DNA from: Streptomyces sp. DG1A-41
Lineage (GTDB): Bacteria > Actinomycetota > Actinomycetes > Streptomycetales > Streptomycetaceae
NCBI RefSeq assembly: GCF_037055355.1
Contig: NZ_CP146350.1
Coordinates: 1,387,001-1,451,000 of the forward strand
Direction of reading: 5' to 3'
DNA: 64,000 nt
The notes below the pieces were generated by a model. The model made no database searches, was not told where the DNA came from, and saw only the letters and a program-made list of their open reading frames with translations. Positions within the stretch are counted from its first letter, which is position 1, and each line of letters starts with the position of its first letter. Made by a program: the position numbers and the translations under genes. Below are positions 1-64,000 of this stretch, piece after piece.

Positions 1-1149
1 ATGGCGGGCGATGACCATCCGCTGGATCTGGTTGGTGCCCTCGACGATCTGGAGCACCTTGGCCTCGCGCATGTAGCGCTCGGCCGGGAAGTCGGCGGTG
101 TAGCCGTAGCCGCCGAGGATCTGCACGGCGTCGGTGGTGACCCGCATCGCCGTGTCGGTGCAGTGCAGCTTGGCCATGGCCGCCTGCATGGCGAACGGCC
201 GCCCCGCGTCCCGCAGTCGCGCCGCAGCCAGGTAGAGCGCCCGGCCCGCCTCGATCTGCGTCGCCATGTCGGCGAGCATGAACCGCAGCCCCTGGAAGTC
301 GGCGATCGGCTTGCCGAACTGGCGCCTCTCGGTCGCGTACGCCAGCGCCTCGTCGAGCGCCGCCTGCGCCACGCCGATCGCGCAGGCCGCGATACCGAGC
401 CGCCCCGAGTCGAGCGCGGACAGGGCGATCGCGAGGCCCTGGCCCTCCTCGCCGATACGCCGGTCGTCGGAGACGCGTACGCCGTCGAAATGGACCTGGG
501 CGGTGGGCGACCCCTTCATGCCCATCTTCTTCTCGGGCGCCGCGGCGCTCAGCCCCGGCGCGTCGCCGGCGACCAGGAACGCGGTGATCCCGCGCGGCCC
601 CTCCTCGCCGGTGCGCGCCATGACCGTGTAGAAGTCGGCGATCCCGCCATGCGTGATCCAGGCCTTGGTGCCGGTGATCACCCAGGCGTCGCCGTCATGC
701 ACCGCCTTGGTACGCAGGGCGGCCGCGTCCGAGCCGGAGTGCGGCTCGGAGAGGCAGTAGGCGCCGAGCATGCCGCCGCCGAGCATCGCGGGCAAGTGCT
801 CGACCTGCTGCTCCTTGGTGCCGTAGGTGGCGAGCGCGTAGGAGGCCAGGGAGTGCACGCTGACGCCGAGGCCGACGGTGAGTCGGGCCGCGGCGAGCTC
901 TTCGAGGACCTGGAGGTACACCTCGTAGGGCTGGTCGCCGCCGCCGTACTCGGAGTCGTACGGCAGGCCGAGCAGGCCGGAGCGTGAGAGGAGCGTGAAC
1001 AGCTCGCGCGGGAAGCGGCCGGCGTCCTCCTCTTCGGCCGCCTTCGGGACGATCTCCTGCTGCGCGATGTCGCGGACGAGCGAGATCAGATCCCGGGCCT
1101 CCTCCGTGGGCAGTTGCCGGTCCACCGGCTGCGGGGCGCGGTCGGGCAT
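1..1149 (-). CDS. acyl-CoA dehydrogenase (3' end cut by window edge)
   Basis: FAD-dependent enzyme that oxidises an acyl-CoA to the 2-enoyl-CoA in fatty or branched-chain acid breakdown. The minus-strand reading frame starts at ATG 1149, behind a GGGAGGAGAG ribosome site, and stays open to base 1. It encodes 383 residues. Family motifs are seen: YCLSEPHSGSDAAAL in the central flavin-binding part, VITGTKAWITHGG after it, and IVEGTNQIQRM close to the edge, whose Glu is the catalytic base in this family. Family members are about 385 residues, so only a few C-terminal residues are missing. A TetR gene lies upstream on the same strand, which is the usual arrangement for catabolic acyl-CoA dehydrogenases. 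The true substrate cannot be read from the sequence. Confidence 0.93.
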   Translation of the reverse strand, partial: MPDRAPQPVDRQLPTEEARDLISLVRDIAQQEIVPKAAEEEDAGRFPRELFTLLSRSGLLGLPYDSEYGGGDQPYEVYLQVLEELAAARLTVGLGVSVHSLASYALATYGTKEQQVEHLPAMLGGGMLGAYCLSEPHSGSDAAALRTKAVHDGDAWVITGTKAWITHGGIADFYTVMARTGEEGPRGITAFLVAGDAPGLSAAAPEKKMGMKGSPTAQVHFDGVRVSDDRRIGEEGQGLAIALSALDSGRLGIAACAIGVAQAALDEALAYATERRQFGKPIADFQGLRFMLADMATQIEAGRALYLAAARLRDAGRPFAMQAAMAKLHCTDTAMRVTTDAVQILGGYGYTADFPAERYMREAKVLQIVEGTNQIQRMVIARH

Positions 1150-1315
1150 GGCGACGCTCTCCTCCCTGTCGGGCACTGGCGGACGGGCCCGTGGGTGGGG
1201 GCGGCGCCGCCGGGTCGTTCTGGTGCCTGGCCGATGCTTGCAGTCCCGGGTCTCGGAAGCTGCTGACCAGCGGCTCTGCGCTGTGAGTATGCCCGATCGG
1301 AGGCATCCCGTCACC

Positions 1316-1333
1316 AGTTAACGACCGCTTACT
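1316..1333. promoter_or_regulatory. candidate TetR operator upstream of the acyl-CoA dehydrogenase
   Basis: Imperfect palindrome AGTTAACG-AC-CGCTTACT (6 of 8 arm positions pair), about 170 bp upstream of the dehydrogenase start, in the 344-bp gap between it and the tetR gene. This is the only clear dyad I saw in the gap, and the rest of it holds no credible gene. Assignment to the neighbouring TetR protein is inference from position. Confidence 0.35.
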
Positions 1334-1493
1334 TCAAGATGTTACCGGCCCGCTCGGAGGCCCGACCATTCGGTGGAAAATCGCCCGGAACGCCCTCACC
1401 TCTGCCGGGCTGGCGTAATCAGCCTGGGAGCCCCGACAAGTACGCCTGGGCGGCCGGGACGGGAAGGCCGTGACGGATCCCTCCGCCCCCGGC

Positions 1494-2150
1494 TCATGCG
1501 CCCTGGCGGGCGGCCTCCGGAGCCGGGCAGGCGGGGTCGAGGTCCTCGATTGCGCGCAGGGCGCCGCCGAGGCCCTTCACCAGCAGCTCGCACATGGTCT
1601 CGCGGGGCAGTTCGGGGCGGTCGATCCATTCGAGGGTGGCACCCTCGACGCCGCACACCCAGGCGAGCAGGCCCATGCGCGCCAGCGGGGTGATCTCGGC
1701 GCGGCCGTAGGCCCCCTCGGCGATGGTGGCGACGATGGCCTCGCGCACGCCGTCACGGATGGCGTGCACCTCGGTGTCGAAGCCGACGCCGCCGCTGACG
1801 ATGGTGCGGTACGCGGCCTGGTTGTACTCGGCGTAGCGCAGATAGCTGTCGATGGTGCGCTGGACGCGGTCGACCGGGGGCAGTTCGTGTCCGCTCGCCG
1901 CCAGGGTGACCAGGTCGGTGACCGAGTCCTGGATGATGGCCAGGTAGTAGCCGCGCTTGGACTGGAAGTAGTAGTAGATCAGCCCCTTGGCGACGTGCGC
2001 CTGCCGGGCGATGTCGTCCATCGACAGGGCGTCGTAGGACGTGTCGGCGAACAACCTCCGACCGATTGCGATGAGTTCGGCACGGCGCGCCAGCGAGCGC
2101 TCGGTGCCGCGGGCTCTGGGACGCGCGGCAGGCTGTTGACTGATCTTCAA
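1494..2150 (-). CDS. TetR/AcrR family transcriptional regulator
   Basis: DNA-binding repressor of 218 residues. The N-terminal helix-turn-helix is typical (LSMDDIARQAHVAKGLIYYY, about residues 40-60), followed by an all-helical ligand domain ending in an acidic/proline-rich tail. I chose TTG 2150 because it gives the compact start LKISQQPAARPR and because the frame further upstream (to 2462) is a run-on with no family similarity. No good ATG precedes the HTH. It lies upstream of and parallel to the acyl-CoA dehydrogenase, so it probably responds to an acyl-CoA or related ligand. That link is inferred from context only. Confidence 0.88.
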   Translation of the reverse strand: MKISQQPAARPRARGTERSLARRAELIAIGRRLFADTSYDALSMDDIARQAHVAKGLIYYYFQSKRGYYLAIIQDSVTDLVTLAASGHELPPVDRVQRTIDSYLRYAEYNQAAYRTIVSGGVGFDTEVHAIRDGVREAIVATIAEGAYGRAEITPLARMGLLAWVCGVEGATLEWIDRPELPRETMCELLVKGLGGALRAIEDLDPACPAPEAARQGA

Positions 2151-2248
2151 TTCCGACCCTGGTTCCAAGGGGCTGCGAGGCGGGACATCCGCAGTATGGC
2201 AGGCCGGAGGGCCGGGTCGCGGGTCAGGCCACAGCACGCCGCGTCCGG

Positions 2249-2389
2249 TCAGAGCAGCCCCAGCTGGGTCACGAACATCGCGAGGACCACGACGAGGGTC
2301 CAGCCCGCGACATGCTCGACGATCTTCGGGCCGTCGTCCTGAGGGCCGCCGGTGCGGACGCGAACTGCGGTGGCTGAGTGCACGGTCAT
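2249..2389 (-). CDS. small single-pass membrane protein (46 aa)
   Basis: Short frame opening with ATG 2389 and ending TGA 2249, just upstream of tetR. The product begins with a polar stretch (MTVHSATAVRVRTGG, then QDDGPKIVEH) and ends in one hydrophobic helix (WTLVVVLAMFVTQLGLL). That is a convincing cytoplasm-to-membrane profile for so short a frame. Function unknown. It may be co-transcribed with tetR and the acyl-CoA dehydrogenase. Conservation in other Streptomyces would decide whether it is real. Confidence 0.55.
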   Translation of the reverse strand: MTVHSATAVRVRTGGPQDDGPKIVEHVAGWTLVVVLAMFVTQLGLL

Positions 2390-2480
2390 GACTTCTCGCT
2401 GGTTCCGTAGTGCGGACGGACTTCCCCCGAAGTTCTGTCCACCTTGCCACCGGCAGCGGCATTCGCGGCCGAGAGCTTGG

Positions 2481-3860
2481 TCACACGCGTACGCCCACGG
2501 CTGCCAGCGCCCTGCGCTGGGCCGCGGTCGGGCGGGCCGGGAAGTACAGGTAGCAGACGCCGCCCGTGCCGGAGACGACCTTGCCGGAGGCGTTGTACCG
2601 CTTGGTCCGCAGCCAGATGTTCTCCCACTCCCGCCGCCGGTAGACGCGCCGCACGGACTCGTTGCTCGCCGAGAAGGGATCGTTGGCGATCACGTCGCCG
2701 TCGGCGGTGAAGCCGATCACGGTCATCAGGTGCCCGGCGGTTCCGTACCCGGCGCCGGTCAGCTCCTCCTTCAGGAAGGACTGGGAGGTGATGGCCGGGA
2801 TGCCCGCCGCGATCAGCGTCTCCAGATCGGTGAGCGAGCCGAGCCGGGTGACCACTGCCTGGAGGTCCTCGAACGTGGCCGCGTAGGCGGCGTTGAACGG
2901 CCAGTTGCCGCAGCCGGCGTACTGGTAGTCATAGGTGAAGCGGGCCGCGTGGCACACCTGGGGATCGGCGTACGACGGATCCACCCAGGCCAGTTGCTCC
3001 GGGGTGAGCCGGCCGCCCCAGTACTCGATGATCATCTGGGAGGACGTCGGGCTGCACCAGGCCTCGCCGCCGTTGTCGTACTCGGGGTACTGGCCCTTGT
3101 GGATCTCCTGCGAGTACCGCGGGACGACCAGTTCCTTGGCCAGGCCGGGCACGGACGCCGGGACGGTGAACCGGTCGGGTACGTCGGAGCCCATCGCGCC
3201 GAGCCGCCACACGGTGGGCGTGGCCTTGGTGCCGGGCTTGCGGTAGAGGGTCAGGCGCAGCCGGTACGAGGCGACGCGCAGCCCCGTCGACGGGTCGTCG
3301 AGCGCCAGGGTGTCGGTCCAGACGGTGCTCTTGCCGTCGCTCTGGCCGTCGACCGAGGTGCGCCGGATGTCCTGGTCGCCGGCCGCCCAGCGGCCCATCA
3401 CGTACCAGGGGCCGCTGGTGCCGTCGGTGTAGGTGGCCTCGATCTCCGCCTGGAGCCAGGTGCCGGCCGGGGTGTGCGCGTTCCAGGAGACGATCGCCTC
3501 CGTCGCGGGGACGGAGAGCCGGTGAGCCGGGGACGTCCAGGTGCCGTACTCCCAGCGGGCGGTGGTGCCGGTGTGCGGGTCCGTGTAGTCGGTGGTTCCG
3601 GCGGGCTTCGCGATCACCACGCCCGGGCGGGCTCCCGCGACGGCACGGGTGCCCTCGGCGGTGCCGCCGCACCAGTCGCCGTACGAGGTCCAGGCCCGGT
3701 TGTCCACGGTGCGGGCCGGGACCGCGCGGGCGGGGTCTGCGGTGCCGGTCGTCATGGGCTCCTCGGTGTCGGCGGCCGCCGGGCCCGCGCCTGCCGTGAC
3801 GGCGGCGGCGACCGCGGCGGCCAGGACGGTTCTGCGGGACGGCTGTTCGGCTCTGCGCAT
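2481..3860 (-). CDS. secreted C39-like cysteine peptidase family protein
   Basis: Predicted exported protein of 459 residues. ATG 3860 gives a twin-arginine type signal (QPSRRTVLAAAVAAAV) ending near GPAAA. A GTG at 3914 would only add a non-signal extension. The C-terminal half carries the papain-like C39_2 layout: EAWCSPTSSQMI with the nucleophile Cys, AGHLMTVIGF with the His, and VIANDPF with the Asp/Asn. The N-terminal half is beta-rich with many W and T residues and may be a binding module. It is divergent from the kinase gene at 4055. A perfect palindrome CACACGCGTGTG (3922-3933) lies in the promoter gap. Family members are usually annotated only as C39 family proteins, and the substrate is unknown. 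Confidence 0.85.
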   Translation of the reverse strand: MRRAEQPSRRTVLAAAVAAAVTAGAGPAAADTEEPMTTGTADPARAVPARTVDNRAWTSYGDWCGGTAEGTRAVAGARPGVVIAKPAGTTDYTDPHTGTTARWEYGTWTSPAHRLSVPATEAIVSWNAHTPAGTWLQAEIEATYTDGTSGPWYVMGRWAAGDQDIRRTSVDGQSDGKSTVWTDTLALDDPSTGLRVASYRLRLTLYRKPGTKATPTVWRLGAMGSDVPDRFTVPASVPGLAKELVVPRYSQEIHKGQYPEYDNGGEAWCSPTSSQMIIEYWGGRLTPEQLAWVDPSYADPQVCHAARFTYDYQYAGCGNWPFNAAYAATFEDLQAVVTRLGSLTDLETLIAAGIPAITSQSFLKEELTGAGYGTAGHLMTVIGFTADGDVIANDPFSASNESVRRVYRRREWENIWLRTKRYNASGKVVSGTGGVCYLYFPARPTAAQRRALAAVGVRV

Positions 3861-4054
3861 GGCGGGGACCCCCGGAAGTCGGAGTCGGGCAGGGGCGGGG
3901 CGAGTCCGTGACACGGTCGGTCACACGCGTGTGTGCGCCACATATGAGCACAGCCCGCCGGGTCCCGCCAGCACTTCGGCCCGCGCCACGCCATCAATAT
4001 TGGCGTCGACCACTGGCACGCGCCGAGGACCCCGTCGTTAGAGTGCTGCGCGAG

Positions 4055-4663
4055 ATGAATCCCCCCTTCAGCCCCGCACCGGGACCAGCCGTCCGCGACC
4101 TGTCCTCCCGGATCCGCCGCCTGTCCCCTTCCTGCGGGCCGGTCCGTCTCGTCGGCGTCGACGGGCACGCCGGCTCCGGAAAGACCACGTTCGCCGAGCA
4201 GTTGGCCGCAGCACTGGGCGACGCGCCGGTGCTACGCCTCGACGACATCGCCACCCACGACGAACTGTTCGACTGGACCCGGCGCCTGCTGGACCAGGTG
4301 ATCGAGCCGCTGGCCCACGGCCGGACCGCGCACTACGCCCCCTACGACTGGCGCGCCCGCCGCTTCGGTGCGCCGCGCCCTCTCCCACCCGCTCCGGTGG
4401 TCCTCGTGGAGGGCGTCGGCGCGGGACGCCGGGCGCTGCGGCCCCACCTGGCCCTGCTGCTGTGGATGGAGCTGCCTTGTGAGGAGGCGTGGGCGCGGGG
4501 ACGGTCGCGGGACGGGGAGGAACAGCACGAGTTCTGGAACGGATGGGTCACGGCGGAACGCCGGCATTTCACCGACGATCCCTCGCGGCCGTTCGCCGAT
4601 CTCCTGGTACATCAGCGAGAGAAGGGGTATGAGGTGATTCCGGGACCTGCTGGGGCTGTTTGA
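4055..4663 (+). CDS. uridine kinase-like P-loop kinase
   Basis: Cytoplasmic 202-residue P-loop NTPase resembling uridine kinases. Walker A is VDGHAGSGKTTFAEQL at about residues 36-51, followed by LRLDDIATHDE and the substrate-lid pattern APYDWRARRFG. VVLVEGVGAGRRAL is the Walker B-like strand. The start ATG 4055 lies only about 10 bp from a possible -10 box (TAGAGT, 4039-4044), so the message may have a very short leader. The phosphate acceptor is not defined; uridine or cytidine is the family default. It stands alone, divergent from the C39-like gene. Confidence 0.82.
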   Translation: MNPPFSPAPGPAVRDLSSRIRRLSPSCGPVRLVGVDGHAGSGKTTFAEQLAAALGDAPVLRLDDIATHDELFDWTRRLLDQVIEPLAHGRTAHYAPYDWRARRFGAPRPLPPAPVVLVEGVGAGRRALRPHLALLLWMELPCEEAWARGRSRDGEEQHEFWNGWVTAERRHFTDDPSRPFADLLVHQREKGYEVIPGPAGAV

Positions 4664-4760
4664 CCGGACCAGTCCCTCACACACGGTGACGGACCGCCCG
4701 CAGGGTGCTGAACTTGTGAAGGGCCTTGCGGGACAACTTGCCGGAGTGCTTCAACTCGGC

Positions 4761-4790
4761 TTGACCGGGGGCCCGTACAGGTCTTACGTT
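4761..4790 (+). promoter_or_regulatory. sigma-70-like promoter of a short transcription unit
   Basis: TTGACC (4761-4766) and TACGTT (4785-4790) are separated by 18 bp. Transcription would start at or within a few bases of the ATG at 4795. It drives a miniature unit that ends at the hairpin at 4825-4864. Confidence 0.5.
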
Positions 4791-4794
4791 CTCA

Positions 4795-4851
4795 ATGTGC
4801 GGCCATTCGGAGCCGCCCACAGACACGAAGCCCCCGGTTGTTCCCCCGTGA
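4795..4851 (+). CDS. 18-residue mini-ORF inside a terminated leader/small RNA
   Basis: ATG 4795 to TGA 4851 encodes MCGHSEPPTDTKPPVVPP. It begins directly after a promoter, so it could be translated leaderless, and its last third forms the left arm and loop of a strong terminator (4825-4864). The whole unit is therefore about 75-100 nt. Either it is a peptide-encoding small RNA or the ORF acts as an attenuator for the AAA ATPase gene that starts 279 bp after the hairpin. No ribosome site precedes it. No function can be claimed. Confidence 0.35.
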   Translation: MCGHSEPPTDTKPPVVPP

Positions 4852-4864
4852 TCGGGGGCTTCGT
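4825..4864 (+). terminator. strong intrinsic terminator
   Basis: Perfect 12-bp stem ACGAAGCCCCCG / CGGGGGCTTCGT with a 16-nt loop, followed by a pyrimidine/T-rich tail (TCTGTCTTCTTCCGTTTTT). It ends the short unit begun at 4761-4790. The 278 bp from here to the ATPase start hold no other gene I can support. Confidence 0.8.
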
Positions 4865-5142
4865 TCTGTCTTCTTCCGTTTTTCCGGGCGCCGCGCGGCG
4901 CCGAGTGCTCACCCTCGGTCACCGTGCGGGAGTGTGCCGCGTCCGCTCCCACCTCGCCGAATGCCCCGTGCGGCACCCTACGGGGGCGCCGCCCCCGCAG
5001 GTACGATGCCCTCGTTGCGATCTGCGGACGGTTGCTTCGCGCACCTTGCAACTCCGGTCCGTGGCACAGCGGTTCGAGCAGGACAGCCGGCTGGGGGCGG
5101 CTCGTTGGCATACCGACGGGGGCACGGTTCGTGGGGGACGTG

Positions 5143-7005
5143 ATGGACTTCGGCACGCAGGGCCCGCAGGCCCCGGCCGACCTCGCCTGGCTGCGAGGCG
5201 TGGACGCCTACACCATGGGCGCCTATCCGCAGGCGGAAGAGGAGTTCCGGGCCGCCGTGCGGATGGACTCCGGGATGGCCGACGGCTGGCTCGGGCTGCA
5301 CGCGCTGCGCGTCGACACGACGACCGCGCTGCTCAGGATGTTCCGGCACCGGGACCGCTTCGGGGAGCAGCGCTCCCGCTACCGCCGCACCCTCAACTCC
5401 TGGTACTGGCTGGGCTGGTGGGTGCAGCCCGTGCTGGAGAGCCCCCGCGATCTGCTGCTCGCGCACGCCTCCCACTGGCTGGACGGCCGTCACGTCCCCG
5501 AGCTGGACCGGGCCCTCGCCGGGCTGCCGCCGGTGGACACCGACGCCCAGGTCCGCTTCCTGCACGCCTGCCGCGCCTATCTGGTCAAGGACTGGGAGCA
5601 GCTGGTCCGCCACACCGACCCGCTGCTCGACGACCCGATGCTCGGCATCGAGGCGGGCCTGTTCGGCGGCATGGCTCGGGTCCGCCTGGAGATGTACGGG
5701 CAGGCCGAACCACTGCTGTCCGCCGCGCTGATGCGCTGCCGCAGTGAGCAGCCCCAGCGCAAGGAGTTGCGCTACTGGCTGGCCCGGGCGCACGAGGGCA
5801 CCGGCCGCAGCGCCGCCGCGCTACCCCTGTACCGGGCCGTGCACCGCGTCGACCCCGCCTTCATGGACACCGCCGCCCGGCTCGCCGCGATCGCCGAGGG
5901 CGACGGGTACGACGAGGCCACGGACCTCGCGGCGATCACGCTCACCGGCGCCGGCCAGGACGCCGTGGACGGCCCCGACGGATTCGACCCGCTCTTCGGC
6001 ACCGAGGGCCGCGACCTGAGACTGCCGGATTCCGAACCGCCGGCCTCCGCTCCCCTGCCTCCGGTGACCGATCCCTCGGTGCGTTCGCGGACCGGCCCGG
6101 CGCCGTCGCTGCCCTCCGGGCCCACGGACCCGGCGTTGCTCGAGGAGACACTCGCCGAGCTTGAGCGCATGGTGGGTCTGGAGCCGGTGAAACGCCAGGT
6201 CAAGGCGCTGTCGGCACAGCTCAACATGGCCCGGCTGCGGGCCGGGCAGGGCCTGCCGGTCCAGCCGCCGAAACGCCACTTCGTCTTTTCCGGCCCCTCC
6301 GGCACCGGCAAGACCACCGTCGCCCGCATCCTCGGCCGCGTCTTCTACGCCCTCGGCCTGCTCGGCGGCGACCATCTCGTGGAGGCGCAGCGGGCCGACC
6401 TGGTCGGCGAGTACCTCGGGCAGACGGCCGTGAAGGCGAACGAACTGATCGACTCGGCGCTCGGGGGCGTGCTCTTCGTAGACGAGGCGTACTCGCTGTC
6501 CAACTCGGGCTACGGCAAGGGGGACGCGTACGGCGACGAGGCGCTCCAGGTGCTGCTGAAGCGGGCGGAGGACAACCGCGACCATCTCGTGGTGATCCTG
6601 GCCGGCTACCCGGAGGGCATGGACCGCCTGCTCGCCGCCAACCCCGGGCTGTCCTCCCGCTTCACCACCCGCGTCGACTTTCCCTCCTACCGGCCCCTCG
6701 AACTCACCGAGATCGGAAAGGTGCTCGCGGCGGAGAACGGGGACCTGTGGGACGAGGAGGCCCTCGACGAGCTGCGGTCCATCGCCGGGCATGTGGTGGA
6801 GCAGGGGTGGATCGACGAGCTGGGCAACGGGCGGTTCCTGCGGACGCTGTACGAGAAGAGCTGTGCGTATCGGGATCTGCGGTTGTCCGTTTATCCCGGG
6901 GTGCTGGGGAGGGAGGACCTGGCGACGTTGCGGTTGCCCGATCTGATGCAGGCGTATGGAGAGGTGCTGTCCGGGCGGGGGCCGCAGGATCCGCCCGGAC
7001 TGTAA
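5143..7005 (+). CDS. EccA/CbbX-type AAA+ ATPase with N-terminal TPR region
   Basis: 620-residue protein in two parts. Residues about 1-290 are TPR-like helices (AEEEFRAAVRMDSGMADGWL and similar repeats), then a proline/serine-rich linker. The C-terminal AAA+ module has Walker A FSGPSGTGKTTVARIL (about residue 390), Walker B GGVLFVDEAYSL and sensor/arginine-finger LSSRFTTRVDF. This is the arrangement of EccA, the cytosolic ATPase of type VII (ESX) secretion, and of CbbX-like ATPases. ATG 5143 follows GTGGGGGACGTG, a good ribosome site. Frames extending upstream to 4924 lack family sequence. No other ESX genes are nearby, so a secretion role is only suggested. Confidence 0.85.
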   Translation: MDFGTQGPQAPADLAWLRGVDAYTMGAYPQAEEEFRAAVRMDSGMADGWLGLHALRVDTTTALLRMFRHRDRFGEQRSRYRRTLNSWYWLGWWVQPVLESPRDLLLAHASHWLDGRHVPELDRALAGLPPVDTDAQVRFLHACRAYLVKDWEQLVRHTDPLLDDPMLGIEAGLFGGMARVRLEMYGQAEPLLSAALMRCRSEQPQRKELRYWLARAHEGTGRSAAALPLYRAVHRVDPAFMDTAARLAAIAEGDGYDEATDLAAITLTGAGQDAVDGPDGFDPLFGTEGRDLRLPDSEPPASAPLPPVTDPSVRSRTGPAPSLPSGPTDPALLEETLAELERMVGLEPVKRQVKALSAQLNMARLRAGQGLPVQPPKRHFVFSGPSGTGKTTVARILGRVFYALGLLGGDHLVEAQRADLVGEYLGQTAVKANELIDSALGGVLFVDEAYSLSNSGYGKGDAYGDEALQVLLKRAEDNRDHLVVILAGYPEGMDRLLAANPGLSSRFTTRVDFPSYRPLELTEIGKVLAAENGDLWDEEALDELRSIAGHVVEQGWIDELGNGRFLRTLYEKSCAYRDLRLSVYPGVLGREDLATLRLPDLMQAYGEVLSGRGPQDPPGL

Positions 7006-7030
7006 ACCCCCGTTGAGCCTGCGGGCAGTC

Positions 7031-7049
7031 GTGCCGCTCGGGGCGGCAC
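7031..7049. terminator. hairpin between convergent genes
   Basis: GTGCCGC-TCGGG-GCGGCAC, a perfect 7-bp stem, lies in the 101-bp gap between the ATPase (+) and the CorC/HlyC gene (-). There is no T-tract, as is common in Streptomyces. Confidence 0.5.
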
Positions 7050-7106
7050 CCGTCCCACAGACGGCGGCACCCCGCGGCGCCGGGCTGCGTACCCACCCGA
7101 CCGCAA

Positions 7107-8183
7107 CTACGTCGCCAGCACTTCCTCGCCGGACCTGGGCTCCGTCAGCCTCACCTCCCGCACCTCCCGATGCGCAGGATCCCGCACCTCCCCCACCAAC
7201 AGCTCCAGCACATCCTCCAGCGCGACCAGCCCGAGCACCTTCCCGGATCCGTCGGCCACCTGGGCCAGGTGCGTCGCCGCCCGGCGCATCACCGTCAACG
7301 CGTCGTCCAACGGCAGCTCGGACCGCAGGGTCGTCATGGGCCGCCACAGCTGCTGGGGCACGGCCCGGTCCGAGTGCTCCAGGTCCAGGACGTCCTTGAC
7401 GTGCAGATAGCCCATGAACGCACCGTTCTCCGCGGCGACCGGGAACCGGGAGTACCCGGTGCGGGCGGTGAGCTCGACGATGCGGCCGGGGGTGACCGAC
7501 GGGCTGACCGTCACCAGTGACTCGCGTTTCAGGAGGACGTCCGTCACCGGGCGGGAGCCCAGCTCCAGGGCGTCCTCCAGGCTTTCGGCCTCCTCGGGGT
7601 CGAGCAGGCCCGCCTGGCCGGCGTCCTCCACCAGCCGGTTGAGCTGCTCACTGGTGAAGACGGCCTCGACCTCGTCCTTGGGCTCGACGTGGAAGAGCCG
7701 CAGGATGCCCTGGGAGCAGGCCCCGAGGGCAGCGGTGATCGGCTTGCAGAAGCGGGCGAACCAGACCAGGCCGGGGCTGAGCCACAGCGCGGCCTTCTCG
7801 GGGGCCGCCATCGCCAGGTTCTTCGGGACCATCTCGCCGATGACGAGGTGGAAGAAGACCACGGCGGCGAGGGCGATGACGTAGGTGAGCGGGTGAATCA
7901 TGCCGTGCGGCAGGTGGACCCACTCGAAGACCGGCTCCAGGAGGTGCGCGACGGTCGGTTCGGCGACCGCCCCGAGGGTGAGGGAGCAGATGGTGATGCC
8001 GAACTGGGCCGCCGCCATCATCTGCGGCAGCCGCTCGAGACCGTAGAGGACCTGCCGGGCGCGGGCCGTGCCGAGGGGTTCGATCTGGCTGCGGCGTACG
8101 GAGACGAGCGCGAACTCGGCGCCGACGAAGAAGCCGTTGGCGAGCACCAGGAGTGCGGCGAAGGTCAGTTGGAGCACACTCAT
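7107..8183 (-). CDS. CNNM/CorC-HlyC family membrane protein (second gene of pair)
   Basis: 358-residue integral membrane protein. It has an N-terminal DUF21/CNNM transmembrane domain (LTFAALLVLANGFFVGAEFA, then VVFFHLVIGEMVPKN) and two CBS domains (one spanning FPVAAENGAFMGYLHVKDVL, one ending VLGLVALEDVLELLVGEV). Such proteins are linked to Mg2+/Co2+ efflux or sensing. The ATG 8183 overlaps the stop of the upstream paralogue in an ATGA arrangement, so the two are co-translated. It lacks the C-terminal CorC_HlyC domain that the partner has. The frame continues upstream to 9653 but is not coding there. Confidence 0.9.
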   Translation of the reverse strand: MSVLQLTFAALLVLANGFFVGAEFALVSVRRSQIEPLGTARARQVLYGLERLPQMMAAAQFGITICSLTLGAVAEPTVAHLLEPVFEWVHLPHGMIHPLTYVIALAAVVFFHLVIGEMVPKNLAMAAPEKAALWLSPGLVWFARFCKPITAALGACSQGILRLFHVEPKDEVEAVFTSEQLNRLVEDAGQAGLLDPEEAESLEDALELGSRPVTDVLLKRESLVTVSPSVTPGRIVELTARTGYSRFPVAAENGAFMGYLHVKDVLDLEHSDRAVPQQLWRPMTTLRSELPLDDALTVMRRAATHLAQVADGSGKVLGLVALEDVLELLVGEVRDPAHREVREVRLTEPRSGEEVLAT

Positions 8184-9511
8184 CGGGCGGCCTCCACCAC
8201 GGCGACGGGGGCCGTCCTGACCAGCCGGACCCGCTCGGCCCGGTAGTGGCCGACCTGCCGTACGGACAGCCGCCAGCCGGGCAGTTCCGCCTTGTCGCCG
8301 ACGGCCGGGATACGGCCCAGCAGGTCGGCGATCAGACCCGCGACGGTCTCGTACGGGCCTTCGGGCACGTCGAGGCCTATGCGCTGGAGGATGTCGACCC
8401 GGCAGCTGCCGTCGACGTCCCAGGCGGGCCTGCCTTCCTCCGGCGGGGCGGAGGCCAGCTCGGGCAGGTCGTGTCCGTCGTGCTCGTCGCGGACCTCGCC
8501 GACGATCTCCTCGACGATGTCCTCCAGCGTGACGACACCGGCCGTGCCGCCGTACTCGTCGACGACGACGGCGATCGGCTGCTCGCTGCGCAGGCGGGCG
8601 AGCAGCGGCCGTACGGGCAGGGTCTCGGGGACGAGCAGCGCCGGGCGGGCGATGCGGCCCACGGGGGTGCGCAGCCGGTCCTGCACGGGCACGGCCAGGG
8701 CGTCCTTGAGGTGGACCATGCCGACGACCTCGTCGATCCTCTCCCGGTAGACGGGGAAGCGGGACAGGCCGGTGGCGCGGGTCAGGTTGACCACGTCCTC
8801 GGCGGTGGCCGAGGCCTGGAGGGCGCTGACCTTCACGCGCGGCGTCATCACGTGCTGCGCGGTCAGCTCGCCCAGCGACAGGGTCCTCACGAAGAGGTCG
8901 GCCGTGTCCTGTTCCAGGGCACCGGCCCGGGCCGAGTGGCGGGCGAGGGAAACGAGTTCGCCGGGGGTCCGGGCCGAGGCCAGTTCCTCGGCGGGCTCGA
9001 AGCCCAGGGCGCGCACGAGCCGGTTCGCGACGGCGTTGAGGCCGGCGATGACCGGCCGGAACAGGCGTGCGAAGACGTGCTGCGGGCCCGCGACGAAGCG
9101 CGCGACCTGGAGCGGCCTGGACACCGCCCAGTTCTTGGGCAGGAGCTCGCCGATCACCATCTGCACGGCGGAGGCCAGCAGCATGCCGACGACGACCGTG
9201 ACACCGGAGACGGCCCCCTCGGGGACGCCGATCGAGGTGAACGGGCCGTGCAGCAGTTCGGCCAGCGCCGGTTCGGCGAGCATGCCGACGACGAGGGAGG
9301 TGATGGTGATGCCCAGCTGGGTGCCGGAGAGCTGGAAGGACAGTTCCTTGAGCGACTCGACGACGCGGAGGGCGCGCCGGTCGCCCTCGGCGGCGGCCTT
9401 CTCGGCCTCCGGCCGCTCGACCGTCACGAGTCCGAACTCGGCCGCAACGAAGAATCCGTTGGCGAGAATCAGCAGGAACGCGGCTGCCAGAAGCAGCAGG
9501 GGGATGGTCAT
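8180..9511 (-). CDS. CNNM/CorC-HlyC family membrane protein (first gene of pair)
   Basis: 443-residue hemolysin-C/CorC-like protein: DUF21 transmembrane domain (LLLLAAAFLLILANGFFVAA and MVIGELLPKNWAV), two CBS domains (TGLSRFPVYRERIDEVVGMV and IAVVVDEYGGTAGVVTLEDI), then a full CorC_HlyC C-terminal domain (SCRVDILQRIGL to LSVRQVGHYR). It overlaps the next gene by 4 bp, so the pair forms an operon and may form a hetero-oligomer. The 236 bp upstream contain the likely promoter and the end of the PH-domain gene. The exact transported ion is not shown by the sequence. Confidence 0.92.
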   Translation of the reverse strand: MTIPLLLLAAAFLLILANGFFVAAEFGLVTVERPEAEKAAAEGDRRALRVVESLKELSFQLSGTQLGITITSLVVGMLAEPALAELLHGPFTSIGVPEGAVSGVTVVVGMLLASAVQMVIGELLPKNWAVSRPLQVARFVAGPQHVFARLFRPVIAGLNAVANRLVRALGFEPAEELASARTPGELVSLARHSARAGALEQDTADLFVRTLSLGELTAQHVMTPRVKVSALQASATAEDVVNLTRATGLSRFPVYRERIDEVVGMVHLKDALAVPVQDRLRTPVGRIARPALLVPETLPVRPLLARLRSEQPIAVVVDEYGGTAGVVTLEDIVEEIVGEVRDEHDGHDLPELASAPPEEGRPAWDVDGSCRVDILQRIGLDVPEGPYETVAGLIADLLGRIPAVGDKAELPGWRLSVRQVGHYRAERVRLVRTAPVAVVEAAR

Positions 9512-9660
9512 GATGCCGCCGCCTCCGCACGGTCGCGGACACGGTCCGCGCTATGTCGGCAGGGGGCGGCGCAGGTACTACAGGACGATCCGTCCATCGC
9601 CGGAGGGGGTCACTCCTCGGATAGCAGGAGCCTCTGGGCACCGGGCGGGGCAACAGAGGC

Positions 9661-9683
9661 GGAGGCGCATCCGTCGCGCCTCC
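9661..9683 (-). terminator. hairpin downstream of the his-linked PH-domain gene
   Basis: GGAGGCGC-ATCCGTC-GCGCCTCC, a perfect 8-bp stem 65 bp past the stop of the PH-domain gene at 9748. It could end the minus-strand his transcript. There is no T-tract. Confidence 0.4.
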
Positions 9684-9747
9684 TCCAACAGATTAATCAA
9701 GTCACGGCCCGGTGCGGCAGTGGCGACCGCCCTGTGGATCCGCCGAG

Positions 9748-10203
9748 TCAGCCCCGAGGCCGCTCGGGGTGCGCGGCGGAGCGCGCCTCCGCGAGCGCCC
9801 GCAGGGCCCGGGCGTCAGTGATCGCGCGCTGTCGGTTGATGCCCGGCTGGATGCCGAGCGCGGGCAGGCTGGTGCCGTCGCTGAGGTTGAGGAACACCCA
9901 GGGGTCGCCGGGCCGGAGGGTCACCTGAAGGATTTCGGCCCATTCCAGCCGTCGCTTGTTGGTGAGATTGACCACGGTGACGCCGTCCTCGTCGGCGACG
10001 ATCTTGGGCCGCGCCAGCAGGAGCAGTACCGCGTCCAGCAGGAGCGCCGTGACGATGAAGCTGAGGCGCTCGGCGGGGCTGAGCTGCTTCAGCAGCATCG
10101 CGACGGCCGTGATCACCCCGAGGATCGCGACGGCGGCTGTGAGCAGCACCGCGCGGGTGCTGCCCGGCCTGAACGTGACGGGCAGGGTGGGCAGATCGGA
10201 CAT
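9748..10203 (-). CDS. PH-domain-like small membrane protein
   Basis: 151 residues with two adjacent hydrophobic segments (AVLLTAAVAILGVITAVAML and SFIVTALLLDAVLLLLA). A beta-rich cytoplasmic part follows (KIVADEDGVTVVNLTNKRRL, then VTLRPGDPWVFLNLSDGTSL) that matches the bacterial PH-domain (YdbS/DUF2581-like) pattern. ATG 10203 follows GAGGGGCGCGCAC. An upstream GTG at 10218 would overlap the hisG stop. It is the last gene of the hisE-hisG run and is commonly found there in streptomycetes. Function unknown. Confidence 0.82.
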   Translation of the reverse strand: MSDLPTLPVTFRPGSTRAVLLTAAVAILGVITAVAMLLKQLSPAERLSFIVTALLLDAVLLLLARPKIVADEDGVTVVNLTNKRRLEWAEILQVTLRPGDPWVFLNLSDGTSLPALGIQPGINRQRAITDARALRALAEARSAAHPERPRG

Positions 10204-10214
10204 GTGCGCGCCCC

Positions 10215-11064
10215 TCACAGACGGCAGGCGTGGATGGCCGTGGTCAGGATGGCCCGGGCGCCGATGTCGTAGAGGTCGTCCATGATCCGCTGCGCCTCCT
10301 TGGCCGGGACCATCGCGCGGACGGCGACCCAGCCCTCGTTGTGCAGCGGGGACACGGTCGGCGACTCCAGCCCTGGCGTGAGGGCGACGGCCTTCTCCAG
10401 CTGCTCGACGCGGCAGTCGTAGTCCATCATCACGTACGTCCGGGCGACCAGGACGCCCTGGAGGCGGCGCAGGAACTGCTGCACCTTGGGGTCGTCTCCG
10501 TCCGTGCCGGTGCGGCGGATCACGACGGCCTCGGACTTCATGATCGGCTCGCCGACGACCTCCAGGCCCGCGTTGCGCAGCGAGGTGCCGGTCTCGACGA
10601 CGTCCGCGATGACCTGGGCGACGCCGAGCTGGATGGCCGTCTCGACGGCGCCGTCGAGGTGGACGACGGAGGCGTCGATGCCGTGGTCGGCGAGGTGCGC
10701 CGCGACGATGCCCTCGTAGGAGGTGGCGACGGTCTTGCCCGCGAGGTCGGCCACACCGCTGATGGTGCCGGGCTTGCAGGCGTAGCGGAACGTGGAGCGG
10801 GCGAAGCCGAGGGCGAGGATCTCCTCGGCTTCGGCGCCGGAGTCGATCAGCAGGTCCCGGCCGGTGAGGCCGATGTCCAGCTGGCCGGAGGCGACGTAGA
10901 TGGCGATGTCGCGGGGGCGGAGGTAGAAGAACTCGACCTCGTTCTCCGGGTCGACGATCCGCAGTTCCTTGGACTCCCGTCGCTGCTGGTCAGCCGGCCT
11001 CATGCAGCATCTCCGCCGCAGGGCCTGACAGGGAACCCTTGTTGGGGACGGCGATGCGCAGCAT
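10215..11064 (-). CDS. hisG: ATP phosphoribosyltransferase HisG, frame broken by one extra base
   Basis: First enzyme of histidine synthesis: joins ATP and PRPP to give phosphoribosyl-ATP. The minus strand from ATG 11064 reads MLRIAVPNKGSLSGPAAEML, then HEAG and TGA at 10990-10992. One base later the frame resumes as QQRRESKELRIVDPENEVEF and runs intact to 10215. Removing the C at about 10991 restores GGC TAC CAG and a 282-residue HisG, the usual length in this genus. The PRPP-binding stretch (IADVVETGTSLRNAG) and the C-terminal regulatory domain are complete. HisG is needed for prototrophy, so a sequence error is likelier than a real lesion. It is followed closely by the PH-domain gene and preceded by hisE. 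Confidence 0.93.
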
Positions 11065-11110
11065 GAGGTCGGCTTCCTTTGCGTGAAGGGGGTCTGTGCG
11101 GAGCTCAGGT

Positions 11111-11383
11111 TTACAGGTGGGCGTAGACGTCGTCGAGGGAGATGCCGCGGGCGACCATCATCACCTGGATGTGGTACAGCAGCTGCGAGATCTCCTCGGC
11201 GGCCGCCTCCTTGCCCTCGTACTCGGCGGCCATCCATACCTCGGCGGCCTCTTCGACGACCTTCTTGCCGATGGCGTGGACGCCCTTCTCGACCAGTTCT
11301 GCGGTGCGGGAAGTGGCGGGGTCGCCCTGGGCGGCCTTGTGCTGGAGCTCGGTGAAGAGCTCCTCGAACGTCTTCTTGGACAT
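11111..11383 (-). CDS. hisE: phosphoribosyl-ATP pyrophosphatase
   Basis: Second step of histidine synthesis: hydrolyses phosphoribosyl-ATP to phosphoribosyl-AMP and pyrophosphate. 90 residues starting [14 protein letters not shown] at ATG 11383, with the MazG-like all-helical core [17 protein letters not shown] carrying the metal-binding acidic residues. Length and sequence match stand-alone HisE. Only 46 bp separate it from hisG downstream, which supports a hisE-hisG operon. Confidence 0.95.
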
Positions 11384-11417
11384 GGTGACGCTCAGCCTAT
11401 GCCACATGTGGCTTTCG

Positions 11418-11903
11418 TCAGCGCCAGGGTTCGGATACTGAGCGGAGCGTGGCCGCGGTCGCCACCGCCGCCGTCACCGCCTCGTGCCCCTTGTCCTCGT
11501 TCGAGCCCTCCAGGCCTGCACGGTCCAGGGCCTGCTCCTCCGTGTCGCAGGTCAGCACGCCGAAGCCGACGGGGACGCCGGTGTCGACGGAGACCTGGGT
11601 GAGGCCCTGGGTCACGCCCTGGCACACGTAGTCGAAGTGGGGGGTCCCGCCGCGAATGACGACGCCGAGGGCGACGATCGCGTCGTAGCCTCGGCCCGCG
11701 AGGACCTTGGCGACCACGGGGAGCTCCCAGCTGCCCGGGACCCTGAGGAGGGTCGGCTCGTCGATGCCGAGGTCGTGCAGGGCGCGCAGGGCGCCGTCGA
11801 CCAGACCGTCCATCACCTTTTCGTGCCACTGTGCCGCGATGACGGCGACCCTGAGGTCACCCACATTGCGTACGGACAGCTCCGGTGCACCCTTGCCGCT
11901 CAC
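11418..11903 (-). CDS. ribH: 6,7-dimethyl-8-ribityllumazine synthase
   Basis: Condenses 3,4-dihydroxybutanone phosphate with the ribitylaminouracil to form lumazine, the penultimate riboflavin step. 161 residues starting at GTG 11903. Family signatures seen are [14 protein letters not shown] substrate strand ([17 protein letters not shown]), [15 protein letters not shown] with the catalytic His, and [18 protein letters not shown]. It is the last gene of the rib operon, 34 bp after ribBA, and its 3' end lies 34 bp from hisE on the same strand. Expression is expected to follow the FMN riboswitch upstream of ribE. Confidence 0.96.
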
Positions 11904-11937
11904 GTCTCTCCTCAGAGCCTTTTCTCGCTGTGCTGTC

Positions 11938-13227
11938 TTACTGGTTGCCGCAGGCCGGCACGGTGGTCGTGTCCAGCCAGGGCAGGTCGTGGCCCATCCG
12001 GTCCCGCTTGGTGCGCAGGTAGCGGAGGTTGTGCTCGCCGGCGCTCACGGGCATCGGCACACGCGCCTTCACCGCGATGCCGTGGCGGACGAGCGCGTCG
12101 GTCTTGTCGGGGTTGTTGGTCAGCAGGCGGACGCCGCGCACGCCGAGGTCGGCGAGGATCTGCGCTCCGGCGCCGTAGTCGCGAGCGTCGGCGGGCAGGC
12201 CGAGTTCGAGGTTGGCGTCGAGGGTGTCGTGGCCCTGCTCCTGGAGTTCGTAGGCCCGCAGCTTGGACAGCAGGCCGATGCCGCGGCCCTCGTGTCCGCG
12301 CAGGTAGACCACCACTCCCCTGCCCTCGGCCTGGATGCGGGCCAGGGAGGCGTCGAGCTGGGGGCCGCAGTCGCAGCGGGCGGAGCCGAAGACGTCGCCG
12401 GTGAGGCATTCGGAGTGGACGCGGACCAGGACGTCGTCGCCGTCGCCGATGTCGCCGTGCACGAGGGCGACGTGCTCGACGCCGTCGACGGTGGAGCGGT
12501 AGCCGTAGGCGGTGAAGGTGCCGTGGGCGGTGGGCAGTTGGGTCCTGGCCTCGCGGCGGACGGTGGGCTCGCTGCTGCGGCGGTAGGCGATCAGGTCCTC
12601 GATGGAAATGATCGTCAGGCCGTGCTTGCGGGCGAAGGGGATCAGCTCGGGCAGGCGCAGCATGGTGCCGTCCTCACCGGCGATCTCGACGATCGCGCCG
12701 GCCGGGCGCAGGCCCGCGAGGCGGGCGAGGTCGACGGCGGCCTCGGTGTGGCCGTCGCGGGTCAGAACCCCGCCGGGCCGGGCGCGCAGCGGGAAGATGT
12801 GGCCGGGGCGGACGAAGTCGTCGGGCCGGGCGGTGCCGTCGGCGAGCAGCCGGAGGGTGGTGGCGCGGTCGGAGGCCGAGATGCCGGTGCCCACGCCGTG
12901 CGCGGCGGAGGCGTCGACGGAGACCGTGAACGCGGTCTTCATCGACTCGGTGTTGTCCTCGACCATCTGCGGCAGCCGCAGCCGGTCGAGTTCGTCGCCC
13001 TCCATGGGGGCGCAGATCAGGCCGCGGCACTCGCTCATCATGAAGGCGACGATCTCGGGGGTCGCCTTCTCGGCGGCGATGACGAGGTCGCCCTCGTTCT
13101 CCCGGTCCTCGTCGTCGACGACCACGACCGGGCGGCCGGCCGCGATGTCGGCGATGGCCTGCTCGACCGGGTCGAGCGCGAAGTCCTCGAGACCGTCCGT
13201 GCCGTACAGGATCGGTGCCGTGCTCAT
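11938..13227 (-). CDS. ribBA: bifunctional 3,4-dihydroxy-2-butanone-4-phosphate synthase / GTP cyclohydrolase II
   Basis: 429-residue fusion giving both riboflavin precursors. The N-terminal RibB half (about 20-215) has [20 protein letters not shown] and the acidic metal site, then [15 protein letters not shown]. The C-terminal RibA half (about 225-425) has [20 protein letters not shown] with the zinc Cys residues and [15 protein letters not shown] 13227 follows a clear GGAAGGAG site and overlaps the stop of the transporter gene upstream by 4 bp. It forms one operon ribE-ribM-ribBA-ribH under the riboswitch at 14621-14747. Confidence 0.97.
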
Positions 13228-13868
13228 GCCGGCGCTCCTTCCAGGACGGGCTGCCCTGCCGCGCGGGAGCGCAGCCACCAGTCGCGCAGGCCCCACAGGA
13301 CGAGCGCGCCGTAGATGATGTAGACGAAGCCGGAGAAGGCGAAGCCGTTGGCGAAGTTGAGGGGCACGCCGACGAGGTCGACGAGCAGCCAGGCGAACCA
13401 GAACTCGACCATGCCGCGGGCCTGGGCGTACATGGCGACGATCGTGCCGACGAAGATGTAGGCGTCCGGCCAGGGGTCCCAGGACAGGGTCGGGAAGGCC
13501 GTGAACAGGCCGCCGACCGCGAGGGTGCCGAGGGCGGCGGCACCGGCCAGCACCCCGCGCTCGCGCCAGGTTGCGAAGCGTACGGCGATGGAGCCGTCCT
13601 GGGCCTGCTGCCGGCCGCGGTTCCACTGCCAGAAGCCGTACATGGCGACGAGCATCACGACGATCTGCTTGCCTGCGCTGCCGGCGAGGTGGGCCGTGGC
13701 GAAGGCCGCGAAGAGGATCAGGCCGGAGACGAACTGGGCGGGCCAGGTCCATATGGAGCGGCGCCAACCGAAGGCCAGGCCGATCAGACCGATCACGTTG
13801 CCGATCATGTCCGACCACTTGATGTGCTGGCCGAAGAGCGTGAACGCCTCGGAGTTGAGCCAGTTCAC
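13224..13868 (-). CDS. ribM: PnuC/RibM-type vitamin transporter
   Basis: 214-residue membrane protein with about seven hydrophobic helices ([49 protein letters not shown] and others). WQWNRG and the W/N-rich helices are PnuC-family hallmarks. GTG 13868 overlaps the riboflavin synthase stop (GTGA). Its place inside a riboswitch-controlled riboflavin operon argues for riboflavin uptake or exchange, as shown for RibM of other actinobacteria, rather than nicotinamide riboside transport. The substrate is inferred from context. Confidence 0.85.
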
Positions 13869-14473
13869 CGGGCCGCCCCCTGCACACGGTCGCCCAGCAT
13901 CCGCTCGACGTACTTGGCGATGACGTCCACCTCGAGGTTGACCGGGTCGCCGGGCTGCTTCCGGCCGAGCGTGGTCAGGTCGAGGGTGGTGGGGATGAGG
14001 CTCACGGTGAAGTAGTCGGGGCCGGCGTCGACGACGGTGAGGCTGATGCCGTCGACGGTGATGGAGCCCTTCTCGACGACGTACCGGGTGAGGTCCGCGG
14101 GGAGGGAGATCTTCACGATCTCCCAGTGGTCGGACGGCTTGCGTTCCAGGATCTCGCCGGTGCCGTCCACATGGCCCTGCACGATGTGCCCGCCGAGGCG
14201 TTCGCCGACGGCCATGGGGCGTTCGAGATTGACGCGGGAGCCGGCCTTGAGCGCACCGAGGCTGGAGCGGTCGAGGGTCTCGGCCATCACGTCGGCGGTG
14301 AACTCGTCACCCTCGTGGTCGACGACCGTGAGGCAGACGCCGTTGACGGCGATGGAATCGCCGTGTTTCGCGCCCTGGGTGACGACGGGGCCTCGCAAGC
14401 GGAAGCGACAGGCGTCGTCGAGGGTCTCGACGGCGGTGACCTCGCCCAGCTCTTCGACGATTCCGGTGAACAC
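13865..14473 (-). CDS. ribE: riboflavin synthase alpha subunit
   Basis: Dismutates two lumazines to riboflavin plus the pyrimidinedione. 202 residues made of two homologous barrels, each opening with the family pattern: [12 protein letters not shown] at the N terminus and [15 protein letters not shown] in the second half. [14 protein letters not shown] and [13 protein letters not shown] are the paired repeats. GTG 14473 sits 9 bp after AGGAGG, a strong site. First gene of the rib operon. The 147-nt stretch between the start and the FMN aptamer probably holds the expression platform. Confidence 0.96.
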
Positions 14474-14620
14474 TTCCCGGGTCCTCCTGCCTCTTCGGGC
14501 ACGGACTCCGGGGCTGTCGATGACGACAGAAGATACGAGCGGGGACACCGGGAACGACGCCGGACGGAGTCCGCCCGGAGGACGGACTTCTTCGGCGGCG
14601 CGCACGTATGCCCGCTCGCC

Positions 14621-14747
14621 GCGCACTGCCTCCCATCCGGACTTTAACCGTCGGTCCAGGAATTTCACCTGGTCAACCGGCCGCTGGAGGCGACCGGGTC
14701 GCGGACTGTAACCGCCGGTTCGGACTTTCACCGACCCCGGAGTGCGC
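14621..14747 (-). ncRNA. FMN riboswitch (RFN element)
   Basis: Read on the minus strand, the leader shows the conserved RFN blocks in order: GGTCGGTGAAAGTCC, CGGCGGTTACAGTCC, GGTGAAATTCC, CGACGGTTAAAGTCC and GGATGGGAGGCAG. The closing P1 stem is GCGCACT (14741-14747) with AGTGCGC (14621-14627). FMN binding would lower expression of the ribE-ribM-ribBA-ribH operon. The segment between 14474 and 14620 has GC-rich dyads (for example GTCCGTCC/GGGCGGAC) that could act as the switch. Confidence 0.95.
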
Positions 14748-14912
14748 TGCTACTGATACAGGGCTAGTGTGCCACGCCTGATCGACGTCCAGACGGGCGA
14801 ACGGTGTGGGGTGCCTCACAGAACGTGCCTCCGCCCTTCCCGAGCGCGACGGGGCGATCCAACTCCCATGCGAGCGTCCACTCTTGACGGACTTCGGATT
14901 GGTACACACCTA

Positions 14913-14935
14913 TTGACGCTGTGGTCTAGTCCTTT
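14913..14935 (+). promoter_or_regulatory. orphan promoter with DasR-like (dre) half-conserved operator
   Basis: TTGACG at 14913-14918 is followed by TGTGGTCTAGTCCTTT (14920-14935), which agrees at 11 of 16 positions with the DasR consensus ACTGGTCTAGACCAGT. Such promoters sit in front of chitin-utilisation genes in Streptomyces. Here no chitinase or other complete gene follows, only a decayed oxidoreductase fragment. Confidence 0.45.
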
Positions 14936-15046
14936 CTAGGGTCATGCTCATCTGCGCAGACCGGCCCGGCGGCGGTGACGACGGCCCTTGCCCGCCGCCG
15001 GGCCTTCCCACGCCGTACGGACGGCGTTCTGGCAGGGGGAGGCGTA

Positions 15047-15359
15047 TGGCCGCCACGCTCGCCGACGAGTTCGCGAGCTGGCCGGGCTGGCGGCGGGGGC
15101 ACCGGAGGGGCGGGTCGAGGACATGGGCGGGCCGGAGGTGCGGACGCTCGAGCCCCTCGCCCGGGCGTATCTGAAGGCGACCGGCCGGCACCGGGCGGTC
15201 GTGAACATGCCGCTGTGGGGCGCGGCGTACCGGGGCTTCCGCAACGGTGGTCATCTGACGCCGCAGCGGGCGACCGGCACGGGCACGTTCGAGGAGTACC
15301 TGGCTCGGCGCTACGGGAGCGAGCAGGCGCGGGCGGGAAGCGGGCGGTCCAGGGCGTGA
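15047..15359 (+). pseudogene. remnant of an NmrA/SDR-type NAD(P)-binding oxidoreductase
   Basis: The last ~85 residues of this family are readable: RELAGLAAGAPEGRVEDMGG, PEVRTLEPLARAYLKATG, then NGGHLTPQRATGTGTFEEYL ending in a stop at 15357-15359. The part just before it (ATLADEF) lies in a different frame, so a frameshift falls near 15075. The N-terminal Rossmann half, with the glycine-rich NADP loop, is absent. Together with the orphan chitinase-type promoter just upstream this looks like the scar of a deletion that removed the intervening DNA. Confidence 0.65.
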
Positions 15360-15372
15360 GGCCCCGGGACGG

Positions 15373-16746
15373 CTACCACCCCTCAACCAGCCGCTCCCCG
15401 GGGGTGAAGAGTTCCTCCTGTGCGCGGTCGCGGGCCGTGAGGAGGGCGCCGCGCAGGACCGCGCCGCCGCCGAGTGTGGTCGTCCGTACCTCCGTGGGCA
15501 GGGGGGTCATCCGGGCGATGCGGTCCTGCACGCGGGCGGCGAGTTCGTCGCCGCCCGCTCGGCCGACCTCGCCCCCGAGCACCACGCAGCCGGGGTCCAG
15601 GATCGCGACGACCGCGGCGACGCCGACGGCGATACGGTCGGCGAGGGCGTCGAGGAAACGGGCGGCGGGGACGGCTCTCGGGGACGCGGACTCCCCGCCC
15701 CCGCTCGCGGAGCGGGACTGCTCGGCACCGCTCGCGGACCGGGACTCCCCGCCCCCGCTCGCGGACTGAGACGCTTCGACCCCACTCGCGGTCCGGGGCG
15801 GAGCACCAGCCTCCGCCTCCCTCCCCCGCACGTGGCGCACCGCCGACCGCACCACACCGGCCGCCGCCCGTACGACTCCCACCGCCGACGGCTCCTGCCA
15901 CGGCTCCGCCGGAACCCCGCACCGCGCCGCGAGGTCCACGATCGCGCCCGCCGCGGCCAGGGAATGGAAGCCGCCCTCGCAGTCCGTCGAGGACGGCAGC
16001 GCGGTCGCGCCCGGGATTGGAAGGAAGCCGATCTCGCCGGTGCCGCCGGAGGCACCGCGCCGCAGTGCGCCGTCGAGGACCACCGCCGCGCCCGTTCCGT
16101 GGCCCAGCCACAGCAGGACGAAGGTGTCACGGTCCCGGGCCGCCCCGTCACGCTGCTCGGCCAGCGCCGCGAGGTTGGTCTCGTTCTCCACGCTGACCCG
16201 GGCCTCGGGCAGCCGCTCCTGGAGGGCGGCGACGAGCCGGCGGTGCCACTCCGGCAGCCCGGACGAGTCGCGGAGTTCGCCGCTGGCCGGGTCGATCAGG
16301 CCGGGCGCGCCGATCCCGACGGTGTGCAGCCGGTCGGCGCCGGCCTCCTTCACCACGCGCTCGACCAGCGTGACCGCCTGCTCCACGGCGGGGCCGGTCC
16401 CCATGTCACCGCCGATCGGCACGGACGCCTCGGCCAGCACCTGCCCGACCAGGTCCGCGACGGCCACGGCGACACCCTCGGTGCGTACGTCCAGCGCGGC
16501 GAGGTGCGCCCGGTCGGCGACGATGCCGTACACCTTGGCGTTGGGGCCGCGCCGCTGCTCCCCCGCCTCGCCGACCACCGCGATCAGCCCGGCGGCCGTG
16601 AGGCGTTCGACGAGGTCGGCGACGGTCGGCCGGGACAGACCGGTCAGCTGCTTCAACTGCCCTGCCGTCAGCGGGCCCTCCTGCTGGAGCAGACGCAGGG
16701 CGAGCCGGTCGTTGATGGCCCGGGCGGTGCTCGGGGATGCGGGCAT
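15373..16746 (-). CDS. ROK family transcriptional regulator with a repeat insert
   Basis: 457-residue sugar-responsive type regulator. The N-terminal MarR-like winged helix is LTAGQLKQLTGLSRPTVADL (about residues 25-45). The ROK sugar-kinase fold follows, with VSVENETNLAALAEQ, the glycine-rich LWLGHGTGAAVVLDG and a partial zinc motif (GGFHSLAA, then CGVPAEP). The normal C-terminal end is ILDPGCVVLGGEVGRAGG. Between about residues 318 and 353 a low-complexity insert of four 9-residue units is present, unusual for the family. It faces the MFS gene at 16923 and an 8-bp inverted repeat lies between them, so it most likely controls that gene and itself. The ligand is unknown. Confidence 0.88.
   Translation of the reverse strand: MPASPSTARAINDRLALRLLQQEGPLTAGQLKQLTGLSRPTVADLVERLTAAGLIAVVGEAGEQRRGPNAKVYGIVADRAHLAALDVRTEGVAVAVADLVGQVLAEASVPIGGDMGTGPAVEQAVTLVERVVKEAGADRLHTVGIGAPGLIDPASGELRDSSGLPEWHRRLVAALQERLPEARVSVENETNLAALAEQRDGAARDRDTFVLLWLGHGTGAAVVLDGALRRGASGGTGEIGFLPIPGATALPSSTDCEGGFHSLAAAGAIVDLAARCGVPAEPWQEPSAVGVVRAAAGVVRSAVRHVRGREAEAGAPPRTASGVEASQSASGGGESRSASGAEQSRSASGGGESASPRAVPAARFLDALADRIAVGVAAVVAILDPGCVVLGGEVGRAGGDELAARVQDRIARMTPLPTEVRTTTLGGGAVLRGALLTARDRAQEELFTPGERLVEGW
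15688..15792 (-). repeat. 27-bp in-frame tandem repeat inside the ROK gene
   Basis: Four consecutive 9-codon units read TASGVEAS-Q, SASGGGES-R, SASGAEQS-R and SASGGGES-A. Units two and four are nearly identical at DNA level (GGACTCCCCGCCCCCGCTCG shared), which points to recent slippage or unequal recombination. The repeat sits in a surface loop between ROK secondary structures. Confidence 0.8.
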
Positions 16747-16813
16747 GCCGGGATCCTTCCAGATGTGCGGGGCGCCACGGCCGTGTGCTCCGGTCAGCCG
16801 GTCATCCCCTTAT

Positions 16814-16836
16814 CTATCAGGCAGGGTTCCTGATAG
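16814..16836. promoter_or_regulatory. operator-like inverted repeat between ROK regulator and MFS gene
   Basis: CTATCAGG-CAGGGTT-CCTGATAG: perfect 8-bp arms with a 7-bp spacer, in the 176-bp divergent promoter region. It is the only strong dyad there. Binding by the ROK protein is inferred from position. Confidence 0.6.
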
Positions 16837-16922
16837 TTTACGCGCGCCGACGCGCGCCGACGCGCCACTGACATGGAGACGCGACGCGAGCGGGACAGAC
16901 CAGGAGAGGACGGGGCCGGAGA

Positions 16923-18128
16923 ATGAGCAACGTGGTCTACGAACAGCGTGAGGTGAAGCGGTCGCGGTACGCCGTGGCCGCCGTCTTCGCCGTGCACGGC
17001 GCCGTGACCGGCTCGTTCGCCACCCGTGTGCCGTGGATCCAGGACCACGCCGGCGTCAGCGCAGGGCAGTTGGGGATCGCGCTCGCCTTCCCCGCGCTCG
17101 GCGCGTCCGTCGCGATGCCGCTCGCCGGCAGCGTCAGCCACCGCTTCGGTGCCCGCAACGCGCTGCGCGGACTGATCGCCCTGTGGACGCTCTCGCTGGT
17201 CCTGCCGTCCCTCGCGCCGAACATGCTCACGCTCTGCCTGGCCCTGTTCACCTACGGCGCCACCGCGGGCATGGCGGACGTGGCGATGAACGCGCTGGGC
17301 GTCGAGGTCGAGAACCGTCTCGACCGGTCGATCATGTCCGGACTGCACGGCATGTGGAGCGCGGGCGCCCTGGTCGGCTCGGCGGGCGGCACGCTCGCCG
17401 CACACCTCGGCTCGGACGCCCGGCTGCACCACGTCCTGGCCGCCGCGGTCCTCACCGTCGTCGGCGTGCTGTCCTGCCAGTGGGTGCTCGACCTCCAGCC
17501 CGCCGAGGACGAGGAGCCGCCGCCGAGGTTCGCGCTGCCGCCCCGGTCGGCGCTGCTCATCGGCGCGATCGGGTTCTGCGCGGTGTTCGCCGAGGGCGCG
17601 AGCCTGGACTGGTCGGCGGTCTACTTGCGCGAACAGCTGCAGACCTCGGCCGGTCTCGCGGCGGCGTGCACGACGGGCTTCACGCTCACCATGGCCATCG
17701 CCCGGATCGCCGGCGACCGGATCGTGGACCGCTTCGGCGCCGTGCGGACCGTGCGCGCGAGCGGTGTGCTCGCCGTCCTCGGCGGGCTGCTGATCGTCGT
17801 CGCGGAGCAGCCGGCCGTGGCGATGGCCGGGTTCGCGCTGATGGGGCTGGGCATCGCCGTCGTCGTACCGCTGTGCTTCGCGGCGGCCGGCCGCAGCGGC
17901 TCCAACCCGAGCCTGGCCATCGCGGGCGTCGCGACCATCACGTACACCTCGGGCCTGATCGCGCCGAGCGCGATCGGCATGCTCGCGCAGGCGACCAGCC
18001 TGATGGTGTCGTTCGCGCTGGTGACGCTGCTGTCCTGCGGACTGGTGGCGTTCGCGCGTGTGCTGCGCCCCGGCGACCGGGTGAAGATCAGCCGGCCGGA
18101 CACAGTGGTCCCCGACCCGCGGCCCTGA
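16923..18128 (+). CDS. MFS transporter (12-TM, ROK-linked)
   Basis: 401-residue major facilitator protein with twelve predicted helices. The first helix is VAAVFAVHGAVTGSFA. The loop 2-3 signature region reads GSVSHRFGARNALRG, and the second half repeats it as AGDRIVDRFGAVRTVRASG. Start ATG 16923 follows GGAGAGG and GGAG. It is divergent from the ROK regulator, an arrangement typical of sugar or drug exporters controlled by the adjacent ROK protein. The substrate is not readable from the sequence. Confidence 0.88.
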   Translation: MSNVVYEQREVKRSRYAVAAVFAVHGAVTGSFATRVPWIQDHAGVSAGQLGIALAFPALGASVAMPLAGSVSHRFGARNALRGLIALWTLSLVLPSLAPNMLTLCLALFTYGATAGMADVAMNALGVEVENRLDRSIMSGLHGMWSAGALVGSAGGTLAAHLGSDARLHHVLAAAVLTVVGVLSCQWVLDLQPAEDEEPPPRFALPPRSALLIGAIGFCAVFAEGASLDWSAVYLREQLQTSAGLAAACTTGFTLTMAIARIAGDRIVDRFGAVRTVRASGVLAVLGGLLIVVAEQPAVAMAGFALMGLGIAVVVPLCFAAAGRSGSNPSLAIAGVATITYTSGLIAPSAIGMLAQATSLMVSFALVTLLSCGLVAFARVLRPGDRVKISRPDTVVPDPRP

Positions 18129-18230
18129 ACGGGCGCCCGGCCGGCCCGGGCAGCCCCGGTCACCAGCGCTTCCGACGCACCCCGACAATGGTCCGGACAC
18201 TCGCACGCCCGACGAAAGCGAAACCGCACC

Positions 18231-19610
18231 ATGGATCTCGGCGTCCGCTGGAAACTGCACGGCGACGGACGCACCCCGGCGCCCGGCGCGGTGGTCCGCC
18301 CCGACGAGCGGCTCTCCTGGCCCCGCACGGCCGGGCTCGGTGCCCAGCACGTGGTGGCCATGTTCGGGGCGTCCTTCGTGGCCCCGGTCCTGATGGGCCT
18401 GGACCCCAACCTGGCGATCATGATGTCGGGCGTCGCGACGGTCGTGTTCCTGCTCGCCACCCGCGGCCGCGTCCCCAGCTATCTGGGCTGTTCGTTGTCC
18501 TTCGTGGGCGTGGCGGCGGTCATCCGCGCCCAGGGCGGCAGCAGCGCCACCGTCACCGGCGCGGTCTTCGTCGTCGGTGCCGCGCTGTTCCTGGTGGGGA
18601 TCGCCGTGCGGCGGTTCGGGGCGCGGATCATCCACGCCGCCATGCCGCCGATCGTGACCGGCGCGGTGGTGATGCTGATCGGCTTCAACCTGGCGCCGGT
18701 GACGGCCTCGACGTACTGGCCGCAGGACCAGTGGACGGCCTTGCTCGTAATGCTCTTCACCGGGCTGGCGGTCGTCTGTCTGCGCGGTTTCTGGTCGCGG
18801 ATCGCGATCTTCCTGGGGCTGGTCTTCGGATACGGCATCTCCTGGGTCTTCGACCTGGTCTTCGGCAAGATCCACTCGGTGGACGCGAGCGGCAAGCTCA
18901 CCGACCACTGGCGGCTCGACCTCTCCGGTGTGGGCCAGGCCGACTGGATCGGGCTGCCGACTCTGCACGGCCCGTCGTTCGAGTGGTCGGCGATCCTAGT
19001 CGCCCTGCCGGTCGTCATCGCACTGGTCGCGGAGAACGCCGGGCACGTCAAGGCGGTCGGCGAGATGACCGGCGACCCGCTGGACGACAAGCTCGGCACG
19101 GCGATCGCGGCCGACGGCGTCGGCTCGATGCTCTCCACCGCGGTCGGCGGCCCGCCCAACACCACGTACTCCGAGAACATCGGCGTGATGGCCGCGACCC
19201 GCGTCTATTCGACGGCCGCCTACTGGGCCGCCGCCGGCTTCGCCCTGCTCTTCGGCCTCTGCCCGAAGTTCGGCGCGGTCGTCGCGGCGATCCCGGGCGG
19301 GGTCCTCGGCGGCATCACCGTCATCCTGTACGGCATGATCGGCCTGCTCGGCGCCCAGATCTGGATCAACGCCGAGGTGGACCTGCGCAATCCGCTGAAC
19401 CTGGTCCCGGCGGCCGCGGGCATCGTCATCGGCGTCGGCAACGTCTCCATGGAGATCACGGACACCTTCTCGCTGAGCGGCATCGCGCTCGGCACGCTCG
19501 TGGTCATCACCGGCTACCACGCGCTGCGGGCCTTCGCCCCGGCCCACTTGAAGACGCAGCAGCCGTTGCTGGACGAGGGCACCAGCTCCTACGACGAGGC
19601 CAGGTCGTAG
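18231..19610 (+). CDS. uracil-xanthine (NCS2) permease
   Basis: 459-residue nucleobase:cation symporter of the UraA group. It shows LGAQHVVAMFGASFVAPVLM in TM1, the NCS2 signature region VALVAENAGHVKAVGEMTGD with the key Glu, and AVGGPPNTTYSENIGVMAAT, a near-invariant block of uracil permeases. About 14 helices. The uracil-type block argues for uracil over xanthine. It stands alone after the MFS gene (102 bp) and its 3' end overlaps the convergent GH6 gene by 22 bp. Confidence 0.93.
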   Translation: MDLGVRWKLHGDGRTPAPGAVVRPDERLSWPRTAGLGAQHVVAMFGASFVAPVLMGLDPNLAIMMSGVATVVFLLATRGRVPSYLGCSLSFVGVAAVIRAQGGSSATVTGAVFVVGAALFLVGIAVRRFGARIIHAAMPPIVTGAVVMLIGFNLAPVTASTYWPQDQWTALLVMLFTGLAVVCLRGFWSRIAIFLGLVFGYGISWVFDLVFGKIHSVDASGKLTDHWRLDLSGVGQADWIGLPTLHGPSFEWSAILVALPVVIALVAENAGHVKAVGEMTGDPLDDKLGTAIAADGVGSMLSTAVGGPPNTTYSENIGVMAATRVYSTAAYWAAAGFALLFGLCPKFGAVVAAIPGGVLGGITVILYGMIGLLGAQIWINAEVDLRNPLNLVPAAAGIVIGVGNVSMEITDTFSLSGIALGTLVVITGYHALRAFAPAHLKTQQPLLDEGTSSYDEARS

Positions 19611-20794
19611 GCGTACGACGCCGTGAACGTCCCCGGCTTGCCCTTGCAGCCGTCCGACTCCCCCGGCAGCTTGACCCACAGGTAGGCGTCGATCCGGTCC
19701 TCGCCCGTGCTGAGGGTCGGTGTCCGGCCGAGCTTGCGGCCCGACGGGTCGCACCACGTGCCGTCGGGCGGGGCGCCGTTGCCGTTGCGGCTGGTGTCGA
19801 TGACGGCGCCCAGGCCCGCCGGTCCGCCGAGCGCGTCGAGGACGCGCCGGTCGTAGGCCACCTCGTCGGCCGTGGTGTGGAAGTTGGAGACGTTGCTGAA
19901 GATCCCGTCGGAGGACTCCGGTGAGGCGGCACCGGCCTGCCGCAGCCACGCCGCTTGTTTGCCGGGCGCGTTCCAGCCCGAGTGCCCCGCGTCGAAGTAC
20001 ACGCGTGCCCGCGGGTTGGCTGCCTTCAGGACGCGTCCGGCCCGGGCCAGCGAGGCGAAGCGGTCCGCGCGCTCACCGGCGGACAGGCACTCGGCCTGGG
20101 CAACCGAGTCCGGCTCCAGGACGACGATGACCTCACCGGAGCCCAGCCCGTCGGCGAACCGGTCCATCCACGCGTCGTACGCGTCCAGGTCGGGCGCCCC
20201 GCCCAGGGAGTATCCGCCGCAGTCCCGGCCGGGAATCGCGTAGGGCACGAGGACGGGCACCCGGCCGACAGCGGCAGCGCCCGACGTCACCGCGGCGACC
20301 CGGGCGGTGAGCGTGTCCGGGGAGTAGTCGGCGAACCAGACGGCGGCCGGCTGGTCGGCGATACGGGAGGCGATGACCGCGTGGCGGGGATCGCCGGAGT
20401 TGGCCCGGACCCAGTCGAGCACCTGGGAGTCGGGGTGGCGGTAGAGCCGGGGGCTCACGGGGGTGGTCCGCTCCTGCTTCTTCCGGATTCGCGACGGCGA
20501 CGGCGTGGGGCTAGGTGTCCTGGGCGCGGAGGTGACGGGCGTGGGGGAAGCGGACCCGGTGGCCGACGCCGGCGCCGACGGCAGCGCGGGCAGGGGCGCC
20601 AGGCGGGGCGACGCGGACACCTCGGAGCGCCTGGCCTGGTCCGGGCCGCGGCGGTCGTCGAACGCGGACAGCACCCCCGCGACCGCGCCGGTCGCGACCA
20701 TGACTGAGGCCGCCACGACCATCGCGCCACGCCGCAGGGCGCGCCTGCGCTCGGCCCTGCGGGCGGCCAGGCGCTGGGCACGTAAGCCTGACAC
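19589..20794 (-). CDS. secreted or anchored glycoside hydrolase family 6 (endoglucanase-like)
   Basis: 401 residues, predicted to cleave beta-1,4-glucan. It has an N-terminal basic plus hydrophobic segment (RRGAMVVAASVMVATGAVAG), a Pro/Ser/Thr-rich linker, then the GH6 core. VLVPYAIPGRDCGGYSLGG, VIVVLEPDSVAQAECL (acidic strand), RVYFDAGHSGWNAPG, VSNFHTTADE and DGTWCDPSGRKLG are the family blocks. GTG 20794 follows GGGGGACC. Codon 4 is the rare TTA, so translation should depend on the bldA tRNA, as for many development-linked secreted enzymes. It is divergent from the DUF5995-like gene and tail-to-tail overlapping with the permease. Confidence 0.92.
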   Translation of the reverse strand: MSGLRAQRLAARRAERRRALRRGAMVVAASVMVATGAVAGVLSAFDDRRGPDQARRSEVSASPRLAPLPALPSAPASATGSASPTPVTSAPRTPSPTPSPSRIRKKQERTTPVSPRLYRHPDSQVLDWVRANSGDPRHAVIASRIADQPAAVWFADYSPDTLTARVAAVTSGAAAVGRVPVLVPYAIPGRDCGGYSLGGAPDLDAYDAWMDRFADGLGSGEVIVVLEPDSVAQAECLSAGERADRFASLARAGRVLKAANPRARVYFDAGHSGWNAPGKQAAWLRQAGAASPESSDGIFSNVSNFHTTADEVAYDRRVLDALGGPAGLGAVIDTSRNGNGAPPDGTWCDPSGRKLGRTPTLSTGEDRIDAYLWVKLPGESDGCKGKPGTFTASYAYDLASS

Positions 20795-20896
20795 GGTGCT
20801 GGTCCCCCTCCCCCTGCGGCGGGCGGCGTTCCCCGTTTCGGGGAAGCGCCGGGCCTGCCGGTACTCCCGCCAGCCTAGAGCTGGGACTCTGCCCGC

Positions 20897-21646
20897 ATGC
20901 CGCGATGCGAACAAGTCCCCCCGGCCGTGGACACTCCGGTCGACGGAGTCATCTCCCGTATGCGCGCCCTCGACGCGACCCTGCACCCCCGGGACGGGGT
21001 GGCCGTCTTCAACCGCGTCTATCTCGCCGTGACGGAAGTGGTGGACCGGTACGTCGACACCGGGCGGTTCGCGGACCCGCACGCCGCGATCACGCTGGAC
21101 GTACGGTTCGCGGAGCGGTATCTGGAGGCCGTCGAAGCGGTGGCCGACGAGCGGCGCCCGCCGGCCTGCTGGCGGCCGCTGTTCCAGTTCCGCCGGCATC
21201 CCGGGGTACGGCCGTTGCAGTTCGCGCTCGCGGGCATCAACGCGCACATCGGGCACGATCTCGCGCTGGCCGTCGTGGACACCTGCCGTACGCTCGACTG
21301 CGCACCCGCCGAGATGGAGGACGAGTTCGACACGGTGGGCGATCTCCTCGTCTCGCTGGAGGAGCGCATCCGCGAAGATCTGATGCCGGGCCCCGACCTC
21401 CTCCAGATCGCCGACCCGCTGACCCATCTGCTCGGCTCATGGAGCCTGGAGCGCGCCCGCGACGCCTCATGGACGGCGGCCCGGGCCCTGTGGGCGCTGC
21501 GCGGACTCCCCGATGTCGCCGAGGAGTTCACCGAGCGTCTGGACACGGCGGTGGGCTTCGCGGGGCGCATGCTGCTCACGCCCCTGCCGCAGCCCTCCTG
21601 CCTGCCTCAGTCCTCGGGCAGTTCGACCGGCGCGATCTCGTCGTAG
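20897..21646 (+). CDS. DUF5995-like family protein
   Basis: 249-residue helical protein of unknown function matching the pattern of the actinobacterial DUF5995 family: MRALDATLHPRDGVAVFNRV, YLAVTEVVDRYV, and FALAGINAHIGHDLALAVVD with conserved His residues that could bind metal. A FADPHAAITLDVRFAERYL block lies between them. ATG 20897 is used; an internal ATG at 20960 is possible. The last 40 bp overlap the convergent amine oxidase gene, and the tail (PQPSCLPQSSGSSTG) is probably non-essential. No operon partner. Confidence 0.75.
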   Translation: MPRCEQVPPAVDTPVDGVISRMRALDATLHPRDGVAVFNRVYLAVTEVVDRYVDTGRFADPHAAITLDVRFAERYLEAVEAVADERRPPACWRPLFQFRRHPGVRPLQFALAGINAHIGHDLALAVVDTCRTLDCAPAEMEDEFDTVGDLLVSLEERIREDLMPGPDLLQIADPLTHLLGSWSLERARDASWTAARALWALRGLPDVAEEFTERLDTAVGFAGRMLLTPLPQPSCLPQSSGSSTGAISS

Positions 21647-23304
21647 ACGTCGCCGGGCCCGGGGTTGGCCGGGTCGGTCGTGCCGCCGAAGTGGTGCATG
21701 ACGCCCCAGACCGCGTTGAGGGCGGTCTGGACGGCGCCCTCGGCCCAGCCGGCCGTCCAGGAGATGTCGTCGCCGGCGAGGAAGATGCCGCGCTTGTCCT
21801 CGGGCAGCCGGTCCTGCATGAAGTGCGTGAACAGGCGCCGCTGGTAGCGGTAGTGGCCGGGCAGGTTGGCCTTGAACGCGCCCATGAAGTAGGGCTCGTT
21901 CTCCCAGGAGACGGTCACCGGGTTGCCGATGATGTGCTTGCGGACGTCGACCTTGGGATAGATCTCGCCGAGCGACTTCAGCATGACCTCCATCCGCTCG
22001 TTCGCGGACAGCGGCAGCCACTTCAGGCTGTCGTCGCACCAGGTGTAGGAGAGGCAGATGACGGCGGGCCGGTCCGGGCCGTTGTCGAGGAGGTAGGTGC
22101 CGCGCGTCATACGGTCGGTGAGCGTCATCGACATGACGTCCCGCCCGGTTTCCTCGTCCTTGTCCAGCCAGAACGGCCGGTCGACCGGCACGAAGAGCTT
22201 GGAGCTCTCCATGTAGTGCGTGCGCTCGATGGCCGTCCAGTGATCGATCGGGAAGAGCGAGTCGTCGCAGTCGACCTTCGACAGCAGCATCCAGGACTGT
22301 GCGGTGAAGATCGCCGCCGGGTAGGTGCGGACGTCGCCGTGCGCGTCGGTCACCGTGATGCGGTTGCCCGCGGTGCGGTGCAGGCGGGTGACGGCCGGGC
22401 GGGGCTCGCCGTTCTCGTGGAGCTTCGCGAGCGAGGTCCCGTAGACCCAGTGGACGATCTTCTCCGGCTCGCGTTCCCAGAGGCGGAGCGGCAGTTGCTG
22501 GGAGCCGCCGAGGATGCCGCGGTGGTGGTCGTCGGCCTCGGTGTAGACGACGCGGAGGATCTCCAGGATGGAGTTCGGGAAGTCGGTGTCCCAGCCGCCC
22601 GTGCCGAAGCCGACCTGGCCGAAGATCTCGCGGTGCCGGAAGGACCTGAACGCCTCGGAGTCGCACAGGAAGCCGTAGAAGGTCTGGTTGTCGAGCTTCT
22701 CGACGAGCCGGGACCAGATCTCGCGGATGCGCGGGACGTCCCGCTCGCGCAGGGCCCGGTTCATGTCGGAGAAGTCGGCGCCCTCCTCCAGGCACCGGTT
22801 CCAGGCCTCGGCGACGTCCCGGTAGACCTGGGGCAGGTCGTCGATCGTCTCGGCGTAGTGCGACTCGCCCTTGAGGTCGACGACGGTCGACGGGGTCGCC
22901 TCCGCCAGGGGGTTGGGGAAGGGCCGCGTCTCCAGACCGACCAGGTCGATGTAGTGCTGGAGGGCGGTGGAGGACGGCGGGAAGCGCATCGCGCCCATCT
23001 CGGCGGTGAGGGAGTCGTCGCACCCGTCGAAGCCCACCGTCCGCAGTCGGCCGCCGATCCGGTCGGCCTCGTACACGACCGGCTTGAGGCCCATCTTCAT
23101 CAGCTCGTACGCGGCGACGATGCCGGACAGGCCGCCGCCGATGACCGCGACCTCCGTGCCGTGCTCGGTCGCGGGTATCTGCCCGAGACCCGCCGGGTGG
23201 GCGAGGAAGTCGTCGTACGCGTACGGGAAGTCCGGACCGAACATCGTGATCGGCGGCTGCTGCGCGTCTGCGTGCTCGACGGCGTTGGGCACGGTGGACG
23301 TCAT
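21607..23304 (-). CDS. flavin amine oxidase, tryptophan-2-monooxygenase-like
   Basis: 565-residue FAD enzyme. The N-terminal Rossmann site is EVAVIGGGLSGIVAAYEL followed by VVYEADRIGGRLRTVG. The flavin-contacting C-terminal block is GIFLAGDDISWTAGWAEGAV. Length and the long middle domain fit the amino-acid oxidase/2-monooxygenase branch (Trp or Phe oxidised to an amide with loss of CO2, or simple oxidative deamination) more than classic MAO. ATG 23304 follows GCAAGGAGTCCCGTACCCC. It is the second gene of a two-gene operon after the C-N hydrolase (46 bp). If an amide is made, the hydrolase is the natural next step. Confidence 0.86.
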   Translation of the reverse strand: MTSTVPNAVEHADAQQPPITMFGPDFPYAYDDFLAHPAGLGQIPATEHGTEVAVIGGGLSGIVAAYELMKMGLKPVVYEADRIGGRLRTVGFDGCDDSLTAEMGAMRFPPSSTALQHYIDLVGLETRPFPNPLAEATPSTVVDLKGESHYAETIDDLPQVYRDVAEAWNRCLEEGADFSDMNRALRERDVPRIREIWSRLVEKLDNQTFYGFLCDSEAFRSFRHREIFGQVGFGTGGWDTDFPNSILEILRVVYTEADDHHRGILGGSQQLPLRLWEREPEKIVHWVYGTSLAKLHENGEPRPAVTRLHRTAGNRITVTDAHGDVRTYPAAIFTAQSWMLLSKVDCDDSLFPIDHWTAIERTHYMESSKLFVPVDRPFWLDKDEETGRDVMSMTLTDRMTRGTYLLDNGPDRPAVICLSYTWCDDSLKWLPLSANERMEVMLKSLGEIYPKVDVRKHIIGNPVTVSWENEPYFMGAFKANLPGHYRYQRRLFTHFMQDRLPEDKRGIFLAGDDISWTAGWAEGAVQTALNAVWGVMHHFGGTTDPANPGPGDVYDEIAPVELPED

Positions 23305-23350
23305 GGGGTACGGGACTCCTTGCAGAGGAAACAGACAGGTGCGGGGGGTG

Positions 23351-24139
23351 TCAGACGAGCGGCCCGTAGAGACCCGGGCGCCGGTCCCGCAGATACGGGT
23401 TGGCCTCGCGCGACGCGGCGAGGAAGGCGGGGTCGACGTCGGCGAGGACGAGCTCCTCGGCACGCCCGGCGCGGGTGCGGGCGACCCCGTCGGGCCCGGC
23501 GAGCGTGGACAGCCCCACGAACTCGAACTCGCCCTCCCGGCCGACCCGGTTGACGTACGCGACGTACATCTGGTTCTCGAAGGCGCGCACCGGGATCATC
23601 GACTCGGCGACGAACTGGAACGGGTGCATCTGCGCGGTCGGGACGACCAGCAGGTCGGTGCCGGCGAGGGCGTGGGCGCGGACGTTCTCCGGGAACTCGA
23701 CGTCGTAGCAGATCAGGATCCCGACGCGCAGACCGTCGATGTCCGCCTGGACGACGGGCTGGTCCCCGGGCGTGAAGTGGTCCCGTTCGAAGCAGCCGAA
23801 GAGGTGGGTCTTGCGGTAGTCGGCGAGCCGGGTGCCGTCGGCGGAGATCAGCTGGGCGGAGTTGAACACGGCGTCACCGGCCCGCTCGGGGTAGCCGTAG
23901 GCGATCGCCAGTCCGTGCCGGGCCGCGGTCTCGGCGATGGCGTCCGCGCAGTCGCCGTCGGCGGGCTCGGCGAGCCGGCCGATGTCGTCGCCGATCGCGT
24001 ACCCGGTCAGGAACATCTCCGGCGCGACCAGCAGCCCGGCGCCCGCGGCGGCGGCCCGGCCCGCGGCCTCGTCGAGGACCTTGAGGTTCTCGACGGTGGA
24101 TCCGGGTCGGCCGGAGCTCTGGAGCAGGGCGGTGCGCAT
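23351..24139 (-). CDS. carbon-nitrogen hydrolase (nitrilase/amidase superfamily)
   Basis: 262-residue nitrilase-fold enzyme that hydrolyses a C-N bond of an amide or nitrile. The catalytic set is visible: Glu in LLVAPEMFLTGY (about residue 41), Lys in LADYRKTHLFG and Cys in GILICYDVEFPENVRAHA. Upstream of and co-directional with the amine oxidase, it probably removes ammonia from the amide that enzyme makes. The promoter region contains the TTGC-spaced element shared with the amino-acid permease gene (28388-28464), suggesting joint Lrp control. The substrate is inferred. Confidence 0.9.
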   Translation of the reverse strand: MRTALLQSSGRPGSTVENLKVLDEAAGRAAAAGAGLLVAPEMFLTGYAIGDDIGRLAEPADGDCADAIAETAARHGLAIAYGYPERAGDAVFNSAQLISADGTRLADYRKTHLFGCFERDHFTPGDQPVVQADIDGLRVGILICYDVEFPENVRAHALAGTDLLVVPTAQMHPFQFVAESMIPVRAFENQMYVAYVNRVGREGEFEFVGLSTLAGPDGVARTRAGRAEELVLADVDPAFLAASREANPYLRDRRPGLYGPLV

Positions 24140-24222
24140 GCGTGTTCCTCACCGGTACGCGGGGATTTCGGGGGCCGGATAGACGGTACGGTCGGCGGCT
24201 CCGACCGGGCAAGGAGCAGCTG

Positions 24223-24279
24223 TTGCGCGCTCATGAGCGGATCATTGCGTTCGCCGCCGGGTCCGCGGCGATTCGTTGC
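24223..24279. promoter_or_regulatory. Lrp-like element upstream of the C-N hydrolase/amine oxidase operon
   Basis: TTGC occurs at 24223, 24245 and 24276 with the shared words ATCATTGCGTTC and TTCGTTGC. The permease promoter at 28388-28464 has the same words in the same order with spacings of 21 and 30 bp against 22 and 31 here. The element lies 85-140 bp upstream of the start at 24139. The rest of the 307-bp gap to 24447 shows no gene. Confidence 0.5.
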
Positions 24280-24446
24280 GGGCCCTCCGGTCGTACGTCC
24301 GGTCCGCCCGTGGGCTCAGGCCGGGGCGGGTTTCCCCGCCGGGCGGCGGAGGCGGGGTCCCGTCCCCGGTGCGCCATGGCGCGGGCGCCGCGCCGGGACA
24401 GTGGTGAGCGTCCAGTTGACGTGCGTCACCTGCGGAAAGGACCGCC

Positions 24447-24990
24447 ATGAACCGCCGTACGAAGACCGCCTTACTCGGCTCCGCGCTGCTGCTCACCGTC
24501 GCTGCCGCGGCCGGCTCCGCCGGAGCCTTGGCCCCCCGGCGAGAGCGGGCGTGAGGCCGCCGCGCTCACCGGCAAGGCCAAGCTGTACCGCTCGGACGGG
24601 GACGACATCACCTTCTCCTTCGACGCGCACCTGGCAGCCGAGGACAAGCTCGACCCGATGGAGGCCACCGGCACCTTCGAGTGGAGCCACCGCCTGAACG
24701 GCAAGGGCGCCTGGGCGAAGGCGAAGGTGGACCGTCTGGTCACCGGCGGCAAGGTGGCTGTCGTCTCCGGCGTCATCACCTCCTCCGACCTGCCCGGTGC
24801 GAAGGGCAAGCGCTTCGGGATCACCGTGCAGGACATCGGTCACCGCGACCGGCTCGGCTACAGCTGGGCCACCACCGGTACCCCGGTCGCCACGAAGGAC
24901 CTGCCCAAGTGCGTCAGCTCGGCGCCCTACGAGAAGGTCGAGAAGGGCACCGGCGACTTCCCGGTCACTCCCCGGCAGCCCGAGCTCTAG
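24447..24990 (+). CDS. secreted repetin-like small protein, frame broken in a C6 run
   Basis: ATG 24447 lies 6 bp after GGAAAGGA and opens a signal peptide (MNRRTKTALLGSALLLTVAA). The frame stops at once after LAPRRERA because the run CCCCCC at 24532-24537 has one base too many. With five C the frame continues ESGREAAALTGKAKLYR and on to PVTPRQPEL and the stop at 24988-24990, giving 180 residues. The mature part is a small beta-rich domain with VEKGTGDF near its end and one late Cys (LPKCVSS). Codon 9 is TTA (24471-24473), so bldA dependence is expected. The tail overlaps the convergent MFS gene by 26 bp. The function of the family is not established. Confidence 0.72.
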
Positions 24991-26155
24991 CCAGCGCCAG
25001 CGCCGTCACCAGATAAGGGATCGCCAGCACCGCGAAGACGGTGCTGTGCGCCATGTCCGTGCCGAGCAGCGCGTACACGCCGAACGTGGCGACCGTCGCC
25101 AGCTCGGTGCCCAGGCTCGCCACCGAGGTGAGCGTGGCCCGGCGGGACTCGTCGATACGGTGCTGGAGGCGGGCGTCGGCCAGCACCTCCGCCAGCTGGA
25201 ACCCGGCGAAGGCGAGGCTCACCAGAGCGATGCCGGCCAGTGAGCGGGCCGCGGCACCGACGGCCAGGGCCAGTGCGGCGCCCGCGAGCAGCGCGGCGAG
25301 ACCGGCCGGGCCGAGGCGTTCGGCCGGTCCGGTCAGGAGGCTGCCGACGGTGACGCCCGCCCAGATCAGCATGATCAGGTAGGGCACCGTCGCTTCGGCG
25401 ACGCCGATGTCCCGGACCAGCAGCGGGGTGTACTCGTCGAGTGCGCCCCACACCGCCGCCACGGCCGGAATCAGCAGCAGGGCACCGCGCACGGAGCGGT
25501 CCCTGCGGACCTCGGCGAGCCCGGTCCGCAAGGTCGTCGCCCAGCTGTCGTCGGCGTGGTCCGGCCGCACCCGGTGCTCGGGGAACCGGGTCGCGGTGAC
25601 GGCGGTCAGCACACAGGCCAGGAAGCTCGCGGCACCGACGGCCGCGTAGCCGCCCTGGGCGAAGACGGGCCCCGCGAGGCCGAGGGAGGCCACGGTGCCC
25701 ACCAGCCGCGCGGCCCGTGCCCGGCCCATGACCCGCGCGTACCGGTCGGCGGCACCGAGATGATCCAGCTCGTCGTACACCAGCGCCTCCAGCGCGCCGG
25801 AGCCGAGCGCTCCGCCGGCGCCCCACAGGACGAATCCGGCCGCGAAGGCCCAGTACGACGGGACGGCCACCCACAGCGCGAAGCCGACGGCGGTGAGCAG
25901 CGGGCCGATCCACAGCAGCCGGCGACGCGACACGGCGTCGGCCCAGGCACCGGAGGGCACTTCCAGCACCACCGAGGTGATCGACCACAAGGCGAACAGA
26001 GAGGAGATCTGCCAGAGCGACATGCCGGTGTCGGCGAACAGCAACGCGTACACCGGGTAGAGCAGGACGAAGTCGTCGAGGAACGCGTAACCGTACAGCG
26101 TGGTCGTCAGCCGTCGGACGCCGGTGGCGGGCACGCGTGCGGGTGAGAGTGTCAT
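24965..26155 (-). CDS. MFS transporter
   Basis: 396-residue permease with about twelve helices. It has FLDDFVLLYPVYALLFADTG near the N terminus, SGAWADAVSRRRLLWIG as the loop 2-3 motif, a large acidic central loop (FPEHRVRPDHADDSW), and the second-half counterpart GPAERLGPAGLAALLAG. ATG 26155 follows GGAAGGCCTC. It stands alone. Resemblance is to multidrug-type exporters of the DHA1 group but the substrate is unknown. Convergent with the small secreted protein gene. Confidence 0.87.
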   Translation of the reverse strand: MTLSPARVPATGVRRLTTTLYGYAFLDDFVLLYPVYALLFADTGMSLWQISSLFALWSITSVVLEVPSGAWADAVSRRRLLWIGPLLTAVGFALWVAVPSYWAFAAGFVLWGAGGALGSGALEALVYDELDHLGAADRYARVMGRARAARLVGTVASLGLAGPVFAQGGYAAVGAASFLACVLTAVTATRFPEHRVRPDHADDSWATTLRTGLAEVRRDRSVRGALLLIPAVAAVWGALDEYTPLLVRDIGVAEATVPYLIMLIWAGVTVGSLLTGPAERLGPAGLAALLAGAALALAVGAAARSLAGIALVSLAFAGFQLAEVLADARLQHRIDESRRATLTSVASLGTELATVATFGVYALLGTDMAHSTVFAVLAIPYLVTALALARARAAGE

Positions 26156-26308
26156 GAGGCCTTCCCGTAAGGACCGATCGGACGCCGGAGGTACGGCGTC
26201 CGAGGCGGTCCCCGGGAGGCGCGGCTGGTGGATCAATGTCGCCAGGTCATGACACCGATGCTAGGCGCTGACCGGCGGATCGTCCCGCGGATTGCGTGGG
26301 CGATCCCG

Positions 26309-26761
26309 TTACGTGGGCGATCCCGACGAGAAGCGCCGCAGCAGCGGCGAGAGCACGAGCACGGACTTGGTCCGCTCGACGAACGGCTCCCCGGCGATCC
26401 GCTCCAGTACCCGTTCGAAGTGCCGCATGTCGGAGGCGAAGACCTGGGCGATCGCGTCCGCGTCCCCGGTGACGGTGGACGCGGCAACGACCTCCTGGTA
26501 GCGCTCCAGGCCCCGCTGGATGGTCTCCGGGGAGGTGTTGCCCCGGCAGTAGATCTCGACGAACCCCTCGGTCTGCCAGCCGAGGGCGCCCGGGTCCACC
26601 CGTACGGTGAAGCCGGTGATGGCTCCGGTGGCGCGCAGCCGGTCCACGCGCCGTTTCACGGCGGGTGCGGACAGGCCGACGATATGGCCGATGTCGGCGT
26701 AGGAGCGGCGGGCGTCCTCGGCGAGGGCGTGCACGATGCGTTCGTCGAGATCGTTCAGCAC
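26309..26761 (-). CDS. Lrp/AsnC family transcriptional regulator
   Basis: 150-residue amino-acid-responsive regulator. The HTH is DARRSYADIGHIVGLSAPAV at about residues 14-33, then the RAM effector domain GFTVRVDPGALGWQTEGFVE and STVTGDADAIAQVFASDMRH. GTG 26761 follows the permease stop by only 10 bp on the same strand, so the two genes are likely co-transcribed. Candidate targets are the permease and the amine oxidase operon, which share a spaced TTGC element. Confidence 0.9.
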   Translation of the reverse strand: MLNDLDERIVHALAEDARRSYADIGHIVGLSAPAVKRRVDRLRATGAITGFTVRVDPGALGWQTEGFVEIYCRGNTSPETIQRGLERYQEVVAASTVTGDADAIAQVFASDMRHFERVLERIAGEPFVERTKSVLVLSPLLRRFSSGSPT

Positions 26762-26771
26762 AGTGGGTTGG

Positions 26772-28238
26772 TCACTTTTCGGATGGTGCGAGTCGGGAAC
26801 GGCGATAGCCGTACACGAAGTAGAACACGAGCCCGGCGGCCATCCAGACACCGAAGACCACCCAGGTCACGGTCGACAGGCTGCCCATCATCCAGAGGCA
26901 GAAGGCGAAGCCCAGCGCGGGCAGGACCGGGGACAGCGGCACCCGGAAGGTGCGGGGCATGTCCGGCCGGGTCCGGCGCAGCACCACGACGGCCACGTTG
27001 ACCAGCGCGAAGGCGAAGAGGGTGCCGATGCTGGTGGCGTCGGCGAGCTGCCCGAGCGGAATCGCGGCGGCCAGGACACCGCAGAACAGCGACACGATCA
27101 GGGTGTTGGCGCGGGGCGTGCCGGTCTTCGGGTGGACCCTGGCGAACACCTTCGGCACCAGCCCGTCGCGGGACATGGCGAACAGGATGCGGGTCTGGCC
27201 GTACAGCACGGTCAGCACCACGCTCGCGATGGCGATGACGGCGCAGAAGGCGAGCAGCGTGCCCCAGAAGGTCTGCCCGGTGACCTCGCGCATGATCTGG
27301 GCGAGGGCGGCCTCGGAGCCGGTGAAGTTCTTCCAGGGCTTGGCGCCGACCGCGACGGCGGCGACGAGGACGTACAGCGCCGTGACGATGACCAGCGACA
27401 GCATGATCGCGCGCGGCAGGTCGCGCTGGGCGTTCTTGGCCTCCTCGCCGGCGGTGGAGGCTGCGTCGAAGCCGATGTAGGAGAAGAACAGGGTCGCCCC
27501 GGCGGCGCTGACGCCCGCCATGCCCAGCGGCATGAAGTTCTCGTAGTTGCCGGAGCGGAAGCCCTGGACGCCGATGGCGCAGAACAGCACCAGCGCGGCG
27601 ATCTTCACGATGACCATGACGGTGTTGGCGCGGGCGGACTCGCGGGCACCGCCCAGCAGGAACGCCATCGCGAGCAGGACGACGATCAGCGCGGGCAGGT
27701 TGAACACGCCGCCGTCGCCGGGCGGGGCGGACAGGGCGGCCGGGATGGTGACGCCGATGGTCCCGTCGAGCAGTTCGTTGAGGTACTCGCCCCAGCCGAC
27801 GGCGACCGCGGCGACGGACACGCCGTACTCCAGGACCAGGCACCAGCCGCAGATCCAGGCGATCAGCTCGCCCATCGTTGCGTACGCATACGAGTACGAG
27901 GAGCCGGAGACCGGGATGGTGCCCGCCAGCTCGGCGTACGACAGGGCCGAGAACAGGGCGGTCAGACCGGCTATGACGAAGGCGAGCGTGACGGCCGGGC
28001 CGGCCTTGGGGACGGCCTCTCCGAGCACGACGAAGATGCCGGTGCCGAGGGTGGCACCGATGCTGATCATGGTGAGCTGCCACAGTCCGAGAGAGCGCCG
28101 CAGCGTGCCTCCCTCGCCCTGGCCGCCCTCCGCGACCAGGCTTTCCACCGGCTTGCGACGCATGAGGCGCGCCCCGACGCCCGGGGACGGCGGGGCGGTC
28201 TGACTACTGCTGTTCGGGGGTGCGCCTTGGTCGAGCAC
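26772..28238 (-). CDS. amino acid permease (APC superfamily, cationic amino acid type)
   Basis: 488-residue transporter with about twelve or more helices. Signature blocks are QLTMISIGATLGTGIFVVLG in TM1, SALSYAELAGTIPVSGSSYS in TM3 and FFSYIGFDAASTAGEEAKN in TM6, the pattern of the CAT (YfnA-like) group. GTG 28238 follows AAGGAGTCAGCGC; a long acidic/serine-rich cytoplasmic N terminus precedes TM1. It is followed by the lrp gene. It probably imports the amino acid consumed by the oxidase at 21607. The true substrate is not shown. Confidence 0.9.
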   Translation of the reverse strand: MLDQGAPPNSSSQTAPPSPGVGARLMRRKPVESLVAEGGQGEGGTLRRSLGLWQLTMISIGATLGTGIFVVLGEAVPKAGPAVTLAFVIAGLTALFSALSYAELAGTIPVSGSSYSYAYATMGELIAWICGWCLVLEYGVSVAAVAVGWGEYLNELLDGTIGVTIPAALSAPPGDGGVFNLPALIVVLLAMAFLLGGARESARANTVMVIVKIAALVLFCAIGVQGFRSGNYENFMPLGMAGVSAAGATLFFSYIGFDAASTAGEEAKNAQRDLPRAIMLSLVIVTALYVLVAAVAVGAKPWKNFTGSEAALAQIMREVTGQTFWGTLLAFCAVIAIASVVLTVLYGQTRILFAMSRDGLVPKVFARVHPKTGTPRANTLIVSLFCGVLAAAIPLGQLADATSIGTLFAFALVNVAVVVLRRTRPDMPRTFRVPLSPVLPALGFAFCLWMMGSLSTVTWVVFGVWMAAGLVFYFVYGYRRSRLAPSEK

Positions 28239-28387
28239 GCGCTGACTCCTTCGTCGCTGCCGGTCTCGGGTGGCAGGGACCGGCAGCGTCCCGCCCGACA
28301 GCCGGGACCCACCGAGCGGGGTCCCCGCCACGCCACGTACGAGGCGACAGCCTACGAGCAGCGGCGTTGCCCGTGTAATGCAGCAAC

Positions 28388-28464
28388 CTTGCGCATGCCC
28401 GCAAGATCATTGCGTTCCTCGGGACTGGCCGGAGGTTCGTTGCACGGATGCGTTCGTCCATTGC
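28388..28464. promoter_or_regulatory. helically phased TTGC element upstream of the permease/lrp operon
   Basis: TTGC at 28389, 28410, 28440 and 28461 (spacings 21, 30, 21 bp, close to whole helical turns). It includes the inverted repeat CTTGCG-CATGCC-CGCAAG (28388-28405). It lies 150-226 bp upstream of the permease start and resembles multi-site Lrp/AsnC binding. The remainder of the 389-bp gap holds only the guaB1 terminator. Confidence 0.5.
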
Positions 28465-28580
28465 ACGTGACGTGCTCGGACCAGCTCTTTCAGCGGAAAC
28501 GTGAGCTCCTCGACACACTCGTGCGCGACTCCGTGATCTCCGGGCCGTACGACGGCAGGACACCCGCAGGCACAAGCACA

Positions 28581-28606
28581 AGGCCCCCGATCTTCATCGG
28601 GGGCCT
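28581..28606 (-). terminator. intrinsic terminator of guaB1
   Basis: AGGCCCCCGAT-CTTC-ATCGGGGGCCT, a perfect 11-bp stem with a 4-nt loop, 22 bp past the guaB1 stop. On the minus strand it is followed by TTGTGCTTGTG. Confidence 0.85.
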
Positions 28607-28627
28607 GGGGCGAGGGCGTGAGGGCCG

Positions 28628-30343
<1,716 letters not shown>

Positions 30344-30464
30344 TCACCTTTGCCACGCCAGTCCGATCGGCTTCTCGGAATAGGCACTCGGTGGATCACG
30401 AACCGCCGAAAGGATTCGTTGCCGACGCACGACTTCTGCGCTGAGCAGAACGAATTGAGGAACG

Positions 30465-31586
30465 ATGCAGAGTCTTCCCACGCCGACCGAGGCAGATTCC
30501 GATTCCCTGGTCGCCGACGTTCCGCCGGAGGGCGTCGGCGGGCAGCACCGCACCCATCTGACCAGCACCCCCGAAGAGCTGCTGACCGCGTTGCCACTGA
30601 GCACGGCCGCGGCGCGGTCGGTGAGCGCCGGGCGCCGGATGACACGCGCGGTGCTGAGCGGTGACGACGACCGGATGCTCGTGGTGGTCGGCCCGTGCTC
30701 GATCCACGACGTCGACGCGGGTCTGGCGTACGCCCGGTCACTGGGTGAGCTGGCGGCCGAGCTCGCTGACGACCTGGCGGTGGTCATGCGGGTGTACGTC
30801 GAGAAGCCCCGCACCACCGTCGGATGGACCGGGCTGCTCGCCGATCCGGCGCTGGACGGCAGCCTGGATCTCGATCGAGGGCTGCGCACGGTCCGTACGC
30901 TCATGCTGGAGATCGCGGAAACGGGCCTGCCCATCGCCACGGAGTGGCTGAGCCCGGCGGCTCCGGCGTACCTGGCCGATCTGATCTCGTGGGGCGCGAT
31001 CGGCGCCCGGACCGTGGAGAGCCAGGTGCACCGGCAGCTGGCGAGCGGTCTGCCCATGCCCGTGGGCATGAAGAACGGCAGCACCGGCTCGGTGGGTGTC
31101 GCCGTCGACGCCATCCGGTCCGCGGCCGCCCGCCATGCCTACCTGGGCCACGGCCCGGACGGCCGGCCCGTCACCCTGCGCACGAGCGGCAACCCCGACT
31201 GCCACGTGGTGCTGCGCGGCGCCTCGGACCGGCCCAACTACCGCGCCGAGGACGTGCGCGAGACGGCGGGCCTGCTGCGGGCGGCCGGTCTGCCCTCGGG
31301 CGTGGTGATCGACGCCAGCCACGGCAACAGCGGCAAGGACCATGAGCGCCAGGCCCTCGTCGCCCGGGAGATCGGGGCCCAGGTCGCAGCCGGCGACAGC
31401 GACATCCGCGGCGTGATGCTGGAGGGCTTCCTGATCCCCGGGCGCCAGGATCTCGGGCGCGGCGAGCCCGTGTTCGGGCAGAGCGTCACCGACGCCTGCA
31501 TGGGGTGGGACGCCACCGTCGGCGTCCTCCGGGACCTGGCTGCGGCGACCCGTGGGCGCCGCACCGTGACGGCTTCCGTTCGCTGA
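30465..31586 (+). CDS. class I DAHP synthase (cluster copy)
   Basis: Condenses phosphoenolpyruvate and erythrose 4-phosphate, the entry to the shikimate pathway. 373 residues with the AroF/G/H-type blocks LVVVGPCSIHDVDAGLAYA, MRVYVEKPRTTVGWTGL, GARTVESQVHRQLASGL, PVGMKNGSTGSVGVAVDA and VVIDASHGNSGKDHERQ. ATG 30465 follows GAGGAACG. Streptomycetes usually use a class II enzyme for primary metabolism, so a class I copy at the head of a biosynthetic cluster points to dedicated, possibly feedback-relaxed, supply of aromatic precursor. It is followed by the LuxC-like gene after 54 bp. Confidence 0.93.
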   Translation: MQSLPTPTEADSDSLVADVPPEGVGGQHRTHLTSTPEELLTALPLSTAAARSVSAGRRMTRAVLSGDDDRMLVVVGPCSIHDVDAGLAYARSLGELAAELADDLAVVMRVYVEKPRTTVGWTGLLADPALDGSLDLDRGLRTVRTLMLEIAETGLPIATEWLSPAAPAYLADLISWGAIGARTVESQVHRQLASGLPMPVGMKNGSTGSVGVAVDAIRSAAARHAYLGHGPDGRPVTLRTSGNPDCHVVLRGASDRPNYRAEDVRETAGLLRAAGLPSGVVIDASHGNSGKDHERQALVAREIGAQVAAGDSDIRGVMLEGFLIPGRQDLGRGEPVFGQSVTDACMGWDATVGVLRDLAAATRGRRTVTASVR

Positions 31587-31640
31587 CCCCGCCCCCTCAC
31601 GTACGCCCCGTGACTCGCCGGAAGGAACAGGAGAGCGAGC

Positions 31641-33029
31641 ATGCTGGACATCCCCGCGCTGGGGCCGACCGGGCCCTACAGGACGCGGAACCGCACCACC
31701 GTGACGGACGCCTCGGGCGTAGCGGCACTTGAACTGGCCTCTGTCCCCGGCCTGGTCGTCTCCCACTGGATCGACCAGCTGCGCGCGAGTGCGCCGCTGC
31801 CCGTCGCACAGGCGGCGGACGTCCTCGCGAAGGCGGCCGGCGTCTTCGCGGACCAAGAGGTCCTGGGAGACGACCTGGACGCCCACGAGCGGCGGGTCGC
31901 GGAGCTGACGGGCACGCCCCTCGCGGTCGTGCGCGAGTGCGACCGGCTCATCACGGCGACCCTTCGCGACGTGGCACGCACCGCGTCCGCGGCCCGGCCC
32001 GCCGGCTGCGCCCCGGTCGGTACCGCCCCGTCGAAGTCACTGCCCGCGACGGCCGCCTGGCGCCGCACCGGGGACGTCCTCGCCGTGCACGCGGCGGGCA
32101 ACAGTCCAGGCGTCCACGCCATGTGGCCGGAGGCCCTGGCCCTCGGTTACCGCGTCGCCGTCCGTCCCTCCAACCGGGATCCGCTCACCCCACTCCGCCT
32201 CGTCACCGCGCTGCGGGAGGCGGGCGTACCGGCGACACAGCTGGTCGTGGCGCCCTGCGACCACGCGACAGCGGATCTGATCGTCGAGCGTTCGGACCGC
32301 GCCGTGGTGTACGGCGGGCAGGACGTCGTGGACAAGTACCGCGACCGGGCCGACGTCCGGTCGCAGGGGCCGGGCCGCTCGAAGCTGGTCGTGGCGGCCG
32401 ACGCCGACCGGGGCACAGGGCTCGAACTGGCCCGCACGGGTGCGCTCTACCACGCGGGAACCGCGTGCACGGCGACCACGGGCGTCCTGGTCGAGCACGA
32501 TCCGGCGGGATTCGCCGCCGAATTGGCCGCCGTGCTCGCCGAGGTGACACCGGCCGGGCCCGTGGCCGGCACGGCCCTGCTGCCCTGCATGCCGGAGGCC
32601 GACGCGCGGCGGCTCGCCACGGCGCTCCTGGACCGGACGGAGGACGCGGTCGTGCACCTCGCGCCACGGGTCGAGCGGCTCGGCGGCGAGGGGTCCCTGG
32701 CGGCCCTGACACCGGCGGTCGTGGAACTGACCTCCCCGAAGGACCCGCTGCTGTCGTACGAGATGCCCTTCCCGTGCGTGTGGGTCGCCCCGTTCGAACG
32801 CGGTGCCACGGACGTCCTCGACGGCTCCCTGGTGCTGTCGCTGCACACCGAGGACCTGGGGCTGATCGCCGCGGCCTCGGAGCTCACCTCGGTGTCCAAC
32901 GTGTACCGGAGCAGGCCGACCTCGTGGATCCACCCGGACGTGCCGCACGACGGGTTCCTCGGCGAGTTCCTGATGCGCGCCACCGGACTGGCGCTTGCCG
33001 ACGAGAACGAGACAAGGAGTGACAAGTGA
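31641..33029 (+). CDS. LuxC-like acyl reductase (aldehyde dehydrogenase superfamily)
   Basis: 462-residue NAD(P)-dependent enzyme expected to reduce an activated acyl group (thioester) to an aldehyde. It shows AVRPSNRDPLTPLRLVTAL in the cofactor fold, SKLVVAADADRGTGLELA, and YHAGTACTATTGVLVEHD with the nucleophile at about Cys276. The tail (DVPHDGFLGEFLMRATGLA) resembles LuxC/EhpG-type reductases more than ordinary aldehyde dehydrogenases. ATG 31641 follows AACAGGAGAGCGAGC. The next gene is a PaaK/LuxE-like ligase overlapping by 4 bp, which recreates the LuxC-LuxE pairing that converts an acid to an aldehyde. The substrate is probably aromatic (inference). Confidence 0.8.
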   Translation: MLDIPALGPTGPYRTRNRTTVTDASGVAALELASVPGLVVSHWIDQLRASAPLPVAQAADVLAKAAGVFADQEVLGDDLDAHERRVAELTGTPLAVVRECDRLITATLRDVARTASAARPAGCAPVGTAPSKSLPATAAWRRTGDVLAVHAAGNSPGVHAMWPEALALGYRVAVRPSNRDPLTPLRLVTALREAGVPATQLVVAPCDHATADLIVERSDRAVVYGGQDVVDKYRDRADVRSQGPGRSKLVVAADADRGTGLELARTGALYHAGTACTATTGVLVEHDPAGFAAELAAVLAEVTPAGPVAGTALLPCMPEADARRLATALLDRTEDAVVHLAPRVERLGGEGSLAALTPAVVELTSPKDPLLSYEMPFPCVWVAPFERGATDVLDGSLVLSLHTEDLGLIAAASELTSVSNVYRSRPTSWIHPDVPHDGFLGEFLMRATGLALADENETRSDK

Positions 33030-34351
33030 AGATCAACTCCAGTAGTGACCTCGACTTCATGGAGCGGATACAGCAGGAGGTGACCGCCCACCGCACCACT
33101 TCTGCCTCCGACTCGACCTACTACGCGTCGAAGCTGGGCGAGGCCTGGGACCGGGCACGGCAGACCTCCGCCTACGCCGCACTGGGCGCGTTCTCGGCGG
33201 ACGCGTTCCGCGACCTCGGGGCGACCTCCAAGGACGCCCTCAAGTCCCGGCCCCTCGACTATCTGCGCGTACCCGTCGAGGCGGGCCTGAAGTACTACCA
33301 GACCACGGGGACCACGGGGACCCCCACGCCCACGCCGCGCACCGCCCGCGACATGATCGCCAACACCGTGTCCGTGGCCGAGGCCTGGCGCGGCATGCTG
33401 ACGGGCGGCGGCCACCGCGCGCTGATCCTGCTGCCCTCGGACATCGTGCCGGTGGCCGATCTGATGGTCGGTGTCTGCGAGTTCCTGGACGTTCCCCACG
33501 TCAAGGCCTACCCGTACACCACCGGCATCTCCGACTGGGACCGCATCGTCGGACTGTGGGAGGTCTTCCGGCCGACCGTGCTCTTCGTGGCACCCGGGGT
33601 GCTCCTGGAGTTCTCCCAGGTGCTCAAGAGGCGCGGCCTGCTGGACCGGCTGCGCGAGTCGGTCGAACTCCTCATGCTGCTCGGCGAGGTGAGCACCCCG
33701 GAGCTGCGCGCCATGGCCGGGTCGTGGTGGGACGCGCGTGCCTACGACGCGAGTTACGGCAGCACGGAGAGCGGCACGCTGGCCGCGTGCTGCGCGCACG
33801 ACCGGCTGCATCTGCTGCGCGGGGCCAACTACTTCGAGATCGCGGACGGGAACGGCTTGGCGCCCGCCGAGGCCGGACGCGCGGGCCGGCTCGTCGTCAC
33901 GCCGCTCAACAACGACGCCCGCCCCCTGCTTCGCCTCGACATGGGCGACGAGGTGTCCGTCGCGGGCGGTTGCCCGTGCGGCCAGGACACTCCGACGGTC
34001 ACGGTCCACGGCCGGGGCAGCGACGGAACCGAGATCAAGGGCAGCCGGGTGCGCACGCGCGACCTCGAAGGCATCGTCTACGCGAACCGCGACGTCATGG
34101 GATACCTGATCGAGATCGACGGGGCGGGCACCTGGGCCCGGCTGCTGCTGGAGCGTGACCCCGGCACCGACCGGGACGCCGAGCGCGCCAAGAACGACGT
34201 CATCCAGCGGCGGACGGACGAGCACCTCGGCTTCCGGTGGGACGAGGTCCGGTTCGTCAACCGGCTGCCGGCGACGACAAAGAGCGGCGGCTCCCAGAAG
34301 AGCTGGAAGCGCTCCAACTTCCGGGTCGTGGACGAGGTGGTGCCGGCATGA
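33026..34351 (+). CDS. PaaK/LuxE-like AMP-forming acyl ligase
   Basis: 441-residue adenylate-forming enzyme related to phenylacetate-CoA ligase. The P-loop is KYYQTTGTTGTPTPTPRT, the A5 motif YDASYGSTESGTLAACC, and the adenylate-binding strand LLRLDMGDEVSVAGGCPCG. The C-terminal hinge contains VHGRGSDGTEIKGSRVRTRD, and NRLPATTKSGGSQKSWKR includes a Lys-rich end. GTG 33026 overlaps the reductase stop (GTGA), so the two are translated together. It probably activates the carboxylic acid for the LuxC-like partner, or loads it onto CoA or ACP. The following gene also overlaps by 4 bp. Confidence 0.85.
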   Translation: MKINSSSDLDFMERIQQEVTAHRTTSASDSTYYASKLGEAWDRARQTSAYAALGAFSADAFRDLGATSKDALKSRPLDYLRVPVEAGLKYYQTTGTTGTPTPTPRTARDMIANTVSVAEAWRGMLTGGGHRALILLPSDIVPVADLMVGVCEFLDVPHVKAYPYTTGISDWDRIVGLWEVFRPTVLFVAPGVLLEFSQVLKRRGLLDRLRESVELLMLLGEVSTPELRAMAGSWWDARAYDASYGSTESGTLAACCAHDRLHLLRGANYFEIADGNGLAPAEAGRAGRLVVTPLNNDARPLLRLDMGDEVSVAGGCPCGQDTPTVTVHGRGSDGTEIKGSRVRTRDLEGIVYANRDVMGYLIEIDGAGTWARLLLERDPGTDRDAERAKNDVIQRRTDEHLGFRWDEVRFVNRLPATTKSGGSQKSWKRSNFRVVDEVVPA

Positions 34352-36078
34352 CGTACGACGCCTTGCGGAGGTCGTCGGGGGTCGTCTCCGGGGAGTCGGA
34401 TCTGTGGTGCACCTACGCGGCCGTACGCACCCTGCGCTGGCTCGACCGGGTCGGCGACCTGCCGTCGCCCGAGTCCGTCGCCGGATTCCTCGCCTCCCGG
34501 CAGAACTCCGACGGCGGGTTCGCCTGGTCGGCCGGCATGAGCTCCGACGCCTGGGCCACCTACTACTGCACGCAGGCCCTGGCCGATCTGCCGGACGGCA
34601 GCCGCGGCACGGTCCGCGGGTCGAGTTCCGCCTGGGTGTGGAGCACCGAGCACGCGGACGGCGGGTTCGCGATGACGCCCAGCCAGGCGTCGGACGTATG
34701 GGCCACCTACTACGCCGTGCGCACCCTGGTGGAGATCTACGGCGAGCGCCCGCCCGAGACGCTGTTCGACTGGCTGGCGGCGCTCCAGTCCGAGGACGGC
34801 GGACTGGCCTGGAGCCCGGCTCACGCGAAGGACGGCGCTTCCGACGTGCGGGCCTGCTATTACGCCGTCACCGCCTGGCACACGGCCACCGGCGGACAGG
34901 GGCCGCTGCCGTGGGACCGCGAGCGGCTCACGGACTGGCTCCGGGGCCGGCAGAGCGCGGCCGGCGGTTTCACCTTCCGGGCCGGCGACGAGACGGACTG
35001 CCTGTGGGCGACGTTCCGGGCCACCGGCGCCCTGAGCCGCCTCGGCGAGGCTCCCCGGGACCCCGGGGGCTGCGTCGCCTGGATCATGAGCCGGCTGCGG
35101 CCGGGCGAGTCCTTCACCCGGTGGCCCGGCTACCCCGTCCAGGACGTGTGGGCCGCGTTCTGCGCGGTGGGCGCGCTGCGGGAACTCGGCGCGCGGCTCG
35201 ACGGCATCGCCGACGGTGTGGTCGCCCGGGTGCTTTCCTTCCGGACCGGGCAGGGCGGCTTCACCTACCGCACTCCCGAACTCGCCTCGGACGTCCTCAC
35301 CACCTCGGCCCACCTGATGGCCCGCACCTTCCCGGCCGACGGGGAGCGCGAGGCCGTGCGGTGGACGGAGAGCTGCATGCTGCCGAACGAGAACGGCATC
35401 ATGTACATGCCCGGACGAGGGAGTGAGGTGCGCTGCACCCTCTGGGCCCTGTCCGCGGGGGCGTTCGAGGACGACGCCCCGGCCCGGGCGCGCATCGCGC
35501 AGTGGCTGGCCGGTTCCATCCAGAACCCCGACGGCGGGTTCGGCTACTGGGAGGGCCGAGCGTCGGACATGGTGTCGACGAGCTCAGCCGCCGAGATCCT
35601 GCACCGGACCGGCGGTGACTCGGCCGCCGGTTTCCTCCGGGACATCGCCGACTATGTGGCCGCCTGCGAGACGACGCCCGGCCGGTACGCCAACGTGCCG
35701 GGCGGCCCCGCCACGCTGCGCTCCACCTTGCAGGCGCTCAGGGCGCTGCACCGCGCCGTCGGGGCGGACGACACCCACGTCACCGAGGCCCTCACCCGGC
35801 ACCGGGTGCCCGGCGGCGGGTTCGCCAACGAGGGCCGTCGGGTCCCCGACCTGCTGAGCACCTACGAAGCCGTGCTGGCGGCGGACGTGTTCGGCCTCGA
35901 CTGGGACGCCGCCCACCTGACGAAGTTCCTGGACAGCGTGCGCACGGCGGACGGCGGATTCGCCTGGACGCCCCTGATGGCGATGAGCGGCGGTCCGCTC
36001 GCCGACTGCCTGGGCCGGCGCCTGGAGCTGAGGCTGTCGCCCGAAGGAATCGCCCTGCCACCGCTGGCCCTCTCGTGA
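34348..36078 (+). CDS. alpha/alpha-toroid repeat protein (prenyltransferase/squalene-cyclase repeat type)
   Basis: 576 residues built from about ten repeats of 45-60 residues, each with a glycine-rich turn and an aromatic helix: NSDGGFAWSAGMSSDAWATY, ADGGFAMTPSQASDVWATYY, SEDGGLAWSPAHAKDG, NPDGGFGYWEGRASDM, VPGGGFANEGRRVPD and TADGGFAWTPLMAMSG among them. This is the fold of protein prenyltransferase beta subunits and class II terpene cyclases. No DxDD acid motif is present, and I see no terpene precursor gene nearby. ATG 34348 overlaps the ligase stop (ATGA). It may be a non-terpene cyclase, a binding scaffold or a transferase. Function unassigned. Confidence 0.8.
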   Translation: MTYDALRRSSGVVSGESDLWCTYAAVRTLRWLDRVGDLPSPESVAGFLASRQNSDGGFAWSAGMSSDAWATYYCTQALADLPDGSRGTVRGSSSAWVWSTEHADGGFAMTPSQASDVWATYYAVRTLVEIYGERPPETLFDWLAALQSEDGGLAWSPAHAKDGASDVRACYYAVTAWHTATGGQGPLPWDRERLTDWLRGRQSAAGGFTFRAGDETDCLWATFRATGALSRLGEAPRDPGGCVAWIMSRLRPGESFTRWPGYPVQDVWAAFCAVGALRELGARLDGIADGVVARVLSFRTGQGGFTYRTPELASDVLTTSAHLMARTFPADGEREAVRWTESCMLPNENGIMYMPGRGSEVRCTLWALSAGAFEDDAPARARIAQWLAGSIQNPDGGFGYWEGRASDMVSTSSAAEILHRTGGDSAAGFLRDIADYVAACETTPGRYANVPGGPATLRSTLQALRALHRAVGADDTHVTEALTRHRVPGGGFANEGRRVPDLLSTYEAVLAADVFGLDWDAAHLTKFLDSVRTADGGFAWTPLMAMSGGPLADCLGRRLELRLSPEGIALPPLALS

Positions 36079-36091
36079 AAGGCGCGCGATC

Positions 36092-36508
36092 TTGCCCACC
36101 GTCGATGTGACCAGCACCCCGCTCACCCCTTCCGCACGCCTGCGGGCGGCCCTGCGGCTCACCCGATGGATGGCCGCGCACGGCTCGAACGCCGCGCACG
36201 TCGTGGTCTCCTTCCGAACCTCCGAGCCCATGGAGTACTTCGCGGGCGGGATGCCGCTGACCACCTACGAGCACGGCACGGAGCCGGGCAAGCACGCCCG
36301 GTGGGCGTCGGTCGTGTGCCACGTCCACCCCGACCGTGACCACGCGTACCGGGCCGGACTGGCCGAGGAGATCGGGCAGGCGCTCGGTCTCGGCACGGAC
36401 ACCGCCCACCTGACGGTCCGTTTCCAGCCCACGCAGCCCGACCGGGTGTTCTACCTGGACTCGGGGTCGATGACGAGCGGCGACCCGCTACCGGTCGGCC
36501 GCGGCTGA
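36092..36508 (+). CDS. small tautomerase-like protein
   Basis: 138 residues from TTG 36092, 13 bp after the previous stop; GAAAGG lies 10 bp upstream. The product would begin Met-Pro-Thr-Val-Asp-Val. After Met removal an N-terminal Pro would be exposed, as in the tautomerase/MIF superfamily. Two successive beta-alpha-beta units fit that fold: one ends HVVVSFRTSEPMEYF, the other runs WASVVCHVHPDRDHAYRAGL to AHLTVRFQPTQPDRVFYL. Length about 120-140 agrees. The call rests on pattern only. A role in keto-enol isomerisation of an aromatic or polyketide intermediate is possible. Other small folds cannot be excluded. Confidence 0.45.
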   Translation: MPTVDVTSTPLTPSARLRAALRLTRWMAAHGSNAAHVVVSFRTSEPMEYFAGGMPLTTYEHGTEPGKHARWASVVCHVHPDRDHAYRAGLAEEIGQALGLGTDTAHLTVRFQPTQPDRVFYLDSGSMTSGDPLPVGRG

Positions 36509-36527
36509 GAGAGAAAGGTTCCCGATC

Positions 36528-36803
36528 ATGCAGACCCTCGACCACACCGAGATCAACAACCGCATACAGGCCGTCCTGGAGAAGCGCTTCGGCGACGCCG
36601 CCCGCACACTGTCCGGGGACGCGGACCTGACCGACGCGCTGCCGGGCTTCGACAGCCTGGCCGCCCTCGAATACGTCACCGCCGTGGAGGGCGAGTTCGG
36701 CATCGAGGTCGACTTCGTCGGCGACGACGTGCGCTACTGGTTCAGCACGCTCGGCCGGACCACCGAGTACGTGCGCGAGCGCGTCGAGGACCTCGCGGCA
36801 TGA
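36528..36803 (+). CDS. acyl carrier protein
   Basis: 91-residue free-standing carrier. The phosphopantetheine site is LPGFDSLAALEYVTAVEGEF with Ser43, preceded by DADLTDALPG. The rest is helical and acidic (VRERVEDLAA). ATG 36528 follows GAGAGAAAGG. The next gene, an AMP-forming enzyme, overlaps its stop (ATGA), which argues that this enzyme loads the carrier. It could shuttle an aryl or cinnamoyl group to the LuxC-like reductase or to the polyketide synthase. Which of the three ligases uses it is not known. Confidence 0.92.
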   Translation: MQTLDHTEINNRIQAVLEKRFGDAARTLSGDADLTDALPGFDSLAALEYVTAVEGEFGIEVDFVGDDVRYWFSTLGRTTEYVRERVEDLAA

Positions 36804-37840
36804 CGGAGACGGCGGCCCGTACCGAGGGGCCGGGGACCAGGGACGGCGAGATCCGCTTCGACACCTCCGGCAGCACGGGAGCCGCGCGCCGCTGGTTCCG
36901 GCTCCCCCACCAGTTGGAGCGCGAGGTGGAGCTGATCGGCGCGGTACTCGTCGGCCCGGTCGACCGGGTCGTCAACTTCGCCCCGCCGCAGCACCTGTTC
37001 GGCGCGCTGTTCGGCGAGTGGCTGCCCCGCATGGCGCGGATCCCGGTCCACCAGGCGTGGGCCGACCCGTACGCGCCCCTGCCGGCCTCGCCCGGTGAAC
37101 GGGTGCTGGCCGTCTGCATCCCCATGGCCTGGGACCTGCTGCGGCGCGGCTGGCCGGGGCTGGAACGCGCGAGCTCGGTCGTCGCCCTGCACAGTTCGGC
37201 GGCACCGCCGCCCACGGCCCACGCGCTGGTCGGCCGCGCCGCCCCGCTGCTGCGGGCGCACGAGATCCTCGGGTCGACCGAGACCGGTGGGCTCGCCCAC
37301 CGGCAGCTGGTTGCCGAGGGGCGGGACGCCCAGCCGTGGCAGGCCTTCCCCGACGTGTCCTTCGTGCGGGAGGCCGGCACCCCGCCGGGAGCCGCCGAGG
37401 AGCTGGTCGTCCGCGGCCCGCGCCTGGCCCGCCCGGAGAGCGGGACGCTGCCGCCCGACCGGTGGGCCACGGGCGACCTGGTGGAATTCACCGGCCCCCG
37501 TGCGTTCCGGCTCATCGGGCGCAGCGGCTCCCTGGTCAAGGTGAACGGGATCAAGGTCCATCTCGCCCGGGTCGACGAGCGGCTGAAAGCGCTTCTGCCG
37601 GGGGCGGAATGCGTCGCGCTGCCCCTGGACGGCGATTCCCTCGCCGGTGAGGGCTACGCCGTCTACTGGGCCGGCCGGGGCGACGACACCGTGGGCGTGG
37701 CCGACGTCAGAGCGGCCTTGGAGGATTTCCCGAGCCCGTCGCGGCTCGTGGAACTGGCGGAGATCCCGAGGACCCCCACCGGAAAGCCGGACCACAAGGC
37801 CCTTCTCGCGGAGCCGGCTTCGCCCTCCGCACGCCTGTGA
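36800..37840 (+). CDS. short AMP-forming acyl-ACP ligase
   Basis: 346-residue adenylate-forming protein, shorter than the usual ~500 because the N-terminal subdomain is reduced. Motifs seen: IRFDTSGSTGAARRWFRL (P-loop), RAHEILGSTETGGLAHRQ (A5), RWATGDLVEFTGPRAFRLIG (A7/A8 with Arg), VKVNGIKVHLARVDE, and PRTPTGKPDHKALL with the catalytic Lys. Such compact ligases are found in aryl-polyene and related clusters, where they load aryl or fatty acids onto a carrier. Translational overlap with the ACP gene supports that role here. Substrate inferred to be the ammonia-lyase product or a derived acid. Confidence 0.82.
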   Translation: MTETAARTEGPGTRDGEIRFDTSGSTGAARRWFRLPHQLEREVELIGAVLVGPVDRVVNFAPPQHLFGALFGEWLPRMARIPVHQAWADPYAPLPASPGERVLAVCIPMAWDLLRRGWPGLERASSVVALHSSAAPPPTAHALVGRAAPLLRAHEILGSTETGGLAHRQLVAEGRDAQPWQAFPDVSFVREAGTPPGAAEELVVRGPRLARPESGTLPPDRWATGDLVEFTGPRAFRLIGRSGSLVKVNGIKVHLARVDERLKALLPGAECVALPLDGDSLAGEGYAVYWAGRGDDTVGVADVRAALEDFPSPSRLVELAEIPRTPTGKPDHKALLAEPASPSARL

Positions 37841-37891
37841 AAAACCCGAACAACACATACCTCACCCACAAGAATCCCATCGACACAGGCA

Positions 37892-38671
37892 TTGGAGTGT
37901 TCGACTCTGTCCAGGTTGATCGTGGTGACCGGCGCGAGCGCGGGCATCGGCAAGGCCACGGCGAAGCGTTTCGCCGAGAACAACGACAAGGTCCTCCTGA
38001 TCGCACGGCAGGAGGAGCGACTCGCACGGACGGTGCGGGAGATCGAGTCGAGCGTGCCGGGCGCGGACGTGCAGCCACTCGCCCTCGACATGTCCGACGC
38101 CGCGTCGGTCAAGCGCCTGCGGGACCACGTCCGGTCGACGGGACTGCCCGTCAGCGGGCTGCTGTGCTGCGCCGGAGCCGTCCCGCGGTCCGGGGACACG
38201 GACGCGGACGCGGACGACGTGACATCGGTCCTGACGGAATGGCAGGAGGCCTACCAGGCGAACGTGACGACCGCGGTCGTCGCCGTGGAGGGCCTGCTCC
38301 CCGACCTGGCCGACGGCGGCAGCATCGTGCTCTACAGCTCCATCGCCGCCTACCGGGGATCCGGCGGGACGGGTGGCTACGGCGCCGCGAAGGCCGCCCT
38401 CCACTCCTACGTCCACACCCTCGCGACACGCCTCGGATCGCGCGGCATCAGCGCCAACGCGATCGCGCCGGGCTACGTCGCCGACACAGACCTCTTCGGC
38501 GGCGCCCTGCCCGCCGCGCGCGAGACCATGCTCGTCCGGCATACCGCGCTGGGACGTGCGGGAGACCCGGTGGACATCGCCGAACTCGGCTTCTACCTGT
38601 GCTCGGGCCCCGGCGGCTACGTCACCTCACAGATCCTCCAGATCAACGGCGGCTCGTCACACGGCGTCTGA
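37892..38671 (+). CDS. SDR family NADPH-dependent reductase
   Basis: 259-residue short-chain dehydrogenase. It has the cofactor loop IVVTGASAGIGKATAKRF, GLLCCAGAVPRSG (NAG-like position), catalytic SIVLYSSIAAYRGSGGTGG with YGAAKAAL (Tyr-x-x-x-Lys), and the classical tail GYVTSQILQINGG. It may reduce a beta-keto group for the KR-less polyketide synthase, or the aldehyde made by the LuxC-like enzyme. The start is uncertain: TTG 37892 lacks a ribosome site, TTG 37916 is also in frame, and a CTG at 37907 lies 9 nt after GGAG and would give the usual xSRLIVVTGAS beginning. Confidence 0.88.
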   Translation: MECSTLSRLIVVTGASAGIGKATAKRFAENNDKVLLIARQEERLARTVREIESSVPGADVQPLALDMSDAASVKRLRDHVRSTGLPVSGLLCCAGAVPRSGDTDADADDVTSVLTEWQEAYQANVTTAVVAVEGLLPDLADGGSIVLYSSIAAYRGSGGTGGYGAAKAALHSYVHTLATRLGSRGISANAIAPGYVADTDLFGGALPAARETMLVRHTALGRAGDPVDIAELGFYLCSGPGGYVTSQILQINGGSSHGV

Positions 38672-38719
38672 CGCCTCCTTCCCCCTCCCCTTCGACCGAG
38701 AAAGCACGGTGAGCTGCCC

Positions 38720-39772
38720 ATGAACGCCCGCGAACAGGCCGACGCGCACGTCCGCGCCATGATGCGCTGGCACTTCGACCCGGCCACGGGTTCCCGGTAC
38801 TGGCTGGAACGCCGCGACAGGCTGGGGTTCGACCCGGTCGAGGACGTGCGGTGCGTCGACGACCTGCTGCGCTTTCCCAATCTGGTGGACGAGCTCCGGG
38901 ACGTCCCGGTCGAGGACCTGATCCCCCGCGGCCTGGACGCCTCGGAGAAGGTCCTCGCGGTGTACGAGAGCGGTGGCACCACCGGAGCGCCGAAGCGCTT
39001 CGTGATGTTCGAGAACTGGCTCGACCAATACATGGCCTGGGAGAACTCCCACTACACGGACGACGGCCGGGGGCACGCGCTGGCCGTGGCGCCCAGCGGA
39101 CCGCACATGCTCGGCGAGTACTCCCGCAGGATCGCGGAGGCCAGGGGCGGGATCCGGTTCTCCATCGACCTGGATCCGCGCTGGGTGAAGCGTCTTGTCG
39201 CCACCGGTGACACTGCCGGCGCCGGAGCTTACGTCGACCATCTCGTCGACCAGGCCGAACTGGTCCTGAGCTCACAGGACATCGCGTTCCTGATCACGAC
39301 ACCGCCACTGCTCGCCCGCATGTCCGAGCGGGCCTCGGTCCGTGAGCTGATCGAGGAGAAGGTGCGCCTGGTGATCTGGACCGGCGCGCACATGGACCCC
39401 GACACCCTGGACTTCCTGTCCACCCAGCTCTTCCCCAAGACGCGGTTCCGCGGGTCGTACGGCAGTACCTCCGTGCTCAGCGGCACGGTGCAGCGGCCCG
39501 ACCCGCAGGGCACGGGCGACACGGTCTTCGACTCGTACGCCCCCTACGTGTTCTACCGGGTGGTCGACCCCTCCTCCGGACGGCCGGTCGAGTTCGGGTC
39601 GGACGGAGCCGTGGTCATGAACTACCTCACCAAGTACGGCCTCGTACCCAACAGCCTCGAACGGGACCTGGCGACTCGGGTCCCGAGCCCCACCGGCGTC
39701 GGGGACTCCCTGCGGAACATCCACCCGGTCGCCGAGATGGACGGCCGGAAGCTGATCGAAGGCGTCTACTAG
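38720..39772 (+). CDS. EhpF-like AMP-forming enzyme
   Basis: 350 residues, equal to the N-terminal domain of adenylating enzymes only. The P-loop is VYESGGTTGAPKRFVMFEN, then AVAPSGPHMLGEYSRRIAE. A5 is FRGSYGSTSVLSGTVQ, and GSDGAVVMNYLTKYGLVPN is close to the C terminus. The family contains EhpF, which activates a phenazine carboxylate before reduction to an aldehyde, so it is a third candidate carboxylate activator and a natural partner of the LuxC-like reductase. ATG 38720 is 14 bp after GGTGAG. It lies between the SDR and the ammonia-lyase genes, all on one strand. Confidence 0.78.
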   Translation: MNAREQADAHVRAMMRWHFDPATGSRYWLERRDRLGFDPVEDVRCVDDLLRFPNLVDELRDVPVEDLIPRGLDASEKVLAVYESGGTTGAPKRFVMFENWLDQYMAWENSHYTDDGRGHALAVAPSGPHMLGEYSRRIAEARGGIRFSIDLDPRWVKRLVATGDTAGAGAYVDHLVDQAELVLSSQDIAFLITTPPLLARMSERASVRELIEEKVRLVIWTGAHMDPDTLDFLSTQLFPKTRFRGSYGSTSVLSGTVQRPDPQGTGDTVFDSYAPYVFYRVVDPSSGRPVEFGSDGAVVMNYLTKYGLVPNSLERDLATRVPSPTGVGDSLRNIHPVAEMDGRKLIEGVY

Positions 39773-39807
39773 GGACGCCTCCCCTGGTGTCGGGAGGAGC
39801 AGTACCC

Positions 39808-41428
39808 ATGTCGCACGCGCCCACGGCCGGGTACGTCGAACTCGACGGAGCCGGCCTCGCCCCGCACGGTCGCCGCGGCCGCGCGCCGGGGCGGTGACGG
39901 CACCCGGGTGACGCTCGGCGCGGAGGCCGTCGAGCGGATGCGGGCCTCCGTCGCGCTCAAGGAGTCGCTGCTGGCCCGGGAAGTGCCCATCTACGCGGTG
40001 ACCACGGGCTTCGGGGACAGCTGCGTCCGGCAGATCTCACCGGACAAGGCGCACGAGCTCCAGCGCAACCTCGTGCTCTACCACCTCAACGGCGTGGGAC
40101 CGGCGGCCGTGCCCGCGGTCGCCCGGGCGGCCATGATCATCAGAGCCAACGCGCTGGCCAAGGGGTCCTCGGCGATCCGGCCGCAGACCGTGTCGGCGCT
40201 GCTCGAGTGCCTGGACCGGGACATCCTCCCGCTGATCCCCGAACGCGGTTCGGTGGGTGCCAGCGGTGATCTGGTGCCGCTGTGCTACCTGGCGGCGGCG
40301 CTGATCGGCGAGGGACAGGTCCTGCACCGGGGCACCGTACGACCGGCTGTGGACGCCCTGCGCGAGGAGGGCATCGAACCGGTGCGGCTCGCGCCCAAGG
40401 AGGGCATCGCGCTGATCAACGGCACGTCCTTCGCCGCCGCGTACGCGGTCCTCGCCGCCTGGGACGCCCGGGAGCTGGCCTTCGTGGCCGAACTCGCGAC
40501 GGCCATGACGCTGGAGGCACAGCACGGCAACGCGTCCGCGCTGCACCCCTTCGTCCACGCCGCGAAACCGCACCCCGGCCAGGTCCGGTCGGCCGAGGTC
40601 GTCCGGACCCTGCTCGCGGGGTCGCGGCTCGCCACGTCCTTCGACGACATCCTGGTGCGCCGCGAGAAACTGGCCGGGCGGAGTTACCTCCAGCTGAACG
40701 AGAAGATCCAGGACACGTACTCGGTGCGCTGCGCCCCGCAGGTCATCGGCATCGCCCGGGACACGCTCGACTGGGCGGAGAACTGGCTCACCACCGAAAT
40801 CAACTCCGCCACCGACAATCCCCTGTTCGACGTCGACGAATCCGGGCTGCACCTCGGCGGGAACTTCTACGCGGGCCATGTCGGGCAGGCCATGGACAGT
40901 CTGAAGACGTCGGTGGCCGGCCTGGCCAACCTGCTCGACCGGCAGCTCGCCCTCGTCGTGGACGAGAAGTTCAACCAGGGGCTGCCGCCCAACCTGGTCG
41001 TCCCGCGTGGTGCGGACGATCCGGGGGCGGGGCTGCACCACGGGTTCAAGGGGATGCAGATAGCGGCCTCGGCCGTCACCGCCGAAGCCCTCAAACAGAC
41101 GGGGCCCGCGTCGGTGTTCTCGCGGTCAACGGAGGCCCACAACCAGGACATCGTCAGCATGGGCACCATCTCGGCCCGGGACGCGCGCACCGTCAACGGC
41201 CTGGTGCGCGAGGTCGCGGCCATCCATCTGCTGGCCCTCGCCCAGGCGATCGACCTGCGAGGCGCCGAGAAGGCCTCACCGGCCGTCCGCGCGGTGCACG
41301 GGCTCATCCGGGAGCACAGCGCCTTCGTCACCCGTGATCGCCGGCTGGACGAGGACATCGAGGCGGTGTCCGGCCTGATCGAGAGCGGAGCGCTGCGGCG
41401 TGCCGCCGGCTTCGCCGACATCGCTTGA
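39808..41428 (+). CDS. MIO-type aromatic amino acid ammonia-lyase, frame broken near the N terminus
   Basis: Deaminates an aromatic amino acid to the trans-2-enoic acid using a self-formed MIO group. ATG 39808 follows GGGAGGAGCAGTACCC, a strong site, and reads MSHAPTAGYVELDGAGL. One surplus base in the CCCC at 39860-39863 shifts the frame, which then continues RTVAAAARRGGDGTRVTL to 41428, giving 539 residues. The MIO triad Ala151-Ser152-Gly153 lies in GSVGASGDLVPL. TDNPLFD, GGNFYAGHVGQAMDSL and STEAHNQDIVSMG are further family blocks. The selectivity pair is Tyr91-His92, unlike His-Leu (TAL), Phe-Leu (PAL) or Ser-His (HAL). Within this cluster a Phe or Tyr lyase is the likely role, rather than histidine use. 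A GTG at 39908 has no ribosome site. Confidence 0.9.
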
Positions 41429-41480
41429 AGCAAGCAAGGCACCGCGCCGCGCGTGGTGCGCGACCAAGGAGTTGCATCGC

Positions 41481-41954
41481 ATGCCGAAGAAGAAGTTCGC
41501 CCTGCTCAGCGCGGCCGGGACCGCCGCCCTGGCCCTGGGCGCGACCGCTCTGCCCACCGCTCCGGCGCACGCCGGGACCGGGAAGGTCATCGACCTGGAC
41601 GTCGGCAACGATGGGGTTGTGAAGACCGATGTCGGCGAGCACGGGCTCAGCGTCGGCGACGAGTTCATCTACGCCGACAAGCTCTACCAGGACGGGAAGC
41701 AGGTCGGGAGGGACGGCAGTTCCTGCCAGGTGACCCAGCTGGCCGGCGAGAAGATCACCACCAGCTGCGTGCTGTCGGTCCAGCTGCCGGACGGCCAGAT
41801 AACCGCCCAGTCACTGTGGACCAAGGGCGACGACACCGTGCGGATGGCCGTCACCGGGGGAACCGGCGCCTACCGCGGAGCCAGTGGTGAGCTGTCGTGC
41901 TACGACATCCAGACCCCGCACGAGACATACCGCATCACTTTGGACAAGCCCTAG
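41481..41954 (+). CDS. secreted allene-oxide-cyclase/dirigent-like barrel protein
   Basis: 157 residues. ATG 41481 follows AAGGAG by 9 bp. A clear Sec signal peptide (KKKFALLSAAGTAALALGAT) ends at TAPAHA/GT. The mature part shows the AOC-barrel pattern: VGDEFIYADKLYQDGKQVG, SSCQVTQLAG, TTSCVLSVQLPDGQIT and MAVTGGTGAYRGASGELSCY. Plant members of this fold are allene oxide cyclases and dirigent proteins, and bacterial ones are mostly uncharacterised. It follows the ammonia-lyase gene directly (52 bp) and its 3' end overlaps the XRE gene by 4 bp. It may bind or fold the secreted product outside the cell. Not shown. Confidence 0.8.
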   Translation: MPKKKFALLSAAGTAALALGATALPTAPAHAGTGKVIDLDVGNDGVVKTDVGEHGLSVGDEFIYADKLYQDGKQVGRDGSSCQVTQLAGEKITTSCVLSVQLPDGQITAQSLWTKGDDTVRMAVTGGTGAYRGASGELSCYDIQTPHETYRITLDKP

Positions 41955-42817
41955 ACCTCGTGGGGGAGCTCGGACTCCCGGGGGCTGGCCATGTCCAGCA
42001 GCAGCATCGCGTCGTGGTCCGGGGTGCCTGGCGTGGCCTGATACGTGACGAGGCGTTGCCCGTCCGTGCGGGAGATCACCAACACCTCGTAGTCGAGGCG
42101 CATCGAGCCGACCTCCGGGTGCTGGAAGTGCTTCTGGCCACCTCCCCGCGCCTGTACGTCGTAGCGCTCCCAGAGCCGGGCGAACTCCGGGCTCTTCACC
42201 ACGAGTTCGCCGACCAGCTGGGCCAGCTCAGGAACGTCCGGGTCGGCGCCCGCCGTCGCACGCAGGTGCGCCGCACTGTGCGCCGCCATCTTCTCCCAGT
42301 CCCGGTACAGCCGGCGCGCCATGGGGTGCAGGAACAGGTAGCGGGTGACGTTGCGGCGCTCCTGCGGCCAGTCCGTGATGCCGGGGAAGAGACGCAGCCC
42401 GGGCCGGTTGGCGGCCAGCAGGTCGTTGGCGCGGCTGACCGCGTACGCCGGCGAGGGGCGCAGGTTCTCCAGCAGGTTGAGGACCGAGTCCCGCACCGTA
42501 CGCGCCGGGCCGGGGGACGGCGCCGGCATCTGGCCCGAGGCGAGCGCGACCAGTTCGTGCAGCCGGTTCATCGCCTCTGGCGAGAGCTGGAGTGCCTCGC
42601 CGAGCGCGGTGACGACTGCGGGCGAGGGCCGGGTCTCGATGCCTCGCTCCAGTCGCGTGAGGTAGCCGACGCTGACCCCGGCCACCGCCGCGAGTTCCTC
42701 TCTGCGCAGCCCGGGAGTGCGGCGGATACCGGTGCCGGCGGGCAGGCCCACGTCCTGCGGGCGGATCCGGCCGCGGCGAGCACGGAGAAAACGTCCCAGT
42801 TCCGTACCTTCACTCAT
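41951..42817 (-). CDS. XRE family regulator with MmyB-type ligand domain
   Basis: 288 residues. The N-terminal HTH is RREELAAVAGVSVGYLTRLE (about 40-60) followed by ALGEALQLSPEAMNRLHEL. The C-terminal part, with RPSPAYAVSRANDLLAANRP and LFPGITDWPQERRNVTRYLF, is the MmyB-like domain thought to bind a fatty-acid-like ligand. ATG 42817. Divergent from an MFS exporter 230 bp away, with two identical palindromes in the promoter region. Such pairs are common in Streptomyces as self-contained efflux switches, so cluster membership is uncertain. Confidence 0.9.
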   Translation of the reverse strand: MSEGTELGRFLRARRGRIRPQDVGLPAGTGIRRTPGLRREELAAVAGVSVGYLTRLERGIETRPSPAVVTALGEALQLSPEAMNRLHELVALASGQMPAPSPGPARTVRDSVLNLLENLRPSPAYAVSRANDLLAANRPGLRLFPGITDWPQERRNVTRYLFLHPMARRLYRDWEKMAAHSAAHLRATAGADPDVPELAQLVGELVVKSPEFARLWERYDVQARGGGQKHFQHPEVGSMRLDYEVLVISRTDGQRLVTYQATPGTPDHDAMLLLDMASPRESELPHEV

Positions 42818-42980
42818 CCGCCCATTGTCGCAAGTGGTCACCCGCACAGGGGGGCCGTATCAGGGTCAGGCACAGCACGCCCCCGCACGGCTCGGTCTGC
42901 CGGGGACCTGGTGAGCCGGGCACGCTGGTCGGGTAGGGGCGCGGTCGACATCCGGCATTCGATGACCCGTTCGATTTCAT

Positions 42981-43021
42981 GTCCCGGCAGGGACGCCACA
43001 CAGACGCGTCCCGGCAGGGAC
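42981..43021. promoter_or_regulatory. two copies of a palindromic operator before the MFS gene
   Basis: GTCCCGGCAGGGAC at 42981-42994 and again at 43008-43021, 27 bp apart (start to start), each with arms GTCCC/GGGAC. They lie 26-66 bp upstream of the MFS start. Candidate binding sites for the divergent XRE regulator. Confidence 0.6.
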
Positions 43022-43046
43022 GGCACAACGAGAGGAGCAGTGCACG

Positions 43047-44444
43047 ATGAGCGCGACGCGGTCCGGGACAGGAGAGGACACCGACGGGAGCACGGGACTC
43101 CGGGGTGAGCTGGAACCGGCGGGCTCGGCCACCGCCGCTCTCGCCGCCGCAGTCCTCGGGTTCTTCGTGATCACACTCGACGTCTCCGGCGTCAATGTCG
43201 CCCTGCCCGCCGTGGGCAACGACCTCGGCGGGTCACTGTCCGGGCTCCAGTGGGTCGCGGACGCTTACACCCTGATGTTCGCGGCGCTGATGCTGTCGGC
43301 CGGTTCACTCTCGGACCGGGTCGGCGCGCGGCGCGCGTACGGCTGGGGGGTCGGCCTCTTCACCCTGGCCTCCCTTGCCTGCGCGGTGGCGCCGACGCTC
43401 GGCACGCTGACGGCGGCCCGGGTGCTGCAGGGCGGCGCCGCGGCGGTGATGGTGCCCTCCTCGCTGGCGCTGATCAGGCAGGCCTTCCCCGACCCGGACA
43501 AGCGGGCGCGCGGTATCGCCCTGTGGACGGTCGGCGGTGCGGTGGCCATCGCCGCGGGGCCCGTGCTGGGCGGGCTGCTCACCACGGAGTGGAGCTGGCG
43601 TGCCGTGTTCTGGCTCAACGTGCCGGCGGGTCTCGCCGGGTTCCTGACGCTGATGCGGGCGGCGCGCTCCCCCCGCCATCCTGCCGTGTTCGACCTGCCG
43701 GGGCAGCTGACCGCCGTACTGGCACTGGCGGCGCTGACGTTCGCCGTGATCGAGGGCGGGCACCACGGCTTCACCGGCACGGTTGTGGCGGCGACCGCGA
43801 TCGCCGTACTGGCCGGGGCCGCCTTCGTGGCCGTCGAGACCCGGCGGAAGGCGCCGATGCTGCCGCTGTCGCTGTTCCGGCAGCGCGGGGTGAGCGTGCC
43901 GGTCGTCGCGGGCTTCGCCTGCAACGCGGCGTTCTACGGCGGGGTGTTCGTGCTGAGCCTCTTCTTCCAGGAGCAGCGCGGGCAGTCGGCGTTCTCCGCC
44001 GGGCTGATGTTCGTGCCGATGGCGGTGATCACGGCGTTCTTCAACTACGCCTCGCCGAAGGCGGTGTCCCGCTACGGCCCGCGGAAGGTGGTCGTCGCCG
44101 GATTGCTGACCGGCATGGTGGGCTGCGCGGGACTCGCCGCCGTCACGATCGGGACACCTCCGTGGATGACCGCCGCGCTGATGATCCCGCTGGGCATCGG
44201 GGGCGCCCTCGCCATGCCGGCGCTGACCACCCTGATGCTCGACAGTGTCGCCGCAGCACGAGCGGGAACGGCGGCAGCGCTGCTCAACACCAGCCGCCAG
44301 ACGGGCGGGGCACTCAGCATCGCCGTCTTCGGCGCGCTGCTGGCCGGGGACTTCGCGCCGGGCATGCGGGAGAGCCTGCTGCTTGCCGCCGCCCTGCTGG
44401 TGGCCAACGCCCTGGGCGCCGCGGCCCTGCTGCCGCGCCGCTGA
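43047..44444 (+). CDS. DHA2-type MFS drug exporter
   Basis: 465-residue EmrB/QacA-type transporter with about fourteen helices. It has VITLDVSGVNVALPAVGNDL, LQWVADAYTLMFAALMLSAG, the loop 2-3 motif GSLSDRVGARRAYGWG, and motif C-like IAAGPVLGGLLTTEWSWRAV. The second half continues with PMAVITAFFNYASPKAVSRY. ATG 43047 follows GAGAGGAGCAGTGCACG. It is under the XRE regulator, head-to-head. It could export the cluster product or give self-resistance. Otherwise it belongs to a separate efflux cassette. Confidence 0.9.
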   Translation: MSATRSGTGEDTDGSTGLRGELEPAGSATAALAAAVLGFFVITLDVSGVNVALPAVGNDLGGSLSGLQWVADAYTLMFAALMLSAGSLSDRVGARRAYGWGVGLFTLASLACAVAPTLGTLTAARVLQGGAAAVMVPSSLALIRQAFPDPDKRARGIALWTVGGAVAIAAGPVLGGLLTTEWSWRAVFWLNVPAGLAGFLTLMRAARSPRHPAVFDLPGQLTAVLALAALTFAVIEGGHHGFTGTVVAATAIAVLAGAAFVAVETRRKAPMLPLSLFRQRGVSVPVVAGFACNAAFYGGVFVLSLFFQEQRGQSAFSAGLMFVPMAVITAFFNYASPKAVSRYGPRKVVVAGLLTGMVGCAGLAAVTIGTPPWMTAALMIPLGIGGALAMPALTTLMLDSVAAARAGTAAALLNTSRQTGGALSIAVFGALLAGDFAPGMRESLLLAAALLVANALGAAALLPRR

Positions 44445-44451
44445 GCACAAC

Positions 44452-44496
44452 GCCCCGGGGGGTGTACCGGGCCGGGCCCGGCACACCCCCCGGGGC
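44452..44496. terminator. bidirectional terminator between MFS and shikimate kinase genes
   Basis: Perfect 14-bp arms GCCCCGGGGGGTGT / ACACCCCCCGGGGC with a nested stem CCGGGCC/GGCCCGG. It fills the 57-bp gap between the convergent genes. Confidence 0.85.
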
Positions 44497-44501
44497 CGTC
44501 G

Positions 44502-45017
44502 TCATGCCTGCTGCAACTCCAAGGTCTCCAGGACCGCTTGAGCAACGCCCCCGGGCGTCTGGCCGTCGGTGGGTACGACGGCCGTGGCGACCTCCTCGTA
44601 GAGATGCCGCCGTGCCTCGGCCAACTGCCGCCAGCGCTCATGGGGGTTGACCGTGAGCAGCGGCCGGGCCGTGTTGAGGCCGGTGCGCTTGACCGCCTCC
44701 TCGACGTCCATCGACAGGTACGCCACCCGCTGCCCGGCGAGCAGCGCCCGCGTGCCGGCGTCGAGGATCGCGCCGCCGCCCAGGGCCAGCACACCGTCGT
44801 GCTCGGCGAGCGCCCGCCGCACCGCCCGCTTCTCGATCGCCCGGAAGGCCGACTCGCCGTCGTCGACGAAGATTTCGGCGATGGTCCTGCCCTGATCGGC
44901 GACGATGTCGTCGTCGGTGTCCCGGTAGGAGACGCCAAGACGCTCGGCCAGCAGCCGCCCGACGGTGGACTTGCCCACGCCCATCGGGCCGACCAGGACC
45001 ACCAGCGGGCCGCTCAT
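44502..45017 (-). CDS. aroK: shikimate kinase (cluster copy)
   Basis: Phosphorylates shikimate at the 3-hydroxyl. 171 residues with Walker [20 protein letters not shown], the shikimate-binding [14 protein letters not shown] and [17 protein letters not shown], and Walker B-like [21 protein letters not shown] 45017 overlaps the chorismate synthase stop (ATGA), so it is the last gene of the aroA-aroC-aroK operon, all three overlapping. Streptomycetes normally have another aroK with aroB and aroC elsewhere, which makes this a likely second, product-dedicated copy. Confidence 0.95.
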
Positions 45018-46198
45018 CGGATGGCGAGGTTGTCGAAGTACGACATGACGTTGCGGCGGGTCTCGGCCACCGAGTCGCCGCCGAACTTCTCCGCCACCGC
45101 ATCCGCCAGCACCAGCGCCACCATCGCCTCGGCGACGATGCCCGCGGCCGGCACCGCGGACACATCGGAGCGCTGGTGATGAGCCTGCGTCGCCTCTCCC
45201 GTGGTGACGTCCACGGTCTGCAGAGCCCGCGGCACGGTCGCGATCGGCTTCATCGCGGCACGGACCCGCAGCAGCTCACCCGTGGTCAGACCGCCCTCAG
45301 TGCCACCCGAACGGCCGGAGGCACGCCGGATACCCTCACCAGTCTTCACGATCTCGTCGTGCGCCTTGGAACCGGGCGCCCGCGCCAGCTCGAAACCGTC
45401 ACCGATCTCGACGCCCTTGATCGCCTGGATACCCATGAGCGCACCGGCGAGCCGGGCGTCCAGCTTACGGTCCCAGTGCACATGCGAACCAAGCCCCACC
45501 GGAACCCCGTACGCCAGGATCTCCACCACACCGCCGAGAGTGTCACCGTCCTTGTGGGCCTGATCGATCTCCGCGACCATCGCCTTCGACGCATCCGCGT
45601 CCAGACAGCGCACCGGGTCCGCGTCCAGCCTCTCCACATCGGCCGGAGTCGGGTACACACCCCGCGGCGCCTTCGCCGCGGCCAGCTCGACAACGTGGCT
45701 GACGATCTCGACGCCCGTCGTCTCCTTCAGGTACGACCTGGCCACCGCCCCCGACGCCACCCGAGCAGCCGTCTCACGCGCCGAAGCCCGCTCCAGGATC
45801 GGCCGGGCCTCGTCGAAACCGTACTTCTGCATGCCGGCGAGGTCGGCGTGGCCGGGCCGCGGCCGGGTCAGCGGGGCGTTGCGGGCGAGGCCGTCGAGGA
45901 TCTCCGGGTCGACCGGGTCGGCCGCCATGACCTGTTCCCACTTCGGCCACTCGGTGTTGCCCACCATGATCGCGACCGGGGAGCCGAGGCTGAGGCCCTG
46001 CCGGACGCCGCCGAGGAAGGTGATCTCGTCACGCTCGAACTTCATCCGGGCACCGCGCCCATAGCCCAGGCGCCGCCTCGCGAGATGGTCCGCCACCATG
46101 TCCGTGGTGATCGGCACGCCGGCGGGAAGACCCTCCAGCGTCGCGACGAGTGCGGGACCGTGGGATTCCCCCGCGGTCAGCCAGCGCAACCTGCTCAA
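45014..46198 (-). CDS. aroC: chorismate synthase (cluster copy)
   Basis: Converts EPSP to chorismate with reduced FMN. 394 residues: [20 protein letters not shown] at the N terminus, [51 protein letters not shown] and [19 protein letters not shown] are all classic AroC signatures. TTG 46198 lies 5 bp after AAGGAG, overlaps the aroA stop (TTGA), and gives the exact family start. Middle gene of the aroA-aroC-aroK operon. It feeds the aromatic amino acid used by the ammonia-lyase. Confidence 0.96.
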
Positions 46199-47499
46199 CG
46201 GTGCTCCTTCGTCATGCCGGCCGTGCCGACGGGGTGTTCGTATCGGGGGAAGAGGCGTCGCATCTCGTCGTGGAAGCCCGGGAACGTCTTGGCGACGCAC
46301 GTCGGATCGTCGAGGGTGACGGTCCCGGGGGCCGCGAGTCCGAGCACCGAGAACGCCATGGCGATCCGGTGGTCCCGGCCGCAGGAGATGCGCGCGGGCC
46401 GGAGTGGCCCCGGGTGGATGGTGACGCTGTCGGCGCCCTCCCGTGTCGCGACTCCGCACGCCGTCAGATTGGCGACGACCGCCGCGATCCGGTCGGACTC
46501 CTTGAGCCGCGCGTGGCCGATCCCCCGGATGGTGACGGGGGCGTCCGCCAGCGGTGCGACGGCGGCGAGGGTCATGAACGTGTCGGAGATCTCGCCCATG
46601 TCGACGGTGAATCCACCACGCAGCCCGTCGCCGCCGGTCACCGTGGTCGCGGCCCGGCCCACGTCCACCCGGGCACCGGCCCGCGCCAGAACCTCGGCGA
46701 ATCGCAGGTCGCCCTGCAGGCTGTCGGCGCTCAGGCCGGGCACCGTCACGGACTGCCCGGTCACGGCAGCGGCGGCGAAGAAGTACGAGGCGGTCGACGC
46801 GTCCGGCTCGATCGCCACGTCGGTCGCCGTGTACGCGCCGGGTTCGGCCGCGAAGCCGCCGTCGTCCCGCTCCCGGACCCGCGCGCCGAAACGGCGCATC
46901 AGGGACACCGTCATGGCGATGTAGGGGCGGCTGACCAACCGCCCTCCCCTCACCACGAGTCCACGGCGCATCAGGGGCGCCGCCATCAACAGGCCGCTGA
47001 GGTACTGGCTGCTCATCGACGAGTCCACCGTGACCTCACCGCCGTCCAGGCCGTCGGCCAGGATGATCAAGGGCAGGCCGCCGCCCGGGCCAGCGCCGGC
47101 CCGCACCCCGATCCGGGAAAGCGCGTCGAACAACGCCCTCTGCGGACGCGCGCGCAACTGCGCGGAGCCGTCGACGAGAAAGGTGCCGTGCCCGGTCGCG
47201 GCGAAGGGCGGAAGGAACCGGCCCGCAGTGCCGGCGTCCGCACACCACAACCGGGCCGTACCGACGGGACCCTTCCCGACCCCGACCACGTCCCAGGCGT
47301 CAGGCAAGCAGTTTTCGACCCGCGCGCCCAGTGCCTCCACGGCTTCCCGGAACGCCACGGTGTCGTCACTGACGAGCGGATTCCGAACGCGGCTGACGCC
47401 GCCGGCGGCGGTGGCCAACAGGAGCGCTCTATTGGTCAAACTCTTCGAACCCGGTATCCGGGCGATGGACGCCGATGTGTGCGGGGCGGACGCGCTCAT
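46195..47499 (-). CDS. aroA: 3-phosphoshikimate 1-carboxyvinyltransferase (EPSP synthase, cluster copy)
   Basis: Transfers the enolpyruvyl group of PEP to shikimate 3-phosphate. 434 residues: [20 protein letters not shown] near the N terminus, [37 protein letters not shown] and [18 protein letters not shown] are seen, and the tail has [16 protein letters not shown]. The PEP-site loop reads [11 protein letters not shown] where many enzymes have NAGTAxRxL(P/T). ATG 47499 follows GGAAAGGAATGC. First gene of the minus-strand shikimate operon. Its promoter region is shared with the FAD monooxygenase gene and holds operator copy B. Confidence 0.95.
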
Positions 47500-47612
47500 G
47501 CATTCCTTTCCAAGGCGGACACGACGGATTGATATGCCGGGCGGAGATGCCACGACGGCAGCAGAATCTGCGATCGCATCCGCACTCGCAAGGCGGAAAC
47601 AGTGTTTCGGAT

Positions 47613-47647
47613 GTGCAGCAAGCTGCACCACAACTTGCTGCATTCGG
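47613..47647. promoter_or_regulatory. cluster operator, copy B
   Basis: Perfect inverted repeat GCAGCAAG (47615-47622) and CTTGCTGC (47634-47641) with an 11-bp spacer. It lies midway in the 250-bp divergent region between aroA (start 47499) and the FAD monooxygenase (start 47750), with copy A at 30238-30272. No further gene is visible in this gap. Confidence 0.7.
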
Positions 47648-47749
47648 CGGTGATGGCCGATCGCTCACCCGGAACGGCAATCTGGTGGCGGCGGATTCCC
47701 GCAGTCTTTCACCGCATTCGGCCTCAACCTCGTAACGGAGGCGATTTCC

Positions 47750-49348
47750 ATGTCCGTTGAGCGAGTTCCCGTACTCGTCGTCGGTGGCGCCTACACCGGG
47801 CTCACCACCGCTGTGAGCCTCGCAGCCCGCGGCGTGCGTCCCCTGCTGGTGGAGCGCCGGCCGCATGCCTCGACCCTGCCGAAGGCATGGGGCCTGAACA
47901 CGCGTTCCCAGGAACTGCTCAACACGCTGCCCGGCGTGGCCCGGCGCCTGCGTGCCGCCCTGGGCGAGGCGCAGTGGCCCCGCATGAGCCACGGCGTCTC
48001 CCTGGCCGATCCGCAGCGGACCTTCCTCGACCCCGAGGCGGGACAGCCCGACCCGCAGGCGCTGTCCTCGGTTCCTCCGCTGGCCTGGGTGTCGCAGGCC
48101 CAGGTCGAGAACATCCTCCGGGTCAGCGCCGAGGAGGCCGGCGCAAACCTGCGTCTCGGCACGGAGCTGGTTTCCCTCACCCAGGACGAGGAGAAGGTCA
48201 CCGCGACGCTGCGGGAGGTGTCCACCGGCCGCGCGTACACGGTCGAGGCGGACTACCTGGTCGCAGCCGACGGAAACACCAGCGGGATCCGCGACATGCT
48301 CGGCATTCCCGTCCACGGCGGCGGAACCATCGGCCACATGTACATCATCACGTTCGAGGCCGACCTGACCCGGTACGTGGAGAAGGGCGCGGTCGAGGTC
48401 ATCGGCATGCCCGGCAGCGGGTCGAGTTTCATCCTGGACGGCTCGGAGCGGCACACCCTGTGGGTCGACTACTTCCCCGAGCGGGGCGAGACGCCGGAGG
48501 ACTTCACCCCGGAGCGCTGCCTGGAGCGGATCCGCGCCGCCATCGGAGATCCCGAGATCGACGTCACCTTCGTCAACGCCCGCTTCTTCCCCATCAACCA
48601 CAAGATGGCCGAGCGTTTCCGCGAGGGCCGCGCCTTCCTCGCCGGGGACGCCGCGCACGCCTGCCCGCCGAACGGAGGACAGGGCGGCAACCTCGCCATC
48701 CAGGACGCCTACGACCTGTCCTGGCGGCTTTCCCTGGTGCTCACCGGACAGGCCGGGCCCGGTCTGCTCGACACCTACGAGAGCGAGCGCCGTCCGGTCG
48801 TCAGCATCACCTTGGAGCGCGAGCTGGAACTGGCGAAGATCTCCGAGGGCCGGGTCCCCGCGAGTTACAACCCCGCCGATCCGCACGCGCCCATTCCCAA
48901 GCCCAAGGAATACCTGGGCTTCCGTTATCACTCACCGGCGGTCCACACGGAGGCCCACGACGACGGCAGCCTCCAGGAGGACCCGTGGAATCCGACCGGG
49001 CGCCCCGGCGGACGAGCTCCGCACGTCGTTCTCTCCGACGGCTCACGGGAGTTCTCCACGCACGACCTGTTCGGTCGCGGCTTCGTCCTGCTGGCCGGGC
49101 ACGAGGCCCCTGGATGGGTCGCCGCCGCGGAGAAGGTGGCCCGCAGTCTCGGAGTCACTCTCACCGCGCACCGGATCGGTGACCGCCTGGCCGACAGCGA
49201 GAACGCCTGGTGCGACCGGTACGGCGTCGAACCGGCCGGCGCCACACTGATCCGACCGGACGCCGTCGTGGCCTGGCGCGGCAAGCGGGCCGCCGACGAT
49301 CCGGAGGGCGACCTCACGACCGCCCTGAACGCGATACTCGCCCGCTGA
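47750..49348 (+). CDS. FAD-dependent aromatic hydroxylase (PheA/TfdB-like)
   Basis: 532-residue class A flavoprotein monooxygenase of the kind that hydroxylates phenols and aromatic polyketides (TcmG/RdmE/PgaE relatives). It has the FAD loop VLVVGGAYTGLTTAVSLA (GGAYTG in place of GGGPxG), DYLVAADGNTSGIRDMLGI (DG motif) and GRAFLAGDAAHACPPNGGQ (GD motif), followed by a thioredoxin-like C-terminal domain (FVLLAGHEAPGW). ATG 47750 follows AACGGAGG. It stands alone, divergent from the shikimate operon, and ends at a terminator. It probably decorates the aryl or polyketide product. Confidence 0.9.
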   Translation: MSVERVPVLVVGGAYTGLTTAVSLAARGVRPLLVERRPHASTLPKAWGLNTRSQELLNTLPGVARRLRAALGEAQWPRMSHGVSLADPQRTFLDPEAGQPDPQALSSVPPLAWVSQAQVENILRVSAEEAGANLRLGTELVSLTQDEEKVTATLREVSTGRAYTVEADYLVAADGNTSGIRDMLGIPVHGGGTIGHMYIITFEADLTRYVEKGAVEVIGMPGSGSSFILDGSERHTLWVDYFPERGETPEDFTPERCLERIRAAIGDPEIDVTFVNARFFPINHKMAERFREGRAFLAGDAAHACPPNGGQGGNLAIQDAYDLSWRLSLVLTGQAGPGLLDTYESERRPVVSITLERELELAKISEGRVPASYNPADPHAPIPKPKEYLGFRYHSPAVHTEAHDDGSLQEDPWNPTGRPGGRAPHVVLSDGSREFSTHDLFGRGFVLLAGHEAPGWVAAAEKVARSLGVTLTAHRIGDRLADSENAWCDRYGVEPAGATLIRPDAVVAWRGKRAADDPEGDLTTALNAILAR

Positions 49349-49368
49349 GCCGCACCCGGACGCGGCAC

Positions 49369-49399
49369 GGCTCCGGGTGCCGACGGGCCACCCGGAGCC
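49369..49399. terminator. terminator between convergent monooxygenase and regulator genes
   Basis: GGCTCCGGGTG / CACCCGGAGCC, a perfect 11-bp stem with a 9-nt loop, in the 66-bp gap between the stops at 49348 and 49415. It can serve both strands. Confidence 0.85.
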
Positions 49400-49414
49400 G
49401 ACGGGCCGTACCCC

Positions 49415-50449
49415 TCAGGCCACGCGGTGATTCGCCGCGGACATCCCGGAGCCGGACTCGAGCATGTGGTCGCGGACGATCCACCCGGCCTGGAAGCGGC
49501 TCTGCGCGCCCAGATCACCGAACATCTCCGCTATGTACTTCCGGCATGTCCGCACCCCGATGCCCAACCGCCGGGCCACCACTTCGTCCTTGTAACCCGC
49601 CGCGAGCAGCTGGACGATCGCGGTCTTCGTCTCCTGGGTCAGGCAGTCGGGGATGCGGTTGCTACCGCCCGTTCGCCCAAAGGCCACGCTCGTCGCCCAG
49701 GCGCTCACGGCCATGTGCACGATGAACTCGACCAGGGCCCCGTGCTTCACCATGTGGGCCCTGCCGGTGTCTTCGCCATCCAGCAGGAACGCCACGGAGC
49801 GGTCGAAGACGATCAGGGGCGGTATGGACGCGGCGGTGGTCCGCACCTCGCCACCCGACGCCGAGATCCGTTCGGCGCAGTGGCGCACCTCCGCGTCGTA
49901 GCGGGACAGGTGCGGGAGCAGCACTCGTACGCCGACCGAGGAGGGGATCCGCCCGGAGTCCTCAAAGACCATGTCCCGGGCGAGCGCCGGGGCCCCCTGT
50001 CCCAGGGGCTGCACGGCGAACACCTCCTCGGTGCACCGCGCCGCGCAGCCCTGGAGCAGCTCGCGGATGTCGGAGACCCCCTCGACCGTGACCACGGGGC
50101 TGGCGCCCGGGCCCTCCGGGCCGTCGGCGCTGAGGCTGGAGAGTGCGTTGAGCTGCTCACGGATGCCGTCCAGCTGGGCCTGCCAGGCGTCTATGACACC
50201 GGAGAGGGGCTCGGCGTACTGGAGCTTGGCGGTCTCGGGATCGACCGCGATCCAGTCGCTGCGGTCCTCGGCCCTGGATCGGGCCAGCTTCATCTTTCGC
50301 AGCCTGGCCAGCACACGTTCCGTCCGGCCGGCGCCCCATCCGAGACCGCTCGCGAGTCTCTCGAGCCTGGCCCCACCGGAGGCGACCAGGAACTGATAGG
50401 CCGTCAGTTCCTCTTCGCCCATGAGCGGTACGAGCTGGGTGATGTCCAC
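49415..50449 (-). CDS. TrmB/LuxR-hybrid transcriptional regulator (probable cluster regulator)
   Basis: 344 residues. The N-terminal winged helix is TrmB-like (ELTAYQFLVASGGARLERLA, then RVLARLRKMKLARS). A middle domain contains VSDIRELLQGCAARCTEEVF and ends VAFLLDGEDTGRAHMVKHG. The C-terminal LuxR-type HTH is TAIVQLLAAGYKDEVVARRL followed by VRTCRKYIAEMFGDLGAQSR. GTG 50449 follows GGGGGAGTGCT, a strong site; the frame to 50551 is a run-on. It is divergent from the PKS gene (255 bp apart). It is the best candidate for binding the 35-bp cluster operators, though that is not shown. Confidence 0.85.
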   Translation of the reverse strand: MDITQLVPLMGEEELTAYQFLVASGGARLERLASGLGWGAGRTERVLARLRKMKLARSRAEDRSDWIAVDPETAKLQYAEPLSGVIDAWQAQLDGIREQLNALSSLSADGPEGPGASPVVTVEGVSDIRELLQGCAARCTEEVFAVQPLGQGAPALARDMVFEDSGRIPSSVGVRVLLPHLSRYDAEVRHCAERISASGGEVRTTAASIPPLIVFDRSVAFLLDGEDTGRAHMVKHGALVEFIVHMAVSAWATSVAFGRTGGSNRIPDCLTQETKTAIVQLLAAGYKDEVVARRLGIGVRTCRKYIAEMFGDLGAQSRFQAGWIVRDHMLESGSGMSAANHRVA

Positions 50450-50704
50450 AGCACTCCCCCTAACCAACTTCGGAAACTGCGAAGCAAGAATAAACATAGG
50501 CACAGTTATGAACGCAAGTCCAAATTTTTGCCCCGAGTGCAGAAAGGTCAAGCGACCTCAAAGTGGGCGATTCTGCCGGTCCGAGGCCCAAGCTCTCGTG
50601 AAGAGTGTGAGGGGATCCCAGGCGAATAATGGTCGCGAGTGTATTTTTGGATCCCGACTTGATCGATCATCTGACTCGCCCACGACTGAAGCCTGGAGTC
50701 GTTT

Positions 50705-53700
50705 ATGCGTCCAGAACCCTCGAGCCCTGCCCCCGTGGCGATCGTCGGCATGGGGTGCCGGTTACCGGGGATCGGGAGTGTCGACGAGCTGTGGGACGTC
50801 CTCGTGGCCAACACCGACACCGTGACCCCGGTCCCCCACGACCGCTTCGATGTCGGCGCGTGCCACGACACCGCCCCCATGACCCCCGGCCGGACCGTGT
50901 CCCGGCACGGCGGCTTCCTCACCGACCCCTTCGAATTCGATGCGGCGTTCTTCGGCGTCTCCCCCGCGGAAGCACGCGACATGGACCCGCAGCAGCGGCT
51001 CCTGCTGCACGTGGTGTGGGAAGCCCTGGAGTCGGCCGGGATACGCCCCTCCCTGCTCGCCGGCAGCCGGGGCGGCGTGTTCGTCGGGCAGGCGACGTCC
51101 GAACACGCGGACACCGACCCCCGCGCCCACGAACCGGACGTCCGCGGCATGGTCGGCGGCCGGCTGCGCGCGGTCACCGCCGGCCGCGTCTCCTACGCCC
51201 TCGACCTGCGCGGACCGAGCGTCGTACTGGACACGGCCTGCTCCTCGTCGCTGGTCGCCGTGCACGCGGCACGGCAGAGCCTGCTCACCGGCGAGAGCGA
51301 CCTGTGCCTGGCCGCGGGCGTCAACGTCGTCCTGTCCCCGCACGACGCCATCGCCTATTCCCAGGGCGACATGCTCTCCCCCGGGGGTCGCTGCCGCTTC
51401 GGCGACGCACGCGCCGACGGGTTCGTCCGCAGCGAGGGCGTGGGCGCGGTGGTGCTCAAGCGACTGGACGACGCGGTCCGCGACGGCGACCCCGTGTGGG
51501 CGGTGCTGCTCGGCAGCGCGGTCAACAACGACGGCGCGGGCAGCGGCCTGTTGATCCGCCCCTCCGAGCACGGCCAGGCCGACATGCTGCGCGAGGCCTG
51601 CGCCAGTGCCGGCGTCAAGCCCTCCGAACTCGACTACGTCGAAGCGCACGGCACCGGAACGAACGTCGGTGACGGAGTGGAGCTCCGGGCGCTCGCCGAG
51701 GCCGCCGGGGCGGGCCGGCCCACGGACCGGCCCCTGCTGACCGGATCGGTCAAGACCAACCTCGGCCACACCGAGGCCGCGGCCGGCATCGCCGGTCTGC
51801 TCAAGGCGGCGCTGATACTGCGGCACGGTGTCGTTCCCGCGTCGCTGCACCTCGACGAGCCGCACGCCCTGCTCGCTCAGGACGACTTCCCCGTACGCGT
51901 GGTCACCCGCAACCGGCCTCTGGCAGCGGCCGGTTCACGCGCCCTGGTCGGCGTCAGCTCCTTCGGTCTGTCCGGCACGAACGCCCACGCGGTCCTCGGC
52001 GCCCACATCCCCGCCCCGGCGCCCGCGGAGACGGCCGAGACCGACGGCACCGCTTCGGACGCCGGCCCACATCTGCTCGTGCTCAGTGCCCGGACCCCCG
52101 GATCCCTCCGTCGCCTCGCCGAGCGCTACGCCGCCTACCTCGCTCCCCACGGGGCCGGACGCAGGTACCGGCTCGGCGACATCTGCTCCGCGGCGGCCAC
52201 CGGGCGCGACCACCACCCCCACCGGCTGTGGGCCGTGGGCGACGACCACGACTCCCTGTCGCAGCGGCTGTATGCCCTCGCCGCCGGGGAGGCGCTGCCC
52301 GACGGCGGGACGGCCGACGCGGGCCTGTCGGGTGACAAGGACGTCGCGTTCGTCTTCTCGGGGCAGGGCGCGCAGTGGGCCGGCATGGGCCGGGGACTGT
52401 ACCGGTCCTCGCCCGCCTTCCGGAGGACGTTGGACGCCTGCGACGGTGCGGTGCGCCGGGAGCTCGGCTGGTCCCTCGTGGACCGGCTGATGTCCGACGA
52501 CTCCGAGTTCCCCACCGACGTGGCGATCGTTCAGCCCGCCCTGTGGGCCGTACAGGTGGCGCTCGCCGCCGCCTGGCGCGAGCACGGCGTGGAGCCGGGT
52601 CTGTGCATCGGGCACAGCATGGGAGAGGTCGCGGCCGCCCACGCCTGCGGCGCCCTGTCGCTCGACGACGCGGCCGCGGTGATCTGCCGTCGCAGCCGGC
52701 TGATGCAGCGCGCGGCGGGGCAGGGCGCCATGCTCGCGGTCGAGCTGTCGCCCGACCGGGCACGGCGGTACGCCGAGCCCCACGGGGAGTCGGTGTGCGT
52801 GGCGGTCGAGAACGCCCCCGACACCACCGTCCTGGCGGGCGACCCCGGGCCCCTCGCGGCCCTCCGGGCCGAACTGGAGGAGAGCGGAGTCCTGTGCCGT
52901 GCGGTGAAGGTGAACGTGGCCTCGCACTCGCCCCAGATGGACGCGCTGCGCGAGGACCTGCTGCGGGAGCTGGCCGGCCTCTCCCCGCCTCCGGCACCAC
53001 GCGCATGGTCTCCACCGTCGACGGATCCGAGATCGAGGGCTTCGAACTGACGGCCGCCTACTGGATGGACAACCTGCGCCGCCCCGTACGGTTCGCCGAC
53101 ATCGTACGGAAGGCGGCTCAGGAGGCGGAGCACGTCTTCCTCGAGGTCAGTCCCCATCCGGTCCTCGTCGCGGCCGTGGACGACACCCTGGGCGGCGGCG
53201 ACACCGGCGCCGCGGCGGTGGCCTCCCTGCGCCGCGCGTGCGACGAGACCGCCGAACTCGCCCGGGCGGCCTGGCTCTTCGCCCAGGGCGGCCGGGTGGA
53301 CTGGCTGCGCTGGTACGGCGACGGCCCTCGGCACGTGCCCTCGCTTCCCACCTATGCCTGGGACGCGGTCCGGTTCCGGCGCGAGGCGGCCGCGCCTGTG
53401 GGCGGGCACCGCTCCCCCGCCTCCAGGGTCCGGCAGCTGGATCTCGCGTCCTGGGCCGCGACCGACGACTGGGGTGACGGCGTGGCGGTCGGCGGAATCG
53501 CACCCGTGCCCCCCGTCGTGTATCTGGAGGCGCTGCTGGAATCGGCGCGAGAGGCGGATCGCGGCACCTCGTTCGAACTGCGGGACGTGCGGCTGGGCGA
53601 CACGTACGTGCCCCTCGACGCGGCTGGGGAAACGATCCTCCGGGTAGCCCTCGACGGACACCCGGACGGGGACGGACCGGGCCGCCCGGCGACCGTGCAC

Positions 53701-54678
53701 GCCGTGATCGGAGACGCCCTCGCCCCCGTCCACTGCGCCTCGGCCCGGGTCGTCGTCGTGGACGGCGGCGATGCCGCCCCCGTGGACCCGGACGCCCTCG
53801 ACTCCGCGCTCGCACGGTGCCGGGAGTATCTGGGAGCACAGGACTTCCCGGACTTCGCGCGGCGCCAGGGCTACGACGTCGCGGAGCCGTTCCGGGCCGT
53901 GGCGCACCTGTGGCGGCGCGACGGCGAAGCCGTGGCTCTCGTACGGCCGGCCGAGCCCCTGCCCCGGGCCGGCTGGGAGAGGGGCCTGCAGCCGGTCCTC
54001 GCGGCCCGGCCGGGGGCCATGTCCGGCGAGGGCACCGCGTACGTTCCCGAGTCCTTCGACTCGGTGCGTCTGTATGGCGAGCCCGAGCGGGAGTTCTGGA
54101 GCGTGAGCAGCGTGCGCGCGGAGGGCGGCGGAGCCCGGCTGGTGGCCGATGTCCTCCTGATCGCCCCGGACCGTCGCGTCCTGGCCCGGTTCTCCGGGAT
54201 CCGCTTGCGGCGGCTCGCCGGTACATCCCCGGCGACCACTCCGCTGGCACAGGTGTCCGCCTTCGTGTCGGCGGTCTCCGGGCAGTGCGCGGCCCCCCTC
54301 ACCAGCCTGGTCAGAAAGGTCACGGAACCCTTGGGGGCCGGCTTCCTCACCGGCCTGCTGCCCGCCGGCCCGGCCGGGAGTCATCACCCCCACTCCAGCA
54401 GGCCGCCCCGCATGACCGCCCCCGGTTCCAGGACCCCGCGGACGCACTGGTCGAGATCTCCGCGGCACTGCTGGGCATGCCCGCGTCGGACCTCGACGAG
54501 CACCGGTCGTTGCGCGAGCTCGGGCTCGACTCCCTCATGGCCTCCCAACTGCGGCAGCGCCTGCGCCGCGGGCACGGCATCGACATCACCGCCAGGCCTC
54601 CTGGGCACGGAGAGCGTCGCGGGCCTGCGCGAGAGCCTGACCCGGTCCGACGCGCCGACCGGCCGTAGACATGAGTAG
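50705..54678 (+). CDS. iterative-looking type I polyketide synthase KS-AT-DH(degenerate)-ACP, three frame breaks
   Basis: Corrected length about 1324 residues. KS (50732-52000): DTACSSSLVA with Cys179, VEAHGTGTNVGD and NLGHTEAAAG. AT (about 52340-53140): VFSGQGAQWAGMG, GHSMGEVAAA with Ser638, VASHSPQMD at the specificity site. Then LPTYAWDAV and a DH-like hot-dog fold (53430-54220) whose first catalytic His aligns with Val (VAVGGIAPVP), so it is probably not a working dehydratase. ACP: ELGLDSLMASQ, Ser at 54531-54533. No KR and no TE. This is the layout and size of orsellinate-type synthases. Single-base indels: near 52980-52990, in the C5 run at 54418-54422, and at about 54596-54598. Codon 20 is TTA (50762-50764), implying bldA control. 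The 255-bp gap upstream is shared with the regulator. Confidence 0.88.
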
Positions 54679-54758
54679 GGTCGGCACACAAACTTGCACC
54701 ATGGTATAAGAAACTATCGCCGGATACGACGGCCGCGACCCGAACGGAAGGGGACCCC

Positions 54759-55385
54759 ATGGACGCGCGCGCGACAACGACGACGCCGCCGGTCGGCCGC
54801 CGGGAGCGCAACAAGCAACGGGTCAGAGAACGTCTCTACATGGCCGCGGTCGAGCTCTTCGTGGAGAAGGGGTACGACCAGACATCCATCGACGAGATCG
54901 CGGAGCGGGCCGATGTGGCACGTGGCACCTTCTTCAACTACTTCCAGCGCAAGGAAGACATCATCGGCGCCTGGGGAGAAAGGAGGCGTGCCGCACTCGT
55001 GACGGGCCTCGAAGAGAGCGGCGCGTTCACTCCCGGCTCGATCGCCAGGCTCCAGCAGTGCATGGCGGTCCTCGTGCGGATCAACCAGGAGGAGCCCCGG
55101 CTCACCACCGCCATGCTCACCGCCTGGGTCAAGGCGGGCCGACCGATCCTGGAGGAGCCGTATGTCGCGGAGGTGTTCGCCTCGATCGTCGACAGCGGGA
55201 TGGTCCAGGGCGAGCTGAACCCCGGAATGTCGCCCATCGGTGTCGGCAACGTGCTGCGGGACGTCTACCTCGGCGCGCTCTACCGCTGGGCCAGCCAGTC
55301 ACCGAACACGACCCCGCTGGCCGAGGAACTGCAGCAGATCCTGCAACTCCTCCTCGACGGCATGACCGCGCCGAAGACGCCCTGA
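54759..55385 (+). CDS. TetR family transcriptional regulator (cluster edge)
   Basis: 208 residues. The HTH is QTSIDEIAERADVARGTFFN (about 42-61), followed by YFQRKEDIIGAWGERRR, the usual TetR turn. The C-terminal ligand domain ends LLLDGMTAPKTP. ATG 54759 follows AACGGAAGGGG. It follows the PKS gene by 80 bp on the same strand, and the gap includes ACCATGGT (54700-54707), a small palindrome that may be its own site. It is the last gene of the accessory block and could respond to the cluster product or an intermediate. Confidence 0.88.
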   Translation: MDARATTTTPPVGRRERNKQRVRERLYMAAVELFVEKGYDQTSIDEIAERADVARGTFFNYFQRKEDIIGAWGERRRAALVTGLEESGAFTPGSIARLQQCMAVLVRINQEEPRLTTAMLTAWVKAGRPILEEPYVAEVFASIVDSGMVQGELNPGMSPIGVGNVLRDVYLGALYRWASQSPNTTPLAEELQQILQLLLDGMTAPKTP

Positions 55386-55412
55386 AGAGCTGTCCGGGCG
55401 GGCCGGCAAACC

Positions 55413-55760
55413 TCAGGCGGAGCCGCCCGGGGCCAGCGCGACGGTCAGGGCGGGCACCCGGTGCGCAGCCTCGCCGAGCACCTCCCGGAGGGTCTCCCAC
55501 TCCTCCGCACGCGTCTCGGCGTACCGCTGCCAGTCGCGTACGACGATGAGCAGCCCCTTCGCCGCGGCGCCCTCGGGCCAGACCGTGGGGTCCGCCAGGC
55601 TGTCGGCCAGTGCGTCCCAGTTGCGTCCGAACCAGTCGGGCAGGGCCAGGTCACGGGCGCAGCGGTCCATGAGACCCGCCTTGTCCGTGACCCCGTCGAG
55701 GTCCAGGACGATCACGATCCCGCCCGCCTGGTCGTGCACGTCGTACGCCTGGCCGGCCAC
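55413..55760 (-). CDS. barstar-like ribonuclease inhibitor family protein
   Basis: 115 residues. Matches the barstar pattern: VIVLDLDGVTDKAGLMDRCA, DLALPDWFGRNWDALADSL with WFGRNWDAL the family signature, and LLIVVRDWQRYAETRAEEWE. Barstar-like proteins bind and block barnase-type ribonucleases, but no ribonuclease gene is nearby. GTG 55760. It is convergent with the TetR gene (27 bp) and follows the SorC/DeoR-type gene by 3 bp, so it is co-transcribed with it. It marks the start of the conserved right flank. Confidence 0.88.
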   Translation of the reverse strand: MAGQAYDVHDQAGGIVIVLDLDGVTDKAGLMDRCARDLALPDWFGRNWDALADSLADPTVWPEGAAAKGLLIVVRDWQRYAETRAEEWETLREVLGEAAHRVPALTVALAPGGSA

Positions 55761-55763
55761 CGG

Positions 55764-56807
55764 TCAGGCTCCGTCCGGGTCGGACCGGTTGAGCGCCGAC
55801 TTCGGGGCCGGTCCGGCCGTCATCAGGTAGTCCGCCGCGGACGTGTCCGTCACCAGGCTGGTGACGAGCCCGGACCGCAGCACCGCGTCGATCGCGGGTC
55901 CCTTGCGCTGCCCGCCCGCGATCGCCACGACCTCGGGGATACGGCGGAGCTGCTCGGCCTTCACGGTGATGCACCGCTCGCCCAGATCCCGGCCGACCCT
56001 TCGGCCCTCGGCGTCGAAGAGGTGCGCGGACATCTCGGCGGCGACACCGAGGGAGGCGTAGTGCGCGCGCTCCTCGTCGGAGAGCATGTCGTGCACCGTG
56101 GAGATGCCCGGCTCCCAGGAGCCGATGGAGACACAGGCGACGGTGACCTTGTCGAAGTGCTCGAAGGCCCGGGCGATCCCCGTCTGGTTGCGCAATGCCG
56201 TGGCCGTGGCCGCGTCGGGCAGCAGCATCGGCGCGTAGATGGGGTGCGCGTCACCGCCGGACACCTGGGCGGCGCGGCGTACCGCCTCGACGGAGCCTCG
56301 CTCGGCGGTCCCGGCGTCGTACACGCCCGTCAGCTGCACCACCGTGCACGGCGGCAGCCGGTCGAGCGCCGCCGCCATGTGGATGGTGGAGCGGCCCCAG
56401 GCCAGGCCCAGCACATCACCTTCGTTGACCAGCTCGCCGAGCAGGTCGGCGGCCACTTCTCCCAGGTTCTCGGGGTCGGGTGACTCCTCGGCCTCGGCCG
56501 GGGACTCGACCACGACGGCGTGCCTGAGGCCGTAACGGGCGCGGAGCGCGTCCGAGCGCTCGGCGTCCAGCTCCGCAGGCACACGGATCTCGATACGTAC
56601 GAGATCCCGTTCGAGGGCGGTCTCCAGGACCCGGGCCACCTTGAAGCGGCTGACGCCGAACTCCTCCGCGATCTGGATCTTGGACTTCCCCTCGAGGTAG
56701 AAGCGGCGGGCCATGGCCGCCGCCTGCACCAGCTCAGCGGGTCCCATCCGCATGGCTGACCGGCCCGCCGACATACCCGACACGGCGATCTCCTCACTGC
56801 TGTTCAC
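55764..56807 (-). CDS. SorC/DeoR-type sugar-binding transcriptional regulator
   Basis: 347 residues. The N-terminal HTH is KSKIQIAEEFGVSRFKVARV (about 40-60) and the C-terminal sugar-phosphate-binding domain carries LGLAWGRSTIHMAAALDRL, VQLTGVYDAGTAERGSVEAV and AIAGGQRKGPAIDAVLRSGL. GTG 56807. It lies upstream of the barstar-like gene (same strand) and 78 bp downstream of rpe. Position next to rpe suggests sensing of a pentose or sugar phosphate. The ligand is unknown. Confidence 0.9.
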   Translation of the reverse strand: MNSSEEIAVSGMSAGRSAMRMGPAELVQAAAMARRFYLEGKSKIQIAEEFGVSRFKVARVLETALERDLVRIEIRVPAELDAERSDALRARYGLRHAVVVESPAEAEESPDPENLGEVAADLLGELVNEGDVLGLAWGRSTIHMAAALDRLPPCTVVQLTGVYDAGTAERGSVEAVRRAAQVSGGDAHPIYAPMLLPDAATATALRNQTGIARAFEHFDKVTVACVSIGSWEPGISTVHDMLSDEERAHYASLGVAAEMSAHLFDAEGRRVGRDLGERCITVKAEQLRRIPEVVAIAGGQRKGPAIDAVLRSGLVTSLVTDTSAADYLMTAGPAPKSALNRSDPDGA

Positions 56808-56885
56808 ACTCTGGATTCGCCGTTCATCCTTGCAGATCCGGCGCGGTTGATCAGCCCTGATGAGAGCCGTTCACTTTGCTGTGGC

Positions 56886-57572
56886 TCAGTGGTCGCAGGC
56901 CCAGGAGGCCTTGGCGGTGGCCGCCTCGGCCTGCATGCGTAGTGCACGTACCGCCTCGGCCGGGTCGTTTGCCCCGTAGACCGCCGATCCGGCCACGAAA
57001 ACGTCGGCTCCCGCGTCCGCGCACCGCTCGATAGTGGAAGCGGAGACTCCGCCGTCGACCTGGAGCCAGAGCTCCAGTCCGTGCTTGCCGATCAGCTCAC
57101 GGGTGCGCCGAATCTTCGGAAGCATGATGTCGAGGAAGGCCTGTCCCCCGAAGCCCGGTTCGACCGTCATGATCAGGAGCATGTCGAGCTCGGGGAGCAG
57201 GTCCTCGTACGGCTCGATGGGGGTCGCGGGCTTCAGTGCCATGGAGGCGCGGGCGCCCTTGGCGCGGATCTCCCGGGCGAGCCGGACCGGGGCGGCGGCC
57301 GCCTCGACGTGGAAGGTGACGGAACCGGCCCCCGCTTCGACGTACTGGGGCGCCCACCGATCAGGGGCCTCGATCATCAGATGGCAGTCCAGCGGGGTGT
57401 CCGTCGCACGCGCCAGCGACTCCACGACCGGCACGCCGAGCGTGAGGTTCGGGACGAAATGGTTGTCCATGACGTCGACGTGGAGCCAGTCGGCTCCCTC
57501 CACGGCCTTCGCCTCGTCCGCGAGGCGGGCGAAGTCGGCGGACAGGATGCTGGGGTTGATCTGCACGGCCAT
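56886..57572 (-). CDS. rpe: ribulose-phosphate 3-epimerase
   Basis: Interconverts ribulose 5-phosphate and xylulose 5-phosphate in the pentose phosphate pathway. 228 residues with [40 protein letters not shown] (metal His and Asp), [33 protein letters not shown] and [20 protein letters not shown]. All metal and catalytic residues of the family are present. Start ATG 57572. It is followed by the SorC/DeoR-type gene. The 187 bp between it and rsmB hold no gene. Confidence 0.97.
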
Positions 57573-57759
57573 GAACTAAGACTGCCATGCCCTCCGGCGG
57601 TTGTGGCCATCGGTCCCGGGTGGGGGACGGTTGTACGGCGGCTGCGGGCCGTGTGTGGTGGCTCGCGCCCACTGGTCCGGGACGCACTGCACGCCGTGCC
57701 GGACGCCGACACCCGGGTGTGCGGTGGTACGGCGACCCGGGCGAGCGTCGGACCGGGAG

Positions 57760-59187
57760 TCAGCCGGTCCGGCGGATGAGCGCCAGGTACATCGCGTCGG
57801 TCCCGTGCAGATGCGGCCACAGCTGCACGTCGGGCCCTTCGCCGAGGTCCGGTACGCCGGGCAGCAGCGGACGGGCGTCGAGGAGCTCGGTGTCCGGGTG
57901 CTGCTTGAGCACGTCGGCGACCACGGCCCGGGTCTCGGCGAGGTGCGGCGAGCAGGTCGCGTAGCCCACGACGCCGCCGACCCGCACCGACTCCAGGGCG
58001 GCGCGCAGGAGGCCGCGCTGCAACGGCGCGAACCCCTCCAGGTCCTCCGGCCTGCGCCGCCAGCGTGCCTCAGGGCGGCGCCGCAGGGCACCGAGCCCGG
58101 TGCACGGCACGTCGACCAGCACACGGTCGAAGCTGCCGGGCCGCCAGGCCGGACGGGTCCCGTCGGCGGCGATCACCTGGTACGGCCCGGGGTTCCCCTC
58201 CAGAGCCCTGGCCACGAGCCCCGCGCGGTGGGTCTGCTTCTCGGAGGCGACGAGCATCGCGTCCCGCTGGGCCGCGAGGGCACCGAGCAGCGCGGCCTTG
58301 CCGCCGGGTCCCGCACACCCGTCCAGCCACCGACGGTCGGGCCCCTCCAGCGGCGCGTTGGCGAGGGCGAGCGCCACCAGCTGGCTGCCCTCGTCCTGCA
58401 CGCCCGCGCGTCCCTCCCGCACGGCCGCGACGGCGCCCGGCTCACCGCCCTCGGTCAGCCGCACGGCATACGGCGACCAGTGGCCCGGCACGGCGGCGTC
58501 CTCTTCGAGCAGTTCCTCGGCGGTGGCCCGCCCGGGCCGCGCCACCAGGGTCACCTCGGGCCGCTCGTTGTCGGCACGCAGCAGGTCCTCGATGCCGGCA
58601 CGGCCGCCGCCGAGGGAATCCCACAGCGCCGACACGACCCACCGCGGATGCGAGTGGACGACGGCGAGATGGTGCTCGGGGTCCTCGTCGTAGGGCGGCG
58701 CGATCCGCTCCAGCCAGCCGTCCAGATCATGCTGCGCGACCTTCCGCAGCACGGCGTTGACGAACTTGGCCCGCCCGTCGCCGAGCACGACCCGCGCGAG
58801 CTCGACGGTGGCGGACACGGCCGCGTGGGTCGGGATCCGCGTCCCGAGCAGCTGATGCGCACCGAGGCTCAGCACGTCCAGCACCGGCGGGTCGACCTCC
58901 CGCAGCGGCCGGTCCACGCAGGCCGAGATGACCGCGTCGTACGTCCCCTGTCGCCGCAGCGTGCCATACACCAGCTCGGTGGCGAGCGCCGCGTCCCGGG
59001 TGTCGAACGTCTCGGGCCCCTCCTTCTCCCGCGCCTTGCGCAACAGCGGCGGCAGAACGAGGTTGGCGTAGGCGTCCCGCTCGTCCACGGCCCTCAGCGC
59101 CTCGAAGGCGAGGATGCGGACGGGGTCCTTCTTGGGCCGACGGTAGGGCTTGCCGGACGTACGGGGCCGACGGGGCTGGGCGCTCAC
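57760..59187 (-). CDS. rsmB: 16S rRNA m5C967 methyltransferase (RsmB/Sun family)
   Basis: 475 residues. The N-terminal NusB-like RNA-binding part has DPVRILAFEALRAVDERDAY and RDAALATELVYGTLRRQGTY. The C-terminal SAM domain has WLDGCAGPGGKAALLGALA, FDRVLVDVPCTGLGALRRRP and VGYATCSPHLAETRAVVADV. The two Cys (PCTG and TCSPH) are the release and catalytic residues of this family. GTG/ATG 59187 start. It lies 69 bp after fmt, which is the common fmt-rsmB gene pair. Confidence 0.94.
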   Translation of the reverse strand: MSAQPRRPRTSGKPYRRPKKDPVRILAFEALRAVDERDAYANLVLPPLLRKAREKEGPETFDTRDAALATELVYGTLRRQGTYDAVISACVDRPLREVDPPVLDVLSLGAHQLLGTRIPTHAAVSATVELARVVLGDGRAKFVNAVLRKVAQHDLDGWLERIAPPYDEDPEHHLAVVHSHPRWVVSALWDSLGGGRAGIEDLLRADNERPEVTLVARPGRATAEELLEEDAAVPGHWSPYAVRLTEGGEPGAVAAVREGRAGVQDEGSQLVALALANAPLEGPDRRWLDGCAGPGGKAALLGALAAQRDAMLVASEKQTHRAGLVARALEGNPGPYQVIAADGTRPAWRPGSFDRVLVDVPCTGLGALRRRPEARWRRRPEDLEGFAPLQRGLLRAALESVRVGGVVGYATCSPHLAETRAVVADVLKQHPDTELLDARPLLPGVPDLGEGPDVQLWPHLHGTDAMYLALIRRTG

Positions 59188-59256
59188 GAAAAAGGTGCTC
59201 CGGGTGTGAGAAGAAGTGCGCCGTCCAGCCTACGCCGCCCCGGACGTGTCACCGCG

Positions 59257-60189
59257 TCAGCCCCCGAGCCGCTCGCCCTCGGCGATCCGCACCCCGCGCG
59301 CCCAGTCCGCCGCCCGCATCGGCTTCTTGCCCTGGGCCTGCACCCAGATCAGCTCGACGGCGTACGAGCCGCTGCCGACGTACACGTTGTTCTTCCCGGC
59401 GGAGATCTGCCCGGGGGCGAGATCCGTCCGGTCCGGCACCGGGGTGACCTGGATGAGCTTGAGCCGCTCGCCGCGGAAGGTGGTCCAGGCGCCGGGAGCC
59501 GGGGTGCAGCCCCGCACCATCCGGTCGACGCGCAGCGCGGGAGCGTGCCAGTCGACACGGGCGTCCTCGACGTTGACCTTCGGGGCCAGGCTGACCCCCT
59601 CGGCCGGCTGCGGTACGGCCTTCAGCGTGCCGTCCTCGATGCCGTCCATGGTCGCCGCGAGCAGCCCGGCACCGGCGAAGGCCAGCCGCGTCAGCAGATC
59701 CCCGCTGGTGTCGGTGGGCCGGATCTCCTCGGTGACCGTCCCGTACACCGGCCCGGAGTCGAGCCCCTCCTCGATCAGGAAGGTGGAAGCCCCGGTGATC
59801 TCGTCCCCGGCCATGATGGCGTGCTGCACGGGCGCGGCACCGCGCCAGGCCGGCAGCAGGGAGAAGTGCAGATTGACCCAGCCGTGCACGGGGACGTCGA
59901 GGGCGACCCGGGGCAGCAGCGCGCCGTAGGCGACGACGGGACAGCAGTCCGGCCCGATCTCCCGCAGCCGCTCCAGGAACTCGGGGTCCTTCGGCTTCGC
60001 GGGCTTCAGCACCTCGATCCCGGCCTCCTCCGCCCGCTCGGCGACGGGCGACGCTACGAGCCTGCGCCCCCGCCCGGCCGGCGCGTCGGGCCGCGTGACG
60101 ACAGCGGCCACCTCATGCCGCTCAGAGGCGAGAAGAGCGTCCAGAGCGGGAACGGCGACCTCGGGTGTACCGGCGAAGACGAGCTTCAT
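59257..60189 (-). CDS. fmt: methionyl-tRNA formyltransferase
   Basis: Formylates initiator Met-tRNA with 10-formyl-tetrahydrofolate. 310 residues from ATG 60189: [55 protein letters not shown] with the catalytic His, and [15 protein letters not shown]. The C-terminal tRNA-binding domain has [20 protein letters not shown]. The frame above 60189 is a run-on. The gap upstream (321 bp) has the dyads at 60435-60477. It is the first gene of fmt-rsmB. Confidence 0.96.
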
Positions 60190-60414
60190 GGGGTGGTGGG
60201 GGCCTCTCGGGGCGGGGGTCGATGACGGGCAGCACACAAGTCTATGAGCCCCGCCGCGGAAAGCCGCCGACGGCGCTCATCCCCCACGGGAGAGGCCACT
60301 CGGCGGAGAGTCACGGGTGGTGCGAGTGGGAGACGAAAGCCGAAGGCCGAAGGCCGAGGCGCACGCCCCGCGCAAACGGGCGCACGCATATGCCTCCACG
60401 CCCCCACACCGTGA

Positions 60415-61056
<642 letters not shown>

Positions 61057-61079
61057 GCCACCCCTCCCCTCCCCGTGCC

Positions 61080-61110
61080 CTGCCCTCCCGGAACGCCTCC
61101 GGGAGGGCAG
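61080..61110. terminator. bidirectional terminator between convergent genes
   Basis: CTGCCCTCCCGG / CCGGGAGGGCAG, a perfect 12-bp stem with a 7-nt loop, in the 135-bp gap between the HTH-like gene (+) and priA (-). Confidence 0.85.
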
Positions 61111-61191
61111 CGGCGTATCCGGACGCCGCCGTGCCGGAAGACTGCCGTCCCTCCGAACCGAACCGCCCCCCGCCGGACCTCCGGCAACGGC

Positions 61192-63345
61192 TCACCCGAT
61201 GTCGGCCGGATCGATCCGCACCCAGACCCCACTCCCGCCGCCACTCCCCCGAGCCATCCGCGCGGCCTGCGCGGCCTTCAGCGCGGCGGCCAGCGCGGCG
61301 CCCTTCCCCGGCGGCACCCGGATCAGCGCCCTTAGCCACTGCACCCCGGGCGGCGGCGCCCCCGGCCGCCGCGGTCGCCCCGCTGCGGCCACGGGCAACG
61401 GCACCGGCCCCAGCACCTCGGCTTCCCGCGGCAGTTCGGCCGCACGGAGAAACTCCGCCACCGCTTCCGCCGGCCCCGACACGGCCGCCATCCGCGACAC
61501 GGGCGGGAACCCCAGCTCGGCCCGCTCGGCGAGTTCCCGCACCGCGTGACCGACGGGGTCCCACCGTACGAGCGCCTGGACGGGCCGCAGCGTCGGCTCG
61601 GCCACGACCACCACGGTGCCGCCGGCCGGCTGCGGCCGGACGAGGGAGCCGGCCGCGATCCACCGCCGCAGCGCGTCCTCCCCGGCCCGCAGATCGGGCC
61701 GCCCGAGCATGGCCCACCCGTCCAGCAGCAGCGCCGCCGCGTACCCGCCCTCGGCGACGGGCTCGGCCCCCGGCGTGCTCACCACCAGCGCGGGCGCCCC
61801 CGGCACCGTGTCGAGCACGTGTTCACGACCGGAGGTCCGCACCGGAACGGCGGGGAAGGCCCGTCCGAGTTCCTCGGCGGTCCGCCGCGCACCCACCACC
61901 GAGGCGCGCAGCCGGAAGGCACCGCACTCCGGGCAGTGCCAGCCGCCCTCCTCACGGCCGCACCACGCGCAGCACAACGCACCGCCGTCCCGCGTTTCCA
62001 GCGGCCCGGAGCACTGCCGGCACCGCGCGGGCGCCCGGCAGTTGGCGCACGCCATGCGCGGCACGTATCCCCGCCGGGGCACCTGCACCAGCACCGGACC
62101 GTGCCGCAGCCCCTCGCGGACGACCTGCCAGGCGAGGGTCGGCAGCCGGGCGGCCCGGGCGGCCTCGTCCCGCGCGAGGTCCCCGTCCCCGACAGTGCGG
62201 ACGAGCGGAGCGGCGGCGCGCACCTGCTCACGCCCGGCGACCAGCGGGCGCGCCCACCCGGTCTCGACGAGCTGCGCGGCCTCCACCGTGCAGCCCCAGC
62301 TGCCCAGCAGGAAGCCGCACTTGTCCTGGGCGGCCCGCAGCAGCAGCACCTCACGCGCGTGGGGCTGCGGGGCGTGCTGCTCGCTGTGGCTGTCGTCCCC
62401 GTCGTCCCAGATGGCCACGAGCCCGAGATCCTGGACCGGTGCGAACATCGCGGCCCGGGTCCCGATCACGGCCCGTACGGAGCCCCGCCGGACCGCGAGC
62501 CACTGCGCGTACCGCTTCTCGGGCCCCGCGTCGGCGGTGAGCACCGCATGCCGCCCCTCCCCCAGCAGGGCGGTCAGGGCAGCGTCGACCCGCGCGACCG
62601 CCCGCCCGTCGGGCAGGAGGGCGAGGGCCCCGCGACCGGAGGCCAGCGTCGCCACGACGGCCCGGGCGATATCCTCGCTCCACTCCGGGCCGGGCAGCGC
62701 GTTCCACACGGCCCGTGGCGCGCCGCCGGAGGCCAGCGACTCCAGGAAGGCCGCTCCCCGCTCGTACCGCTGCCAGGAGCCCGCTTCCGGCGCCGGGGGC
62801 GGCGGCAGCGGTGCGGGCGAGGGGCGCTGCTCGGCCCGGGCGTTGCGCGGCGGCACGGCGAGTTGCAGGACGTCGGCGAGGCTGCCCGCGTACCGGTCGG
62901 CGACCGCCCGGGACAGTCCCAGCAGTTCCTCGCTCAGCACCCGCTCGGGCGACACGACCTGGGCGAGGGCGGCCAGCGGCCCCGAGTAGTCGGACTCGGG
63001 CAGCCGCTCGACGAGGAACCCGTCGATCAGGCCGCCGCCCTCGCGCCGTCCTTCCCTCACCCGGTGCCGCCCGGCTCCGAACCGCACCCGCACCCGCACG
63101 CCCGGCTGGGCCTGCTCGTCCAGCTCCTCGGGCACGGCGTAGTCGAAGTACCGGTCGAGGTGGAGCACGCCCTTGTCGACGAGCACCCGCGCGACGGGCA
63201 GTTCCTTGGCGAGCGCGGCCCCCCGCCAGGTCCGCGGCTTGGCCCGGGGCGTCTTGGCCTTCCGCACACTCTCCCGGATGAGCGCGAGCTGCTCGGGCGG
63301 TGCACCCTCCGCGCCGCCGCCCGCCTGTTCGTTCTCGCTGCTCAC
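61192..63345 (-). CDS. priA: primosomal protein N' (PriA), actinobacterial form lacking ATPase motifs
   Basis: 717 residues, replication-restart factor. The N-terminal DNA-binding part has LVDKGVLHLDRYFDYAVPEE. The zinc-binding insert reads ACANCRAPARCRQCSGPLE then CCAWCGREEGGWHCPECGA with eight or more Cys. Where other PriA have Walker A (GxTGSGKT) this one has WNALPGPEWSEDIARAVV, and the DEAH site is IWDDGDDSH, so ATP hydrolysis is unlikely. This is typical of the actinobacterial branch. GTG 63345 is used; an in-frame ATG at 63375 adds ten residues. The frame ends near GVWVRIDPADIG. It is the neighbour of metK on the same strand. Confidence 0.92.
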   Translation of the reverse strand: MSSENEQAGGGAEGAPPEQLALIRESVRKAKTPRAKPRTWRGAALAKELPVARVLVDKGVLHLDRYFDYAVPEELDEQAQPGVRVRVRFGAGRHRVREGRREGGGLIDGFLVERLPESDYSGPLAALAQVVSPERVLSEELLGLSRAVADRYAGSLADVLQLAVPPRNARAEQRPSPAPLPPPPAPEAGSWQRYERGAAFLESLASGGAPRAVWNALPGPEWSEDIARAVVATLASGRGALALLPDGRAVARVDAALTALLGEGRHAVLTADAGPEKRYAQWLAVRRGSVRAVIGTRAAMFAPVQDLGLVAIWDDGDDSHSEQHAPQPHAREVLLLRAAQDKCGFLLGSWGCTVEAAQLVETGWARPLVAGREQVRAAAPLVRTVGDGDLARDEAARAARLPTLAWQVVREGLRHGPVLVQVPRRGYVPRMACANCRAPARCRQCSGPLETRDGGALCCAWCGREEGGWHCPECGAFRLRASVVGARRTAEELGRAFPAVPVRTSGREHVLDTVPGAPALVVSTPGAEPVAEGGYAAALLLDGWAMLGRPDLRAGEDALRRWIAAGSLVRPQPAGGTVVVVAEPTLRPVQALVRWDPVGHAVRELAERAELGFPPVSRMAAVSGPAEAVAEFLRAAELPREAEVLGPVPLPVAAAGRPRRPGAPPPGVQWLRALIRVPPGKGAALAAALKAAQAARMARGSGGGSGVWVRIDPADIG

Positions 63346-63377
63346 GCTTGCATTCTTACCAAACGCCACTGACATCC

Positions 63378-63489
63378 GGCGGGGCCGTAGGCCCGTCGCC
63401 CACGCACCGGACGCACGACGAGGCCCGGCGCCCCGAAGGGTGCCGGGCCTCGCGAGGTACCGCGGCGGCGTCGGGCCTACGGCCCCGCC
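63378..63489 (-). terminator. nested hairpins between metK and priA
   Basis: Inner hairpin GAGGCCCGGCGCCC-CGAA-GGGTGCCGGGCCTC (63420-63451) with a 14-bp stem. It is flanked by perfect 18-bp arms GGCGGGGCCGTAGGCCCG (63378-63395) and CGGGCCTACGGCCCCGCC (63472-63489). The outer arms could pair around the inner one to make a long structure just past the metK stop at 63503. It probably terminates metK transcription. Confidence 0.75.
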
Positions 63490-63502
63490 GTCTTGTGGGG
63501 AC

Positions 63503-64000
63503 TTACAGCCCCACGGCCTTGCGCAGGGCGTCCACGCGGTCCGTCCGCTCCCAGGTGAACTCGGGAAGCTCGCGGCCGAAGTGCCCGTACGCGGCGGTCT
63601 GGGAGTAGATCGGGCGGAGCAGGTCGAGGTCGCGGATGATGGCGGCCGGACGGAGGTCGAAGACCTCGTCGATCGCCTTCTCGATCTTGTCCGTGTCGAT
63701 CTTGGCGGTGCCGAAGGTCTCGACGAACAGACCGACCGGCTCGGCCTTGCCGATGGCGTACGCCACCTGGACCTCGCAACGGGTGGCGAGACCCGCGGCG
63801 ACCACGTTCTTCGCGACCCAGCGCATCGCGTACGCCGCGGAGCGGTCGACCTTGGACGGGTCCTTGCCGGAGAAGGCGCCGCCGCCGTGACGGGCCATGC
63901 CGCCGTAGGTGTCGATGATGATCTTGCGGCCGGTCAGGCCCGCGTCACCCATCGGGCCGCCGATCTCGAAGCGGCCGGTGGGGTTGACCAGCAGGCGGTA
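63503..64000 (-). CDS. metK: S-adenosylmethionine synthetase, C-terminal part (5' end beyond window)
   Basis: Forms SAM from methionine and ATP. The 166 codons in the window are the end of the protein: [59 protein letters not shown] and [19 protein letters not shown]. These are the most conserved MetK blocks (GDxGLTGRK and [16 protein letters not shown]). The stop is at 63503 and the frame stays open to base 64000. The N-terminal two thirds lie outside. It is followed by the nested terminator and priA. Confidence 0.97.

Follow-up and report, generated by a model that had tools for sequence, protein, structure and literature searches.

The window analysed here is a 64,000-nucleotide stretch of DNA from Streptomyces sp. 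DG1A-41. Between about 30.5 and 55.4 kb it carries a single gene cluster, the content of which was confirmed by profile searches (table 1). The gene for IMPDH lies to the left and those for RsmB, Fmt and PriA to the right, in keeping with a first-pass annotation of the sequence that had placed core genes on both sides. The same annotation had described one cluster with a DAHP synthase, aroA, aroC and aroK, an MIO ammonia-lyase, three AMP-forming proteins, an acyl carrier protein (ACP), a short-chain dehydrogenase (SDR) and an FAD hydroxylase. All of these were found, and the order of a central run of the genes is kept in six other genomes. PMC full-text literature, represented mostly by listings and the first lines of abstracts, contained no published cluster recognised there as the same gene set. 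The scleric acid cluster was rejected as a counterpart: it contains a DAHP synthase, and its other genes differ in the available part of the article (PMC6335953).

Table 1. Features of the cluster, in window coordinates.
Feature	Position	Strand	Evidence
Class I DAHP synthase, first gene of plus-strand run	30465..31586	+	TIGR00034 417 bits (cut-off 173)
ALDH-superfamily acyl reductase, LuxC/EhpG-like by context, motif GTAC	31641..33029	+	Pfam Aldedh E 1.1e-14
PaaK-like ligase 1 (core), BagE/FevW- and AjiA1-like	33026..34351	+	NCBIfam BagE_FevW 79 bits (below cut-off 800); PDB AjiA1 E 3e-25
Alpha-alpha-toroid protein (core), 576 aa	34348..36078	+	True start about 34348
orf5 (core), predicted cis-CaaD/MIF tautomerase-fold protein	36092..36508	+	TTG start; Pro is second codon
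Free ACP (core)	36528..36803	+	Pfam PP-binding 23.6 bits (cut-off 20.8); DSL motif
Short AMP-forming ligase (core), overlaps ACP gene	36800..37840	+	TIGR02372 (4-coumarate ligase) 72 bits (below cut-off 335)
SDR	37892..38671	+	Pfam adh_short_C2 E 1.2e-41
EhpF homologue, putative aryl-acid adenylating enzyme	38720..39772	+	PDB EhpF 3l2k/3hgu E 2e-85
MIO aromatic ammonia-lyase, N-terminus uncertain	39908..41428	+	Pfam E 3e-162; ASGD present
AOC/dirigent-like barrel protein	41400..41954	+	PF18678 E 1e-21; Dirigent E 0.0015 (below Dirigent cut-off)
XRE/MmyB-type regulator	41951..42847	-	PF17765 E 3.5e-56
MFS exporter	43047..44444	+	PF07690 E 3e-55
Second shikimate kinase (aroK)	44502..45017	-	PF01202 E 2.3e-43
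Second chorismate synthase (aroC)	45014..46192	-	TIGR00033 460 bits; start approximate, ORF to 46459
Second, divergent EPSP synthase (aroA)	46195..47499	-	TIGR01356 378 bits; start approximate, ORF to 47643
FAD aromatic hydroxylase, RdmE-like	47750..49348	+	FAD_binding_3 E 2.6e-84; RdmE 487 bits (below cut-off 700)
LuxR-type regulator	49415..50551	-	Weak HTH_23 and GerE matches, both sub-cut-off
Type I PKS, KS-AT-(DH-like)-ACP, three frame changes	50705..54678	+	Profile matches
TetR regulator	54759..55385	+	PF00440 E 9.5e-16; 79% identity in G100

The recurrent five-gene core

Orthologous clusters are present in six further genomes, all of which keep the order reductase, PaaK-like ligase 1, toroid, orf5, ACP, short ligase, EhpF homologue. 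A class I DAHP synthase gene and an AOC-like protein also occur in all six. The MIO lyase is found in five, being absent from the S. minutiscleroticus version, and an SDR occupies the equivalent place in five, the exception being the relative G100. In some of these clusters one or more of the DAHP synthase, AOC-like, SDR, MFS and XRE genes are relocated or absent. The set of EhpF homologue, reductase and AOC-like protein was found in seven clusters, that of the window included. The AOC-like protein is a single copy in this genome; to the eye, its N-terminus resembles a signal peptide.

A block of five genes (PaaK-like ligase, toroid, orf5, ACP and short ligase) recurs at 31 further loci, one of them cut short. 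The loci were collected by their short ligase (23) or toroid (8), so the presence of these two is partly by construction. PaaK-like ligase 1 is found in 30 of the 31, the exception being a 3.9-kb contig. At five loci (G015, G054, G093, G163 and G207), orf5 and the ACP were missed by a 50-bit threshold; both are present there, at 47–62 bits with orf5 and ACP queries from other core loci. DAHP synthase of class I or II lies nearby in 27 loci (class II identity by Pfam, 2 of 21) and is absent from four as searched, and an MIO gene lies nearby in 24. The five-gene core extends to Pseudomonas and to Rhizobium rhizogenes plasmids, and it can stand where no lyase lies close by, Pseudomonas being an example. 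In 12 evenly spaced 20-kb control stretches of G100, DAHP synthase, MIO and core genes were all absent (0/12); the same stretches gave two SDR, two MFS and one PKS match. This block is the cluster-defining heart, and neither the lyase nor the PKS is. The locus is probably one secondary-metabolite cluster arranged around this recurrent aryl-ACP core.

The toroid protein has a predicted protein-prenyltransferase beta fold, an alpha-alpha barrel, and its two halves are similar to each other (blastp E 1.5e-7). Class II terpene cyclases carry a DxDD motif, and protein prenyltransferase beta subunits an Asp-Cys-His zinc triad. Both identities were rejected. DxDD occurs in 0/21 toroid sequences. A phmmer alignment to Rab GGTase beta, itself weak, matches the zinc Asp, matches the Cys only with a gap, and has Trp220, a residue invariant in 21/21 sequences, at the position of the zinc-ligand His. 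The toroid differs from both protein prenyltransferase beta and squalene–hopene cyclase in having neither the zinc His nor DxDD, and in its two homologous halves. The orf5 product is predicted to adopt the beta-alpha-beta fold of cis-CaaD/MIF tautomerases. Pro directly follows the start Met in all 20 aligned sequences, and also in a Rhizobium plasmid protein. Fold and invariant Pro-1 position are those of the cis-CaaD/MIF/4-oxalocrotonate tautomerase superfamily, from which orf5 differs in its low identity to structural matches (8–22% among those listed), its lack of a Pfam family and its location in an ACP cluster. Four of 80 homologues are named tautomerase, and all 80 are without Pfam assignment. 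The predicted folds of orf5 and the toroid, together with the EhpF homologue, are new identifications.

Aromatic supply and activation

A dedicated shikimate supply had been proposed for this locus. The cluster DAHP synthase is the only class I enzyme of the genome, which has two class II loci besides. There are two copies of aroC, each beside a strong aroK (the other at 1470303), and one weak third kinase match. The cluster aroC is 94% identical to its counterpart in this genome, and two other genomes have a single match each, at 96%; the cluster aroA is 40% identical to its own counterpart, and one S. glaucescens copy of the gene reaches 69%. The aroK–aroC–aroA trio is in none of the examined stretches of the six orthologous clusters, where the L047 contig ends early; partial content comprises aroC in L048 and an aroA fragment in L049. 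The trio was consequently rejected as part of the conserved core. It is accessory, and of the shikimate genes only the DAHP synthase is conserved. The proposed supply survives as true second copies and a conserved DAHP synthase, but not as a conserved trio.

The trio, and perhaps the DAHP synthase, could instead be resistant spare targets that protect the producer of a shikimate-pathway inhibitor. Here three consecutive enzymes have second copies side by side, aroA is strongly diverged, and the S. glaucescens core cluster likewise carries aroA, aroC and aroK. This explanation is nevertheless quite improbable, given the absence of the trio from the orthologous clusters, the conservation of a supply enzyme, and an aroC so close to ordinary copies that it is hardly an altered target. 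Supply remains the preferred reading.

The best NCBIfam match of the MIO lyase is BagA_FevW TAL, at 654 bits against a cut-off of 1000. At the two selectivity positions, which are His-Leu in Rhodobacter TAL, the lyase has Tyr-His. An aligned His was rejected as a TAL mark, the correct register giving Tyr-His here and His-Leu in a more distant group. MIO copies among the core loci vary at these positions, so the sequence does not fix the substrate, which is probably tyrosine. An MIO gene was not found in the examined stretch of seven of the 31 core loci (L051, L054, L055, L057 on a short contig, L061, L072 and L074). The only MIO copies in the genomes of L051, L054 and L055 are 30–39% identical and probably HutH-type, and the two Pseudomonas genomes have a 47% copy elsewhere. 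A tyrosine lyase is therefore no obligate partner of the core, and the short ligase may load a different acid. The earlier suggestion of a cinnamate-type unit from Phe or Tyr can be narrowed to a probably tyrosine-derived unit, activated and probably reduced; the S. minutiscleroticus version, which is without the lyase, counts against it.

From 24 aryl-polyene-like loci outside Actinobacteria (L101–L124), ten long homologues of the short ligase were chosen, and every one carries a fused ApeI/FabA-type dehydratase domain. The EhpF homologue is the cluster's second PaaK-like protein, and its residues 9–350 align with EhpF 22–366. The reductase had been called LuxC-like. It is an ALDH-superfamily reductase, with HAGTACTATT in 6/6 orthologues, but its Pfam match is Aldedh, and LuxC (PF05893) is not among the matches at E ≤ 0.001.

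The polyketide side

The type I PKS reported at this locus has its domains, but the gene is broken: the reading frame shifts near 53.0, 54.4 and 54.6 kb. In five genomes the orthologue is a single open frame of about 1320–1454 aa. The G100 orthologue has KS, AT, PS-DH and PP-binding domains and no KR match. In domain order this is the orsellinate-type KS-AT-DH-like-ACP layout without KR. HxxxGxxxxP, the motif looked for in the DH-like region, is absent from that region in 5/5 PKS orthologues. A PDB sequence search with the intact PKS returned modular and iterative PKSs, no orsellinate synthase being recognised among the matches listed. Nothing in the window matches the alcohol dehydrogenase that G100, L048 and L051 carry, and S. 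guryensis has only weak fragments of aroA and of this dehydrogenase. The PKS and zinc alcohol dehydrogenase steps look lost in this genome.

The window's copy may be silent and in decay, its PKS now a pseudogene and its dehydrogenase gone. Three frame changes in one gene, the unmatched dehydrogenase and the S. guryensis remnants speak for this, and it is a serious possibility, if short of an even one. The remaining cluster genes are, however, open frames with strong third-position GC, and where DNA is GC-rich a frame change can be an artefact of assembly.

The PKS orthologue lies beside a LuxR-like regulator in 5/6 orthologous-cluster genomes, and the regulator is 65–76% identical in four orthologues adjoining the PKS. 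FAD, LuxR-like and PKS genes form one group adjoining the core in G100, G395, G396 and G398, so that the PKS and lyase parts, whose separateness had been proposed for checking by synteny, are not separate in these streptomycetes. In G394 the LuxR and PKS genes are together on a different contig from the core. The Actinokineospora genome has no PKS orthologue (best match 44%). A division into at least two adjacent pathways, in which the aryl-ACP core makes one compound and the PKS part a separate aromatic polyketide, would accommodate Actinokineospora, which has core, lyase, FAD and LuxR genes, and the dispensability of the PKS here without loss of the rest. This arrangement is rather unlikely, since the FAD–LuxR–PKS order adjoins the core in G000 as well as in the four genomes above, LuxR–PKS is kept in G394, and FAD stays with the core in Actinokineospora.

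Proposed route and known systems

For the single cluster, the enzyme families favour, with fair probability for the whole, a route from chorismate through tyrosine and p-coumarate to an ACP-loaded acyl group that is remodelled, released and reduced; both reactions and order are read from those families. (i) The extra DAHP synthase, aided here by aroK, aroA and aroC, would raise the flow through chorismate to tyrosine. (ii) The MIO enzyme would convert tyrosine to p-coumarate, (iii) which the short ligase would load onto the free ACP. (iv) The bound acyl group may be remodelled by the toroid, the tautomerase-fold protein and the SDR. (v) PaaK-like ligase 1 could join or release it as an amide or ester. 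(vi) The EhpF homologue and the ALDH-type reductase would take an aryl acid to the aldehyde, and the FAD enzyme would hydroxylate the ring. (vii) In relatives, the non-reducing KS-AT-ACP PKS may add a polyketide-derived aromatic unit, and the zinc alcohol dehydrogenase would reduce the aldehyde. The MFS protein is a candidate exporter, and the XRE, LuxR and TetR proteins putative regulators. Kinship of the short ligase to the 4-coumarate ligase model, the BagA-type best match of the lyase, the EhpF homology and the duplicated shikimate genes suggest such a scheme.

More tentatively, and with the odds against it, the toroid and the Pro-1 tautomerase-fold protein could act together on an ACP-tethered aryl acyl group, as a new catalytic pair for its remodelling, and so define an undescribed class of shikimate-derived products in actinobacteria, pseudomonads and rhizobial plasmids. 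In the window's lineage that class would be joined to a monolignol-like branch: a tyrosine lyase, acid reduction by EhpF with the ALDH-type enzyme, a dirigent-like barrel that is secreted and, in relatives, a zinc alcohol dehydrogenase. The range of the core, which takes in Streptomyces, Pseudomonas and Rhizobium plasmids, and the DAHP synthase of its own that it usually has nearby point to an unassigned family of compounds, probably derived from shikimate. A prenyltransferase-fold protein without zinc His or DxDD, beside a Pfam-less tautomerase-fold protein, suggests chemistry that the family names do not reveal. Intact-PKS versions exist in named public genomes, which makes the scheme testable.

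Bagremycin and ferroverdin, products of coumarate chemistry, share with the cluster the pairing of tyrosine-lyase and PaaK-like ligase families, but the scores here stay below those models' cut-offs (BagA lyase, 654 of 1000 bits; BagE/FevW synthetase, 79 of 800). Aminohydroxybenzoate synthesis genes, a point of contrast with bagremycin, were not among the matches for the cluster genes scanned. To our knowledge, the bagremycin cluster is without the ACP, toroid, tautomerase-fold protein and EhpF present here. Flexirubin and aryl polyene starter systems (FlxA, FlxY and Ape-type ligases) share the lyase, aryl ligase and ACP; they differ in score (FlxA, 334 of 700 bits; FlxY, 64 of 520) and in that no chain-extending ketosynthase set lies beside the core in the window. 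EhpF and EhpG act in phenazine (D-alanylgriseoluteic acid) biosynthesis. Phenazine core genes were not among the matches for the cluster genes scanned; what the cluster shares with that pathway is a full-length EhpF homologue and an ALDH-type reductase, and with them the logic of converting an aryl acid to an aldehyde.

Gene content and borders of the cluster

The window covers base 1387001-1451000 of an 8.99 Mb genome, a single contig. Third-position GC gene calling together with Pfam and NCBIfam scans bore out nearly all of the gene list in the first-pass annotation. The plus strand carries, in order, a class I DAHP synthase, an ALDH-type reductase, PaaK-like ligase 1, the alpha-alpha-toroid protein (toroid), the tautomerase-fold protein orf5, an ACP, the short ligase, an SDR, a homologue of the aryl-acid adenylating enzyme EhpF, an aromatic ammonia-lyase (MIO) and an AOC/dirigent-like protein whose N-terminal start resembles a signal peptide. 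Beyond this lie an XRE/MmyB regulator (minus strand), an MFS pump, aroK-aroC-aroA (minus), an RdmE-like FAD hydroxylase, a LuxR-like regulator (minus), the PKS and a TetR gene. The right flank comprises a barstar-like gene, a sugar-binding-domain protein, RsmB and Fmt. IMPDH borders the cluster here and likewise adjoins it in Streptomyces guryensis (L049, from 1764), which may mean that the cluster occupies an inherited position. In open full text in PMC, a scope that mostly excludes subscription papers, no paper was recognised as describing the gene set. The locus is a secondary-metabolite cluster, and what makes it interesting is its uncharacterised core.

Coordinates of border genes and of plasmid-borne cores
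Feature	Position	Strand	Remark
IMPDH	window 28628-30268		left border of cluster
Barstar-like protein	window 55413-55760	-	directly 3' of TetR gene
Five-gene core with GNAT and amidase genes	L157 6586-13640		pAtK84c
Five-gene core with GNAT and amidase genes	L158 13619-20683		pC5.7c

Variation among orthologous clusters

The PKS label given earlier fits the gene type; the window copy is interrupted by frame changes. KS-AT is read in one frame as far as about 53.0 kb. The frame shifts there and again at about 54.4 kb, giving a second and a third frame, and shifts back near 54.6 kb. The orthologue is one open frame in G100, G394, G395, G396 and G398, and that of G100 comprises KS, AT, a DH-like domain and ACP, with no KR match in Pfam. 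The window copy is therefore either dead or misassembled. A LuxR-like gene adjoins the PKS in G394, G395, G396 and G398 (the tail of the FAD gene is visible in three of the four), and G100 holds FAD, LuxR and PKS together. Actinokineospora bangkokensis retains the core, EhpF, reductase, MIO, FAD, LuxR and AOC-like genes, with DAHP synthase and the AOC-like gene relocated; the best PKS match in its genome is 44%. The S. minutiscleroticus cluster has no MIO gene, some 40 bases separating the EhpF and AOC-like ORFs, and MIO copies in that genome reach 37-39% only. PKS and lyase are thus both dispensable parts of the cluster. The AOC-like gene is single-copy in the window genome and present in all six orthologous clusters.

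The shikimate supply proposed in the first-pass annotation is real: the genome holds second copies of aroC, aroK and aroA. The cluster's DAHP synthase is the only class I copy; two class II loci lie elsewhere, the second (G000:C1:2600206-2601303) possibly within another secondary-metabolite cluster. In the stretches covered, the aro trio is not seen in any of the six further orthologous clusters, one of which (L047) lies on a contig that stops early; L048 retains aroC and L049 an aroA fragment. A zinc alcohol dehydrogenase (Pfam basis, the L048 copy) takes the trio's place between MFS or SDR and FAD in L048, L051 and G100. Cluster aroC and its counterpart elsewhere in this genome are 94% identical; two other genomes have a single match each, at 96%, and these values suggest recent capture. 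A different core cluster in S. glaucescens (L058 9212-18900) has its own class II DAHP synthase, MIO, SDR and aroA-aroC-aroK run, in a genome with four aroC matches.

Distribution of the five-gene core

The core consists of PaaK-like ligase 1, toroid, orf5, ACP and short ligase. A toroid search of 394 family genomes matched 68, nine strongly (the window's own included); the remainder were weak repeat matches. A short-ligase alignment scan of named genomes gave at least 78 loci (best 80 matches), and 23 of the 78 listed have a toroid gene within 10-kb flanks. Tabulated were 25 of these 78 (L047-L068, L072, L074 and L095: all 23 with toroid, plus L056 and L065 without) and the eight strong toroid-search genomes. 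Toroid loci besides the window thus number 31 (23 plus eight). Since the loci were located through short ligase or toroid, the selection itself partly accounts for finding these two genes in them; DAHP synthase and MIO had no such role. PaaK-like ligase 1 is present in 30 of the 31, the exception, L057, being a short contig. Orf5 and ACP score at least 50 bits in 26 with the window's own proteins as queries, and 47-62 bits in the other five with queries from other core loci. DAHP synthase accompanies 27 (six class I; 21 class II, of which L054 and L066 were classed by Pfam and the others by similarity), and at least one of two MIO types accompanies 24. In stretches of mostly 20-40 kb, where absence is no proof, four loci gave no DAHP synthase match (G015, G054, G093 and L095) and seven no MIO match (L051, L054, L055, L057, L061, L072 and L074). 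Twelve evenly spaced 20-kb control stretches of G100 contained no core gene, DAHP synthase or MIO. Other neighbours by Pfam are an amidase (22/31) and an asparagine-synthase-type gene (12/31), neither found in the window or its six orthologues. Among toroid-less loci in L069-L100, many actinobacterial ones place the short ligase (match ~10001) and a MIO gene some 50-200 bases apart; these pairs are another lyase-ligase family.

The core is also carried by Rhizobium rhizogenes plasmids pAtK84c and pC5.7c (PaaK-like 37-42%, toroid 43%, ligase 27-32% identity). Their orf5 (22%) and ACP are weak matches in the right position, and pAtK84c orf5 begins Met-Pro-Thr. Amidase, GNAT, SDR and ATP-grasp genes are neighbours. 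Existing annotation of the core genes goes no further than F390 synthetase or AMP-binding protein, prenyltransferase and hypothetical proteins. Pantoea and Citrobacter names occur within the toroid family (best 120 of 312).

Core proteins and proposed chemistry

Orf5 has no Pfam match above cut-off. Its predicted structure (pLDDT 84) matches cis-CaaD and Cg10062, and all 20 aligned homologues start Met-Pro-Thr. Among 80 homologues, four are named 4-oxalocrotonate or phenylpyruvate tautomerase and none has a Pfam domain. In the toroid model (pLDDT 92), residues 10-288 match Rab GGTase beta, and the second half resembles the first in sequence (E 1.5e-7). Protein prenyl transfer and class II terpene cyclization were considered and rejected. 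In a weak sequence alignment, an invariant Trp occupies the position of the zinc-ligand His of protein prenyltransferases, and the DxDD motif is absent from the toroid, so that neither activity is likely on sequence grounds. Twelve arginines are invariant in 21 of 21 toroid sequences, as might be expected if the substrate is anionic or bound to a carrier.

The nearest named model for the MIO enzyme is that of BagA-type tyrosine lyases, matched below cut-off. MIO genes of L045, L060, L063 and L064 have the Ser-His stretch of tyrosine aminomutase PDB 2qve, and beta-tyrosine may accordingly be formed by some of the core clusters. EhpF homology and a conserved Cys in the ALDH-type partner suggest reduction of an aryl acid to the aldehyde, which in relatives would be followed by an alcohol dehydrogenase step. 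PaaK-like ligase 1 is the putative joining enzyme, and toroid and orf5 together may perform one step of the route. Loading of an aryl acid onto the ACP encoded by the overlapping gene is the most likely role of the short ligase, given its score against a 4-coumarate ligase model and the fusions found in its relatives. Ten relatives outside Actinobacteria, picked for long ORFs from 24 loci (L101-L124), all have an ApeI/FabA-type domain fused to the ligase. Similar fusions occur in aryl polyene systems.
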